Below are positions 1-43,132 of a stretch of 43,132 nt of DNA, piece after piece. Each line of letters starts with the position of its first letter. Within the stretch, counting starts at the first letter, position 1. The stretch comes from Anaerolineae bacterium (GTDB taxonomy: Bacteria > Chloroflexota > Anaerolineae > Promineifilales > Promineifilaceae), in assembly GCA_028277515.1 (NCBI GenBank), contig JANQGC010000328.1, forward strand, positions 1 to 43,132. The letters are read 5' to 3'. Both the position numbers and the translations under genes were made by a program. Below the pieces are notes generated by a model. That model made no database searches. It was not told the DNA's origin and worked only from the letters and a program-made list of their open reading frames with translations.

Positions 1-1
1 T

Positions 2-931
2 TTTGGCGGCCGGTCATTAGGTATCGACACTGGCACCTTTGATCCATTGCAATGGAAAAAATTGTTTGGCGTTGATACCGAACACATCGACCAGCTAGAA
101 ATCATTCGCCGTGCCGATCTTGTACCGGAGTCGGATACCGAAAAGATGGTGACCTGGCTCACACGCGGCGCCGGGTCCGTCGCTTACAACGACGACAAAT
201 TCACACCTGACAAACTAGCATTTCAAGTGCGCTGTTACCTGGCAACAATGGAAATCATCCGCGAAATGGGGCTGGATTTTGTGGCCATTAAGTGCATGCC
301 TGATTTGACTACCCACTTTGTGCCCCAATGTATCTCTGCTGCCTTACTGCCGAGTCCATATGACGCCGATGGAAAACGAGACCCGATTATGATGGCCTGT
401 GAAGCGGACGGGGATGCGGCGCTGACGATGGAAATTTTGAAGGCGATTTCCGGTGGCAAGCCGGTCTTGTTCATGGATGTCAGTTACATCGACGATGCGC
501 AGAACATCTTTTATTTTCCAAACTGCGGCGCGTTTTGCTCATGGTACGCCGCCCGTTCCGATGACCCGCAGGAAAATATGGAGCGCATTGAACTACGCCC
601 CGCAAACCGGCCGGGCGGAGGAGCGATTACCTATTTCACCACTGCTCCTGGGCCAATGACTTTAGCTCGCCTTTACCGGGAGGACGGCCGCTACAAAATG
701 GGCATCATTAGCGGCGAAACCGTCAATATTTCAGCAAAAGATTATAACACCTTCGTTCAGGCTAGAGGCAGCCACCAGCTACCTACAGCCTTCCTGAAAC
801 TAGATGTAAACGTAGAAAGACTGATCGGTGGATTTGGTTCTAATCATGTTATGGGCGTGGCCGGCGATCGCGTAGAAGCACTCGTTCACTATTGCGAGTT
901 AATGGATATTGAGCCGAGGTTTTTTGATTAA
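2..931 (+). CDS. L-fucose/L-arabinose isomerase family protein, 3' part
   Basis: The reading frame is open from the first complete codon of the window, so the 5' end lies outside; about 309 residues remain of a family that is usually near 480. The first visible residues (FGGRSLGIDTGTFDPLQW, then FGVDTEHIDQLEI) match the conserved middle of FucI-like ketol isomerases. Likely metal ligands are visible: Glu in CEADGDAALTMEIL, Asp in VLFMDVSY and His in FGSNHVMGVAGD near the C-terminus. The family interconverts aldoses and ketoses, or acts on related sugar derivatives, with Mn2+ in the cytoplasm; the exact sugar cannot be read here. The TTG at 47 is internal and not the start. It ends 57 bp before the next gene and probably shares a transcript with it. 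Confidence 0.85.
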   Translation, partial: FGGRSLGIDTGTFDPLQWKKLFGVDTEHIDQLEIIRRADLVPESDTEKMVTWLTRGAGSVAYNDDKFTPDKLAFQVRCYLATMEIIREMGLDFVAIKCMPDLTTHFVPQCISAALLPSPYDADGKRDPIMMACEADGDAALTMEILKAISGGKPVLFMDVSYIDDAQNIFYFPNCGAFCSWYAARSDDPQENMERIELRPANRPGGGAITYFTTAPGPMTLARLYREDGRYKMGIISGETVNISAKDYNTFVQARGSHQLPTAFLKLDVNVERLIGGFGSNHVMGVAGDRVEALVHYCELMDIEPRFFD

Positions 932-987
932 CGGTGTGCGGGTGCTTTGTGCAGCACTCCTGCAAATCGCCTATCTTGGAGGATAGT

Positions 988-2226
988 ATGGACAGACGAG
1001 AGCGCTATAAAAAAATTACCAATTTTCAAGAGGCGGACCGCGTACCGGTTGATATGGGCAGTCATGTTGCCTCCATACACCGATTTTCATATGTGGCCCT
1101 AAAAGAATACTTGAATGATCCTGACCTGGTGAACGAGGACCAGATTCTAGATCGCATGGTTCAAAATGTGATGCCGGATGAGAAGTTGCTGCGCCGTTAC
1201 AACATTGATTTTCGTTGGATTGCACCTCACTGGCTTGATGTGATTGATGTCCGTGACGATATTTATCGTGACATGTGGGGTATCGAATGGCAGTACATGC
1301 TGGATGCGTACAGTGTCTACTCATCCCCCTTAAGCGAAGCGAAGACAATTACTGATATCGAAAACCACCCCTGGCCTGATCCGGAAGATCCTAAATTGGT
1401 AACTGGGCTAGAGGAAAGAGCGCGTTGGCTCTATGAAAATACGGACTATATCCTGATTGGCGACTCAATCAAAGGAGGCATTCTCACTAAAGCCCTGCAA
1501 ATTCGGGGCTATGAACAGACCTTTGCTGATTTGGCTAATAACATTGAAATGGCCGAAGCTTTAATGGATAAATTGTTGGAGCTGTACAAAGCTTTTTGGA
1601 GCAATTTCCTTTCGGCCGTCGGACCGTATATACAAACTGTTTACTTCACCGATGACATCGGTGGACAATCTTCAATGATGATCTCGCCGGATACATTTCG
1701 CCAGCTAGTTAAGCCGCGCCTGGCTAAATTGATCGACCACATTAAAAGCTGTGCCGATGTGAAATTTATGTACCATACGGATGGTACCGTTACGCCCGTC
1801 ATCGAAGACATTATCGAAATGGGAGTCGATATCTTAAACCCTATACAAACATCAGCCCTGGGTATGGACACGGCCGTTCTCAAGGAACTATATCACGGCC
1901 GTCTTTGCTTTCATGGAGCTATTGATGTGCAGCAAATGCTGCCCTTCTCCACGCCGGACGAGGTTCGTTATGATGTGGCCAAACGTATTTATGACTTGGG
2001 ACGCGGCGGCGGATATATCCTGGCTCCTTGCCATAATATAGGCTCAGACGTACCCCCACAGAATGTTGAAGCGATGTATGAGGCGGCTCATGAATATGGC
2101 CGTTACCCTATCCAGCTCAATGACATCTTAAAGCCGGAGGATCGCCAAAAACCTACCAGCGAGCAAATCGCTGCCCAGGCGGCGCCCCCTAAGCGTGAAA
2201 GGCGTCCGAGGCGATCAAGACGATAA
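988..2226 (+). CDS. Uroporphyrinogen decarboxylase-type (MtaA/CmuA-like) methyltransferase
   Basis: A 412-residue URO-D fold protein. I chose the ATG at 988 because a strong GGAGG lies at 978-982 and the family N-terminus (MDRRERYKKITNFQEADRVPVD) begins there; a GTG at 934 would only add an unrelated leader. The zinc/catalytic region reads YHTDGTVTPVIEDI, with the H-x-C of MtaA replaced by H-T-D, and a later APCHNIGSDVP supplies a Cys-His. Members with a neighbouring corrinoid protein move methyl groups between corrinoid and a carrier such as tetrahydrofolate or coenzyme M. The adjacent corrinoid protein supports that role over haem synthesis. The last dozen residues are very arginine-rich (KRERRPRRSRR), which is unusual. 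The methyl donor is unknown. Confidence 0.82.
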   Translation: MDRRERYKKITNFQEADRVPVDMGSHVASIHRFSYVALKEYLNDPDLVNEDQILDRMVQNVMPDEKLLRRYNIDFRWIAPHWLDVIDVRDDIYRDMWGIEWQYMLDAYSVYSSPLSEAKTITDIENHPWPDPEDPKLVTGLEERARWLYENTDYILIGDSIKGGILTKALQIRGYEQTFADLANNIEMAEALMDKLLELYKAFWSNFLSAVGPYIQTVYFTDDIGGQSSMMISPDTFRQLVKPRLAKLIDHIKSCADVKFMYHTDGTVTPVIEDIIEMGVDILNPIQTSALGMDTAVLKELYHGRLCFHGAIDVQQMLPFSTPDEVRYDVAKRIYDLGRGGGYILAPCHNIGSDVPPQNVEAMYEAAHEYGRYPIQLNDILKPEDRQKPTSEQIAAQAAPPKRERRPRRSRR

Positions 2227-2274
2227 ACACAAAGAATCTACTAGCACACAGACAATTTTAGACTTGGAGAGAAC

Positions 2275-2925
2275 ATGAGCAGAGAAGACGATATCCTTGA
2301 TGAATTATACGATTATACGATTGACGGAGAGAGAAAGGGGGTGGTTGCTTTAACCAAAGAAGGCCTCGATTTGGAAATGGATCCCCTTGTAATTCTCTTT
2401 GATTCATTGATTCCAGCATTGGAAGAAGTAGGGCGCTTGTTTGAAGAGGGAACTTTTTTTGTACCTGAAATGTTGGTTGCAGCGAAAGCAATGCAAGGAG
2501 CGATGGATGAATTACGGCCGTTGCTGGCCCAGACAGATACCAAGCCTACCGGCAAATTTGTCATGGGAACCGTCAAGGGGGATATTCACGATATTGGCAA
2601 AAATTTATGTAACATTATGCTCGAAGGAGCCGGTTTTGAAGTGATCGACCTGGGCGTAAATGTACCGGAGCAAGCGTTCGTTGATGCTGTAAAAGAACAT
2701 AAACCAGACGCCGTTGGCATGAGCGCCTTCCTGACTACCACCATGCCCATGTTTATCCCGGCCATCGACGCTATAAGTAAAGCGGGCTTTCGTGATGATG
2801 TCATTATCTTTGTCGGAGGCGCTCCTGTCACACAAGAGTATTGCGATAAAGTTGGCGCAGACGGCTACGCGCCAAACGCCAGCGCCTTGGTTCGCGAACT
2901 GAAAGCAAAAATGGGTATCTCCTAA
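2275..2925 (+). CDS. Corrinoid (B12)-binding methyltransferase protein
   Basis: A 216-residue, two-domain corrinoid protein of the MtaC/MtbC/MttC type. Residues about 1-85 form the helical B12-binding cap, with the FVPEMLVAAKAMQ segment. Residues about 90-216 form the Rossmann-like cobalamin domain with the D-x-H-x-x-G motif in GDIHDIGKN, whose His is the lower cobalt ligand, followed by SAFLTTTMPMF and VGGAPV. The start has a good ribosome site (TTGGAGAG) and lies 48 bp after the URO-D-type gene. Such proteins shuttle a methyl group between a substrate-specific methyltransferase and an MtaA-like partner. No MttB/MtaB-type first methyltransferase is visible in the window; it may lie upstream of it. 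Confidence 0.9.
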   Translation: MSREDDILDELYDYTIDGERKGVVALTKEGLDLEMDPLVILFDSLIPALEEVGRLFEEGTFFVPEMLVAAKAMQGAMDELRPLLAQTDTKPTGKFVMGTVKGDIHDIGKNLCNIMLEGAGFEVIDLGVNVPEQAFVDAVKEHKPDAVGMSAFLTTTMPMFIPAIDAISKAGFRDDVIIFVGGAPVTQEYCDKVGADGYAPNASALVRELKAKMGIS

Positions 2926-2928
2926 AAT

Positions 2929-3105
2929 ATGAGTGTTACTTCTTCATTTGATACGATTGCCATTGGGGTAGGAGGTATGGGTAGTGCTACCCGCTAGTTG
3001 GCCAGGGGGGGACAAAAGGTGTTGGGTCTTGAACAATTTGACATACCACATGCGCAGGGGTCATCTCATGGCTACACGCGCATCCTTCGCCTGAGACCCC
3101 AATGA
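2929..3105 (+). pseudogene. Broken N-terminus of a sarcosine / N-methyl amino acid oxidase-like flavoenzyme
   Basis: Three bases after the corrinoid gene stop, an ATG opens a frame reading FDTIAIGVGGMGSATR, then a TAG at 2995-2997, then in the same frame [19 protein letters not shown] followed by [13 protein letters not shown] and a TGA at 3103. This is the FAD-binding G-x-G-x-x-G start and the E-QFD-PH--GSSHG-TR signature of the monomeric sarcosine oxidase / N-methyltryptophan oxidase (SolA/MSOX) family, which is normally near 380 residues. Only about 58 codons remain, with an internal stop, and the rest is missing. No recognisable continuation is seen in 3106-3200. It suggests that the one-carbon cluster once included demethylation of N-methyl compounds. 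Confidence 0.8.
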
Positions 3106-3205
3106 AGCCGGATGAAGCGCTTCTGCGCGCCTTTTGCGGCCGAATTTTTTCCGCAGGGCATCCAGCTATTTAGCATGCACTTTCTTCTCATCAAAAAATT
3201 GCCTC

Positions 3206-3234
3206 TTGACGTATGCATACGTATGCGTTATAGT
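3206..3234 (+). promoter_or_regulatory. Promoter of LacI regulator 1
   Basis: TTGACG (3206-3211), a 17-bp spacer and TATAGT (3229-3234) make a near-consensus sigma-70 type promoter. The spacer is almost filled by a palindromic operator, so bound repressor would block RNA polymerase. The predicted leader to the lacI start at 3421 is about 180 nt, in which I see nothing else clear. The ribosome site before 3421 is weak. Confidence 0.75.
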
Positions 3235-3250
3235 AATGCATACGAATGCA
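3211..3250. promoter_or_regulatory. Two LacI-type operators (core GCATACGTATGC)
   Basis: A perfect 12-bp palindrome GCATACGTATGC lies at 3215-3226 between the -35 and -10 boxes. A second, one-mismatch site, TGCATACGAATGCA, lies at 3237-3250 just past the -10. Both have the central CpG typical of LacI-family sites. The same core recurs as a longer perfect palindrome at 36196-36213. The regulator encoded at 3421 is the obvious candidate for autorepression. Confidence 0.75.
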
Positions 3251-3420
3251 CAACACATTCTGTCCGAGACTAATATCCACGACAATCTCAAAACGGTGTT
3301 TCAAGTGATTTTTGTGAAAAACCATCAAGAGCATTAAAGATATCCTTTTGTTGGTATTACAGTAGTACAAACGGAATTCCTGAGCGAATTTACAATACAA
3401 ATATCCAGGTTTAATGAATC

Positions 3421-4434
3421 ATGGCGGGAAAGCGGATCACCTCAATTGACGTAGCACATAAAGCTGGTGTTGCTCAATCAACCGTTTCTCGCGTCTTGAA
3501 TGGCAGCGGCAATTTCTCAGAAGAAACCCGAAATCGAGTACTGCAAGTCGCCAATGAACTTGGTTATAAACCGAATGCGCTTGCTCGTAGCCTGATCACC
3601 CGGCGGTCCGATTTCATTGGCATCGTGATGGCTGACATAACGAACCCTTTTTATCCTAATGTCCTAGAAAAATTCAACAAACGCTTTCAAGCGCTGGGCA
3701 TGCAAGTTTTATTATTCACGGTACCGCCCGACGACGATGTGGATGATATATTGCCCCGCGCAATGGAGTATCAACTGGAAGCATTGATCATTACATCAGC
3801 CACTATCTCCTCAGAAATGGCCGATGAATGCGCCCAGATGGGTTTGCCGGTGGTCATGTTTAACCGTTACGCCAAAGATAGCCATGTGCACGCCGTTTGT
3901 TGTGATAATGTAATGGGGGGTCAGTTAGCCGCCGATTATCTGTTTAATATTGGGAGCCAACGTTTAGCATACATCGCGGGGACCGAAAACACATCAACTA
4001 ACATCGATCGTGAAAAAGGATTTGCCGATCAACTGCAATTACATGGCGTGTCAACTTATTTGCGCGAGACAGGAACGTATTCCTACCAGTCAGGTTACAA
4101 CGCCGCCATCCGCTTGCTGCAGCGCGACAATCCTCCGGATGCCATATTTTGTGCCAATGACATCATCGCCATGGGTTGCATGGATGCTGCCCGCTATCGA
4201 ATGGGCTTGCATATTCCCAAGGATTTAGCAGTTGTAGGTTTTGACGATATTCCAGCTTCTGGTTGGCCCTCATTTGCCTTAACAACAATCCGGCAACCTG
4301 TAAATAAGATGATTGATTCCACGCTGGATTTAATAGCGGAGCACCAAGAAAAATCGGATATGGCTCCGGTAATGAAACTGGTACCAGGAAGGTTGATTGA
4401 ACGCGAGTCAACCCAAAGAAACCGCAAGGGTTGA
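3421..4434 (+). CDS. LacI-family transcriptional regulator 1
   Basis: A 337-residue LacI/GalR regulator. The N-terminal helix-turn-helix (about residues 5-50) reads ITSIDVAHKAGVAQSTVSRVLN, followed by the hinge ALARSLITRRSDFIGIV. A periplasmic-binding-protein-like effector domain fills the rest and ends with the usual LTTIRQP and ESTQR elements. It probably represses its own promoter through the palindromes at 3211-3250 and the aldolase operon through the matching site at 36196-36213. Its recognition helix (AQSTVSRVLNGSG) differs from those of the other two LacI proteins here (STVSK-LNDYP), in line with its different operator. The effector is unknown; the ABC operon just downstream may import it, although no copy of its operator is seen before that operon. 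Confidence 0.92.
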   Translation: MAGKRITSIDVAHKAGVAQSTVSRVLNGSGNFSEETRNRVLQVANELGYKPNALARSLITRRSDFIGIVMADITNPFYPNVLEKFNKRFQALGMQVLLFTVPPDDDVDDILPRAMEYQLEALIITSATISSEMADECAQMGLPVVMFNRYAKDSHVHAVCCDNVMGGQLAADYLFNIGSQRLAYIAGTENTSTNIDREKGFADQLQLHGVSTYLRETGTYSYQSGYNAAIRLLQRDNPPDAIFCANDIIAMGCMDAARYRMGLHIPKDLAVVGFDDIPASGWPSFALTTIRQPVNKMIDSTLDLIAEHQEKSDMAPVMKLVPGRLIERESTQRNRKG

Positions 4435-4742
4435 TTGAGTTTAGAGAAAAATGATTGGTAACCACCTAAACTGGCTGGGTGAAGATCCCAACGGTTCGCG
4501 AGGTGCTTCAAGTGACTGGCAGGCATGTACTGATGATGAACAGAGCACCCTTTCATACGAGCAACGGCCGTTTCGACAATGTGATCTCCCCATCATTATC
4601 GAATTTGTTTTGCTCAAGACACTTTACCGCAACTACTAAAAGCCAGAAATAGGAGGAGATATGGCATAGAAAGCAGATGAGAAAGGAAGTTCCAAATTGG
4701 TATATTTAATTATTGTATTGTTCCCCTAAAGGAGAAGAACAA
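4435..4742 (+). other. Intergenic stretch with a possible gene relic and a mini-ORF
   Basis: This 308-bp gap holds no gene I can support. A frame from a GTG at 4479 to TAG at 4650 reads IPTVREVLQVTGRHVLMMN, which faintly resembles a segment of glycerophosphodiester phosphodiesterases but is too short to call; another short frame (4451-4639) is unrecognised. At 4651-4669 a textbook Shine-Dalgarno (AGGAGGAG) is followed by ATG GCA TAG, a two-codon reading frame, perhaps the scar of a lost gene start. The true ribosome site of the next gene (AAAGGAG) lies at the end of the gap. The region 4690-4730 is AT-rich and may hold the transporter promoter. Confidence 0.4.
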
Positions 4743-6191
4743 ATGAAAAAATTTACTCGTCTTGTGATCGCCCTGTTGATGCTAGGAATGTTCTTAGCCG
4801 CTTGTGGTGGCGGGGAGACCGCAGCCCCGGCTGAGGAAGAAGCGGCGCCAGCCGAAGAAGAAGCAGCCCCGGCTGAAGAAGAGGAAATGGCCGAGGAAGA
4901 AGCGGCGCCGGCCGAAGAAGAGGAAATGGCTGAGGAGTTGCCTTATGGCTTGACACCCGGCAAGCCCTATGACGGGACGGAGATCAATTTCCTCACCTGC
5001 TGCCCGACAACGGCGCAATTTGCCTCCTGGGCCGAACGAGCATCCACTTTCACGGAAATGACCGGGATCGACGTTGTTTTTGCCAACGAACCCTGGGGAT
5101 CATTCCAGGAACGCATTGTTTCTGAGTCAATAGCCGGAACCGGCGCTTTTGATGTGATTTTATGGCTTGACGCCTGGGGACCCTCATTCATACAAACTTT
5201 GGATCCCCTGGAACCTTATATCGAAAGGGATGGGATCGATTACGCGGATGATTATCCACCATCTTTCCTGGAGGCAGCTGTTCTTGATGGCACGCAATAC
5301 GGCTTCCCAGTGCGTACACATGCCTTTGTCCTCTTTTACCGCGAGGACGTCTTTGATGAGCTAGGGTTAGAGCCACCTACAACCTGGGATGAAGTGCTTG
5401 AGGCCGGACGGACCATCCAAGAAAACACCGACATGGCCGGTTTTGCCAATTATTACGGTGTGGGTTCAGCCCAAAATCTGTTCATCTGGGCCTTGCAGCT
5501 GTGGGGTAACGGTGGGGACATCTTTGATGAAAATTTCCGTCCTATCTTCAATAATGAGGCCGGTGTTGAAGCTACCGAACTATATGCTTCTATGGCAGAA
5601 ATCGGGCCGGAAAGCCAATTCTCTTACATTGAGGGTGATGCCGCTACATCAGTTTCACAAGGTGAATCGGCGATGATGATTACCTGGTGGTGGTATGCTC
5701 CAACCTTTGAGAATCCCGACATTACGGCCGAAGATGTCCTCGGCAATATCGCTCATGCCCCTCTGCCGGCATTTGAAGGCAGAGAGCCGGTTGGCTTTGC
5801 CTTGTCCGAACCCATCGGCATTTCGTCTTTCTCCAACCAAAAAGATGCCGCCTGGGAATGGATCAAATTCCTCTCCAGCCCTCAATTTGACAAAGAAGTT
5901 GTCTTAGATAAGAGCAAACCGGAAACCAGCACGGTTGTGGTCTCTCACTCTTCTAACCTGGAAGATCCGGAAATCAATGAGGTAAATGGCGGGCTACATG
6001 CATCGGCCGCTCCTGGTTTGGCCAACTCGCGCTTGATGCCGCTTATCCCCGAATGGGCAGAAGTATCTTCCATCATAGAAGTTGCCCTTAACGATATCGC
6101 CCTAGGAGCGGATATTCAGGCGACCCTTGATGAGGCCGCCGGTGACGTTGAGGCCGTGATGGAGCGCGCCGGTTATTACGATGGCAGTTAA
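4743..6191 (+). CDS. Sugar ABC transporter solute-binding lipoprotein 1
   Basis: A 482-residue extracellular binding protein of the family 1 (MalE/UgpB-like) type. I chose the ATG at 4743 because AAAGGAG precedes it and a lipoprotein signal follows directly (MKKFTRLVIALLMLGMFLAAC, Cys at 21). A low-complexity acidic linker of repeated AAPAEEE / EEMAEE units (about residues 26-66) comes next, then the binding fold with FLTCCPTTAQFASWAERAS, PPTTWDEVLEAGRT and the C-terminal AAWEWIKFLSSPQF. It captures a carbohydrate-like ligand at the membrane for the permeases at 6431 and 7305. It is clearly more distant from the two other binding proteins in this window than those are from each other, so its ligand is probably different. 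Confidence 0.92.
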   Translation: MKKFTRLVIALLMLGMFLAACGGGETAAPAEEEAAPAEEEAAPAEEEEMAEEEAAPAEEEEMAEELPYGLTPGKPYDGTEINFLTCCPTTAQFASWAERASTFTEMTGIDVVFANEPWGSFQERIVSESIAGTGAFDVILWLDAWGPSFIQTLDPLEPYIERDGIDYADDYPPSFLEAAVLDGTQYGFPVRTHAFVLFYREDVFDELGLEPPTTWDEVLEAGRTIQENTDMAGFANYYGVGSAQNLFIWALQLWGNGGDIFDENFRPIFNNEAGVEATELYASMAEIGPESQFSYIEGDAATSVSQGESAMMITWWWYAPTFENPDITAEDVLGNIAHAPLPAFEGREPVGFALSEPIGISSFSNQKDAAWEWIKFLSSPQFDKEVVLDKSKPETSTVVVSHSSNLEDPEINEVNGGLHASAAPGLANSRLMPLIPEWAEVSSIIEVALNDIALGADIQATLDEAAGDVEAVMERAGYYDGS

Positions 6192-6222
6192 GGTGAATAG
6201 TTAGCATTAAAGTTAATACAGT

Positions 6223-6265
6223 ATAGCGTGTTACACCTGAGCCTGCCGCTTGTGTAACACGCTAT
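6223..6265 (+). other. Stem-loop after binding-protein gene
   Basis: A perfect 14-bp inverted repeat, ATAGCGTGTTACAC (6223-6236) and GTGTAACACGCTAT (6252-6265), with a 15-nt loop, starts 31 bp after the stop codon. There is no good T-run, so it is more likely an mRNA-stabilising or processing hairpin that keeps binding-protein mRNA more abundant than permease mRNA than a full terminator. Confidence 0.65.
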
Positions 6266-6319
6266 CGAGTCAATCCCTCTATTGGATCGTTACAAATTAA
6301 TGCGGCCATAAGAATAAGT

Positions 6320-6367
6320 GCGCATCCTCAGATGCGCGGCTTTTCCGAACCGGCATCAGAGGATGCC
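6320..6367 (+). other. Pair of hairpins with an alternative long-range pairing
   Basis: Hairpin A is GCGCATC-CTCA-GATGCGC (6320-6337), followed by GGCTTTT. Hairpin C is GGCATC-AGAG-GATGCC (6352-6367). The segment GCATCCTC (6322-6329) can instead pair with GAGGATGC (6359-6366), which would dissolve both. This mutually exclusive arrangement lies between the binding-protein and permease genes and could act as an attenuator; hairpin A with its short T-run could terminate weakly. Confidence 0.5.
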
Positions 6368-6430
6368 TGCTTACAGGATGACCGTATTATTATGTTAATC
6401 ACCAAAAGAGGATGAAAGGAGAGGAAAACC

Positions 6431-7303
6431 ATGCAACGAGGAAGGTATGCCAAATATGCGCTGCTCGGCCCGACGCTTATCATCGTCGTAGCTGTCTCGA
6501 TCTATCCTGTGATATTCGCCTTAGTGACAAGTTTTCGGGATTGGCGATTAGCACGCTCATTAACCCCCCAAGATTTTGTTGGTTTAGAAAACTATTTACG
6601 CGCGTTTCAAGACGAGAACTTCATCAACAGCATGGTCGTCACCACACAATTTGTCATCATTTCTGTTACCATGTCGATTGTTTTAGGACTGCTGTTTGCC
6701 GTCGTCCTGCAACGGCGAACCACCTTGACCACAATTGCCAAAATCGCCTTAATTTTACCCTTTGCGGTGGCTCCCGCCATACGCGGGTTCACCTGGCGCT
6801 TCATGCTCAATCCCCAGTTTGGCGCATTTGATGCATTGGTGGATACATTTTTACCCTTTATGGCCGATATTCAATGGCTTTCAGAACCTTTTTGGGCATT
6901 ATTTATGCTCGCCTTAACGGAGGTGTGGGGTTGGTCCTCGTTAGTGGCATTAATGTTTCTCGGGGCACTAGGCACAATTAACCCGGAGATTATAGAGGCC
7001 GGCTCGCTAGATGGCGCCAATGAATGGCAAACCTTTTGGAAAATTACCATACCGATGCTTTCTCCAATTATCCTTCTGGTAACATTGTTACGCATCATCT
7101 TCTCTCTTAAGATCTTTGACCAGGTCGTCACCTTGACCGGTGGGGGTCCGGGAAATGCGACAGAAACATTAAATTATTTTGTGTATAAGAATGGCTTTCG
7201 CTTTTTTGATATGGGCTACGCTTCAGCCCTGGGCTACATCTTAATGGTCATCATGTTAGTGGCCGCTTTTTTCTATGTGCGATCGTTGCTGAGGAGTGAA
7301 TAA
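6431..7303 (+). CDS. Sugar ABC transporter permease 1a (MalF-like)
   Basis: A 290-residue integral membrane protein with six predicted membrane segments; the first is YALLGPTLIIVVAVSIYPVI. The EAA loop that docks the ATPase reads EAGSLDGANEWQTFWKI followed by TIPML, and GGGPGNATETLNYFVY is typical of MalF-type subunits. The start is supported by GAAAGGAG. It pairs with the permease at 7305 and the binding protein at 4743 to import a carbohydrate. The next gene begins one base after its stop codon. Confidence 0.92.
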   Translation: MQRGRYAKYALLGPTLIIVVAVSIYPVIFALVTSFRDWRLARSLTPQDFVGLENYLRAFQDENFINSMVVTTQFVIISVTMSIVLGLLFAVVLQRRTTLTTIAKIALILPFAVAPAIRGFTWRFMLNPQFGAFDALVDTFLPFMADIQWLSEPFWALFMLALTEVWGWSSLVALMFLGALGTINPEIIEAGSLDGANEWQTFWKITIPMLSPIILLVTLLRIIFSLKIFDQVVTLTGGGPGNATETLNYFVYKNGFRFFDMGYASALGYILMVIMLVAAFFYVRSLLRSE

Positions 7304-7304
7304 A

Positions 7305-8141
7305 ATGATTCAAACAGCAGGAAGAAAAAGAGTTTACAATGCTTTGCACACAGTGGGTGTATTGTTCATCTTGTTTTTTATTTTGTTTCCGATTTTCTGG
7401 ATGGCGATAACAGCTTTTAAAACCAGGCGCGACGCCTTTTCTACCAATCTTTTATTTACACCCACTATCAATAATTTCACTGTTCTATTTGATGGCAATC
7501 CTTATGATTTTGCCCCTCTGATCAGAAACAGTGTTATTATCACATTCACGACTGTACTGATTGCCGTGCCGTTGGCTGTAATGGCCGCTTATGCTTTTTC
7601 ACGCTATAAATTCCGTGGACAGAATGCGCTGTTGATTCTTGTCTTATCTGCTCAATTTTTACCGGCGACCGTTCTCCTGTTACCTTACTTCATTCAATTC
7701 CGAAATTTGGGTTTGTTGAATACACGTACCGGTTTGATCATCATGCACCTAACGCTGGCCGTTCCCTTCGCTATCTGGCTAATCAAAGGGTTTATAGATT
7801 CCTTGCCAACGGAGATAGAACAGGCGGCGCTGGTGGATGGATGTAACGAGTTTCAGGTGTTACGCTATGTGACTCTACCGCTGATCATGCCCGGGATTAT
7901 CGTCGCTGTCGTGTTCACTTTTGTGGGATCTTGGAATGAATTTCTTTTCGCCTTTATTATGACCTCTTCAGATGCGGCACGGCCGATGATGGTTGGATTA
8001 ATGGGCTTGAATGAAGTGGGTGGTATCCCCTGGGAATTGCTTTCGGCGGCCAGTATGATCATTATGATCCCCATGTTCATCCTTGCTCTTTCAATCCGTA
8101 AATATTTCGTTGGTGGCTTGACTATGGGGGCTGTTAAATGA
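7305..8141 (+). CDS. Sugar ABC transporter permease 1b (MalG-like)
   Basis: A 278-residue second permease. The ATG at 7305 is preferred because GAGGAG (7291-7296) sits at the right distance; an upstream GTG at 7296 would be inside that site. Six membrane segments are apparent, and the EAA loop reads EQAALVDGCNEFQVLRYV then TLPLIMPG; the C-terminus ends RKYFVGGLTMGAVK, as is usual for MalG-type proteins. Its stop overlaps the start of the next gene (ATGA at 8138-8141). No ATPase gene follows, so the energising subunit must come from elsewhere. Confidence 0.92.
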   Translation: MIQTAGRKRVYNALHTVGVLFILFFILFPIFWMAITAFKTRRDAFSTNLLFTPTINNFTVLFDGNPYDFAPLIRNSVIITFTTVLIAVPLAVMAAYAFSRYKFRGQNALLILVLSAQFLPATVLLLPYFIQFRNLGLLNTRTGLIIMHLTLAVPFAIWLIKGFIDSLPTEIEQAALVDGCNEFQVLRYVTLPLIMPGIIVAVVFTFVGSWNEFLFAFIMTSSDAARPMMVGLMGLNEVGGIPWELLSAASMIIMIPMFILALSIRKYFVGGLTMGAVK

Positions 8142-9907
8142 TAAAAGTAGCATGGCATTTTGTCAAAGATGCATTGAGTAATGGTATTTTTTCAAGCCGA
8201 TCACCAGCTATCTTGCTACTTTATTTAATCCTGCTTAGTTGGCAAGGACCGATTGTTTCTCTGGCACAAGAAGATATTAATTCAGATCCTTTTGTGGACG
8301 TAACCGAGCAGGCCGGAATCAAGGCGATTCATGAAAGTGTATGGGATTACGAGGATATTTTTGGTTACCTGGGTGTAGGCCAGGCCTGGGGTGATTATGA
8401 TAATGATGGCTGGTTGGATCTTTATGTAACGGGCAATCAAAGCAAAAATGTCCTTTATCACAACAATCAGGATGGAACATTTTCTGTTTCACCCTTATCC
8501 ACAAGCGTCGATGTGCTGCTCTTTTTGAGCGGCGGGGCCACCTGGGCCGACTATGACAATGATGGTTGGCAAGACTTGTACGTACTGGTCAAGGGGCGAA
8601 ACATCCTCTTTCATAATGACCAGGGAGAAGGATTCAGTAACGTCACCCATGAAGCAGGTGTTGGGGACACAGGAACCGGGCAATCGGCCGCCTGGGGGGA
8701 TTACGACAACGATGGTTTCCTCGACCTCTATGTTGTCAATTGGACTTGCCTGCCCAACTGTGATCCTGTTGACTTTGCCCAGCATCAAGACCGCCTTTAT
8801 CACAATAATGGCGATGGCACATTCAGTGATGTTTCCTCAGACCTGGTTTACGACAAGCTGTTAGGAGCCGGATTTGCTGCTAGTTTTTTCGATTACGACA
8901 ATGATGGCGATTTAGATATTTATGTCATCAATGATGAGTTCGAAAATCCTATTGGAAATGTCCTTTTCCGCAATGATGGGCCAGGTTGCGAAGGTTGGTG
9001 TTGGGTTGATGCCTCGGAGGAGAGCGGTGCTGATATCGTTTTGAGCGGTATGGGCATTGCCGTGGCCGATTATGATAATGACGCCGACCTTGATATTTAC
9101 TTCTCTAATATGCTCAATGCCTTCTCTTTACTGCAAAACCAAAACGACGGCACGTTCACCGACGAGGCGGAAGCGGCCGGTATTCACTTTGGTTGGACAA
9201 ACACGGTAGGGTGGGGAACCGGCTTTTTTGATTACGACAATGATGGCTGGCAGGACCTATTTTTGGCCGCAACCGGCTTTATCCAGCGTGATTTAAATGT
9301 TCCTCCGGAAGGGATGCATTTTTCCCATCCCAATTACCTCTTTCGCAACAACCGTGATGGTACGTTCACCGATATATGGACCGGAGAGGAAATGCCCAGT
9401 ATGGGATTTGCTTATGCGGATTATGATAATGATGGATGGATGGATTTTGTCGTCGGTAATTGGAATGAAGGCTATCGCTTGTTCAAAAATGAAGGGAATG
9501 CAAACGCCAATTGGCTTGCTGTCGATCTTGAAGGCGGAGGTCCTGTCAATCGCGACGGTGTAGGCACAAAAGTGATCGTAGCCACGGATGATGGTTTAAC
9601 CCAAATGCAAGCGGTGACCAGCGGCGGCAGCCTCGGCGCAAGCCATGATCAACGCCTCCATTTCGGATTGGGAGAAGCCGACATCGAAACGGTAGAAATC
9701 ATTTGGCCTGATGGGGAGACGGCCGTCTTTGACAATGTGCCAGTCAATCAAATCTGGCAGGTATCTTACGGCGAGCAAGATTTAAGCAATACACAAATCG
9801 CTCTCGTAATCATTATTGTAATTACCCTGATCTTGGTTGGCATTCTACTCCTGATTTTGCTCAGACGCCGGCAATCCCAGAGCAGCCAACAGGAAAGTGA
9901 GCCTTAA
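8138..9907 (+). CDS. Surface-anchored FG-GAP/VCBS beta-propeller protein with ASPIC/UnbV domain
   Basis: A 589-residue protein with an N-terminal hydrophobic signal segment (about residues 23-43, ending SLAQED), then seven repeats of the calcium-binding DYDNDGxxDLY type (for example WGDYDNDGWLDLYV and FFDYDNDGDLDIYV), which form an integrin-alpha/CRTAC-like propeller. An ASPIC/UnbV domain follows (about 480-550; GVGTKVIV, GASHDQRLHFGLG, EIIWPDGE), and then a C-terminal membrane helix with the basic tail LLRRRQSQ. It should be exported and held at the outer face of the membrane. Its ATG overlaps the permease stop by four bases, so translation is probably coupled. A role in binding extracellular substrate for the transporter is inferred. 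Confidence 0.88.
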   Translation: MIKVAWHFVKDALSNGIFSSRSPAILLLYLILLSWQGPIVSLAQEDINSDPFVDVTEQAGIKAIHESVWDYEDIFGYLGVGQAWGDYDNDGWLDLYVTGNQSKNVLYHNNQDGTFSVSPLSTSVDVLLFLSGGATWADYDNDGWQDLYVLVKGRNILFHNDQGEGFSNVTHEAGVGDTGTGQSAAWGDYDNDGFLDLYVVNWTCLPNCDPVDFAQHQDRLYHNNGDGTFSDVSSDLVYDKLLGAGFAASFFDYDNDGDLDIYVINDEFENPIGNVLFRNDGPGCEGWCWVDASEESGADIVLSGMGIAVADYDNDADLDIYFSNMLNAFSLLQNQNDGTFTDEAEAAGIHFGWTNTVGWGTGFFDYDNDGWQDLFLAATGFIQRDLNVPPEGMHFSHPNYLFRNNRDGTFTDIWTGEEMPSMGFAYADYDNDGWMDFVVGNWNEGYRLFKNEGNANANWLAVDLEGGGPVNRDGVGTKVIVATDDGLTQMQAVTSGGSLGASHDQRLHFGLGEADIETVEIIWPDGETAVFDNVPVNQIWQVSYGEQDLSNTQIALVIIIVITLILVGILLLILLRRRQSQSSQQESEP

Positions 9908-9938
9908 GACGCATCCTAAAAATAAGGAGACCAAACAA

Positions 9939-10916
9939 ATGGGGATGGAAAATTTTTCTTCAGAATTCCAAACGCCTGAACAGTATATCATTGACATCAC
10001 CTACATCATTTGGGAAGAGGGTGATGTGGGACGTATCCGAGAGTGGTACGCACCAGACTGTCCGGTTCGATCACCGCATCGTGTATACAATACAGTGCAA
10101 GATGTAATCGACGAAACCTTGGAAAGTATGCATGTTTTTTCCAGCCGGCGTCCGTATGCTGATGATGTGATCATCGGCGACAAACCCAGCGGCTTTTACT
10201 CCTCTCATCGCGTGCGTTCAGTGGGGTTGCACACAGGCGATGGCGCAATAGGACCTGCCACCGGTCGTACTTACCAGGGGTTAGGTATTGCCGACTGCCT
10301 CTGCCTCGATAACCGGATTGTGGAGGAGTGGAAGCTGCGTGACCACGCTTCCTTTATTCGCCAGCTAGGACTAGACCCGATTGAATACGGTCATTCCTTG
10401 GGAGCCAAGAATCCGGAAGTGTATGCTGTTGGCAATGAAGCCATGCGCCGGCGCTGGACGAACGATAATGGCTTGACCATCATCGGGGATACGGCCGTCG
10501 CCAACAACATCATTGATACCTATGACGCTCTGTGGAATGGAAAACACCTGAACGTTCTGTCTGAACAATATGTGCGGTCAATCCGCTTCGAAGGACCGGG
10601 TGGTCATCTCAGCTACGGCCGTGCGTCTGCCGGTAATTTACTCTCAAGCATCTTGGCTTCTCTGCCAGACGGCAATTTTGAACCTCATCATCTCATCATC
10701 CGACATCGGCCAGATCGTGCTGTGGCTGTAGCCCTGCGCTGGTCTTACTGTGGTACCCACAGCGGCATTGGGCGGTATGGATCTCCGACCGGCTGCCCGC
10801 TTGCCCTGTTGGGCATCTCACATTTTGAGCTGCACGATGGCTTGATTGCCAATGAGTGGTTAGTGCTGGATGAAACAGCGGTCTACGCTCAGATAGCTGC
10901 AAATCAAAACAATTAA
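9939..10916 (+). CDS. Two-domain SnoaL-like (NTF2-fold) protein, subfamily A, copy 1
   Basis: A 325-residue tandem of two SnoaL-like domains (about 10-150 and 185-325). The ATG at 9939 is chosen because AAGGAG precedes it and the two following paralogues start at the same place (MGMENFS); the GTG at 9897 would overlap the previous gene. Domain 1 has GPATGR (about 105-110) and EEWKLRDHA (from about 129); domain 2 has RYGSPTG and NEWLVLDETA. The P-x-T-G loop and the late E-W-x-x-x-D match the ester-cyclase/SnoaL family, where Asp/His pairs do acid-base chemistry. No signal peptide is seen, so it is cytoplasmic. A catalytic role on the imported substrate is inferred; the reaction is unknown. Confidence 0.8.
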   Translation: MGMENFSSEFQTPEQYIIDITYIIWEEGDVGRIREWYAPDCPVRSPHRVYNTVQDVIDETLESMHVFSSRRPYADDVIIGDKPSGFYSSHRVRSVGLHTGDGAIGPATGRTYQGLGIADCLCLDNRIVEEWKLRDHASFIRQLGLDPIEYGHSLGAKNPEVYAVGNEAMRRRWTNDNGLTIIGDTAVANNIIDTYDALWNGKHLNVLSEQYVRSIRFEGPGGHLSYGRASAGNLLSSILASLPDGNFEPHHLIIRHRPDRAVAVALRWSYCGTHSGIGRYGSPTGCPLALLGISHFELHDGLIANEWLVLDETAVYAQIAANQNN

Positions 10917-10929
10917 AAAGGAAAATCCT

Positions 10930-11907
10930 ATGGGCATGGAAAATTTCTCCGCAGAGTTCCAAACACCTGAGCAATACATCATCGACATCACATATAAAAT
11001 ATGGGAGAAACGAGGTGTTGCGAGAATTAACGATTGGTATGCGGCCGACACTCCGGTGCGGACTCCGCATGGTGTCACAAACAGAATCGAATCGGTGATC
11101 TCGCACACGCTGGAATCGATGGCCGAATTCCACGATCAGGAAGCTTTGGCTGAAGATGTCATCATCGGTGACAAGGATAGCGGTTTTTACTCTTCGCACC
11201 GGGTTCGTTCGCAAGCCACACACATGGCTGATGGTTATTATGGACCAGCAACGAACCGTTATGTGAGTACGCTCACGATTGCTGACTGCCTCTGCCGAGA
11301 CAACAAAGTCGTTGGGGAATGGCTTCTTGGCGATCACGCCGGCATTGTACAACATATGGGGCTGGACCCGGAAGCATTTGGCCGACGATTGGGCCGGGAA
11401 AACCCCACCGCTTATACAATGGGCAACGAGGCCATGAGAAATCGCTGGTCTGACCCGCATGGTTTAACAATCGTTGGTGACCGCACAATTGCTAACCGCA
11501 TAATCGACATCTTTGACGCGATTTGGAATGATAAAAATCTTTCCGTGATGGATGAGCAATATGATCGGGCGCTGCGCTTTGAGGGGCCGGCCAATCATAT
11601 CAGTTTCGGCCGCGCTCATGCAGGAAACTGGCTATTTAACGTCTTGGCTGCGATTCCGGACGGCTTTTTTGAACCCCATCATATTATCGTTCGCCAACAA
11701 GAAGCCAGACCTATACGCGTGGCCATACGCTGGTCTTACTGCGGATCACATAGTGGGAACGGTCGCTATGGCACAGCAACAGGATTACCGGTCACACTTC
11801 TGGCTATCAGCCAAATGGAATTACGAGATGGGTTAATTGTGAACGAATGGTTGGTGTTCGACGAAACGGCCATCTATGCCCAATTAGCGGCATATCAATC
11901 AACATAA
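10930..11907 (+). CDS. Two-domain SnoaL-like protein, subfamily A, copy 2
   Basis: 325 residues, the same length and layout as its two neighbours, and 13 bp after copy 1; clearly a tandem duplicate. Domain 1 shows IADCLCRDNKVVGEWLLGDHA and the loop YYGPATNR, with Asn in place of the Gly of P-x-T-G. Domain 2 keeps RYGTATGLPVTLLAIS and NEWLVFDETAIYAQ. AAGGAAAAT precedes the ATG. The retained overall fold with altered active-site loops suggests the copies handle different steps or stereoisomers, or form mixed oligomers; this is inference. Confidence 0.8.
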   Translation: MGMENFSAEFQTPEQYIIDITYKIWEKRGVARINDWYAADTPVRTPHGVTNRIESVISHTLESMAEFHDQEALAEDVIIGDKDSGFYSSHRVRSQATHMADGYYGPATNRYVSTLTIADCLCRDNKVVGEWLLGDHAGIVQHMGLDPEAFGRRLGRENPTAYTMGNEAMRNRWSDPHGLTIVGDRTIANRIIDIFDAIWNDKNLSVMDEQYDRALRFEGPANHISFGRAHAGNWLFNVLAAIPDGFFEPHHIIVRQQEARPIRVAIRWSYCGSHSGNGRYGTATGLPVTLLAISQMELRDGLIVNEWLVFDETAIYAQLAAYQST

Positions 11908-11931
11908 ACGAATAATAAGGTAAAAAATCTC

Positions 11932-12909
11932 ATGGGTATGCAAAACTTTTCTCCGGAATTTGAAACGCCGGAACAATATATTGTCGATATTACTTACCAG
12001 ATTTGGGAGGAGCGTGGCATTGGCCGCATTCATGACTGGTATGCTACCAATTGCCCCGTCCACACACCACATGGTGTCGAAAACAGGGTCGAAGATGTGA
12101 TTGACCACACGTTATCTACAATGCATCTCTTCCCCAATCGGGATATTCTGGCTGAGGACGTTATCATTGGGGATAAAGCTGATGGTTTTCTATCCTCTCA
12201 CCGGGCTAGATCTCTAGGGATACATAAGGGAGACGGCTACTATGGTCCGGCTACCAATCGCCAAATTGTCATGCTAGCGATTGCAGATTGCCTTTGTCAA
12301 AATAACCAGGTCGTATCTGAATGGCTTTTGATCGATCAAGCTCGCAATGTTCTTCAGTTGGGGCTTGACCCGGTGCGCTTCGGCAAGGAAAAGGGGACAC
12401 TCAACCCCGAACCTTACACGGTGGGCAATGAAGCCATGCGACAACGCTGGGCGGACCCTCAAGGCTATTCAGTTGTCGGTGATGAGGCCATTGCCCAACG
12501 CATCGCTGATACTTATGCGCTGATATGGAATGAAAAAAAGCTGAACGTGATCGATGAACGGTACGATCGCGCCGTGCGCCTTGAAGGACCTGTCGGCTAT
12601 CTTTGTTATGGTCGTGCCCAAACAGGCAATTTGTTCTCCAGCATCATCGCCTCGATTCCCGACGGCCGTTTTGAACCCCATCACCTTATCGTTCGCCAAC
12701 AACCAGAGCGATCCGTTCGGGTCGCTTTGCGCTGGTCATATTGCGGCACGCATAGTGGCGTTGGCCGTTACGGTCAGCCATTAGGTTCACCCGTGGCCAT
12801 ATTGGGCAACTCCCATTTTGAACTGCGTGATGGTTTGATTGCCAATGAATGGATTATGATTGATGAGATAGCTATCTATGCCCAAATGGCAGCATACCAA
12901 CTGGCATAA
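11932..12909 (+). CDS. Two-domain SnoaL-like protein, subfamily A, copy 3
   Basis: The third 325-residue tandem copy, 24 bp after copy 2, starting MGMQNFSPEFETPEQYIVDI. Domain 1 carries YYGPATNRQ and SEWLLIDQA; domain 2 carries RYGQPLGSPVAILGNSHFEL and NEWIMIDEIAIYAQ. The P-x-T-G loop is PATN in domain 1 and PLG in domain 2, so both loops have drifted from the consensus. It is followed by a decayed 0.3-kb region and then a longer SnoaL-like relative. Confidence 0.8.
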   Translation: MGMQNFSPEFETPEQYIVDITYQIWEERGIGRIHDWYATNCPVHTPHGVENRVEDVIDHTLSTMHLFPNRDILAEDVIIGDKADGFLSSHRARSLGIHKGDGYYGPATNRQIVMLAIADCLCQNNQVVSEWLLIDQARNVLQLGLDPVRFGKEKGTLNPEPYTVGNEAMRQRWADPQGYSVVGDEAIAQRIADTYALIWNEKKLNVIDERYDRAVRLEGPVGYLCYGRAQTGNLFSSIIASIPDGRFEPHHLIVRQQPERSVRVALRWSYCGTHSGVGRYGQPLGSPVAILGNSHFELRDGLIANEWIMIDEIAIYAQMAAYQLA

Positions 12910-12930
12910 AGGGATTTAACAGGAGTTATC

Positions 12931-13218
12931 ATGTGTATTATCGCCTGTCCTGGAGGAGTTGGGCTTCGCTATTCAGCAGGTTGGGGCCTTCGCTCAGGCG
13001 TAAAGGGAAAGCATGGGTGAATTTGAAAAGGAAATAGCGCCAGAAACCTGGGTACGATGGGCCTGGCCCAGGTTTGGAAAACATTTCGCGATATTCCGGT
13101 GACCTATCCACCCTACGCACGTTCAAAGGTGGAGAGTCCCTTGTTGGCCGGTTTAGAAAGTTCAAAATATCATAACGCCTTACGTCATCTACGTGTGGCC
13201 AATGATAACAAGGATTAA
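12931..13218 (+). pseudogene. Decayed coding stretch, parent unknown
   Basis: The 326-bp gap between two SnoaL-like genes keeps ribosome-site and start-like sequence (ACAGGAGTTATCATG) and several short protein-like pieces in different frames: LEELGFAIQQVGAFAQA then stop, MGEFEKEIAPETWVRWAWP from 13013, and a 53-codon frame 13057-13218 containing FRDIPVTYPPYARSKVESP and ending RHLRVANDNKD. The frame switches with no overlap suggest a gene broken by indels. I do not recognise the family. The 13057-13218 frame could still be a small real gene, but it lacks a convincing ribosome site. Confidence 0.45.
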
Positions 13219-13235
13219 AAAAGTGAGGTGGAAAT

Positions 13236-14402
13236 ATGGCTTCTTCCAAGTCTAAGAAAGAAAACAAAAACAATACGATAGAAATCGCCGATAAATCCAT
13301 CATGTCTTCCAGGCATGAGGTGCGGAAAATGCCGACCGATTTTTCTATCTCGTTAGCCGCTAAAGGTGGAACGGATCAATTGTTGGTCGATCCGGGCAGC
13401 AAGCATTTACAACCGATGCGCGGCTTTGAAGAAACTTACGTGGACATTATTGATTATATTGTGCGCATCACCCACCGTATATGGGAAGAAAAGGATATCG
13501 GCTACATATACGATACTTACAAGCATAATTCCAGGGTTGTAGATGGCTATGGATTGCAATACGGCCGTGACAAGATCGTCGCCGATACCGTTCACACAAT
13601 CAATGCTTTTCCCGACATCCGCCTTTATGCAGACGAGATTGTTTGGGCTGGAGATGAGGAAGTTGGATTCCATACTTCCCACCGTACGGTTATCAAAGGA
13701 ACCAACACCGGGATCAGCCGCTACGGTCCACCCACCGGCCGCAAAATAGAATTGTGGTGTATAGCCAACTGTGTGGCCCTTGAAAATGAAATCTTTGAAG
13801 AGTGGGTCTTATATGATAACGCTGATTTGGTCCGGCAATTGGGCTTTAATTTGCGAGAGATGGCGCGGGAAATAGGAAACCAACGTGTGGACGATCAGGT
13901 TCATGTGCCCTCTTTCGAGCCGGAACGCCTGCCAGGACAAGGAAAACCAAAATATCTCACTTATGATTATGCGTCCGGCAAAACATTTGACCTGGTCGAT
14001 TTTCTTTCAGCAACCTACCACAACATCTGGAATAGGCGCATGCTTGGAACGATTCATAAATCTCATGCACCTAATGTTCATACCTTGAGTTCTAACGGCC
14101 GTCGATTTTATGGCCAGAACCAGTTGCAATCTTTTTTTCTTTCTCTCCTGGCAGCTTTTCCTGACCTTACCTTCCAAATCGATGATTTGTATTGGATGGG
14201 CAATGATAGTGACGGTTATCTCACGGCAATGCGCTGGAGTATTGTGGGAAATCATCGTGGTTGGGGAATTTATGGCCACCCAACCGGCCGGCCGGTTCAC
14301 ATTTGGGGGATCACGCAACATCGCATAAAAAATGGTTTGATAACGGATGAGTGGATGTTATTCAACGAGTTTGCACTCATGCAGCAAATATTCCACGATT
14401 GA
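13236..14402 (+). CDS. Two-domain SnoaL-like protein with N-terminal extension, subfamily A-long
   Basis: A 388-residue relative of the three preceding proteins with about 65 extra N-terminal residues rich in Lys, Ser and Asn (MASSKSKKENKNNT...), probably disordered. Domain 1 contains RYGPPTGRKIELW and EEWVLYDNADLVRQLGF; domain 2 contains IYGHPTGRPVHIWGITQH and DEWMLFNEFALMQQ. In domain 2 the usual late Asp is Asn (FNEFA), which may alter its activity. GTGAGGTGG precedes the ATG. Its closest relative in the window is the protein at 24180 in another transporter block, so each block has one long form. Confidence 0.8.
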   Translation: MASSKSKKENKNNTIEIADKSIMSSRHEVRKMPTDFSISLAAKGGTDQLLVDPGSKHLQPMRGFEETYVDIIDYIVRITHRIWEEKDIGYIYDTYKHNSRVVDGYGLQYGRDKIVADTVHTINAFPDIRLYADEIVWAGDEEVGFHTSHRTVIKGTNTGISRYGPPTGRKIELWCIANCVALENEIFEEWVLYDNADLVRQLGFNLREMAREIGNQRVDDQVHVPSFEPERLPGQGKPKYLTYDYASGKTFDLVDFLSATYHNIWNRRMLGTIHKSHAPNVHTLSSNGRRFYGQNQLQSFFLSLLAAFPDLTFQIDDLYWMGNDSDGYLTAMRWSIVGNHRGWGIYGHPTGRPVHIWGITQHRIKNGLITDEWMLFNEFALMQQIFHD

Positions 14403-14436
14403 ACGAATCATTCCTAAACAGTTTGGAGCATGACGA

Positions 14437-16179
14437 TTGAGTAGAGCTGAGGGAAAGGTACAACTAACGGCCGTAGAGCAATTTCGCAGTGCTCGCCTGC
14501 ATGCCAAAATCGATCAAATTAAAGCTGTCTTAACCGGTAAATCGGCCGATTTGTTGTCATATGAAGAGGTGCGCGAAAAAGTCCGCGCCATCGAGACAAA
14601 CAAACGTGAACTAAAAGAGATTCCCCTGGACGCCATTGTGGGCAGCGTCGGCCGTTACAAAGATTTCACGCGCCACTTTTTCCCCCTGGTGGAAGAGGAT
14701 GAACATCGGTGGGCGCGCGTCTATATGCTCACCGGGGATATGGAGGGATTGCCCCCGATAGAGACCTATCAAATTGGCGACGTTTATTTTGTACGAGATG
14801 GAAATCATCGCGTATCCGTGGCGCGCGACCTGGAAGCGTCTCATATTGAAGCCCATGTGACCCAGGTAGAGACACCGGTCCCCTTGGAGCCTGACCTGCA
14901 ACCGGGTGATTTGATCATAAAAGAACGGTATGCGCGATTCCTGGAACGGACTCAGCTTAATAAAGTTTACCCTAACCTGGATTTGAGCATGAGCGTTGCC
15001 GGGAATTACCGCGTATTGGAACAACAAATAGCCGTTCACCAACATTGGGTCAATGAACATAAAGGGGAAAATATTACTTTTTCCGAAGCGGCCATACGTT
15101 GGTACAAACATATCTATTGGCCGGTTGTCCAGATCATTCGCGAGCATGGAATTTTGCGTGATTTTCCCACCCGTACAGAAACAGATCTATATGTGTGGAT
15201 TGACAAACATCGTCATGAGTTAGCTAAAGAGCTAGGCTGGTCGGTAAGTGCTGAAGCGGCCGTGCTTGACCTTGCCAATAGACAAATCCAAAATCCTGTA
15301 AAATCAATGCAGCGCTTGGGCCAGAAACTGCGTAACACGATCACACCCGCGGCGCTTGAAGCCGGCCCTCTGGTTGGAGAATGGCGCGAATCCTGGTTAT
15401 CCACATATCGTGCCAACCGATTATTTACCCATATTTTGGTGGCTATCGACGGGAAGGAAGCCGGCTGGCAGGCCCTTCAGCAAGGGCTGCGCGTTGCTCA
15501 GCAGGAAGAAGGTAAAATTTTCGGACTGCATGTCTCAAAAACATCAAAAAAGAAATCCGATCAAAAACTGCGGCAAATGCAAAATGAATTTAACCGCCGC
15601 TGCGAGGCAGAGCATATTGCTGGTGAATTTACGACAGCCATGGGATCAACAACTGACACAATCTGTCATCGTGCTCGCTGGGCAGACCTGGTCGTTGTTA
15701 GCCTCAGCCACCCCCCAGGCCCCACGCCTGTTGACAGGCTTAATTCCCAGTTCGCCCAACTGCTGCGCCGCTGCCCGCGCCCGGTATTGGCCGTGCCGCG
15801 CGTTTCTGCTGGTTTGCAACAATTACTGCTAGCATACGATGGTAGCCCCAAAGCAAATGAGGGCCTGTTTGTGGCGCGCTATATGGTTGAACAATGGGAC
15901 GCTTCTTTACTGGTTGTGACCGTAAAAGAAAAGAATGGTGGGGGTAAGAAAACCGCCGCCCGCGCTCGGACATATCTTGAAGAGCATAAGGTCCAGGGAG
16001 AATTTTTAATAGCTAAGGGAAAACCATCTCATATTATTCTCCAAACAGCCCGTGACATCTCTTGTGATCTGATCATTATGGGGGGTTATGGCAGCAATCC
16101 TTTATCAGAAATTGTAACGGGGAGTGTCGTGGATGAGGTTTTACGCACTAGGAATCGGCCTGTATTGATCTGCCGTTAG
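14437..16179 (+). CDS. ParB-like domain fused to two universal stress protein domains
   Basis: 580 residues. TTG at 14437 is the only possible start (an in-frame stop lies just upstream) and has GGAG eight bases before it. Residues about 50-140 resemble a ParB/sulfiredoxin-type fold (IPLDAIVGSVGRYKDFT, YFVRDGNHRVSVARDLEA). A helical middle follows. Two UspA domains end the protein: about 330-450 (ILVAIDGKEAGWQAL), which lacks a clear nucleotide loop, and about 460-580, with LLAYDGSPKANEG and the full G-2x-G-9x-GS ATP-binding motif in GGYGSNPLSEIVTGS. The combination suggests an ATP-sensing regulator or nucleotide-binding switch linked to this catabolic operon; its target is unknown. Confidence 0.78.
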   Translation: MSRAEGKVQLTAVEQFRSARLHAKIDQIKAVLTGKSADLLSYEEVREKVRAIETNKRELKEIPLDAIVGSVGRYKDFTRHFFPLVEEDEHRWARVYMLTGDMEGLPPIETYQIGDVYFVRDGNHRVSVARDLEASHIEAHVTQVETPVPLEPDLQPGDLIIKERYARFLERTQLNKVYPNLDLSMSVAGNYRVLEQQIAVHQHWVNEHKGENITFSEAAIRWYKHIYWPVVQIIREHGILRDFPTRTETDLYVWIDKHRHELAKELGWSVSAEAAVLDLANRQIQNPVKSMQRLGQKLRNTITPAALEAGPLVGEWRESWLSTYRANRLFTHILVAIDGKEAGWQALQQGLRVAQQEEGKIFGLHVSKTSKKKSDQKLRQMQNEFNRRCEAEHIAGEFTTAMGSTTDTICHRARWADLVVVSLSHPPGPTPVDRLNSQFAQLLRRCPRPVLAVPRVSAGLQQLLLAYDGSPKANEGLFVARYMVEQWDASLLVVTVKEKNGGGKKTAARARTYLEEHKVQGEFLIAKGKPSHIILQTARDISCDLIIMGGYGSNPLSEIVTGSVVDEVLRTRNRPVLICR

Positions 16180-16203
16180 TAAATCATCCGCAACGCCCCA
16201 CCC

Positions 16204-16258
16204 TTGACAGGAAATCGATTTCCATGTATTCTTATAAAAGATTCGGAAATCGATTTCC
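16204..16258 (+). promoter_or_regulatory. Promoter and two operators of LacI regulator 2
   Basis: TTGACA (16204-16209), a 17-bp spacer and TATTCT (16227-16232) form a likely promoter. Two identical perfect palindromes GGAAATCGATTTCC lie at 16210-16223, inside the spacer, and at 16245-16258, just downstream, with centres 35 bp apart. The second ends one base before the ribosome site. The layout implies tight autorepression by the LacI protein encoded immediately downstream. Confidence 0.8.
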
Positions 16259-16272
16259 TAGGAGAGATTCAA

Positions 16273-17283
16273 TTGGCCGTTACCATTCAGGATGTTGCCC
16301 GCCATCTAAACTTGGCTCCCTCCACTGTCTCCAAGGTTTTGAATGATTATCCTCATGTCTCCCCCGAGACGAGGACCCGCGTGTTAGAAATGGCTCGTGA
16401 ATTGGGCTACTATCCTAGCGCAGCGGCCCGTGAGTTGCGCCGCCGTCGCACGAATAGAATTGGCTTCTCCTATGGATATACCACGACCGACATTGGTGAG
16501 TTCGCTTCACAGCTCGTCAATGGCGCAGTAGCCGCGGCTGAAAAAGCGGGCTATAACGTTTTGCTTTACCCATTAACGGGAAACCAGCGAGAGAAATTGG
16601 CCCGTATCTGCCAGACGCGTGAAGTAGAGGGCTTGCTTCTAATGGGGGGTAAGCATTTAACAGAGTCGATTGATTTGCTACAGAATGGGCAGATCCCCTT
16701 TGTCGTCTTGAATCGCCAGCTCGATCAACCGGATGTGCCATTTGTCTCCGCCAATTATCGTCAGGCAACCATAGAGGCCACACGCCATCTCATCGATCTG
16801 GGACATGAGCGTATTGCCTTTATGGGTCAGCCAGACTTAGAAAAACTCAATAGTGACCGCATCGACTGTTATCAACGGGCGCTCAGGCAAGCAAACCTTC
16901 CAGTTGATGATAATCTGGTGATGTCCGCCGGTAGAGAACCAGGTGCCGGATATCGGGTAATGCGAACGTTACTGGAAACTGACCATCCGCCAACAGCTGT
17001 ATTGGCGATTCATGATCCGCTGGCCATCGAATGTTTGCAAGCTGCGACAGATGCTGGCTTACGGGTTCCCGAAGACGTAGCTATTATTGGATCTGACAAT
17101 ATTCGAGAATCGCAAGCTACAAAACCACCGTTAACGACTATCCATTCCCCTTTGGCTGAAATAGGGCGATGGGCGATGGAAGGTTTGTTGCGCCAATTAG
17201 CCAATAGCAGCTTACCTCCTATGCGCTTAGTTCTACCTGCTGAGTTAATTATTCGTCAATCAACGGTTGGGAAATCAACTTGA
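16273..17283 (+). CDS. LacI-family transcriptional regulator 2
   Basis: 336 residues from a TTG at 16273, chosen because AGGAG (16260-16264) sits eight bases before it and the helix-turn-helix starts at once (VTIQDVARHLNLAPSTVSKV); the earlier TTG at 16204 is the -35 box. The hinge reads AARELRRRRTNRIGF. The effector-binding domain shows VEGLLLMGGKH, DLGHERIAFMGQPD and the C-terminal TIHSPLAEIGRWAMEGLLRQ. It likely represses itself and the SnoaL-like gene at 17366 through GGAAATCGATTTCC sites, and perhaps the transporter through a degenerate site at 18428. It is closely related to the regulator at 23132. Confidence 0.92.
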   Translation: MAVTIQDVARHLNLAPSTVSKVLNDYPHVSPETRTRVLEMARELGYYPSAAARELRRRRTNRIGFSYGYTTTDIGEFASQLVNGAVAAAEKAGYNVLLYPLTGNQREKLARICQTREVEGLLLMGGKHLTESIDLLQNGQIPFVVLNRQLDQPDVPFVSANYRQATIEATRHLIDLGHERIAFMGQPDLEKLNSDRIDCYQRALRQANLPVDDNLVMSAGREPGAGYRVMRTLLETDHPPTAVLAIHDPLAIECLQAATDAGLRVPEDVAIIGSDNIRESQATKPPLTTIHSPLAEIGRWAMEGLLRQLANSSLPPMRLVLPAELIIRQSTVGKST

Positions 17284-17328
17284 GGTAAACTATTTACACA
17301 AAAGAAATTCGCTTTTTTTCTTATGTTC

Positions 17329-17342
17329 GGAAATCGATTTCC
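17329..17342. promoter_or_regulatory. LacI 2 operator GGAAATCGATTTCC before the SnoaL-like gene
   Basis: The third exact copy of the 14-bp palindrome, 23 bp before the ATG at 17366 and between the lacI stop and the ribosome site GTGAGGAAGGGAG. It shows that the SnoaL-like gene has its own LacI 2-controlled transcription and need not depend on read-through from lacI. Confidence 0.75.
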
Positions 17343-17365
17343 TAGAAAGTGAGGAAGGGAGATAA

Positions 17366-18367
17366 ATGGTCGATTTTCAAAAAAATAAATCATTAATCCT
17401 GAGTTTCTACGATCAGCTTGATGCGGCCGCGGGAAATGAAATCAACGAAGTACTGCGGCAATATACGGCCGAAGACTATTACTGGCGCGGTATGCATCCT
17501 TTCTACGAACAGCATGGGGCAGAAGCGGTCGCCAACGTCTTTTGGAAACCTTTTCACCACTCATTTGCCCCCATTCAGCGACGCCAGGATGTCTTTATGG
17601 CCGGGTTAAACCAGGTTGATAACTTTGAGAGCGAATGGGTTTGCTCAATGGGACACTTGTTGGGTTTGTTTGATGAGGACTGGCTGGGTATTCCCTCAAC
17701 CGGCAAGATGGGATTTCTGCGCTATGTGGAGTTCAATCGAATTACCAACGGCAAAATCAGCGAAACCGCCCTGTTCTGCGATGTTATTAGCGTTATGCTT
17801 CAGGCTGGACAAAATCCCCTGCCGGAACAAACAGGCGCTTTCTTCATCACGCCCGGTCCACGCACACATGATGGCCTTCTGTTCGGCAAGCAGGACCCGG
17901 CTGATACAAAAAAAACCCGGAATTTGATCAATCGCATGATCGATGACCTGGTAACCGCCGGCATGCACTCAGAACAGGGAGAGCTGGCCGAGACGTGGCA
18001 CCAGGACATGATCTGGTTCGGCCCGGCCGGGATCGGAGCAGCGTACACCATCAATCGCTATGAGGAACAGCATCAGGGACCATTCAGAGAGGGCCTGGAC
18101 GATATTAAATTCCATGGCCATGTCTGCTTCTTGACAGAAGGTCATTATGGTGGCTTCTTCGGCTGGTCAAATCTCTCCATGAAACCCAATGGCGGCTTCA
18201 TGGGGCTGCCTGCATCCGACAAGCAAGCTGAAATGCGAGTTGTCGATATCTATCGTCGAGAAGGAAACAAATTGGCTGAAAATTGGATATTTATCGACCT
18301 GCTGCATTATCTGTCGATGCAAGGCCTGGATGTGCTGGGGCGGATGAGGCGGATTAACCGCCGTTAG
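17366..18367 (+). CDS. Two-domain SnoaL-like protein, subfamily B, copy 1
   Basis: 333 residues. Each half is SnoaL-like: domain 1 (about 5-155) has EDYYWRGMHPF, DEDWLGIPSTGKMGFLRYVE and an Ile/Leu-rich tail; domain 2 (about 190-330) has MIWFGPAGIGAAYTINRYEE, GFMGLPASDKQAEMRVVD and ENWIFIDLLHYLSMQGLDVL. The P-x-T-G loop is intact in domain 1 (PSTG) but PASD in domain 2. GPAGIGA and the R/Q-EEQHQGPFR segment define this subfamily; the protein at 33746 is its partner in block 4. It is under LacI 2 control and divided from the transporter genes by 174 bp containing another control region. Confidence 0.78.
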   Translation: MVDFQKNKSLILSFYDQLDAAAGNEINEVLRQYTAEDYYWRGMHPFYEQHGAEAVANVFWKPFHHSFAPIQRRQDVFMAGLNQVDNFESEWVCSMGHLLGLFDEDWLGIPSTGKMGFLRYVEFNRITNGKISETALFCDVISVMLQAGQNPLPEQTGAFFITPGPRTHDGLLFGKQDPADTKKTRNLINRMIDDLVTAGMHSEQGELAETWHQDMIWFGPAGIGAAYTINRYEEQHQGPFREGLDDIKFHGHVCFLTEGHYGGFFGWSNLSMKPNGGFMGLPASDKQAEMRVVDIYRREGNKLAENWIFIDLLHYLSMQGLDVLGRMRRINRR

Positions 18368-18427
18368 GAGATAGGGTAATCCGTAATCGGTATCAATAAT
18401 GAGCATTTTCAAATCAGACGAATTTCT

Positions 18428-18441
18428 GAAAACCGATTCCT
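18428..18441. promoter_or_regulatory. Degenerate LacI 2-type operator before transporter 2
   Basis: TGAAAACCGATTCCTG contains a CpG-centred site that I align to GGAAATCGATTTCC with 8 to 10 of 14 positions matching. Its place about 40 bp before a candidate promoter for the binding-protein gene makes it a plausible weak LacI 2 site, but it could be chance. Confidence 0.35.
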
Positions 18442-18479
18442 GATCACTGTATCTTGAGGAGAGGATGTTTATTGATTAT

Positions 18480-18508
18480 TTGACCTTTATCTCATACGTA
18501 TGAATGCT
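18480..18508 (+). promoter_or_regulatory. Candidate promoter with palindrome TCATACGTATGA before transporter 2
   Basis: TTGACC (18480-18485) is followed 17 bp later by a poor -10 (AATGCT). The spacer holds the perfect 12-bp palindrome TCATACGTATGA (18492-18503), whose core CATACGTATG equals the core of the LacI 1 operators at 3215 and 36196. The promoter-spacer geometry is the same as at 3211. It may be a LacI 1 site of lower affinity or a site for another factor. Confidence 0.45.
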
Positions 18509-18541
18509 TTTTGCTTTTACCTATATGCGAAGGAGAAGACA

Positions 18542-19981
18542 ATGATCAAAAAATCTAAAGTATTAATGTTGATTTTGGCTTTCATCATTCTCAGTGCCCT
18601 GGTTGTGGCCTGTGATACAGGTGAGCCGGAAACAATTACGGTTGTGGAGACCGTAGTAGTGGAGAAGGAAGGTGAGACCATTACCGTCGTGGAGACCGTT
18701 GAGGTCGAGAAAGAAATTACTGTGGTGGAAACTGTCGAGGTCGAAAAGATCATCGTCGCTGATTGCGCTGTCGACCCCCCGGCTGAGGAAATCGAACTTA
18801 CGTACATCGGCTGGCCGGGGCTCGTCACCGACGCAGTCGCTGATTTCTTGAGCAAGTGTGACGCTGTGGAAAATGTTGACGTCAATGTGCGCATTATGGA
18901 CAATGCTGCTGCCATAGAACAGATGGCACTTGCCTTCTCTTCGGGTGGCGCGTCACCATACGGCATCGTCCACCAGTCTAACGGCTCGATCCAGGAAAAC
19001 GCCTGGGATGGACACCTGATGCCCCTCAATGAGTTCATCGACAAATACAGGGAAGAATATGATCTAGATGATATCGCGCCGGTTCACTGGGAGGCAGCTA
19101 CTTTCGACGGCCAGATCCTGGGTGTCCCCTTGGCGGCCAACACCATACACCTGATGTATCGTGCGGATCTGCTCGAAAAGTACGAACTGGAACCACCGAC
19201 GACTTACGATGAGATCGTGAATATGTGCCAGGTTCTAGAAGCCGATGAAGATATCGAGGTGCCCTTCACCATAGACCTGAGTGCCGGCTGGGCCTGGCGG
19301 ATCGCCTTCTTTGAGGCACTGCGCTCCTCAGGCGGTGAATTGTTCATTGAAGGCTCCAACGAGCCGGCCTTCAACAGTCCGGAAGGCGTGTATGCTCTGG
19401 AAAAAATGAAGGAAGTCGTAGATGCCTGTATGGGAGAAGTGGGTCTGACCTATACCTACCCGGACAGCTTGCGCGGCCTGGGCAATGGCAGCGTAGCCAT
19501 GATTCACACTTGGGCAGGCCAGGCCCCCAATTTACTCGATCCTGACAAGTCCGAGTACCATGACCAGATCGCCTTTGCGCCGGCTGCGGCCGTCGATGAG
19601 GGTGGTCCGCTGGCCGGCAGCGCCTGGAATGATTACTGGGCCGTCCCAGCATCATTTGAAGGTGATGCCGATCTCGTTTTCCAAATGATCATGGAAGCAG
19701 CAGACAAAGATAACCAGATGTCGGCCGGCAACGTTGGATTGGTCGTTCGCTCCTCCGTTGCTGAGGCCGGCGTCGGATCAGCCTCAACATCAGCGGCCAC
19801 AGAGACGATCCTGAATGGCATTGGCGCCTTCCCCAAGAGTCCGGCCATCAACCTTGTGAACTCAGCCCTGGGCAACTGGCTTCCCTTCGTAGGAACGGGA
19901 GAAATGACACCTGAGGAGGCGCTAGCAGCGGCTGAAGAAGAGTATATCACAGAAGCCCAAGCGCAAGGATTCATCGAATAG
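18542..19981 (+). CDS. Sugar ABC transporter solute-binding lipoprotein 2
   Basis: 479 residues from the ATG at 18542, which has GAAGGAGAAG before it; the ATG at 18500 falls in the operator palindrome. A lipoprotein signal ends at LSALVVAC, followed by a repetitive linker of TVVETVEVEKE units (about residues 30-75), common in Chloroflexota binding proteins. The binding fold follows, with PPTTYDEIVNMCQVLEADED, SAGWAWRIAFFEALRSSGG and FNSPEGVYALEKMKEVVDAC. These segments are near-identical in pattern to the protein at 25491, so the two transporters are paralogues with probably related ligands. Confidence 0.92.
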   Translation: MIKKSKVLMLILAFIILSALVVACDTGEPETITVVETVVVEKEGETITVVETVEVEKEITVVETVEVEKIIVADCAVDPPAEEIELTYIGWPGLVTDAVADFLSKCDAVENVDVNVRIMDNAAAIEQMALAFSSGGASPYGIVHQSNGSIQENAWDGHLMPLNEFIDKYREEYDLDDIAPVHWEAATFDGQILGVPLAANTIHLMYRADLLEKYELEPPTTYDEIVNMCQVLEADEDIEVPFTIDLSAGWAWRIAFFEALRSSGGELFIEGSNEPAFNSPEGVYALEKMKEVVDACMGEVGLTYTYPDSLRGLGNGSVAMIHTWAGQAPNLLDPDKSEYHDQIAFAPAAAVDEGGPLAGSAWNDYWAVPASFEGDADLVFQMIMEAADKDNQMSAGNVGLVVRSSVAEAGVGSASTSAATETILNGIGAFPKSPAINLVNSALGNWLPFVGTGEMTPEEALAAAEEEYITEAQAQGFIE

Positions 19982-20050
19982 GGGATGTTTGACTTGCAAA
20001 GTCGCGTCCACTTTGGTGGAGGCGACCTGTGAGGCTAAGGACGGATACTC

Positions 20051-20914
20051 ATGAATCGAAAAACATTCTACGGGTTTTCTGGTTTAAGCATCATCCTGAT
20101 GGTGTCCCTCATGATCATTCCTCTGATCATGGCCATCTGGCTGGGGATGAACTATGTAACATACCGGAATTTAAACGCGCCCGATTTCATCGGCCTTGAG
20201 AACTATCAGGCCATCCTGGGTGACGCGAGATTCTGGCAGTCACTTCGATTCACATTGCTGATCATCGCCATTGTCACCCCGGCAGAGATGATTCTGGGCT
20301 TTTTCATCGCCTTGTTGCTGGATCAGACCGACAAACGCGTCCGGGGCATCTTCATAGCCCTTCTACTAACGACCTACGTCACCGTTCCTGTGGTATCCGG
20401 ATTAATGTTCAGACAGTTGTTTGAACCAAGTAGTCTTGGCGCCTGGATCTATGAGCAGGTCTTGGGCAGTCGCCTTGTGCTGACGGAAACTTCAGTCAAG
20501 ACCATGATCATGATTTATGGTATCTGGCGGGATACACCCTTTGCCATTGTCGTGATGTTTGCTGGACTGCAGACACTCTCTGCGGAGCAGCTTGAGGCTG
20601 CCCAGATCGACGGCGCCAATCGCTGGCAGCAATTGCGATATATCACCCTGGCCCACCTGAGGCCGCTCCTGATCCTCATCGCTATGATCGTGATTATGGA
20701 CAAGTACCGTATATTCGACGCCATCCTTGTCTTAACCAAGATGAACCCGGTCTATGGCGCCGATACCTTGATGCTCTACAACTGGAGGATCGCCATTGAA
20801 GTGCAGCGGCTCGGAAAGGCCAACGCTATGTCGATCTTGACCGTGATTGGGATCATGGTGGTGCTTGTCCCTTTCCTTTACCGCACATACGGTGCCCAGA
20901 GAGAGGAGCGCTGA
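20051..20914 (+). CDS. Sugar ABC transporter permease 2a (MalF-like)
   Basis: 287 residues, six membrane segments, starting MNRKTFYGFSGLSIILMV. The EAA loop reads EAAQIDGANRWQQLRYI then TLAHLRP, where the usual Pro after the Leu is replaced. The C-terminal part has MDKYRIFDAILVLTKMNPVYG. AAGGA precedes the ATG, 69 bp after the binding-protein stop. It works with the permease that starts one base after its stop codon. Confidence 0.92.
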   Translation: MNRKTFYGFSGLSIILMVSLMIIPLIMAIWLGMNYVTYRNLNAPDFIGLENYQAILGDARFWQSLRFTLLIIAIVTPAEMILGFFIALLLDQTDKRVRGIFIALLLTTYVTVPVVSGLMFRQLFEPSSLGAWIYEQVLGSRLVLTETSVKTMIMIYGIWRDTPFAIVVMFAGLQTLSAEQLEAAQIDGANRWQQLRYITLAHLRPLLILIAMIVIMDKYRIFDAILVLTKMNPVYGADTLMLYNWRIAIEVQRLGKANAMSILTVIGIMVVLVPFLYRTYGAQREER

Positions 20915-20915
20915 T

Positions 20916-21917
20916 ATGGCACCTATCAAGAATAAGTTTGCACGATTCCTCATGTATGTCACGCTGGCGCTCTTTGCGCTCCTCACCAGCATCCCGTTTC
21001 TGTGGACCTTCTTGCAATCGTTAAAGTCCGTACGGCAGGCATCCTCCCGCACACCGCTGCTGATCTTCAAACCGACATTAGATGCCTACGCTACACTGTG
21101 GCTCAAGTCAGTTCCTGAAAACATGCCTTTGCTGACCGTGGGATTTGCGGCTGCCGTTCTGGCCATTTTCCTCCTGGCAGCTGTCCTGCGGCGTTCGGGC
21201 GCTCCCGGTTTCCAAGTTGCAGCCCTGGTGGTGGTAAGTTTAATACTAATTTTTTGGACGATCCCACGCGTCATCGACACGGCCGACTTCTATAACTTTT
21301 TTATCAACTCGGTGATCGTCACGGTTGGGACGGTCATTATCACCATCAGCGTCGGTTGTCTGGCAGGCTACGGTTTAGCGCGCTACACCGGGATCGACGG
21401 CGTGGTCATTTTGATTATGGCCCTGGCCTTTCGCGCACTGCCCCGCATGGCTTTTGCCCTACCCTATTTTCAAATCAGCCAGAGGCTAGGAGTACACGAC
21501 ACTTACTCATTGTTGATCCTCGTTCTGGTGGCCGTAAATCTGCCCTTTGCGATTTGGATGTTGCGCAGCTTCTTCATGGATATCCCGCGCGAGATCGAAG
21601 AATCGGCCATGGTCGACGGTGCCGGCCGCCTCAGAGCCTTTCTGTCGGTAATCATGCCCATCATGTGGGCCGGCATCGTCTCCACAGCATTGTTTACTCT
21701 GCTCAGCGCCTATCATGAGTTCTTGTTGGTACGGGTACTGATGCAGGAAAAATGGACGTTATCGGTGGCCATTACCCAGTTCGCTGGCGGAGAGTATGCG
21801 TACAGCACCATCCCCTTTGCAGCGGCCGTGTCAGCCACCGTTCCGCTGTTGATCGTCATTCTATTGTTCCAGAAGCAATTGGTTAAGGGTCTGACAGCAG
21901 GGGCAATCAAGGGATAA
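20916..21917 (+). CDS. Sugar ABC transporter permease 2b, extended MalG-like
   Basis: 333 residues from the ATG at 20916 (GAGAGGAG before it); a GTG at 20847 lies within the previous gene and is rejected. Compared with the usual 275-280 residues it has about 50 more, forming two additional hydrophobic stretches between the first membrane segment and the core (AAVLAIFLLAAVL and VAALVVVSLILIFW). The EAA loop is EESAMVDGAGRLRAFLSVI and the C-terminus KQLVKGLTAGAIKG. The permease at 27895 has the same insertion, so it is a subfamily trait rather than a fusion by chance. Confidence 0.9.
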   Translation: MAPIKNKFARFLMYVTLALFALLTSIPFLWTFLQSLKSVRQASSRTPLLIFKPTLDAYATLWLKSVPENMPLLTVGFAAAVLAIFLLAAVLRRSGAPGFQVAALVVVSLILIFWTIPRVIDTADFYNFFINSVIVTVGTVIITISVGCLAGYGLARYTGIDGVVILIMALAFRALPRMAFALPYFQISQRLGVHDTYSLLILVLVAVNLPFAIWMLRSFFMDIPREIEESAMVDGAGRLRAFLSVIMPIMWAGIVSTALFTLLSAYHEFLLVRVLMQEKWTLSVAITQFAGGEYAYSTIPFAAAVSATVPLLIVILLFQKQLVKGLTAGAIKG

Positions 21918-21968
21918 GAATAAAAAAAGACTGACAAAAAGTCAGCTGAAAAAGTAGGAGTACTGACA

Positions 21969-22943
21969 ATGTCAAACACATTATTACAGGAAAATAAGAT
22001 GCTTGTCTGGGATTTCTGGCAAGAACTGAACCAGGTTGAAGCCGGAGGTATCCCAGATGTCATTAGACACTATTGCCACAGGGACATCAAGTGGCATGGC
22101 CCGCATCCTATCTGTGAGTTAGCGGGAGATGAAGACTTGATCTCGTCATTCTGGCAACCACTACTGCAATCCTTTCCTGACCTGAAGAGAGAATGCGACC
22201 TCTTTATCGGTGGGTACCAGCATTGGATTGGCGCCGTCGGCCGCTTTAATGGAACCTTCACCAAGGATTGGCTGGGGATTCCGGCCACAGGCCGTAAGGC
22301 ACAGATTCGCTTCGGTGAGTTCAGTGCTGTACACGACGGTCAGGTCATCCTGACTTATATCATCCCCGATATCCTGGATCTGATCCGCCAGGCTGGCTAC
22401 CAATTGCTACCACCCAGCCGGGGAAAAGAAGGTCCTTGGCTCGGTCCCCAGACAGGTGATGGTGTGTTGCTAACAAATCGAGATGACGGGGAAGAGGTGA
22501 GTACGCTTCACCTGGCTAAGATCATGTGCGGGGCTTTGGACACGCCAGGCCTGAGACAGTATTGGGACCCAGAGACGATGATCTGGTACGGACCGAGTGG
22601 TATTGGCACCTTGCGCACCCTCGAAGGATTTGAGGATGGTCACGAAACACCCTTTCGCCACGCTTTACCGACTTATGGGCGGAGCCTGCAGGGCAACCAT
22701 ACAGTCGAAGTAAACGAGGGAAACTACGCCGGTTGGGTTGGCTGGCCCAGCATCTGTGCCATCCACGCCGGCGAGTACCTTGGTATTCCACCAACGGGAA
22801 ATGCGGTGAATGTACGGTTGATGGACTTTTATAGGCGCGAGGGTAACCTCATCGTTGAAAACTGGGTTCCTATTGATATGATCCACTTACTTTTGCAGAT
22901 AGGCTTTGATGTATTTGAGGAGTTACGGAATCGAGTAAACTAA
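21969..22943 (+). CDS. Two-domain SnoaL-like protein, subfamily C, copy 1
   Basis: 324 residues. Domain 1 (about 10-150) starts ENKMLVWDFWQELNQV and contains DWLGIPATGRKAQIRFGEFS (100-119) and a DILDLIRQAGYQLLPP tail; domain 2 (about 180-320) contains MIWYGPSGIGT, YLGIPPTGNAVNVRLMDFYR (P-P-T-G near 274-277) and ENWVPIDMIHLLLQIGFDV. Both P-x-T-G loops and the acidic E-NW-x-x-x-D are intact, as in ester-cyclase-type SnoaL proteins. AGGAG precedes the ATG, 51 bp after the permease gene, so it is likely in the transporter operon. The three genes from 28910 to 32371 are its relatives. Confidence 0.8.
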   Translation: MSNTLLQENKMLVWDFWQELNQVEAGGIPDVIRHYCHRDIKWHGPHPICELAGDEDLISSFWQPLLQSFPDLKRECDLFIGGYQHWIGAVGRFNGTFTKDWLGIPATGRKAQIRFGEFSAVHDGQVILTYIIPDILDLIRQAGYQLLPPSRGKEGPWLGPQTGDGVLLTNRDDGEEVSTLHLAKIMCGALDTPGLRQYWDPETMIWYGPSGIGTLRTLEGFEDGHETPFRHALPTYGRSLQGNHTVEVNEGNYAGWVGWPSICAIHAGEYLGIPPTGNAVNVRLMDFYRREGNLIVENWVPIDMIHLLLQIGFDVFEELRNRVN

Positions 22944-22963
22944 TACAAACGGATTGATGTAGC

Positions 22964-22981
22964 CGAAATTTCATAATTTCG
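22964..22981. other. Short hairpin CGAAATT-TCAT-AATTTCG
   Basis: A perfect 7-bp stem with a 4-nt loop, 20 bp after the SnoaL-like gene stop. There is no T-run, so it is not a classical terminator. Its half-sites (CGAAAT/ATTTCG) resemble the arms of the LacI 3 operator, but the spacing is 4 bp wider, so it is unlikely to be one. Confidence 0.35.
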
Positions 22982-23053
22982 CTCCTCAGTGCAATAAGAA
23001 ATCGCGGTTACATATCCGGCCTTGGAATCACCCTGCGAATCACACAATTGCTC

Positions 23054-23106
23054 TTGACGCGAAAACGATTTCGTGCTAATCTGCTTCTAATCTAAATCGA
23101 TTTCGA
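23054..23106 (+). promoter_or_regulatory. Promoter and operators of LacI regulator 3
   Basis: TTGACG (23054-23059), a 17-bp spacer and TAATCT (23077-23082) form the promoter. The spacer begins with the operator CGAAAACGATTTCG (23060-23073). A second site, TAAATCGATTTCGA (about 23093-23106), follows downstream; its core AAATCGATTT is the same as in the LacI 2 operator. Cross-recognition by LacI 2 and LacI 3 at this second site is possible. Confidence 0.78.
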
Positions 23107-23131
23107 CACACTTAACACCTGGACAAGAGAC

Positions 23132-24130
23132 ATGTCTGTGACGATAGAAGACATCTCCCGGCAACTCGGTATCTCTGTATCGACTGTCTCCAAAGCGCTT
23201 AATGATTATCCTGATGTATCACAGGACACACGTGAACGTGTTAAGTCCACAGCCCTTGCTCTTGATTACCATCCCAGTTCTGTCGCTCGAAATTTGCGAC
23301 TGGGTCGAACCGACAAGATTGGCCTCTTAATCAATAACCCTATTTCATTCATCAGTGAATACATTTCCGAGATTATGACCGGGGCAGCTTTGATCGCCGA
23401 AGCACAGAACCAAAATATAATCCTTTACACCACAGCAGTAGACCAACCAAATAGCATCAAGCGCATTTGTCGCAGTCGTGAAGTAGATGGTTTGGTTCTG
23501 ATTTACGAACCATCGACCGCAGTAATCGATGTCCTGGAAAAGGAAATGATGCCCTTTGTCGTGTTTGGACGGCGTGTCAAAAGCCCCAATGCCTCATTTA
23601 TCGCCCCCAATAACCAGGACGGCGCTTTTCGCTTAACGATGCATCTTATTGAACAGGGTCACCAGCGTATCGGTTTTACCACACGACCCCAACTAGGGAC
23701 AGTGAGTGAGGATCGTTTTGCCGGTTACCGGCTGGCTCTCAGAGAAGCCGGCATCACTTTCGATCCCCAATTGGTGGTTGAAACAGTGATAGAACCACGC
23801 AGCGGTTGCCGCGCACTTGAAACCATGCTTAACCTGCCAGAGCCGCCAACTGCTCTATTTGCTTTCTATGACCTTATGGCCGTGGATGCTGTGCAAGCCG
23901 CTCAGGAACGAGGATTACGCGTTCCTGAGGATATTGCCATTGCTGGCTTTGATGGTTTGCGCTCCTCACTTATTACAACCCCAGCAATCACGACGGTCCA
24001 ACAACCCTTGCAAGAAATGGGCCAGGCAGCTACAGAAATCTTACTCAAGCGTATTCAGGATAAGACGCTCCCACCGGAGCAACAAGTCTTGCCTATCGAG
24101 CTGATTATTCGCGAATCGACACAATATTGA
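23132..24130 (+). CDS. LacI-family transcriptional regulator 3
   Basis: 332 residues. The helix-turn-helix reads VTIEDISRQLGISVSTVSKA, the hinge SSVARNLRLGRTDKIGLL, and the effector domain includes VDGLVLIYEPS, LIEQGHQRIGFTTRPQ and ITTVQQPLQEMGQAATEILL. It likely represses itself (site 23060), the transporter operon (25342) and possibly the MFS gene (32444) through CGAAAACGATTTCG. It resembles LacI 2 along its whole length, including the recognition helix STVSK-LNDYP, which fits the similarity of their operators. The SnoaL-like gene at 24180 follows after 49 bp and is probably cotranscribed. Confidence 0.92.
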   Translation: MSVTIEDISRQLGISVSTVSKALNDYPDVSQDTRERVKSTALALDYHPSSVARNLRLGRTDKIGLLINNPISFISEYISEIMTGAALIAEAQNQNIILYTTAVDQPNSIKRICRSREVDGLVLIYEPSTAVIDVLEKEMMPFVVFGRRVKSPNASFIAPNNQDGAFRLTMHLIEQGHQRIGFTTRPQLGTVSEDRFAGYRLALREAGITFDPQLVVETVIEPRSGCRALETMLNLPEPPTALFAFYDLMAVDAVQAAQERGLRVPEDIAIAGFDGLRSSLITTPAITTVQQPLQEMGQAATEILLKRIQDKTLPPEQQVLPIELIIRESTQY

Positions 24131-24179
24131 ACTTAATATCTTTAACCAGATCGAAGACACTGGAAGAGAGACGCTTATT

Positions 24180-25283
24180 ATGACCAAAGAAGAGACAACA
24201 AGTCAATCAGAAGATACTCAGTCACTGCTATCTGACACTACATTACCTGGAAAGGGAGACCTCGTTCGTATTTTGTCCTCAAATAATACAAATGAGCCTG
24301 GTATGCGCGGTTTCGATCCCAAATTTGGCGACATCATCGATTACATTATCAAGATCACCCATGAGATTTGGGAAGAGCGCGGCATCGGCCGTCTCTATGA
24401 TTATTACGGCACCAATATGCGCATTCACACTTCCAATGGGGACATTTACTCACGTGATAAGGTTATTGAAGGGACCATCCAAACCCTGGCGGCATTTCCC
24501 GACAGACGCTTATATGGCGATGAAGTGATATGGACAGGAGATGACCATTCCGGCTATTTCACCTCCCATCGTCTAACGCATGAGGGGCATAACTGGGGAC
24601 ATACAAACTACGGCCCTCCCACCGGTCGCAAGGTCAGTTATCGCGCGATTGCTGACTGTTACATTGTCGAAAATGTCATTGTAGAAGAATGGCTTGTGCG
24701 CGATGAGTTATCATTAATTTATCAACTTGGCTTTGATGTTCATGAGCTGGCCCGTAAGTTCGCCGAACAAGAAGATGGTTCAGCACCGTTGGCCACAGTT
24801 CCTTCAGAGGCCGATAGATTACGAGGTCAACTACCACCTGAGCCATATGCAGATGAGGCAGAATCTGATATCGAAAATTTCGTGCGGCAGTCTATTCATG
24901 AAATCTGGAATTGGCGTCTGCTGAACAAGATCGAAGAATATTATCGGCCCAATTACCTTTGTGATACTGCATCGGGGAGGCAATTATACGGCCGCGGCCA
25001 ATTCACCAACTATATCCTTTCATTATTATCCCCCTTCCCTGATCTGGCTCTATCCATCGATCATTTCTGTGCTTTAAATGATGGCCCCGATCGCTATCGC
25101 ACGGCTACGCGCTGGACCATGATGGGCACGCATACAGGTCCTGGTATATACGGAACACCAACAGGGAATCAAATCAAAATTATGGGTATTTCTCATCATC
25201 TCGTTGAGAATGGACGCTTTGTCCAAGAATGGACGGTTTTTGATGAGTTTGCCTTGCTCAAACAACTGTACCGACCCAAGTAA
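24180..25283 (+). CDS. Two-domain SnoaL-like protein with N-terminal extension, subfamily A-long, copy 2
   Basis: 367 residues, with a polar N-terminal extension of about 45 residues (MTKEETTSQSEDTQSLL...). Domain 1 has NYGPPTGRKVSYRAIADCY and EEWLVRDELSLIYQLGFDV; domain 2 has IYGTPTGNQIKIMGISHH and QEWTVFDEFALLKQLY. All consensus loop and acidic residues are intact in both domains, unlike the protein at 13236. The linker between domains (about 200-235) is acidic and proline-rich. It is probably read from the lacI 3 promoter rather than with the transporter, which has its own operator downstream. Confidence 0.8.
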   Translation: MTKEETTSQSEDTQSLLSDTTLPGKGDLVRILSSNNTNEPGMRGFDPKFGDIIDYIIKITHEIWEERGIGRLYDYYGTNMRIHTSNGDIYSRDKVIEGTIQTLAAFPDRRLYGDEVIWTGDDHSGYFTSHRLTHEGHNWGHTNYGPPTGRKVSYRAIADCYIVENVIVEEWLVRDELSLIYQLGFDVHELARKFAEQEDGSAPLATVPSEADRLRGQLPPEPYADEAESDIENFVRQSIHEIWNWRLLNKIEEYYRPNYLCDTASGRQLYGRGQFTNYILSLLSPFPDLALSIDHFCALNDGPDRYRTATRWTMMGTHTGPGIYGTPTGNQIKIMGISHHLVENGRFVQEWTVFDEFALLKQLYRPK

Positions 25284-25341
25284 AATGAGCCAAGAATAAA
25301 AAATTTAGGTACAAGATCAAAGTATCTTTTTTTGAAAGGAT

Positions 25342-25355
25342 CGAAAACGATTTCG
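25342..25355. promoter_or_regulatory. LacI 3 operator CGAAAACGATTTCG before transporter 3
   Basis: An exact 14-of-14 copy of the site in the lacI 3 promoter, 136 bp before the binding-protein start in a 207-bp gap. TACTAATCT at 25371-25379 may contain the -10 (TAATCT, identical to that of lacI 3), but no -35 box at the right distance is clear. An AAGGAGGTGA at 25408-25417, with no gene directly behind it, is also present. Confidence 0.75.
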
Positions 25356-25490
25356 GTAAGCGTCACAAGATACTAATCTAAGCAGGCTGGGTAATTATTT
25401 TTTTCTAAGGAGGTGATTATTAGGAGTGGAATGCAGATCAATCAGTTTAATGTCTATTTTATCGATCTATCTGTCTAAGGAGAGAGAACA

Positions 25491-26933
25491 ATGACTAAAA
25501 ATAAATTTTTCCTTTTGTTAGTTTTTGCACTTTTAGGAACATTGTTATTAGCTGCATGCCAACCTCAGACTGTCGAAGTAACCCGTGTAGTCACCGAAAC
25601 AGAAACAATCACGGAAGAAGTTGAAGTGACCCGAATGGTTGAAGGCGAGGTTGTCACCGAAGTAATCACCGAAGAAGTTGAAGTGACCCGAGTAGTTGAA
25701 GGTGATGTGGACCCGACTGCATGTAATATTGAACCCCCTGCTGAACCTGTGGAATTAAGTTTGCTTGGGACAGCTTTCCCTATTACCGAATTTATTGCAG
25801 AAGAAATGGAGAAATGCAGTAATGTCGACAATCTGACGGTAAACACCCAGTTAATGGATAGCGGCAGCCAACTAGAGCAACAGCGCCTGGGATTGGCTGG
25901 AGATGTGGCGCCATGGGCGATTATTCATACAACACCCGGATCGCTCGAGTTCATCGAACAGGGATTGATTCTTCCACTTAACGATCTTGTCGAAAAATAT
26001 TGGGTCGATTACAAGCTCTTCGAAATCCCGGAATCATCCTGGGAAGCTGCTACTCATGAGGGAAATATCTATGGCGTACCCTTTATGGCCAATACGTTAC
26101 ATCTATTCTACCGGGAAGATCTTCTCGAAAAATATAATTTAACCCCACCAACAACCTATGATGAAGTCATAGCCGCTTGCGAGATATTAGCCGATGAACC
26201 TAGCATTGATATTCCTTTTACAATAAACGTGCATGCCGGCTGGGCCTGGGACATAGAATTTTGGCAATTCTTACGCTCATTTGGTGGGCAATATCTCAAT
26301 GAAGACAACACACCTGCCTTCAACTCTCCCGAAGGTATAGCGGCATTAACTAAGATGAAGGAAGTTGTTGACGTGTGTATGGGACCTGAAGGGATGACAT
26401 ATAGCATTGATGACTCTGAAATTGCTTTGGAAACCGGTGGATTAGCGATGGCCAATATCTGGGCCAGCCGGGCAGCCAATATGGACGATCCCGAAAAATC
26501 CGACTTTGTTGGCGGAATCGGATTCGCACCAGCCCCGGCCCCGAATCCTGGTGGACCTTTAGGAGGCTCAGCCTTCTTGGATGCTTATTCAATTCCAGCA
26601 AACACCGACGTTGATCCGGAAATCGCCTTCCAGGTGATTATGGAAGCGATTGATTTCCAAAGCCAGTTAGAAGCTGCCGAACATGGCATCGTCATTCGCA
26701 CATCTGTAGGTGGCGCCGGTGGTGGAGCAAGATATCAAGAAGCAGCTTCCCAAACCATCGAAGAAGGTGTGGGTGCTCTACCTGCCAATGCAGCTTTTCC
26801 TCTTGCCCAAGCAGCATTAGGTAATTGGCTGCCCTTGGTTGGCAGTGGTGAATTGACCCCTGAAGAAGCTTTGCAGAATGCTGCTGATGAGTATCTCGCT
26901 GAAGCAATCGTGCAAGGTTTTGTTGAAGAGTAA
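25491..26933 (+). CDS. Sugar ABC transporter solute-binding lipoprotein 3
   Basis: 480 residues. A lipoprotein signal MTKNKFFLLLVFALLGTLLL ends at AAC (Cys near 23), with CTAAGGAGAG before the ATG. A linker of TEEVEVTRVVEGE-like repeats (about 28-75) leads to the binding fold, with PPTTYDEVIAACEILADEPS, HAGWAWDIEFWQFLRSFGGQ and FNSPEGIAALTKMKEVVDVC. The C-terminus ELTPEEALQNAADEYLAEAI matches the binding protein at 18542. The two are paralogues from duplication of the block; differences around the GWAWxxxF region may reflect ligand choice. Confidence 0.92.
   Translation: MTKNKFFLLLVFALLGTLLLAACQPQTVEVTRVVTETETITEEVEVTRMVEGEVVTEVITEEVEVTRVVEGDVDPTACNIEPPAEPVELSLLGTAFPITEFIAEEMEKCSNVDNLTVNTQLMDSGSQLEQQRLGLAGDVAPWAIIHTTPGSLEFIEQGLILPLNDLVEKYWVDYKLFEIPESSWEAATHEGNIYGVPFMANTLHLFYREDLLEKYNLTPPTTYDEVIAACEILADEPSIDIPFTINVHAGWAWDIEFWQFLRSFGGQYLNEDNTPAFNSPEGIAALTKMKEVVDVCMGPEGMTYSIDDSEIALETGGLAMANIWASRAANMDDPEKSDFVGGIGFAPAPAPNPGGPLGGSAFLDAYSIPANTDVDPEIAFQVIMEAIDFQSQLEAAEHGIVIRTSVGGAGGGARYQEAASQTIEEGVGALPANAAFPLAQAALGNWLPLVGSGELTPEEALQNAADEYLAEAIVQGFVEE
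25608..25702 (+). repeat. 38-nt direct repeat encoding the lipoprotein linker
   Basis: Two 38-nt copies, 25608-25645 and 25665-25702, differ at three positions and encode the ITEEVEVTR-VEG unit of the linker. The conserved DNA, not only protein, points to recent slippage or unequal exchange in the linker. Confidence 0.7.
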
Positions 26934-27029
26934 TTAAACCATACCTTAAATTGGATTGAATGGCCTTGTCCGGTAGTTTAAGACCTTGGCCCTTCAATCC
27001 AACCACCTTGTTTTATAAGGGGGTTATTG

Positions 27030-27893
27030 ATGAAACGAAAGACTTTCATTCAATTCACAGCACCAAGCGTCATTGCTATGGGTACGCTCATGGTATTCCC
27101 ATTGCTGATTGCCATTTGGCTTGGCATGCATTTTATGACGTTCCGCAATATTGATTCACCAGAATTTGTGGGATTCGCAAACTACATAGAGGTTCTGTCC
27201 GATCCGAGATTTTGGCAAGCCGTACGTTTTACTTTAGTTTATATATTGATCGCTGTTCCCCTCATCATAATCAATGGTTTTATTATTGCCATGCTTTTGG
27301 ATCAGGTGACACGAAAATTTCGTGGCATTTTCATATCTGCTCTCTTACTGCCAATGATTATCGTTCCTGTCGTGGGAACGTTGATGTTTAAACAGCTTTT
27401 TGTGCCGAGCGGCATTGTTTCCTGGTTCTTTCGAGATATTATTGGGCAACGCTTTGTCTTCACCGAGCTTTCAGTGAAATTTCTCGTCATTGTTAACGCA
27501 GTTTGGACCGGTACCCCATTCACGTTCATAGTCATGTACGCTGGTTTATTGACCATATCAGAAGAGCAAGTAGACGCCTCTTTAATTGATGGCGCTAACA
27601 GGCTGCAGCAGATTAGATACATCGTCATACCTCATCTCCGTTCCGTCCTGACCTTTCTCGGCCTCATATTGATTATGGACGCCTACCGAGTCTTCGATGG
27701 TGTATTTGTTCTTACAGAGATGAATCCAATTTTCAATGCGGATACCGTCATGTTATATATATTTCGCACATCAATGAGCGTGCGGCGGCTTGGAAAAGGA
27801 AATGCCATGGCTATCTTAACGGTTGTCATGATTCTGATTATCTTAGTCCCCTTGTTAATCCGTACTTACCGCGAACAAGTTGAGGAGCGTTAA
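27030..27893 (+). CDS. Sugar ABC transporter permease 3a (MalF-like)
   Basis: 287 residues from the ATG at 27030 (AAGGGGG before it), paralogous over its length to the permease at 20051. It starts MKRKTFIQFTAPSVIAMGTL and has six membrane segments. The EAA loop is DASLIDGANRLQQIRYI then VIPHLRS, and MDAYRVFDGVFVLTEMNPIF corresponds to the same region of the other protein. It partners the permease that begins one base downstream. Confidence 0.92.
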   Translation: MKRKTFIQFTAPSVIAMGTLMVFPLLIAIWLGMHFMTFRNIDSPEFVGFANYIEVLSDPRFWQAVRFTLVYILIAVPLIIINGFIIAMLLDQVTRKFRGIFISALLLPMIIVPVVGTLMFKQLFVPSGIVSWFFRDIIGQRFVFTELSVKFLVIVNAVWTGTPFTFIVMYAGLLTISEEQVDASLIDGANRLQQIRYIVIPHLRSVLTFLGLILIMDAYRVFDGVFVLTEMNPIFNADTVMLYIFRTSMSVRRLGKGNAMAILTVVMILIILVPLLIRTYREQVEER

Positions 27894-27894
27894 T

Positions 27895-28899
27895 ATGGCG
27901 AAAATACGTAACCCCATTGGATTGACGTTCATTTATATTGGACTAATAACCTATGTGATCATAAGTGTGTCACCTGTGTTATGGACCGTACTGCAATCCT
28001 TAAAAACACCAAGGCAGGCAAATTCCCGAACACCTTTGTTTATCTTTGATGTCACGTTCGATAATTACACGGACCTATGGCTAAACGAAGTCCCTGCAAA
28101 TCCAGGGGCGCTGGTTTTTTCACTCCTGGCGATTATTCTGGTGCTGGTTCTTGTCGCTATTTTCGCCAATCGAATCCCGATTTCCAATTCCATTCTGTAT
28201 GGTGGCGTTGTTGTTGCCGCATTCCTTACAATGTGGATGGTTCCACAATTTGTGAATACGGCCGAGTTCTATGATTACTTTCTCAACACCGTCATTGTCG
28301 TCCTGGGAACGGTGACAATCTCAATGACCATAGGCTGTCTGGCAGGGTATGCTTTGGCACGCTATTCAGGAATTTCCGGCGTACTCCTTCTAGTTGCAGC
28401 CCTTGGTTTTCGTTCCTTACCCAGTCTGGCTTTCGTGCTGCCCTACTTCTTTCTTGGGCAAAGGACCGGCCTATTCGACTCCTATGCGCTGTTGATTATC
28501 ACAATGGTGGCTATAAACCAACCATTTACGATATGGATGCTGCGCAGCTTTTTCATGGATATACCAAAGGAAATCGAGGAATCCGCCATGGTGGATGGGG
28601 CCAGCCGCTTGACAGCATTTCGCAAAGTCATTATTCCGATCATGTGGCCCGGCATCGTCGCCACTGGTTTGTTTTCAATTCTTCTTGCCTACAGCGAATT
28701 TCTATTGGTGAGAATTCTGACCCAATCAAACTGGACGCTATCAGTCGCTATCGCCCAGTTCACAGGTGGTGAAGACCCTGGACACCTGACCCTTGCCGCG
28801 GCGGCCGGCGTGTCAGCCACGCTCCCCATCGTGTTAGTCATTTTAGTATTTCAAAAACAACTGTTGGCTGGCCTGACCGCCGGCGCGGTGAAGGGATAG
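27895..28899 (+). CDS. Sugar ABC transporter permease 3b, extended MalG-like
   Basis: 334 residues; the ATG at 27895 follows GAGGAG. It shares the extra hydrophobic region seen at 20916 (here GALVFSLLAIILVLVLVAIF and SILYGGVVVAAFLTMWMV). The EAA loop is EESAMVDGASRLTAFRKVI then IPIMWPG; the C-terminus is KQLLAGLTAGAVKG. No ATP-binding subunit follows; the next genes are SnoaL-like proteins. Confidence 0.9.
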   Translation: MAKIRNPIGLTFIYIGLITYVIISVSPVLWTVLQSLKTPRQANSRTPLFIFDVTFDNYTDLWLNEVPANPGALVFSLLAIILVLVLVAIFANRIPISNSILYGGVVVAAFLTMWMVPQFVNTAEFYDYFLNTVIVVLGTVTISMTIGCLAGYALARYSGISGVLLLVAALGFRSLPSLAFVLPYFFLGQRTGLFDSYALLIITMVAINQPFTIWMLRSFFMDIPKEIEESAMVDGASRLTAFRKVIIPIMWPGIVATGLFSILLAYSEFLLVRILTQSNWTLSVAIAQFTGGEDPGHLTLAAAAGVSATLPIVLVILVFQKQLLAGLTAGAVKG

Positions 28900-28909
28900 T
28901 GTCCCGCTA

Positions 28910-29962
28910 ATGAGAGCAATATCCGACACGGAAAAGAACCAAAAAAACAAAGCAGTTGTCTGGAAATTCTGGCAAAAAATGAACCACGTCCAACCCAATG
29001 AAATCTCAAATGTGGTTCAAGAAGCGATGTATGAGGATATAAACTGGAACGGTCCGCAGCCCATCAATAACATCCGGGGTACAGACGCCCTAGTTGAGGA
29101 TTTCTGGCAGCCGTTATTACGGTCATTCCCCGATCTAAAGCGCAAAGCTGACGTCTTTATGGGAGGTGTAGGCAATGAGGAGTGGGTGTCCGGTCTCGGC
29201 TACCTCACCGGCACATTCACCCAGGATTGGTTAGATATTCCGGCAACTGGCGCAAAGGCTAACATTCATTTTGGACAATTCTATCTCATGAGGGAAGAGC
29301 AAATTGCTGAAAGTTATCTGATTTTGGATTTGTTGGGGGTCATGAGGCAAGCCGGCTTCCAGGTTCTCCCCCCAGCTCTCGGGGAAGAAGGCGGTAAGAT
29401 TCCTGGTCCCCCCAGGGGAGATGGTGTGCTTTTGACCGAGCAGGATAAACTGGAAACATTGAAGACCCGTCAACTATGTGGGGCAATGGGCCAGGGTATG
29501 GAACGATATGTTCGAAGTCGAGACGGTGGGGATTTGCGCAGTATGGAGCAGCAACTTTACTGGCATCCAAACATGCATTGGTATGGTCCGACCGGGATTG
29601 GCTCCTGCTTCAGTTTACAAGAATTCGAAGATTTCCATCAGCGTCCCTGGTTGCAAGGCTTTGGAGATCGCGGTGTTCATCAAACTGGGGGTGGACGCGA
29701 AATCGAATTCCTGTGTGAGGGAAATTTTGGTGGCGGCGGCATTTGGGATACCGCTTTTTCTATCCATCGCGGTGAGTATCTGGGGATTCCGGCAACTGGA
29801 AATTTGATGACGATGCGTGACTTTGACTGGTATCGGCGAGATGGTAATTACCTGGCCCAAAACTGGGTTCCCATCGATATAGTTGATCTCCTCATGCAGA
29901 TGGGAGTTGATTTATTCGACAGATTGCGCCATCAGATAGAACAGCGGAAACGGAATGCCTAA
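28910..29962 (+). CDS. Two-domain SnoaL-like protein, subfamily C, copy 2
   Basis: 350 residues, 10 bp after the permease gene, so almost certainly cotranscribed; the ribosome site is poor and translation may be coupled. Domain 1 has NQKNKAVVWKFWQKMNHVQ and DWLDIPATGAKANIHFGQFY; domain 2 has MHWYGPTGIGSCFSLQEFED, YLGIPATGNLMTMRDFDWYR and QNWVPIDIVDLLMQMGVDLF. Both P-A-T-G loops are intact, but the late Glu is Gln (AQNWVPID). A longer insert between domains (LLTEQDKLETLKTRQL) marks this subgroup with the next two proteins. Confidence 0.8.
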   Translation: MRAISDTEKNQKNKAVVWKFWQKMNHVQPNEISNVVQEAMYEDINWNGPQPINNIRGTDALVEDFWQPLLRSFPDLKRKADVFMGGVGNEEWVSGLGYLTGTFTQDWLDIPATGAKANIHFGQFYLMREEQIAESYLILDLLGVMRQAGFQVLPPALGEEGGKIPGPPRGDGVLLTEQDKLETLKTRQLCGAMGQGMERYVRSRDGGDLRSMEQQLYWHPNMHWYGPTGIGSCFSLQEFEDFHQRPWLQGFGDRGVHQTGGGREIEFLCEGNFGGGGIWDTAFSIHRGEYLGIPATGNLMTMRDFDWYRRDGNYLAQNWVPIDIVDLLMQMGVDLFDRLRHQIEQRKRNA

Positions 29963-30011
29963 ATTCCATCTGGCCATAACGGTTTGTTTTTGATTTAAGT
30001 AGTTTTGCATT

Positions 30012-30073
30012 AGATTTGTCAATTTTTTCTGTGAGATTTCCAGAGGTAAATGAAAATAAAAATTGACAAATCT
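30012..30073. repeat. Perfect 16-bp inverted repeat between SnoaL-like genes
   Basis: AGATTTGTCAATTTTT (30012-30027) and its exact complement AAAAATTGACAAATCT (30058-30073) flank a 30-nt centre in a 171-bp AT-rich gap. As RNA it is a long stem. As DNA the right arm includes TTGACA, a possible -35 box for the gene at 30134, so the element may join terminator-like and promoter functions. Confidence 0.65.
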
Positions 30074-30133
30074 TTCGAATATTTATTTAAGGATTGAATT
30101 ATCGTTGTTATTTTTATAAAAAGTGAGGAAAAA

Positions 30134-31192
30134 ATGTCTAAAAACAATCAAAAAAATAAAGAAATTGTATGGGATTTTTGGCAAAAACTAAACCACGTTG
30201 GGCTTGACAACGTGCCTGATGTAATCAATGCTGCGATGCATAAAGACGTAGACTGGAATGGCTCGGAGCCAATTAACCAGATCGTGGGCGCGGATGCCGT
30301 TTTTACAGATTATATGCGGCCTTTGATGACCTCGTTTCCTGATCTGAAATGGCGACCATACGTTTTTATCGGCGGGGCCGACAACGAAGGGGATGAATGG
30401 GTGTCCGGGTGCGGATATCTTACCGGGACCTTTGTCGAAGATTGGTTAGGCATCCCAGCCACGAATGATAAAACCAATATCGGTTTTGGCCAGTTTTATG
30501 TGCTACGAGAAGGCAAAATCGCAGAGAGCTACTTAATACTGGATATTCTTGGGGTTATGCGGCAAGCAGGATTTCAAATCCTACCTCCCGCCCGCGGAGC
30601 AGAAGGAGGTAAAATCCCAGGTCCCGCCGCCGGGGATGGCATTCTCTTGACGGAGCAAGACGAGCTGGAATCAAGAAAGAGCAAGCAGTTGACCATGATC
30701 GCGATGGATGGTTTGGGACGGTACGATCGCAGCCGGGATGGCGGTGACATGAGTCGCATGGAGCACGAACATTACTGGCATCCGCAGATGCACTGGTATG
30801 GCTATACAGGGATCGGGGCCACTTTTAGCAAAGAAGAATTTGAGGATTTCCACCAGCGACCCTGGTTGCACGGATTTGGAGATCGCCATGTTTCCATTCC
30901 GGTTGGTCGCCATATGGGGTTCGTTGGGGAAGGGCTTTATTCAGCTGGGGGTATTTGGGATGTAGCCTTTTCCATAAATCATGGTGATTATCTTGGCTAT
31001 CCGGCCACTGGGAAAATGATGACGATACGTGATTTCGATTGGTGGAAGCGTGAGGGGGATTTGCTAATAGAGAACTGGGTTCCCATTGATTTAATCGATA
31101 TTTTTAAACAAATGGGTGTCGATCTGTTCGACATATTGCATCATCAAGTTGAACAGCGCAAAAAAGGCATTCAGTGGTTTGATCAATCATAA
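30134..31192 (+). CDS. Two-domain SnoaL-like protein, subfamily C, copy 3
   Basis: 352 residues; GTGAGGAAAAA precedes the ATG. Starts NNQKNKEIVWDFWQKLNHVG. Domain 1 reads DWLGIPATNDKTNIGFGQFY, with the Gly of P-x-T-G replaced by Asn-Asp; domain 2 reads MHWYGYTGIGATFSKEEFED, GYPATGKMMTIRDFDW and ENWVPIDLIDIFKQMGVDLF, intact. The interdomain insert is LLTEQDELESRKSKQL. It is separated from the previous gene by the inverted repeat at 30012-30073 and may have its own promoter. The altered first loop suggests that the N-terminal domain is structural or has changed specificity. Confidence 0.8.
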   Translation: MSKNNQKNKEIVWDFWQKLNHVGLDNVPDVINAAMHKDVDWNGSEPINQIVGADAVFTDYMRPLMTSFPDLKWRPYVFIGGADNEGDEWVSGCGYLTGTFVEDWLGIPATNDKTNIGFGQFYVLREGKIAESYLILDILGVMRQAGFQILPPARGAEGGKIPGPAAGDGILLTEQDELESRKSKQLTMIAMDGLGRYDRSRDGGDMSRMEHEHYWHPQMHWYGYTGIGATFSKEEFEDFHQRPWLHGFGDRHVSIPVGRHMGFVGEGLYSAGGIWDVAFSINHGDYLGYPATGKMMTIRDFDWWKREGDLLIENWVPIDLIDIFKQMGVDLFDILHHQVEQRKKGIQWFDQS

Positions 31193-31279
31193 TCGTTCCT
31201 CAGGTGGGAACCAGGTATTTTCCAATACCAAACGAAATCGAGAAACGCAGCTCTTATAACACTTAGCAAAGGAAATGAG

Positions 31280-32371
31280 ATGTCAAATAACACCAATCAG
31301 AAAAACAAAGAATTTGTCTGGGATTTTTGGCAAAAAATGAATCATGTTGGAATCGACAATGTTCCCGATATTATCCGTGCCGCTATGCATGAAGATGTAA
31401 ACTGGAATGGTTCTGCACCTATAAATCAGATAGAGGGAGTCGATGCGCTCATCACGGATTTCTGGCAGCCTTTATTGACCTCATTTCCCGATCTTAAAAG
31501 AAAAGCCTACATATTTATGGGTGGAACGGACAAAGGTGATTCAATCTACGGTACCGATCAAGTTGAAGAGTGGGTATCAGGTGTAGGGTATCTCACCGGC
31601 ACATTTGTTCAGGATTGGCTCGGTATCCCAGCGACCGGAGAGAAGACCAATATCCATTTTGGCCAGTTTTACCTTCTCCGTGAGGGAAAAATAGCCGAAA
31701 GCTATGTCATGTATGACATTTTGGCCGTTATGAGACAAGCCGGTTTTCAGGTACTGCCTCCTGCACTTGGAGGAGAAGGAGGCAAGGTTCCTGGTCCAGC
31801 GGCCGGCGACGGGGTCCTCTTAACAGAACAGAACAGTCTGGAATCGCGTAAAAGCTTGCAGCTCGTCGAAGCAATGGGTAGGGGTTTGGAACGCTATGTG
31901 CGCAGCCGGGATGGGGGCGATATGCGAAGTATGGAGCAATGGCATTATTGGCATCCCCAAATGCATTGGTATGGTCCGTCTGGAATAGGTGCTTGCTTGA
32001 GCCTGGAAGAGTTTGCAGATTTTCACCAAAGACCCTGGCTTCATGGCTTTGGAGACCGTAATCTTAGTCACAATGGGGGTGGACGAGCCTTAGGGTTCAT
32101 CGGCGAAGGGCAATATGTTTGTGGCGGCATATGGGATAGAGTATTTTCTAGAAATCATGGTGAGTATGCTGGAAATCCAGCCACCGGAAAATTAATGACA
32201 ATTCGTGATTTTGACTGGTGGAAGCGTGAGGATGAATTTTTAATTGAAAACTGGGTACCGATTGATTTGATCGATATTTTTAAACAACTAGGTGTCGATC
32301 TTTTTGACAGGCTGCGTCATCAAATCGAACGGCGCAATCAAGGTATTCATTGGTACGATTTATCCCAATAA
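31280..32371 (+). CDS. Two-domain SnoaL-like protein, subfamily C, copy 4
   Basis: 363 residues; AAAGGAAATGAG before the ATG. Very similar to the protein at 30134 in start (NQKNKEFVWDFWQKMNHVGI) and end (RNQGIHWYDLSQ compared with KKGIQWFDQS), so these are the youngest duplicates. Domain 1 has an insert of about 10 residues (DSIYGTDQVE) and an intact DWLGIPATGEKTNIHFGQFY; domain 2 has MHWYGPSGIGACLSLEEFAD, NPATGKLMTIRDFDWW and ENWVPIDLIDIFKQLGVDLF. The linker LLTEQNSLESRKSLQLVEAM matches the remnant found at 33649. Confidence 0.82.
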   Translation: MSNNTNQKNKEFVWDFWQKMNHVGIDNVPDIIRAAMHEDVNWNGSAPINQIEGVDALITDFWQPLLTSFPDLKRKAYIFMGGTDKGDSIYGTDQVEEWVSGVGYLTGTFVQDWLGIPATGEKTNIHFGQFYLLREGKIAESYVMYDILAVMRQAGFQVLPPALGGEGGKVPGPAAGDGVLLTEQNSLESRKSLQLVEAMGRGLERYVRSRDGGDMRSMEQWHYWHPQMHWYGPSGIGACLSLEEFADFHQRPWLHGFGDRNLSHNGGGRALGFIGEGQYVCGGIWDRVFSRNHGEYAGNPATGKLMTIRDFDWWKREDEFLIENWVPIDLIDIFKQLGVDLFDRLRHQIERRNQGIHWYDLSQ

Positions 32372-32406
32372 TTCCTTGATTATATCTGCTAGAAAGGGGT
32401 TGCCCT

Positions 32407-33636
32407 ATGTCAATCGAACTCAGTCAAAATACCGCTGTGGTAACGAAATCGTTTTCGCGGTATCGGTTTGTTATCGCAGGTCTTCTTCTGGCTGCGCATT
32501 TCACGTTAGGTATAAATTTTTTCTCAATTTCGCCACTGTTACCGCTGGTGATTGAGGATTATGACATAACACGTGCCACAGCTAGTTTACTCATTGCCGT
32601 ACCAACTCTAGCTAAAGCCTTCTTTGGCTTGCCGGCAAGTGTTATTATCAATCGTTTTGGGTTAAAGCCTGTATTCTCCGTAAGCTGGTTCATGATTGCA
32701 ACATTGTCCCTTTCCGCACTGGCTCCCAATTTCGGCAGCCTGCTTCTCTTGCGGCTCCTTTATGGGATAGGGGCCGGCTTGATGATGCCAGCTATTGGTC
32801 CATTGGTGATGCAGTGGTTCCGGCCGAAAGAAATGGCGATTATGAACAGCGCGGGTTTGATTGTGATGAGTGCAGGTATTGCTTTTTCGGTGGCCATTGC
32901 CGCCCCGCTGTCAACGGCCGTTTCCTGGCAAGTTGTCCTAACCATATTTGGTCTTATCACTTTAATAAGCGCAGTGGCCTGGAGTTTCTTGGGTAGAGTT
33001 AAACAAAAGAAACAGGGTTCAACATCCCGGTTTACCTTCAAAGACATGTGGCAAGTTTTGAGCAACCGGACCATATTCCTATTGGTCGTTTCGGATGCAT
33101 TGGTTTTCATTCTCTATGCAGCTCATACGAGCTGGCTGCCCACTTTCTACAATGAATTTCGGGGTATGTCCCTTGTACAAGCCGGTAATTTAACAGGTCT
33201 GCTGCCCTTTGTTGGCATGTTTGCCGTACTTCTTGGCGGCTACCTGGCCCTGCGTGTGAAGTCAAAACGCTTATTCTTTATCATCCCCGGCATTTTGGTG
33301 GGTCTGGGAGGCTTTGGTGCCTTCATGTTTGAACAGACTGCGTTGATTGCACTGTCAGTCATGGTGCTTGGCATAGGAACATGGATCTACCAACCTATGC
33401 TGCTCACTCTGCCCATGCAGCTGCCCTGGATGACGGAAGAAAAGATCTCTGTGGTCTGGGGATCATCATTGACCATAGCCGGCCTGGGTATGTTTATCTC
33501 CCCAATTGTGGTTGGGGCATCTCGGGATACACTTGGCACTTTTGTACCTGGATTCTTTATTTGGGCCATGCTGGCCTGGGCTTTGTTAATCGCCGGATTT
33601 CTCCTGCCAGAGCAAGACGTCTCAGGCGAAGCATAG
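32407..33636 (+). CDS. MFS transporter (anion/nitrate/sugar-acid-like), 12 membrane segments
   Basis: 409 residues with about twelve hydrophobic segments, beginning FVIAGLLLAAHFTLGINFFS; cytosolic loop 2-3 (NRFGLKPVFSVSW) and LLRLLYGIGAGLMMPAIGPL are typical of the major facilitator superfamily of the nitrate/cyanate/oligosaccharide-phosphate type. GAAAGGGG precedes the ATG at 32407 (a GTG at 32437 is an alternative). It lies 35 bp after a SnoaL-like gene, among subfamily B and C genes, and may export a product or take up a smaller acid. An exact LacI 3 operator covers codons 13-17. Confidence 0.85.
   Translation: MSIELSQNTAVVTKSFSRYRFVIAGLLLAAHFTLGINFFSISPLLPLVIEDYDITRATASLLIAVPTLAKAFFGLPASVIINRFGLKPVFSVSWFMIATLSLSALAPNFGSLLLLRLLYGIGAGLMMPAIGPLVMQWFRPKEMAIMNSAGLIVMSAGIAFSVAIAAPLSTAVSWQVVLTIFGLITLISAVAWSFLGRVKQKKQGSTSRFTFKDMWQVLSNRTIFLLVVSDALVFILYAAHTSWLPTFYNEFRGMSLVQAGNLTGLLPFVGMFAVLLGGYLALRVKSKRLFFIIPGILVGLGGFGAFMFEQTALIALSVMVLGIGTWIYQPMLLTLPMQLPWMTEEKISVVWGSSLTIAGLGMFISPIVVGASRDTLGTFVPGFFIWAMLAWALLIAGFLLPEQDVSGEA
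32444..32457. promoter_or_regulatory. LacI 3 operator inside the MFS coding region
   Basis: CGAAATCGTTTTCG is the exact reverse complement of the 14-bp LacI 3 operator at 23060 and 25342, located 37 bp into the MFS reading frame. LacI-family repressors can act inside genes as roadblocks or as one end of a DNA loop. Confidence 0.6.
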
Positions 33637-33648
33637 AGTACTAAGAAT

Positions 33649-33735
33649 TTACTGACAGAGCAAGATGGACTTGAATCACGAAAAAAAGCCCAACTCATAG
33701 CAGCGATGGGCAAGGATTTTTTTACACTCTTTTGA
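33649..33735 (+). pseudogene. Remnant of a subfamily C SnoaL-like gene
   Basis: In the 109-bp gap after the MFS gene, one frame reads LLTEQDGLESRKKAQLIAAM, then GKDFFTLF and a TGA. This matches the interdomain linker of the proteins at 30134 (LLTEQDELESRKSKQL) and 31280 (LLTEQNSLESRKSLQLVEAM). Only about 28 codons survive, with no start and neither domain. It records deletion or recombination of a further SnoaL-like copy. Its TGA overlaps the GAGG ribosome site of the next gene. Confidence 0.75.
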
Positions 33736-33745
33736 GGATAAAAAA

Positions 33746-34762
33746 TTGAGTAAATTTCAAAAAGCCAAAACGGTTGTTCTCAGTTATTTTGATGCTCTTG
33801 AAAAAGCCTCTCCGCAAACAGTTGCCAATGTTTTAAGAGAATTTACGGCAGAAAACTACCACTGGCGCAGCGTGTATCCATTCCGGCAATTGCATGGCGC
33901 TGACGATGTGGCCCAAACCTTTTGGACACCATTGCTGCATGCACTCACCCGCATGCAGCGCCGGCAAGATATTTTCATCGCCGGTAAAAATGAATTCCGA
34001 GATGAGCAATGGGTCATGAGTATGGGCAACTTCATGGGCCTATTTGATAATGATTGGTTAGGCATTGGCCACACGCGCAAACTGGCAAATCTTCGCTACG
34101 CGGAGTTTAATCGGGTTGAAAACGGGAAAATAGTTGAAACTGGGCTGTTCATTGATATCATCGGCCTCATGATTCAGGCTGGCGCTTACCCTCTGCCGCC
34201 ATCAACCGGTGTGTATTTCAATTATCCGGGACCGCGCACGCATGATGGCTTGCTGCTTGAGGATGCGGATGAAAAAGAAAGCGTCATCACTCTAGACTTG
34301 GTGAAGGAAATGATAGGCGATTTGGTCACCCTTAACGAGAGTGGCTCTATGACCTGCCCACCGGAAGTTCTGGAAAGAACCTGGTCCGGCGACATGCTTT
34401 GGTACGGTCCGGCCGGCGTCGGGGCTACATACACCATACCCCGCTATCAAGAACAGCATCAATTACCCTTCCGCAATAACCTGGCGGATAAAAAATTTAT
34501 CGCTCACACCACACGTTTCGCCGAAGGCAAATATGCTTGTTTTTTCGGTTGGCCTAACTTATCCAATTCCCCACTCGGGGGTTGGTTGGGGTTGCCTGGT
34601 GGAACCAAAAATGTGGAAATGCAAGTGGTTGATGTTTACCGTCGTGATGGGGATAAACTAGTTGAGAATTGGGTATTTATTGATATCCCTTATTGGCTGA
34701 AACAACAGGGAGTAGACATTCTAGAACGCACTCAAAACATAGTAAATCCTATCAACAAGTAA
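33746..34762 (+). CDS. Two-domain SnoaL-like protein, subfamily B, copy 2
   Basis: 338 residues from TTG at 33746, with TGAGGA seven bases upstream. It aligns end to end with the protein at 17366: ENYHWRSVYPFRQLHGADDV, QRRQDIFIAGKNEF, MLWYGPAGVGATYTIPRYQE and ENWVFIDIPYWLKQQGVDIL. In domain 1 the P-x-T-G loop has become DWLGIGHTRKLANLRYAEFN, and in domain 2 GLPGGTKNVEMQ, so both loops have lost the consensus although the scaffold is kept. It closes the second transporter block, whereas its counterpart opens the first one. Confidence 0.78.
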   Translation: MSKFQKAKTVVLSYFDALEKASPQTVANVLREFTAENYHWRSVYPFRQLHGADDVAQTFWTPLLHALTRMQRRQDIFIAGKNEFRDEQWVMSMGNFMGLFDNDWLGIGHTRKLANLRYAEFNRVENGKIVETGLFIDIIGLMIQAGAYPLPPSTGVYFNYPGPRTHDGLLLEDADEKESVITLDLVKEMIGDLVTLNESGSMTCPPEVLERTWSGDMLWYGPAGVGATYTIPRYQEQHQLPFRNNLADKKFIAHTTRFAEGKYACFFGWPNLSNSPLGGWLGLPGGTKNVEMQVVDVYRRDGDKLVENWVFIDIPYWLKQQGVDILERTQNIVNPINK

Positions 34763-34872
34763 GGAATAATGTGCCGGATTTGTCAGTTCCCAACCCAGCC
34801 AGTTTTTTTAACCATTCTCAACAGTGATTGGTTAGTATAATGAGTTAAGAAGATGAATATGGTCAAATAATA

Positions 34873-36087
34873 ATGACAAATCCTCACTTTGATTCTCTCA
34901 CAAAAATTTCTATCGTTGGCTTGCGGGGACGAACGTATGGATCAACTTTGAAGATAGAGGAGCACCTTGGCGATGATAGTGGTTCTTCTGCGTATTCGCA
35001 ATATTATGGCGAGCCATACTACAACACTTTTATGGCCTCCTACAAATCTGATGGGTTATATGTTTATTCTCGCGTCGACATTCCGCCAACGGCAATGCCG
35101 GAGAATGGTTATCCGGTGATAATTTTTTCCCATGGCTGGATTGGCGAGGACAATGCGCCAACCTATAACTTTAGTTACGCGGTCGATTCCTATTATGGCG
35201 ACATATTGGATGCATATATTAAAGCAGGCTATATCTTGTTGATGCCGGGATGGCGTGGACACGGAACTGTAAACAATATTCCAGCAGAAGGCATCGAATT
35301 TATGCAAGCGTATGACAACGGCAGCTACTTGTCGACTATGTTCTATGCTGTCGACATCCTCAACCTATTAGACTGTATGGGTACTTTGGAAGATATCAGG
35401 GAACTGGCTCCTTCGGAAATTGAGGGATTGAAAATAGATCGCAATCGCATTTATCTTACCGGGCATTCTCAAGGTGGTGATGCGGCCTTCACAGCCCTTA
35501 CCGTAGCCGGCAGTCCCAATTTGAAAAATCATTTTGCCGCGGCTTCGCTTTGGGCCGGCAGTATCGAAGGTCGTATTGAGCAAGGTGCTTTCTTAGGGCC
35601 ACAGGAATGGAGCGCCGATGCCTGGAAAGATCCGGCTTATTTCCTGCATATGCCATCATGGTGGAACCCTAATTCCTCTACAGCAGCCATTGAAGAAGGA
35701 ATTGCTGATCGGAAGAACACTATGTACGATACGGTGAGGGAATATGTCGCCGATCAAAAAGATGCCGATCCGCATACCAACTCTCTTGTAGATGACATGG
35801 CAGCACTTGATGCAGCCAAGCACACACAATATATTGAGGCGCCATTAGATCTCCATTACTCAGATATGGACCACTATTCCACCCCTGATTGGAACAAAGG
35901 TGTGATCAGATTGCTGCGTATGATGGGCGGAACAGGGAACGCTTACATGTACGAGGGCAATACACACGAATTCAAGATAACTGAGGGATGGTCACCTGAA
36001 GGTGCAATTCCTGGAAGAGAAGCAGCGACAAATCGTACGATTGGTCTGTTTGATAACAACAAACTACCTGTGAAGGATAAGCTTTAA
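34873..36087 (+). CDS. Alpha/beta hydrolase, dienelactone/peptidase S9-like
   Basis: A 404-residue alpha/beta hydrolase without a signal peptide. The nucleophile elbow is TGHSQGGDAAF with Ser near 199; FSHGWIGED (about 86) supplies the oxyanion region, DMDHYSTPDW (about 333-342) a likely acid, and GNTHEF the His near 365. It resembles esterases/peptidases of the S9 or acetyl-xylan-esterase group, which cleave esters on sugars or peptides. The ribosome site is weak. A TATAAT at 34836-34841 without a good -35 may serve it. It sits alone between the SnoaL-rich block and the aldolase operon; removal of an ester group from an imported compound is a plausible but unproven job. Confidence 0.78.
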   Translation: MTNPHFDSLTKISIVGLRGRTYGSTLKIEEHLGDDSGSSAYSQYYGEPYYNTFMASYKSDGLYVYSRVDIPPTAMPENGYPVIIFSHGWIGEDNAPTYNFSYAVDSYYGDILDAYIKAGYILLMPGWRGHGTVNNIPAEGIEFMQAYDNGSYLSTMFYAVDILNLLDCMGTLEDIRELAPSEIEGLKIDRNRIYLTGHSQGGDAAFTALTVAGSPNLKNHFAAASLWAGSIEGRIEQGAFLGPQEWSADAWKDPAYFLHMPSWWNPNSSTAAIEEGIADRKNTMYDTVREYVADQKDADPHTNSLVDDMAALDAAKHTQYIEAPLDLHYSDMDHYSTPDWNKGVIRLLRMMGGTGNAYMYEGNTHEFKITEGWSPEGAIPGREAATNRTIGLFDNNKLPVKDKL

Positions 36088-36167
36088 GCGGCAGGCCCTT
36101 TCAATAAGTCACTGAACTGCTGTCGACTTTTTGGCAGGCGAACACTAAAAAAATTCAATGGTAAGTA

Positions 36168-36213
36168 TTGACAAAAATGCCCCCATCGTTTACAGTATGC
36201 ATACGTATGCATA
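36168..36213 (+). promoter_or_regulatory. Promoter and 18-bp palindromic LacI 1 operator of the aldolase operon
   Basis: TTGACA (36168-36173), a 17-bp spacer and TACAGT (36191-36196) form a promoter. The perfect palindrome TATGCATACGTATGCATA (36196-36213) begins at the end of the -10 and would cover the transcription start. Its 12-bp core is identical to the operator at 3215-3226 in the lacI 1 promoter. This places the aldolase operon under the regulator encoded 33 kb away. Confidence 0.8.
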
Positions 36214-36266
36214 AACGGGTATATAGGACGTTAGATTCAGAGTATTGATCCCCTCAAGGAGATGAT

Positions 36267-37025
36267 ATGAGGGCCAACAAATTACGAGAAATCTGGGCAG
36301 AGGGCGGAACGGCCGTCAATGGTTGGCTACATATTCCCAGTTCCTGGTCGGCCGAAGTGATGTCTCATGCCGGTTTTGACAGCGTGACTGTAGATTTACA
36401 GCACGGGCTGTCAGGATACCAGGATACCGTCACCATGCTGCAAGCAATCGCCACTTCGGATGCCATTCCTCTGGCACGGTCCTCCTGGAATGATCCCGCG
36501 CAGATCATGCGCCTTCTTGATGCTGGAGCCTACGGCATCATCTGTCCCATGATCAACAACCGCGCCGAAGCAGAATCTTTTGTCGGCGCCTGTCGCTATC
36601 CCCCTCTCGGATTCCGTAGCCTGGGACCCACCCGCGCTCGCATTTATGCCGGGCCGGATTATGCTCAATTCGCAAATGAAACCATCGTGACTCTGGCCAT
36701 GGTTGAAACAGAGGAAGCACTTCATAATCTGCCCGATATCTTATCCACACCAGGATTGGATGGTGTTTTCGTCGGGCCTGGGGATCTAGGATTTTCGTTG
36801 ACTGGCCAAACAGCCATGGACATGAATGATCCCATAATGGGCAATGCGCTCAAGAAAATCGCGGAAACTACCCATAAACATAACCTTGTTGCCGGCATTT
36901 GGGTCCCTACTGTTGAGAGTGCGCAAATGATGCGCCGGCTTGGTTACCAATTCATTACTCTTTCGTCGGACACGCGGCTATTAGATGCTGCCGCAAAAGA
37001 TTTTATTAGTAGGTTTAAATTGTAA
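36267..37025 (+). CDS. HpcH/HpaI-family 2-keto-3-deoxy acid aldolase
   Basis: 252 residues; CAAGGAG precedes the ATG. This class II aldolase family cleaves 2-keto-3-deoxy sugar acids or related hydroxy keto acids to pyruvate and an aldehyde. Visible signatures: catalytic His in VDLQHGL, Arg in LARSSWNDP, RLLDAGAYGIICPMINN, metal-binding Glu in MVETEEAL and Asp in VFVGPGDLGFSLTG. Length is normal for RhmA/GarL/HpaI. It opens an operon with a HisD-type dehydrogenase (54-bp gap) and an SDR, under the LacI 1 operator. A final step of sugar-acid breakdown is the natural reading; the exact substrate is not determined. Confidence 0.9.
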   Translation: MRANKLREIWAEGGTAVNGWLHIPSSWSAEVMSHAGFDSVTVDLQHGLSGYQDTVTMLQAIATSDAIPLARSSWNDPAQIMRLLDAGAYGIICPMINNRAEAESFVGACRYPPLGFRSLGPTRARIYAGPDYAQFANETIVTLAMVETEEALHNLPDILSTPGLDGVFVGPGDLGFSLTGQTAMDMNDPIMGNALKKIAETTHKHNLVAGIWVPTVESAQMMRRLGYQFITLSSDTRLLDAAAKDFISRFKL

Positions 37026-37079
37026 ACTGTGAGCTTAGATATTAAACATATCGTTTAGAAAACGAGATGGAGGATTATA

Positions 37080-38378
37080 ATGGCAAAAATCTTAAAACAT
37101 GGCATCAGCGAAGAAGAGGCCCATGCGGCAGATGTCAAAGTTCAACAAATTGTCGCCGATATTTTGGAAGACATTCGCCTTCGCGGTGATGAAGCTGTCC
37201 GTGAATTATCAGTCAAGTTTGATGATTGGGATCCCCCCAGTTTCAGATTGTCGGATGAACAAATTCAAGAAGTTATTGCTTCTGTCGATCCACAAACCAT
37301 TGAGGATCTAAAATTCGCACAGGAGCAAATTCGTAATTTTGCTCAGCATCAGAAAGATGCCTTACTAGACATTGAAGTTGAAACACTACCTGGAGTAATA
37401 TTGGGACATAAGAATATTCCTGTCAATAGTGTCGGATGTTATATCCCCGGTGGTGAATATCCAATGGTTGCCTCAGCGCACATGAGTGTCTTGACAGCCA
37501 AAGTTGCCGGCGTGAAGCGGATCATCGCCTGCACACCACCCATCAAAGGGGAACTGCCGGCAGAGACCATCACGGCCATGCACTTCGCCGGCGCTGATGA
37601 AATCCATATCATCGGCGGTATCCAGGCCATCGCCCGCATGGCCTTGGGTACGGAGACTATGGACCCGGTAGATATGCTTGTTGGGCCTGGCAACGCCTAT
37701 GTCGCCGAGGCCAAACGCCAATTATTCGGTAAGGTGGGCATTGATCTGCTAGCCGGCCCGACGGAAGTCCTCATTGTAGCTGATGACACTGTCGATGCAG
37801 AGATGGTAGCCACCGACCTTCTAGGCCAGGCTGAACATGGTCCCACCTCTCCGGCCGTTTTGATCACCACCAGTGATAAGCTGGCGCGAGAAACAGAAGA
37901 GGAAATTGCTCGCCAGTTAGAAACCTTGCCGACAGCTCATATCGCCGGCGTCTCCTGGCGCGATTATGGTGAGATCATTCTGGTGGCTAGTTTGCAAGAA
38001 GCCTGTGTGGAAGCGGACAAAGTAGCCAGCGAGCATGTGCAAATTATGACCGCTGATGACGATTACTTCCTGGAAAACATGACCAATTATGGTGCCCTGT
38101 TCATAGGACCACGCACCAATGTTGCTTATGGTGACAAGGTCATTGGCACCAATCATACTCTGCCGACAAAATTAGCTGCCCGTTATACAGGCGGTTTGTG
38201 GGTCGGGAAATATATCAAGACTGTTACCTATCAGCGTATACTAACGGACGAAGCGAGCGCCATAATCGGTGATTATTGCTCACGCCTGTGTGCTATCGAG
38301 CGTTTCTGGGCCCACAAGGCGCAAGCTGATCTGCGCGTCGAACGTTACGGACAACCTGAGGCTGTTCTCACTGACTAA
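37080..38378 (+). CDS. Histidinol dehydrogenase-family protein (catabolic paralogue)
   Basis: 432 residues with the HisD fold: [50 protein letters not shown], the zinc ligands Gln and His in GQAEHGP, the catalytic Glu-His in ASEHVQI, Asp in [14 protein letters not shown] and His near the end (FWAHKAQ). No other histidine gene is nearby, and it stands in an aldolase/SDR operon, so a catabolic role is likely: NAD-dependent four-electron oxidation of a primary alcohol to an acid, as known for the paralogue HpsN. GGAGG precedes the ATG. Confidence 0.88.
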
Positions 38379-38386
38379 TTTCTAGC

Positions 38387-38427
38387 GAGGTAGGAGATTT
38401 CCCCAGTCAAGAACAATCTCCTATCTC
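38387..38427 (+). other. Stem-loop between HisD-like and SDR genes
   Basis: GAGGTAGGAGATT (38387-38399) pairs with AATCTCCTATCTC (38415-38427): 13 bp with one G-U pair and a 15-nt loop. No T-run follows. The SDR start at 38443 has only a poor AAGAG site 15 nt downstream of the stem, so the hairpin may modulate translation or stabilise upstream mRNA. Confidence 0.55.
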
Positions 38428-38442
38428 AACCCCAAGAGCAAT

Positions 38443-39195
38443 ATGGATCAAGACAACTCAATGCAAGGAAAAATTGCGTTGGTCACAGGTGGCAGTGGCG
38501 GTATCGGTTCGGCCATTTGTCGCCGGTTGGCCACTGCCGGTGCTCATGTGGTGGTGATTGATATTCAAAAAGAGAAAGCTCTAGAATTGATAGAAAGTCT
38601 ACCAGGCAAGAATCATATGGCAGCGGAGGTTTCAATTACCGACAGCGATGCCTTAAAGCTTTTGGCCGAAAAAATTGCCGACCGCTATAAAAATACAGAT
38701 CTACTGGTCAACAATGCCGGAGTGACGACACCAGTAGCCCACGATGATTTGGCTGGTTTGACCGATGAGTGGATCGACCGCATCTTCCAGATTAACTGGC
38801 GTGGTTCCTTCGCCTGTACGCGGGCCTTTAAAGAGCTACTTCAAAATGAAGATGGCGGCACAATCATCAATATCTCTTCTATTGCTGGCACAACCGGGAT
38901 AGGCAGCAATGTCGCCTACTGTGCCTCGAAAGCGGCTATCGACTCGATGACACGCTCTTTGGGTCGCGCGTTAGCCCCCAAGATTCGAGTCGTATCCGTC
39001 GCCCCAGGATGGGTCTTAGGAGAATATGCCAAACGTATGGACCCGGCTTATTTGCAACAACAAGTTGACCTGACTCCCCTAGGTCGCCTGGCCACACCAG
39101 AAGATGTTGCCGAAACGGTATGGGCTATAGCTGCAAAGTTGACGCTGATGACTGGCAATATTGTACCGGTCGACGGGGGTCGGCCGTTGTCATAA
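38443..39195 (+). CDS. Short-chain dehydrogenase/reductase 1
   Basis: 250 residues. Cofactor-binding TGGSGGIG, Asp at the end of the second strand (VVVIDIQKEK, favouring NAD), NNAG in LLVNNAGVTTP, catalytic Ser in INISSIAG, Y-x-x-x-K in YCASKAA and a C-terminal GNIVPVDGGRPLS. Such enzymes oxidise or reduce hydroxyl groups of sugars, polyols or small acids. It is the third gene of the LacI 1-controlled operon and likely supplies or removes a keto group for the aldolase. It ends 10 bp from the convergent SDR gene. Confidence 0.9.
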   Translation: MDQDNSMQGKIALVTGGSGGIGSAICRRLATAGAHVVVIDIQKEKALELIESLPGKNHMAAEVSITDSDALKLLAEKIADRYKNTDLLVNNAGVTTPVAHDDLAGLTDEWIDRIFQINWRGSFACTRAFKELLQNEDGGTIINISSIAGTTGIGSNVAYCASKAAIDSMTRSLGRALAPKIRVVSVAPGWVLGEYAKRMDPAYLQQQVDLTPLGRLATPEDVAETVWAIAAKLTLMTGNIVPVDGGRPLS

Positions 39196-39205
39196 AAGGA
39201 TTTTG

Positions 39206-39997
39206 CTATAGGGCCCGTACTGCACCGCCATCAATGAGCAAGGAAACCCCGGTAATATAACCGGCAAGTTCGGAAGCGAGGAAGGCTGCCGCGGCGGCCG
39301 TTTCTTCTGGACGAGCCAGCCGCCCCAAGGGTATGCTCTGTGCCGTCAGGGCAAGTTCCTCTTCCACCAATATACCTTTTTTCTTGGCACGATTCGCGGC
39401 TAGTTCAATTGCTCTGTCTGTCGTTGTCGGTCCTGGAAGGATATTGTTGACAGTAATCCCGTATTGTGCCACTTCGCCTGCCAATGTCTTAGCCATGCCA
39501 CCAACGGCCAGCCTAACCGCATTGGAAATCATGAGATTGGGAATCGGCTCTTTCAGGGCGCGTGAAGTGAAGTTTATTATGCGGCCCCATTCTTGCGCTT
39601 TCATGCCCGGCAGCACGGCCCGGATAAGACGAACGGCACTGAGAAAGGTGAGGTCATAGGCACGCTCCCACTTCTCATCGGTCGCCAGATCAAAACCACC
39701 TGGTGGTGGTCCTCCGGAATTCGTTATAAGAATTGAAACCGGCCCGAGGTCGTTTTCTACCTGGGCAACCAGTTGCTCAATGTCCGCAGCTTCAGTGAGA
39801 TCGACGTGATAGGCAAAAACGGAAGCGTCGTTTCCGGCCGCTTCTACTTTTCCTTTTGCCTCGTCGAGCACCGTTTCGTCTACATCACAGATAGCAACGT
39901 TCACACCTTCCATGGCCAAACGTTCAGCCGTGACGCGTCCCAGTCCACGACCGGAAGCGCCGATCAGAGCCACTTTCCCACGTATTCCTAAATCCAT
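39206..39997 (-). CDS. Short-chain dehydrogenase/reductase 2
   Basis: 263 residues on the minus strand: GASGRGLG cofactor motif, ICDVDETVLDE after the second strand, ITNSGGPPPGGF in place of NNAG, and TSRALKEPIPNLMISNAVR, where the Tyr of Y-x-x-x-K is not seen at the expected place. The C-terminus ITGVSLLIDGGAVRAL is normal. The missing Tyr and the NSGGPPPG variant occur in a distinct group of SDRs annotated as 3-oxoacyl reductases; activity is therefore less sure than for SDR 1. It is the last gene of the minus-strand group, 39 bp after the DapA-family gene. Confidence 0.85.
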   Translation of the reverse strand: MDLGIRGKVALIGASGRGLGRVTAERLAMEGVNVAICDVDETVLDEAKGKVEAAGNDASVFAYHVDLTEAADIEQLVAQVENDLGPVSILITNSGGPPPGGFDLATDEKWERAYDLTFLSAVRLIRAVLPGMKAQEWGRIINFTSRALKEPIPNLMISNAVRLAVGGMAKTLAGEVAQYGITVNNILPGPTTTDRAIELAANRAKKKGILVEEELALTAQSIPLGRLARPEETAAAAAFLASELAGYITGVSLLIDGGAVRAL

Positions 39998-40036
39998 CTT
40001 ATTATCCCATCCCTTATTATTGAATCTTTCGCCTGT

Positions 40037-40930
40037 TTAAAGCTGTACCCTTTGTAGAAGATCATCCAGATCCGCCAATGTCTCTTTATCAAGTGGCGCA
40101 TACGGTTCCCTCACCGTGGGTGATGAAATCACGCCGCGCATGAAGTAGATATATTTGCGCAGCGCCAGGTTAATCCGCGCCTGGTTTTCAAAGCGCATCA
40201 ACGTGCAATAACGATCGAACGTTTGCGCAGCGCCAGCCTGATCGCCGGTCGTGTATTGTCGATAAATGCGTACTAAGATCTCCGGAAAGGCAAATCCGGT
40301 CATGGTGCCGTTGGCACCGTGCCGTAGCTCTTCATAGAACATCACGCCACCTAAGCCACCAAATATTTGAATGTTTTCATTGCCGGCTAAGATCTGACTG
40401 ATCTTGGCCGGTGCGGGCTCATCTTCCAGTTTCACGAAACGACACTGCGGTATCTCTTCGGCGAGTGCCGCGATGAAGTTCGCGCTCATAAGCACACCGC
40501 TACTGTCCGGGTGATCCTGTACAACAATAGGAATATCGATGGCCTCGGCGATGGCCGTGTAATGTTTTCGCAACGCCGCATCAGTCGATCGTGCCAGCTT
40601 AGGAGGGGCAACCATCACAGCCTTTGCACCCATGGCCTGGGCCTGGCAGCTGAACTCAACACACCGTCCCGTCGCGGCATGGCTGGTCCCAACGCAAATG
40701 GGTACGCTGCTACCAGCCGCTTCAAGAAAGCGCTCAATAATCACGGATCGTTCGGCATCCGAGACTTTATGCGTTTCACCCAACACACCGAGTATCGTAA
40801 TGCCGTCAACCTGCTTCTCAACCAGGAAACGGGTTAGGTTGCCGATGCTTTCTTCATCAAGCGCACCGTCAGCGCGAAATGGGGTAGGCGCAATGTTATA
40901 GACGCCACTTAGATAGGAAAAATCACTCAT
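40037..40930 (-). CDS. DapA/NAL-family aldolase or dehydratase
   Basis: 297 residues from the ATG at 40930, preceded on that strand by AAAAGGAG; the upstream frame to 40990 lacks a ribosome site. The barrel starts YNIAPTPFRADGALDEE, has the substrate loop LGVLGETHKVSDAER and the Schiff-base Lys in CRFVKLEDEP. Where DapA has the catalytic Tyr (VVYN-P), this protein has IVVQDHPDSSGV, so it is not a lysine-pathway enzyme and may use a different proton relay. DapA relatives of this type work in breakdown of sugar acids or hydroxy acids. It lies in a minus-strand run with an amidohydrolase and an SDR. Confidence 0.87.
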   Translation of the reverse strand: MSDFSYLSGVYNIAPTPFRADGALDEESIGNLTRFLVEKQVDGITILGVLGETHKVSDAERSVIIERFLEAAGSSVPICVGTSHAATGRCVEFSCQAQAMGAKAVMVAPPKLARSTDAALRKHYTAIAEAIDIPIVVQDHPDSSGVLMSANFIAALAEEIPQCRFVKLEDEPAPAKISQILAGNENIQIFGGLGGVMFYEELRHGANGTMTGFAFPEILVRIYRQYTTGDQAGAAQTFDRYCTLMRFENQARINLALRKYIYFMRGVISSPTVREPYAPLDKETLADLDDLLQRVQL

Positions 40931-41096
40931 GTACAGGTTGCTCCTTTTGTAAAACTGGTATCTCCATTGAATTGGGCGCAGAGAACCCACATTAGAACTG
41001 GAGTAAACATAGTTTTCTTTAGCGTTCTCTTTTCTCCTTGTCTTCTCCGTGATCTTTGTGTCCTGATCACAACCGGTCGCTTAGCTAGAAGCGTAA

Positions 41097-42479
41097 TCAT
41101 TCTGGGAGCGGCCGCACAAAGTTGCCACCTCCGCGCTCGCCGACGATCTTTCCGTCGCGATAGACGACTTCACCGCCCACAATGGTCTGGTGTAACTTAC
41201 CGCGCAGCCGCATGCCCGTGTACAGTCGGTCGACTGCGCCCGCTCGGCTCAGCCATTTCTTGCTGTCAACGATCGTTTCATCGCTGTCGTCGAAAAGTAC
41301 GAGATCAGCATCGGAGCCGACCTGGATGGTGCCTTTTTTTGGGTATAGATTGTACATCTTGGCCGGGCCGGTTGAGATGAGGTTAATGGCGTGAGCCAGA
41401 CTAAAGGTACCGGAGAGGGCTAAGTGCAGGACCAGCGGGTAGAGAATGTCGACGCTAGGAATGCCCGGCGGCGCTCGGCGAATGTCGTCCCATGCCGCCT
41501 GTTTCTCGGTGACCGTGAACGGTGCATGATCGCTGGCCAGGATCGAAATCGTTCCATCCTCAAGCCCGGCCCACAAGGCCTTGCGATCTCTGTCACCGCG
41601 CAAGGGTGGGTTGACCTTGGCGAAGGAACGTGCCTCACGCAGTGCGTCTGAGGAAAAGAACAGGTAATGGGGACAGGTTTCAGCCGTTACGGGTAGCTGC
41701 CGGCGCTGGGCATCACGGATTAGGTTCAGAGCAATTTCTGAGCTCAAATGGGCGACATGCGCAGCGCGCCCGGTATCCATTACCATGGCGATCAACTTGG
41801 CCACTGCTACGGCTTCGACCACAGGGGGTCTGGTCAGGGCATGATACTGCGGCGGAAAAGGATTTGTCTCCGCGTACAGACTCTCATACCAGTCAAGCAT
41901 CTGGTTGCTTTCGGAATGGAAGACAGCGGGATGCTTGTATGGTTTGAGCAACTGCAGGACTTGGTAAAGGGCATCGTCCGTGGTGGCGCATAGTCCCTCG
42001 AATTCATCGACGCGACCTTCCGGCGCACCTGTCATGAAGGTCTTGAAGCCGATCGCCCCGGCAGCGACCATTTTTTCGATCTCCACGGCATCCAGCAGGC
42101 CCGGCGCAGCATACAAACCAAAGTTTACATAAACATCCTGTTCACCTACTCGACAGCGGTTCTCAAAAATTTCGAGGGTAGCCGTGCCCGGTTTGGAGAT
42201 GGGCATTTCGAAGATAGTTGTTACGCCACCGGCCGCGGCGGCGCGCGATTCGGAGGCAAAGTCACCACGATCCGGATGGGCGGGCGCGCGACAGTGGAAA
42301 TGTATATCAATGGCACCCGGTAGAACGAGTTGTCCTTGTGCATCTATAACCTGACCACGTTTACGGCCGAAATCTGGTTCGCGAATCTCCGCGATGATGC
42401 CATCTTCAACGACCAAGTCGGCCGCCACTTTGTTATCGTCAACGACGATCTTTCCGTTGATTATGGTCAAAACGTTCAT
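41097..42479 (-). CDS. Dihydroorotase/allantoinase/hydantoinase-family amidohydrolase
   Basis: 460 residues. Metal-site features are in order: DIHFHCRAPAHPDRGDF (H-x-H), the carboxylated Lys in AIGFKTFMTGAP, His in PAVFHSES and in HVAHLSS, then ETCPHYL, KVNPPLR and Asp in ILASDHAPF. These define cyclic amidases of the dihydroorotase/AllB type. No other pyrimidine or purine gene is nearby, so a substrate such as a hydantoin or other cyclic amide is likely. The ribosome site is weak (GAGAAAT). It is 127 bp downstream of the PrpD-like gene and 166 bp before the DapA-family gene on that strand. Confidence 0.88.
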   Translation of the reverse strand: MNVLTIINGKIVVDDNKVAADLVVEDGIIAEIREPDFGRKRGQVIDAQGQLVLPGAIDIHFHCRAPAHPDRGDFASESRAAAAGGVTTIFEMPISKPGTATLEIFENRCRVGEQDVYVNFGLYAAPGLLDAVEIEKMVAAGAIGFKTFMTGAPEGRVDEFEGLCATTDDALYQVLQLLKPYKHPAVFHSESNQMLDWYESLYAETNPFPPQYHALTRPPVVEAVAVAKLIAMVMDTGRAAHVAHLSSEIALNLIRDAQRRQLPVTAETCPHYLFFSSDALREARSFAKVNPPLRGDRDRKALWAGLEDGTISILASDHAPFTVTEKQAAWDDIRRAPPGIPSVDILYPLVLHLALSGTFSLAHAINLISTGPAKMYNLYPKKGTIQVGSDADLVLFDDSDETIVDSKKWLSRAGAVDRLYTGMRLRGKLHQTIVGGEVVYRDGKIVGERGGGNFVRPLPE

Positions 42480-42605
42480 CTTAATATTTCTCGATAAAGA
42501 AAAAATCCATTCGTTCTTCTTTTATCATAGCGGATTGCGGCAATGATGTAACAACTCTCGCATACACTGCACTGAACAACTCGTATCAAGGGTTTCCTAT
42601 GACTG

Positions 42606-43132
42606 TTAGCCGGCAGCGGTAAGCGCCATCAATTGGCCCATATCACCAACAGTCTCTAGATTGGTACACATCTCGTAAATCGCGTCCCGCCGCGCTTCCG
42701 GCAGTATGTCCTGGCTGAGAATGTCAAACTTCTGGCGCAGCTGCTCCTTTGAAATGGGAGCTTCAGGCTCGCCCAGGGCAAAGGGTACATACCCCTGGCG
42801 AGCCGATCCGTCGGCCATCGTCAGAAGTACGCGGCAGCCATTCTGGTCGGGATAGTTCTCCTCGATCTGCGGCTCAACGGTGAGCTTAACGAGTTGCCGC
42901 AATCGGCGCACCTCGGGATCATCCCAGTGCCTGTAGTCACCGGGCCAAGCGCTGCCTCGGACCAACGCCAGTGCGGTAGCAACGCGAATACTGAGTCCGG
43001 CAACGTCACGCGACGGCGGGTTGGGATCTATGCGGAAGTGCGGTTCCAGAGCATATTTATAGGTCTGGACTTCGATGCCTTCAACAGATGCGGTTTGCAG
43101 CTCTTCTTCACGCAAAATGCTTTGCACAGCAT
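42606..43132 (-). CDS. MmgE/PrpD-family protein, C-terminal part
   Basis: The frame is open to the window end, so the start is outside; the GTG at 43127 is internal. About 174 residues of a family near 450 are visible: YALEPHFRIDPNPPSRDVAG, the C-terminal domain strands with VLLTMADGSARQGYVPFALG and KEQLRQKFDILSQDILPEA, matching the MmgE/PrpD C-terminal fold. Members include 2-methylcitrate dehydratase, cis-aconitate decarboxylase and other hydroxy-acid lyases; with no propionate genes here, the substrate is unknown. It probably heads or belongs to the minus-strand catabolic run. Confidence 0.82.
   Translation of the reverse strand, partial: AVQSILREEELQTASVEGIEVQTYKYALEPHFRIDPNPPSRDVAGLSIRVATALALVRGSAWPGDYRHWDDPEVRRLRQLVKLTVEPQIEENYPDQNGCRVLLTMADGSARQGYVPFALGEPEAPISKEQLRQKFDILSQDILPEARRDAIYEMCTNLETVGDMGQLMALTAAG

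Follow-up and report, generated by a model that had tools for sequence, protein, structure and literature searches.

The window, the whole 43,132-nt stretch of DNA that we analysed, carries eleven two-domain genes of SnoaL, a family of enzymes known mainly for their part in antibiotic synthesis, together with a short remnant:

9939..10916, + strand: S1, two-domain SnoaL, group I (short); ORF, PF07366
10930..11907, + strand: S2, two-domain SnoaL, group I (short); ORF, PF07366 and identity to S1/S3
11932..12909, + strand: S3, two-domain SnoaL, group I (short); ORF, PF07366
13236..14402, + strand: S4, two-domain SnoaL, group I (long); ORF, PF07366
17366..18367, + strand: S5, two-domain SnoaL, group II, S5/S11 subfamily; ORF, PF07366
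21969..22943, + strand: S6, two-domain SnoaL, group II; ORF, PF07366
24180..25283, + strand: S7, two-domain SnoaL, group I (long); PF07366, model pLDDT 86.5
28910..29962, + strand: S8, two-domain SnoaL, group II; ORF, PF07366
30134..31192, + strand: S9, two-domain SnoaL, group II; ORF, PF07366
31280..32371, + strand: S10, two-domain SnoaL, group II; PF07366, model pLDDT 92.2
33649..33714, + strand: SnoaL remnant, 22 in-frame codons resembling the inter-domain linker of S8-S10; sequence match
33746..34762, + strand: S11, two-domain SnoaL, group II, S5/S11 subfamily, TTG start; ORF, PF07366

All eleven open reading frames are present at the starts claimed by the first-pass annotation; they encode proteins of 324-388 aa, and a purine-rich stretch lies upstream of each gene. 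The curated PF07366 cut-off was passed by 11/11, with two matched stretches in ten proteins and one in S2, whose C half alone was matched and which is 61-62% identical to S1 and S3. The remnant was likewise borne out, though it is short; a longer match to the S8-S10 linker, starting at 33619, has an E-value of 3e-4. Eleven two-domain genes in 25 kb is extreme, though not unique, as the group I profile also matched 11 times in one Chloroflexota genome (G006), in some cases to single domains.

We found that the N and C halves are homologous to each other in both of the main groups (E = 1e-30 and 2e-16 by profile-profile comparison). Four subfamilies (A, A-long, B and C) had been proposed, but the main split is between group I (S1-S4 and S7) and group II (S5, S6 and S8-S11), with a cross-group identity of only 12-21%. 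Each half had also been credited with a P-x-T-G / E-W-x-x-x-D motif pair. The strict P-x-T-G occurs in both halves of only 3/11 proteins (S6, S8 and S10) and, as read from the alignment, the W of the second motif is missing from the group II N halves, whereas its terminal Asp is present in 21/22 halves (Asn in the S4 C half). We take this residue, which closes the last strand, to be the catalytic Asp of SnoaL. Among 39 group I sequences, S129-H130 and E170-W171-D175 are invariant in the N half, as are R311-W312, H318 and E350 in the C half. Predicted models of S7 and S10 have an NTF2-like fold in both halves, and their top solved folds are SnoaL-like proteins, plus hydroxylases and epoxide hydrolases.

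The same fold also occurs in binding proteins, and the fold matches include a designed cortisol binder, so the SnoaL proteins could instead be cytosolic proteins that bind or sense an imported ligand. We consider this decidedly unlikely: the near-universal terminal Asp and the invariant group I residues argue against it, as does the usual presence of different subfamilies together in loci with enzymes. That similar folds can be binders is nevertheless counted against the enzymatic pathway proposed below.

The window proteins differ from the single-domain SnoaL-like cyclases and hydroxylases (SnoaL 1sjw, AclR 2gey, SnoaL2 8r2b and KstA15 8r20) in being two fused domains and in their catabolic setting. 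Their family name and annotation ('SnoaL-like polyketide cyclase' or 'ester cyclase') would suit a polyketide-type biosynthetic cluster with cyclases, but no polyketide synthase or acyl carrier protein was found among the window proteins scanned, and the importers, LacI regulators and aldolases point to catabolism. We set polyketide synthesis aside for want of a synthase gene among those proteins and give it next to no probability. The KR-domain matches in the window are its two SDRs. The tandem epoxide hydrolases Lsd19 (3rga, 4rzm) and MonBI-MonBII (9kw6, 9kw8), which serve polyether synthesis as their structure titles also state, have a catalytic acidic pair in each pocket. Superposition of the predicted models on them was poor (rmsd 15-17 A), and therefore the domains are probably arranged differently.

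The SnoaL genes are grouped around three importers, as had been described, and each importer is LacI-controlled:

3421..4434, + strand: LacI-type regulator 1; profile match
4713..6191, + strand: importer 1 solute-binding protein, start uncertain; profile match
6431..8141, + strand: importer 1 permeases (6431-7303, 7296-8141); PF00528 above cut-off
16204..17283, + strand: LacI-type regulator 2; profile match
18500..19981, + strand: importer 2 solute-binding protein; profile match
20051..21917, + strand: importer 2 permeases (20051-20914 just above the PF00528 cut-off, 20847-21917 below)
23132..24130, + strand: LacI-type regulator 3; profile match
25491..26933, + strand: importer 3 solute-binding protein; profile match
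27027..28899, + strand: importer 3 permeases (27027-27893 below the PF00528 cut-off, 27880-28899 above)
32407..33636, + strand: MFS transporter, seen repeatedly between a permease and a group II gene; profile match and neighbourhoods

The layout is CUT1-type, with three family 1 binding proteins and six permease genes that match PF00528 (4/6 above the cut-off). No ORF within the window is labelled as an ATPase, and the ATPase subunit may be shared from elsewhere. Searching the PDB with two of the binding proteins returned general sugar-binding proteins only, at low scores (5iai best), which points to no particular ligand.

We found that a permease, or a permease and an MFS transporter, lies directly upstream of SnoaL in 29/79 genome loci, 7/17 Pseudomonadota regions and 8/14 plasmid loci, the last being hand-picked for variety from 23 + 74 matching records, not a sample, and counted with seeds included. 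A lack of any recurrent importer link, named at the outset as fatal to the proposal, was not seen. The link is nevertheless weaker than had been stated, as roughly every second locus is without an importer component in its vicinity (41/79, 8/17 and 6/12), and we count these importer-free loci against the pathway. Among Chloroflexota, any importer part was found in 38/79 loci compared to 5/18 controls (P = 0.095, not significant), and permeases were present in 4/18 control stretches, which weakens the importer link as the main signal.

The interval first assigned to the system (9939..34762) holds all eleven SnoaL genes, but it misses further members on both flanks. Other members and candidate members in the window are:

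2..931, + strand: fucose-isomerase-family protein, truncated at the window edge; possible member, with relatives in L058 and L160
934..2226, + strand: UROD/MtaA-family methyltransferase, probable member; relative in L160
2275..2925, + strand: corrinoid protein, probable member; relative adjoins group I in L001
14437..16179, + strand: two-Usp-domain protein, with a relative next to group I genes in L160
34873..36087, + strand: alpha/beta-hydrolase-like protein, no Pfam match, weak NCBIfam matches; relatives in L001 and L053
36267..37025, + strand: HpaI-family class II aldolase, catalytic positions kept; PF03328
37080..38378, + strand: HisD-fold dehydrogenase, third motif type (PGG-EYPM); TIGR00069
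38443..39195, + strand: short-chain dehydrogenase (SDR); profile match

The HpaI, HisD and SDR genes (36267-39195) belong to the system, and the methyltransferase end (2-2925) probably does. The first-pass annotation did not name the group I partners (HisD, LacI, cupin, aldolase and methyltransferase), and its interval ends upstream of the HpaI, HisD and SDR genes. Among the 13 HpaI sequences that remained after length filtering, at least 90% retain D43, H46, R71, E147 and D173, each presumably with a catalytic role.

The window HisD scores 451 bits against TIGR00069 (cut-off 243.8), and its nearest solved relatives are structures of HpsN, the R-DHPS 3-dehydrogenase (377 bits, compared to 277 for HisD 4g07). 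According to PMC11382572, HpsN has the motif G-R-Y-A/S-H, in which His126 recognises the sulfonate that Lys353 also contacts, and histidinol dehydrogenase has G-S-A-P-L. We read these positions in 41 HisD ORFs, all from stretches fetched for SnoaL genes and including four repeat fetches (L096 and L115 repeat L076; L094 and L095 repeat the L113/L114 genes); one ORF (L087, 198 aa) lacks the motif. Neither the 40 readable sequences nor the window HisD has G-R-Y-A/S-H, and G-S-A-P-L is found neither in the window HisD (G-E-Y-P-M) nor in the others (x-[YF]-P-[MLI]). The HpsN catalytic Glu, His and Asp (PMC11382572) are kept in the window HisD together with Lys353; across the 40 sequences, window included, left for residue alignment by length filters, E318, H319, D352 and K353 are kept in at least 97%. 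Judged by these motifs, the cassette HisD is a third type, neither histidinol nor DHPS: G-x-[YF]-P-[MLI] replaces G-R-Y-A/S-H, and therefore His126, which recognises the sulfonate, is lost. A cluster that degrades DHPS (sulfopropanediol) by means of HpsN would explain the nearest solved relative and the kept Lys353. It is very improbable, because the motif test spoke against it and no sulfolactate-lyase-type family was seen among the window proteins scanned.

The association of two-domain SnoaL genes with their partners is seen again in Pseudomonadota, Deinococcota, Bacillota and other Chloroflexota. The recurrent partners are the HpsN-like HisD, an SDR, LacI, a metal-site cupin, a PcaD-like hydrolase, an HpaI or RraA aldolase and a methyltransferase (MetE-II, or UROD/corrinoid), with family labels that reflect similarity to seeds from the window, the plasmid loci and the SnoaL loci. 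The group I profile matched 15/299 Pseudomonadota genomes, and we compared the 17 neighbourhoods in these genomes with 20 control stretches from 14 of the 15. HisD was present in 14/17 neighbourhoods and 0/20 controls (P = 1e-7), LacI in 15/17 and 1/20, cupin in 14/17 and 0/20, MetE2 in 11/17 and 0/20, HpaI or RraA in 10/17 and 0/20, the PcaD-like hydrolase in 10/17 and 0/20, and SBP in 7/17 and 0/20. The 17 regions include L115 and L119 of G001, the centre, a genome that was itself reached through a SnoaL search; leaving them out gives HisD 13/15, LacI 14/15 and cupin 13/15. Twelve Chloroflexota group I regions, from 10 genomes, with L157 and L158 overlapping and several reached through SnoaL loci, were compared with 18 controls from six of these genomes (HisD 8 vs 0, LacI 7 vs 0, methyltransferase 6 vs 0). 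HisD, LacI, cupin, aldolase and methyltransferase are stronger group I partners than the importers.

Related gene sets lie on plasmids of Deinococcus, Priestia, Pantoea, Sinorhizobium and Roseobacter; no plasmid of Sinorhizobium meliloti 1021 appeared among the 39 records listed. The Octadecabacter cupin and MetE2 have no solved relatives in the PDB at E = 1e-3. Group II loci are different: HisD (6/79), cupin (5/79) and aldolase (3/79) do not exceed the control level, and many of the group II genes in Chloroflexota have different surroundings, for example directly behind IlvD/EDD, which we also count against the pathway.

In selected loci with at least two two-domain genes in the trees, all SnoaL paralogues fell into different clades at 39/50 loci other than the window (21/25 among plasmid and Pseudomonadota loci), the clades being set by our own size rule on midpoint-rooted trees of length-filtered sequences, so that 'different' depends on the cut. 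Therefore, the usual spread over subfamilies suggests that the paralogues perform separate steps. Two or more genes share a clade at 11/50 loci and also in the window, and so some copies may be redundant.

From the gene content, its recurrence, the conserved motifs and residues and the fold, we infer features of the substrate, an order of steps and a reaction for every SnoaL protein. On balance we favour a system that breaks down a small polar compound after its import, probably one with a methyl and a hydroxymethyl group, on which SnoaL-fold enzymes would carry out acid-base steps. The catabolic, regulator- and importer-linked role proposed at the outset is supported by the recurrent LacI, permease and partner genes. 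LacI regulators would control CUT1-type importers or an MFS carrier, and each of several two-domain SnoaL enzymes would catalyse an acid-base step of its own without a cofactor (isomerisation, elimination, lactonisation or hydrolysis). The first-pass annotation had put forward lyase, epimerase and epoxide- or ester-opening activities as possible chemistry. The HisD-fold dehydrogenase would convert a hydroxymethyl group to a carboxylate, the SDR would oxidise a secondary alcohol, and a zinc-thiol or corrinoid methyltransferase would take off the methyl group. Opening of a lactone or ring could fall to a hydrolase, which is PcaD-like in the relatives, and, in those relatives, to the metal cupin; pyruvate would be released by a class II aldolase (HpaI or RraA). 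The window yielded no cupin, MetE2, RraA or PcaD-like hydrolase, and their absence is counted against this pathway. The window instead has HpaI, UROD/corrinoid and a different hydrolase-like protein.

The compound had been called carbohydrate-like, and the family 1 binding proteins, LacI and the fucose-isomerase-family gene agree with that, whereas the PcaD-like hydrolase and CHA-type aldolase of the relatives lean towards a ring or lactone. These carbohydrate-leaning genes could also serve a plain oxidative sugar or sugar-acid route, in which SnoaL proteins act as lactonases, mutarotases or epimerases on SDR-made sugar lactones ahead of a dehydratase and an aldolase. Such a route would also fit the SMP-30/gluconolactonase and HpaI-type genes that adjoin SnoaL in Ruegeria, the matches of the window HpaI to 2-keto-3-deoxy-sugar-acid aldolases and the IlvD/EDD dehydratase directly upstream of a group II gene in 21/79 loci. 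However, a separate gluconolactonase is then already present in that one Ruegeria cassette, and the 25 of 79 group II loci with IlvD are disjoint from the six HisD loci and likewise from the SBP loci. We know of no place in ordinary sugar-acid routes for the PcaD-like hydrolase, cupin and methyltransferases, which this route leaves unaccounted for, and we judge it unlikely.

The favoured pathway resembles the end of gallate and protocatechuate 4,5-cleavage in that the relatives' RraA-family aldolase lies near a hydrolase that is nearest to PcaD; in that route, CHA is cleaved to pyruvate and oxaloacetate by GalC/LigK (PMC10512348). It differs in that RraA resembles the LigK model only weakly (29 bits, cut-off 304) and none of the 14 plasmid neighbourhoods has a gene annotated as an extradiol dioxygenase. 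We read the system as a catabolic pathway of a kind that is undescribed; among the full-text matches listed, no paper on this gene set appeared, as judged by titles and the starts of abstracts.

The gene set is common to several phyla, yet its annotations go no further than labels such as 'ester cyclase' and 'histidinol dehydrogenase'. If the proposed pathway is true, SnoaL-fold enzymes would be core catabolic catalysts, a third group of HisD-fold dehydrogenases, at present labelled as histidine biosynthesis, would be defined, and a natural compound lacking known breakdown genes would be indicated. With the binding proteins and the cultured plasmid hosts (Sinorhizobium medicae, Phaeobacter and Deinococcus), the question of the substrate can be put to a direct test.

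Mycosporines, mycosporine-like amino acids and gadusols are widespread natural sunscreens, and the ring core of these compounds carries an O-methyl group as well as a tertiary carbon to which OH and CH2OH are attached. It is a long shot that the cassette degrades these compounds, with two-domain SnoaL enzymes hydrolysing or rearranging amino-substituted cyclohexenone rings. HisD would then oxidise CH2OH to COOH, and demethylation and ring opening next to the methoxy carbon would yield 4-carboxy-4-hydroxy-2-oxoadipate, which a LigK/GalC-type (RraA) aldolase would split to pyruvate and oxaloacetate. The many SnoaL paralogues would match the many arm variants, and the amino-acid arms could be handled by the amine oxidase and amino-acid racemase that occur together beside SnoaL genes in 11/79 loci.

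The eleven two-domain SnoaL genes that the first-pass annotation had called intact between positions 9939 and 34762 (S1 to S11) are all intact open reading frames at the given positions (11/11), and the remnant reported beside them is real, at 33649-33714, but spans just 22 codons. All eleven proteins match PF07366 SnoaL above the cut-off, over two stretches in ten of them and over one in S2, which is 61–62% identical to its neighbours S1 and S3. Group I (S1-S4, S7) and group II (S5, S6, S8-S11) share only 12–21% identity. When the protein halves were compared as profiles, E-values were 1e-30 within group I, 2e-16 within group II and 6e-9 to 8e-11 between groups; because halves are nearer within their own group, the sequences suggest two separate duplications. 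The claimed arrangement of three regulated, importer-linked units is visible in the window:

Unit 1: LacI gene at 3421, importer 1, S1-S4
Unit 2: LacI gene at 16204, S5, importer 2, S6
Unit 3: LacI gene at 23132, S7, importer 3, S8-S10, MFS gene, S11
3' of unit 3: alpha/beta-hydrolase-like gene, then the next three genes
36267: HpaI-family aldolase gene, member of the set by neighbourhood counts
37080: HisD-fold dehydrogenase (HisD) gene, member of the set by neighbourhood counts
38443: SDR gene, member of the set by neighbourhood counts

All six importer permease genes match PF00528, four of them above the cut-off. No ATPase-labelled open reading frame was found in the window, despite three binding-protein/permease sets within 3421-34762, and the importers likely use a shared ATPase encoded elsewhere. 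An FG-GAP/UnbV (CRTAC1-like) gene at 8138-9907 overlaps the end of the importer 1 permease gene; in Ruegeria conchae, some 9 kb separate a CRTAC1-family gene from a SnoaL gene.

We characterized the neighbourhoods of group I relatives across 299 evenly drawn Pseudomonadota genomes, centred on the genome of locus L076, from which the phylum was inferred. Group I was found in 15 of the 299 genomes at E 1e-40, and 17 stretches (12–20 kb) around the matches were compared with 20 control stretches (20 kb) from 14 of the same 15 genomes. Partners were enriched (HisD 14/17 versus 0/20, LacI 15/17 versus 1/20, cupin 14/17 versus 0/20, SDR 13/17 versus 3/20, MetE-II methyltransferase 11/17 versus 0/20, PcaD-like hydrolase 10/17 versus 0/20, and HpaI or RraA aldolase 10/17 versus 0/20). 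Solute-binding proteins (SBPs) were found in 7/17 stretches versus 0/20 controls and any SBP or permease in 9/17 versus 1/20, while the ABC ATPase was not significantly enriched (7/17 versus 4/20). The comparison of 12 Chloroflexota group I regions with 18 controls gave HisD in 8 versus 0, LacI in 7 versus 0, SDR in 8 versus 2, cupin and methyltransferase each in 6 versus 0, aldolase in 4 versus 0, SBP in 5 versus 0 and permeases in 5–6 versus 4. Because of these partner counts, the HpaI, HisD and SDR genes are counted as members of the system. The first-pass annotation had linked the SnoaL genes to importers; this link is real but weaker, and the system follows group I with its partners (HisD, LacI, cupin, aldolase and methyltransferase) more closely than it follows importers by themselves. 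One group I match in another genome (G261:C1:1459345-1460382) was reported with six in-frame stops; the copy may have decayed, or the stops may be an artefact of the reading frame.

Group II relatives were collected by a profile scan of one genome per species, where the best 80 of 100 candidates yielded 79 loci, labelled as 74 Chloroflexota-type, 3 Acidimicrobiia, 1 Pseudomonadales and 1 Methanosuratincola. Among these 79 best-candidate loci, SBP genes were found in 29 (versus 0 of 18 controls), while any importer part was found in 38/79 versus 5/18 (p 0.095), and HisD (6/79), cupin (5/79) and aldolase (3/79) were not above controls. A permease, or a permease and MFS gene, lies immediately 5' of the SnoaL gene in 29/79, and 41/79 have no importer part within the fetched stretch, some stretches being short. 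Many Chloroflexota group II genes occupy other settings. An IlvD/EDD dehydratase gene is immediately 5' of the group II gene in 21 of the 79, and SBP and HisD are absent from all 25 loci that carry IlvD; SDR and PhyH genes are often close by (L013, L018, L026 and others). A third setting places an amine oxidase (12/79), an amino-acid racemase (12/79) or both (11/79) beside the SnoaL gene; a representative oxidase scores 474 bits as N-methyltryptophan oxidase (cut-off 257) and a representative racemase 212 bits as amino-acid racemase (cut-off 93). Loci pairing the N-methyltryptophan-oxidase family with an Asp/Glu racemase include L056, L062, L064 and L067, some with an S9 peptidase. Near group II genes, L016:9039-11696 and 14 other loci encode a fusion of an amino-acid permease with a Usp domain (about 874 aa; one member Pfam-scanned). 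The locus labelled Candidatus Methanosuratincola, an archaeon (L054), carries a group II SnoaL gene and an importer resembling importer 2; its contig is possibly wrongly binned.

At E 1e-3, S10 has 1160 relatives and S7 has 1902, of which 120 were listed for each; among the matches listed, the closest source-named relatives are mostly Chloroflexota (including Candidatus Leptofilum, Promineifilaceae and Ardenticatenaceae), with one labelled Actinomycetota. Both groups are patchy in distribution: among 251 Chloroflexota genomes, 5 carry group I and 3 carry group II at E 1e-40, and the draws for both groups include one genome (G002) reached via its SnoaL locus.

Plasmid records also carry matches (74 to group I, 23 to group II), with hosts including Vibrio, Roseobacters, Sinorhizobium, Deinococcus, Roseibium and haloarchaea. 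Related sets recur in 14 hand-picked plasmid neighbourhoods: HisD and LacI in 11 each, SDR and SBP in 10 each, cupin in 8, PcaD-like hydrolase in 7, HpaI in 5, amidase in 4, RraA and MetE-II in 3 each and C-N hydrolase in 2. The haloarchaeal neighbourhood holds an importer, five ester cyclases and a MetE-II gene; HisD and LacI are absent from its annotation. In the Sinorhizobium medicae cassette (L087:948-2530), HisD appears as two adjacent open reading frames (198 and 313 aa), absent from the listed gene table, and is possibly broken in this strain.

The predicted models of S10 (pLDDT 92.2) and S7 (pLDDT 86.5) are confident. Among solved structures they come closest to SnoaL-like cyclases and hydroxylases; the match lists also hold limonene epoxide hydrolase, ketosteroid isomerase and, for S7, LinA. 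Both domains of the S10 model are covered by the tandem epoxide hydrolases Lsd19 and MonBI-II, but the superposition is poor (rmsd 15–17 Å), so the domains are probably arranged differently. Across 39 group I sequences, S129-H130, E170-W171-D175, R311, H318 and E350 are invariant, placing polar positions in both halves; in 34 group II sequences, D146 of the N half is among the invariant positions, as are D312, N324-W325 and D329 of the C half. A tree cut places the window's genes in six clades (support in brackets): S1-S3 (0.85), S4 (0.85), S7 (0.99), S5 with S11 (1.0), S6 (1.0) and S8-S10 (0.99). Chloroflexota and Pseudomonadota sequences occur together in the clades of S5/S11, S4 and S1-S3, while the S7 and S6 clades hold Chloroflexota loci alone among the loci in these trees. 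Of 50 other loci with at least two two-domain SnoaL genes in the trees, 39 have all of them in different clades, including 21 of 25 plasmid and Pseudomonadota loci; in 11 (including L067, L080, L084, L090, L125, L158, L160 and L161), as in the window, some of the genes share a clade. Consequently, the clade pattern suggests that SnoaL paralogues perform separate steps as a rule, with local copying on top.

The window's HisD scores 451 bits against the HisD model (cut-off 243.8), and its nearest solved structures are HpsN R-DHPS dehydrogenases (377 bits), yet it lacks the HpsN motif. PMC11382572 gives the motifs as G-S-A-P-L for HisD and G-R-Y-A/S-H for HpsN. Neither is present in the window's HisD or in any of 40 readable HisD sequences from SnoaL-bearing stretches, all of which read x-[YF]-P-[MLI] after PGG. 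Glu318, His319, Asp352 and Lys353 are retained in at least 97% of 40 aligned sequences, the window's included. Because both motifs are missing while these residues are kept, the SnoaL-linked HisD is likely a third kind of working four-electron alcohol-to-acid dehydrogenase, where Lys353 perhaps still meets an anionic group. Partner enzymes retain motif positions in at least 90% of the sequences of each family: H-x-H-x3-E in 25 cupins, G-x-S-x-G with Asp and His in 15 hydrolases, H-x-C and a later C in 18 MetE-II proteins, and D/H/R/E/D in 13 HpaI proteins. In the Octadecabacter cassette, the hydrolase is nearest to PcaDC (104 bits) and PcaD enol-lactonase (89 bits), both under the cut-off, while RraA weakly resembles the 4-carboxy-4-hydroxy-2-oxoadipate aldolase LigK (29 bits) and the cupin weakly resembles 3-hydroxyanthranilate dioxygenase (30 bits).

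Gene content, recurrence and conservation are direct observations, from which we infer the rest of a pathway. On balance, we favor a catabolic route whereby an imported methylated compound bearing a hydroxymethyl group would undergo successive acid-base steps by several SnoaL enzymes, ending with an aldolase that would release pyruvate. PMC10512348 describes 4-carboxy-4-hydroxy-2-oxoadipate being cleaved to pyruvate and oxaloacetate. A bolder reading drawn from structural logic, in which the degraded compounds would be mycosporines or gadusols, is quite improbable. None of the papers listed in full-text literature searches, which covered few subscription papers and no preprints, describes the gene set, judging by titles and the opening lines of abstracts.

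Cupin, MetE-II, RraA and PcaD-like hydrolase genes were not found in the window. Three window genes, those for the UROD methyltransferase, the fucose-isomerase-family protein and the Usp-domain protein, have relatives beside group I genes in the Chloroflexota locus L160, and a corrinoid protein adjoins group I in another locus (L001); therefore, positions 2-2925 are a probable part of the system, where the UROD/corrinoid type may replace MetE-II as the methyl-removing step. On the opposite strand, 39206-43130 carries a second SDR, a DHDPS-family aldolase-like gene, an allantoinase/hydantoinase-like amidohydrolase and an MmgE/PrpD piece, which probably form a separate catabolic unit.
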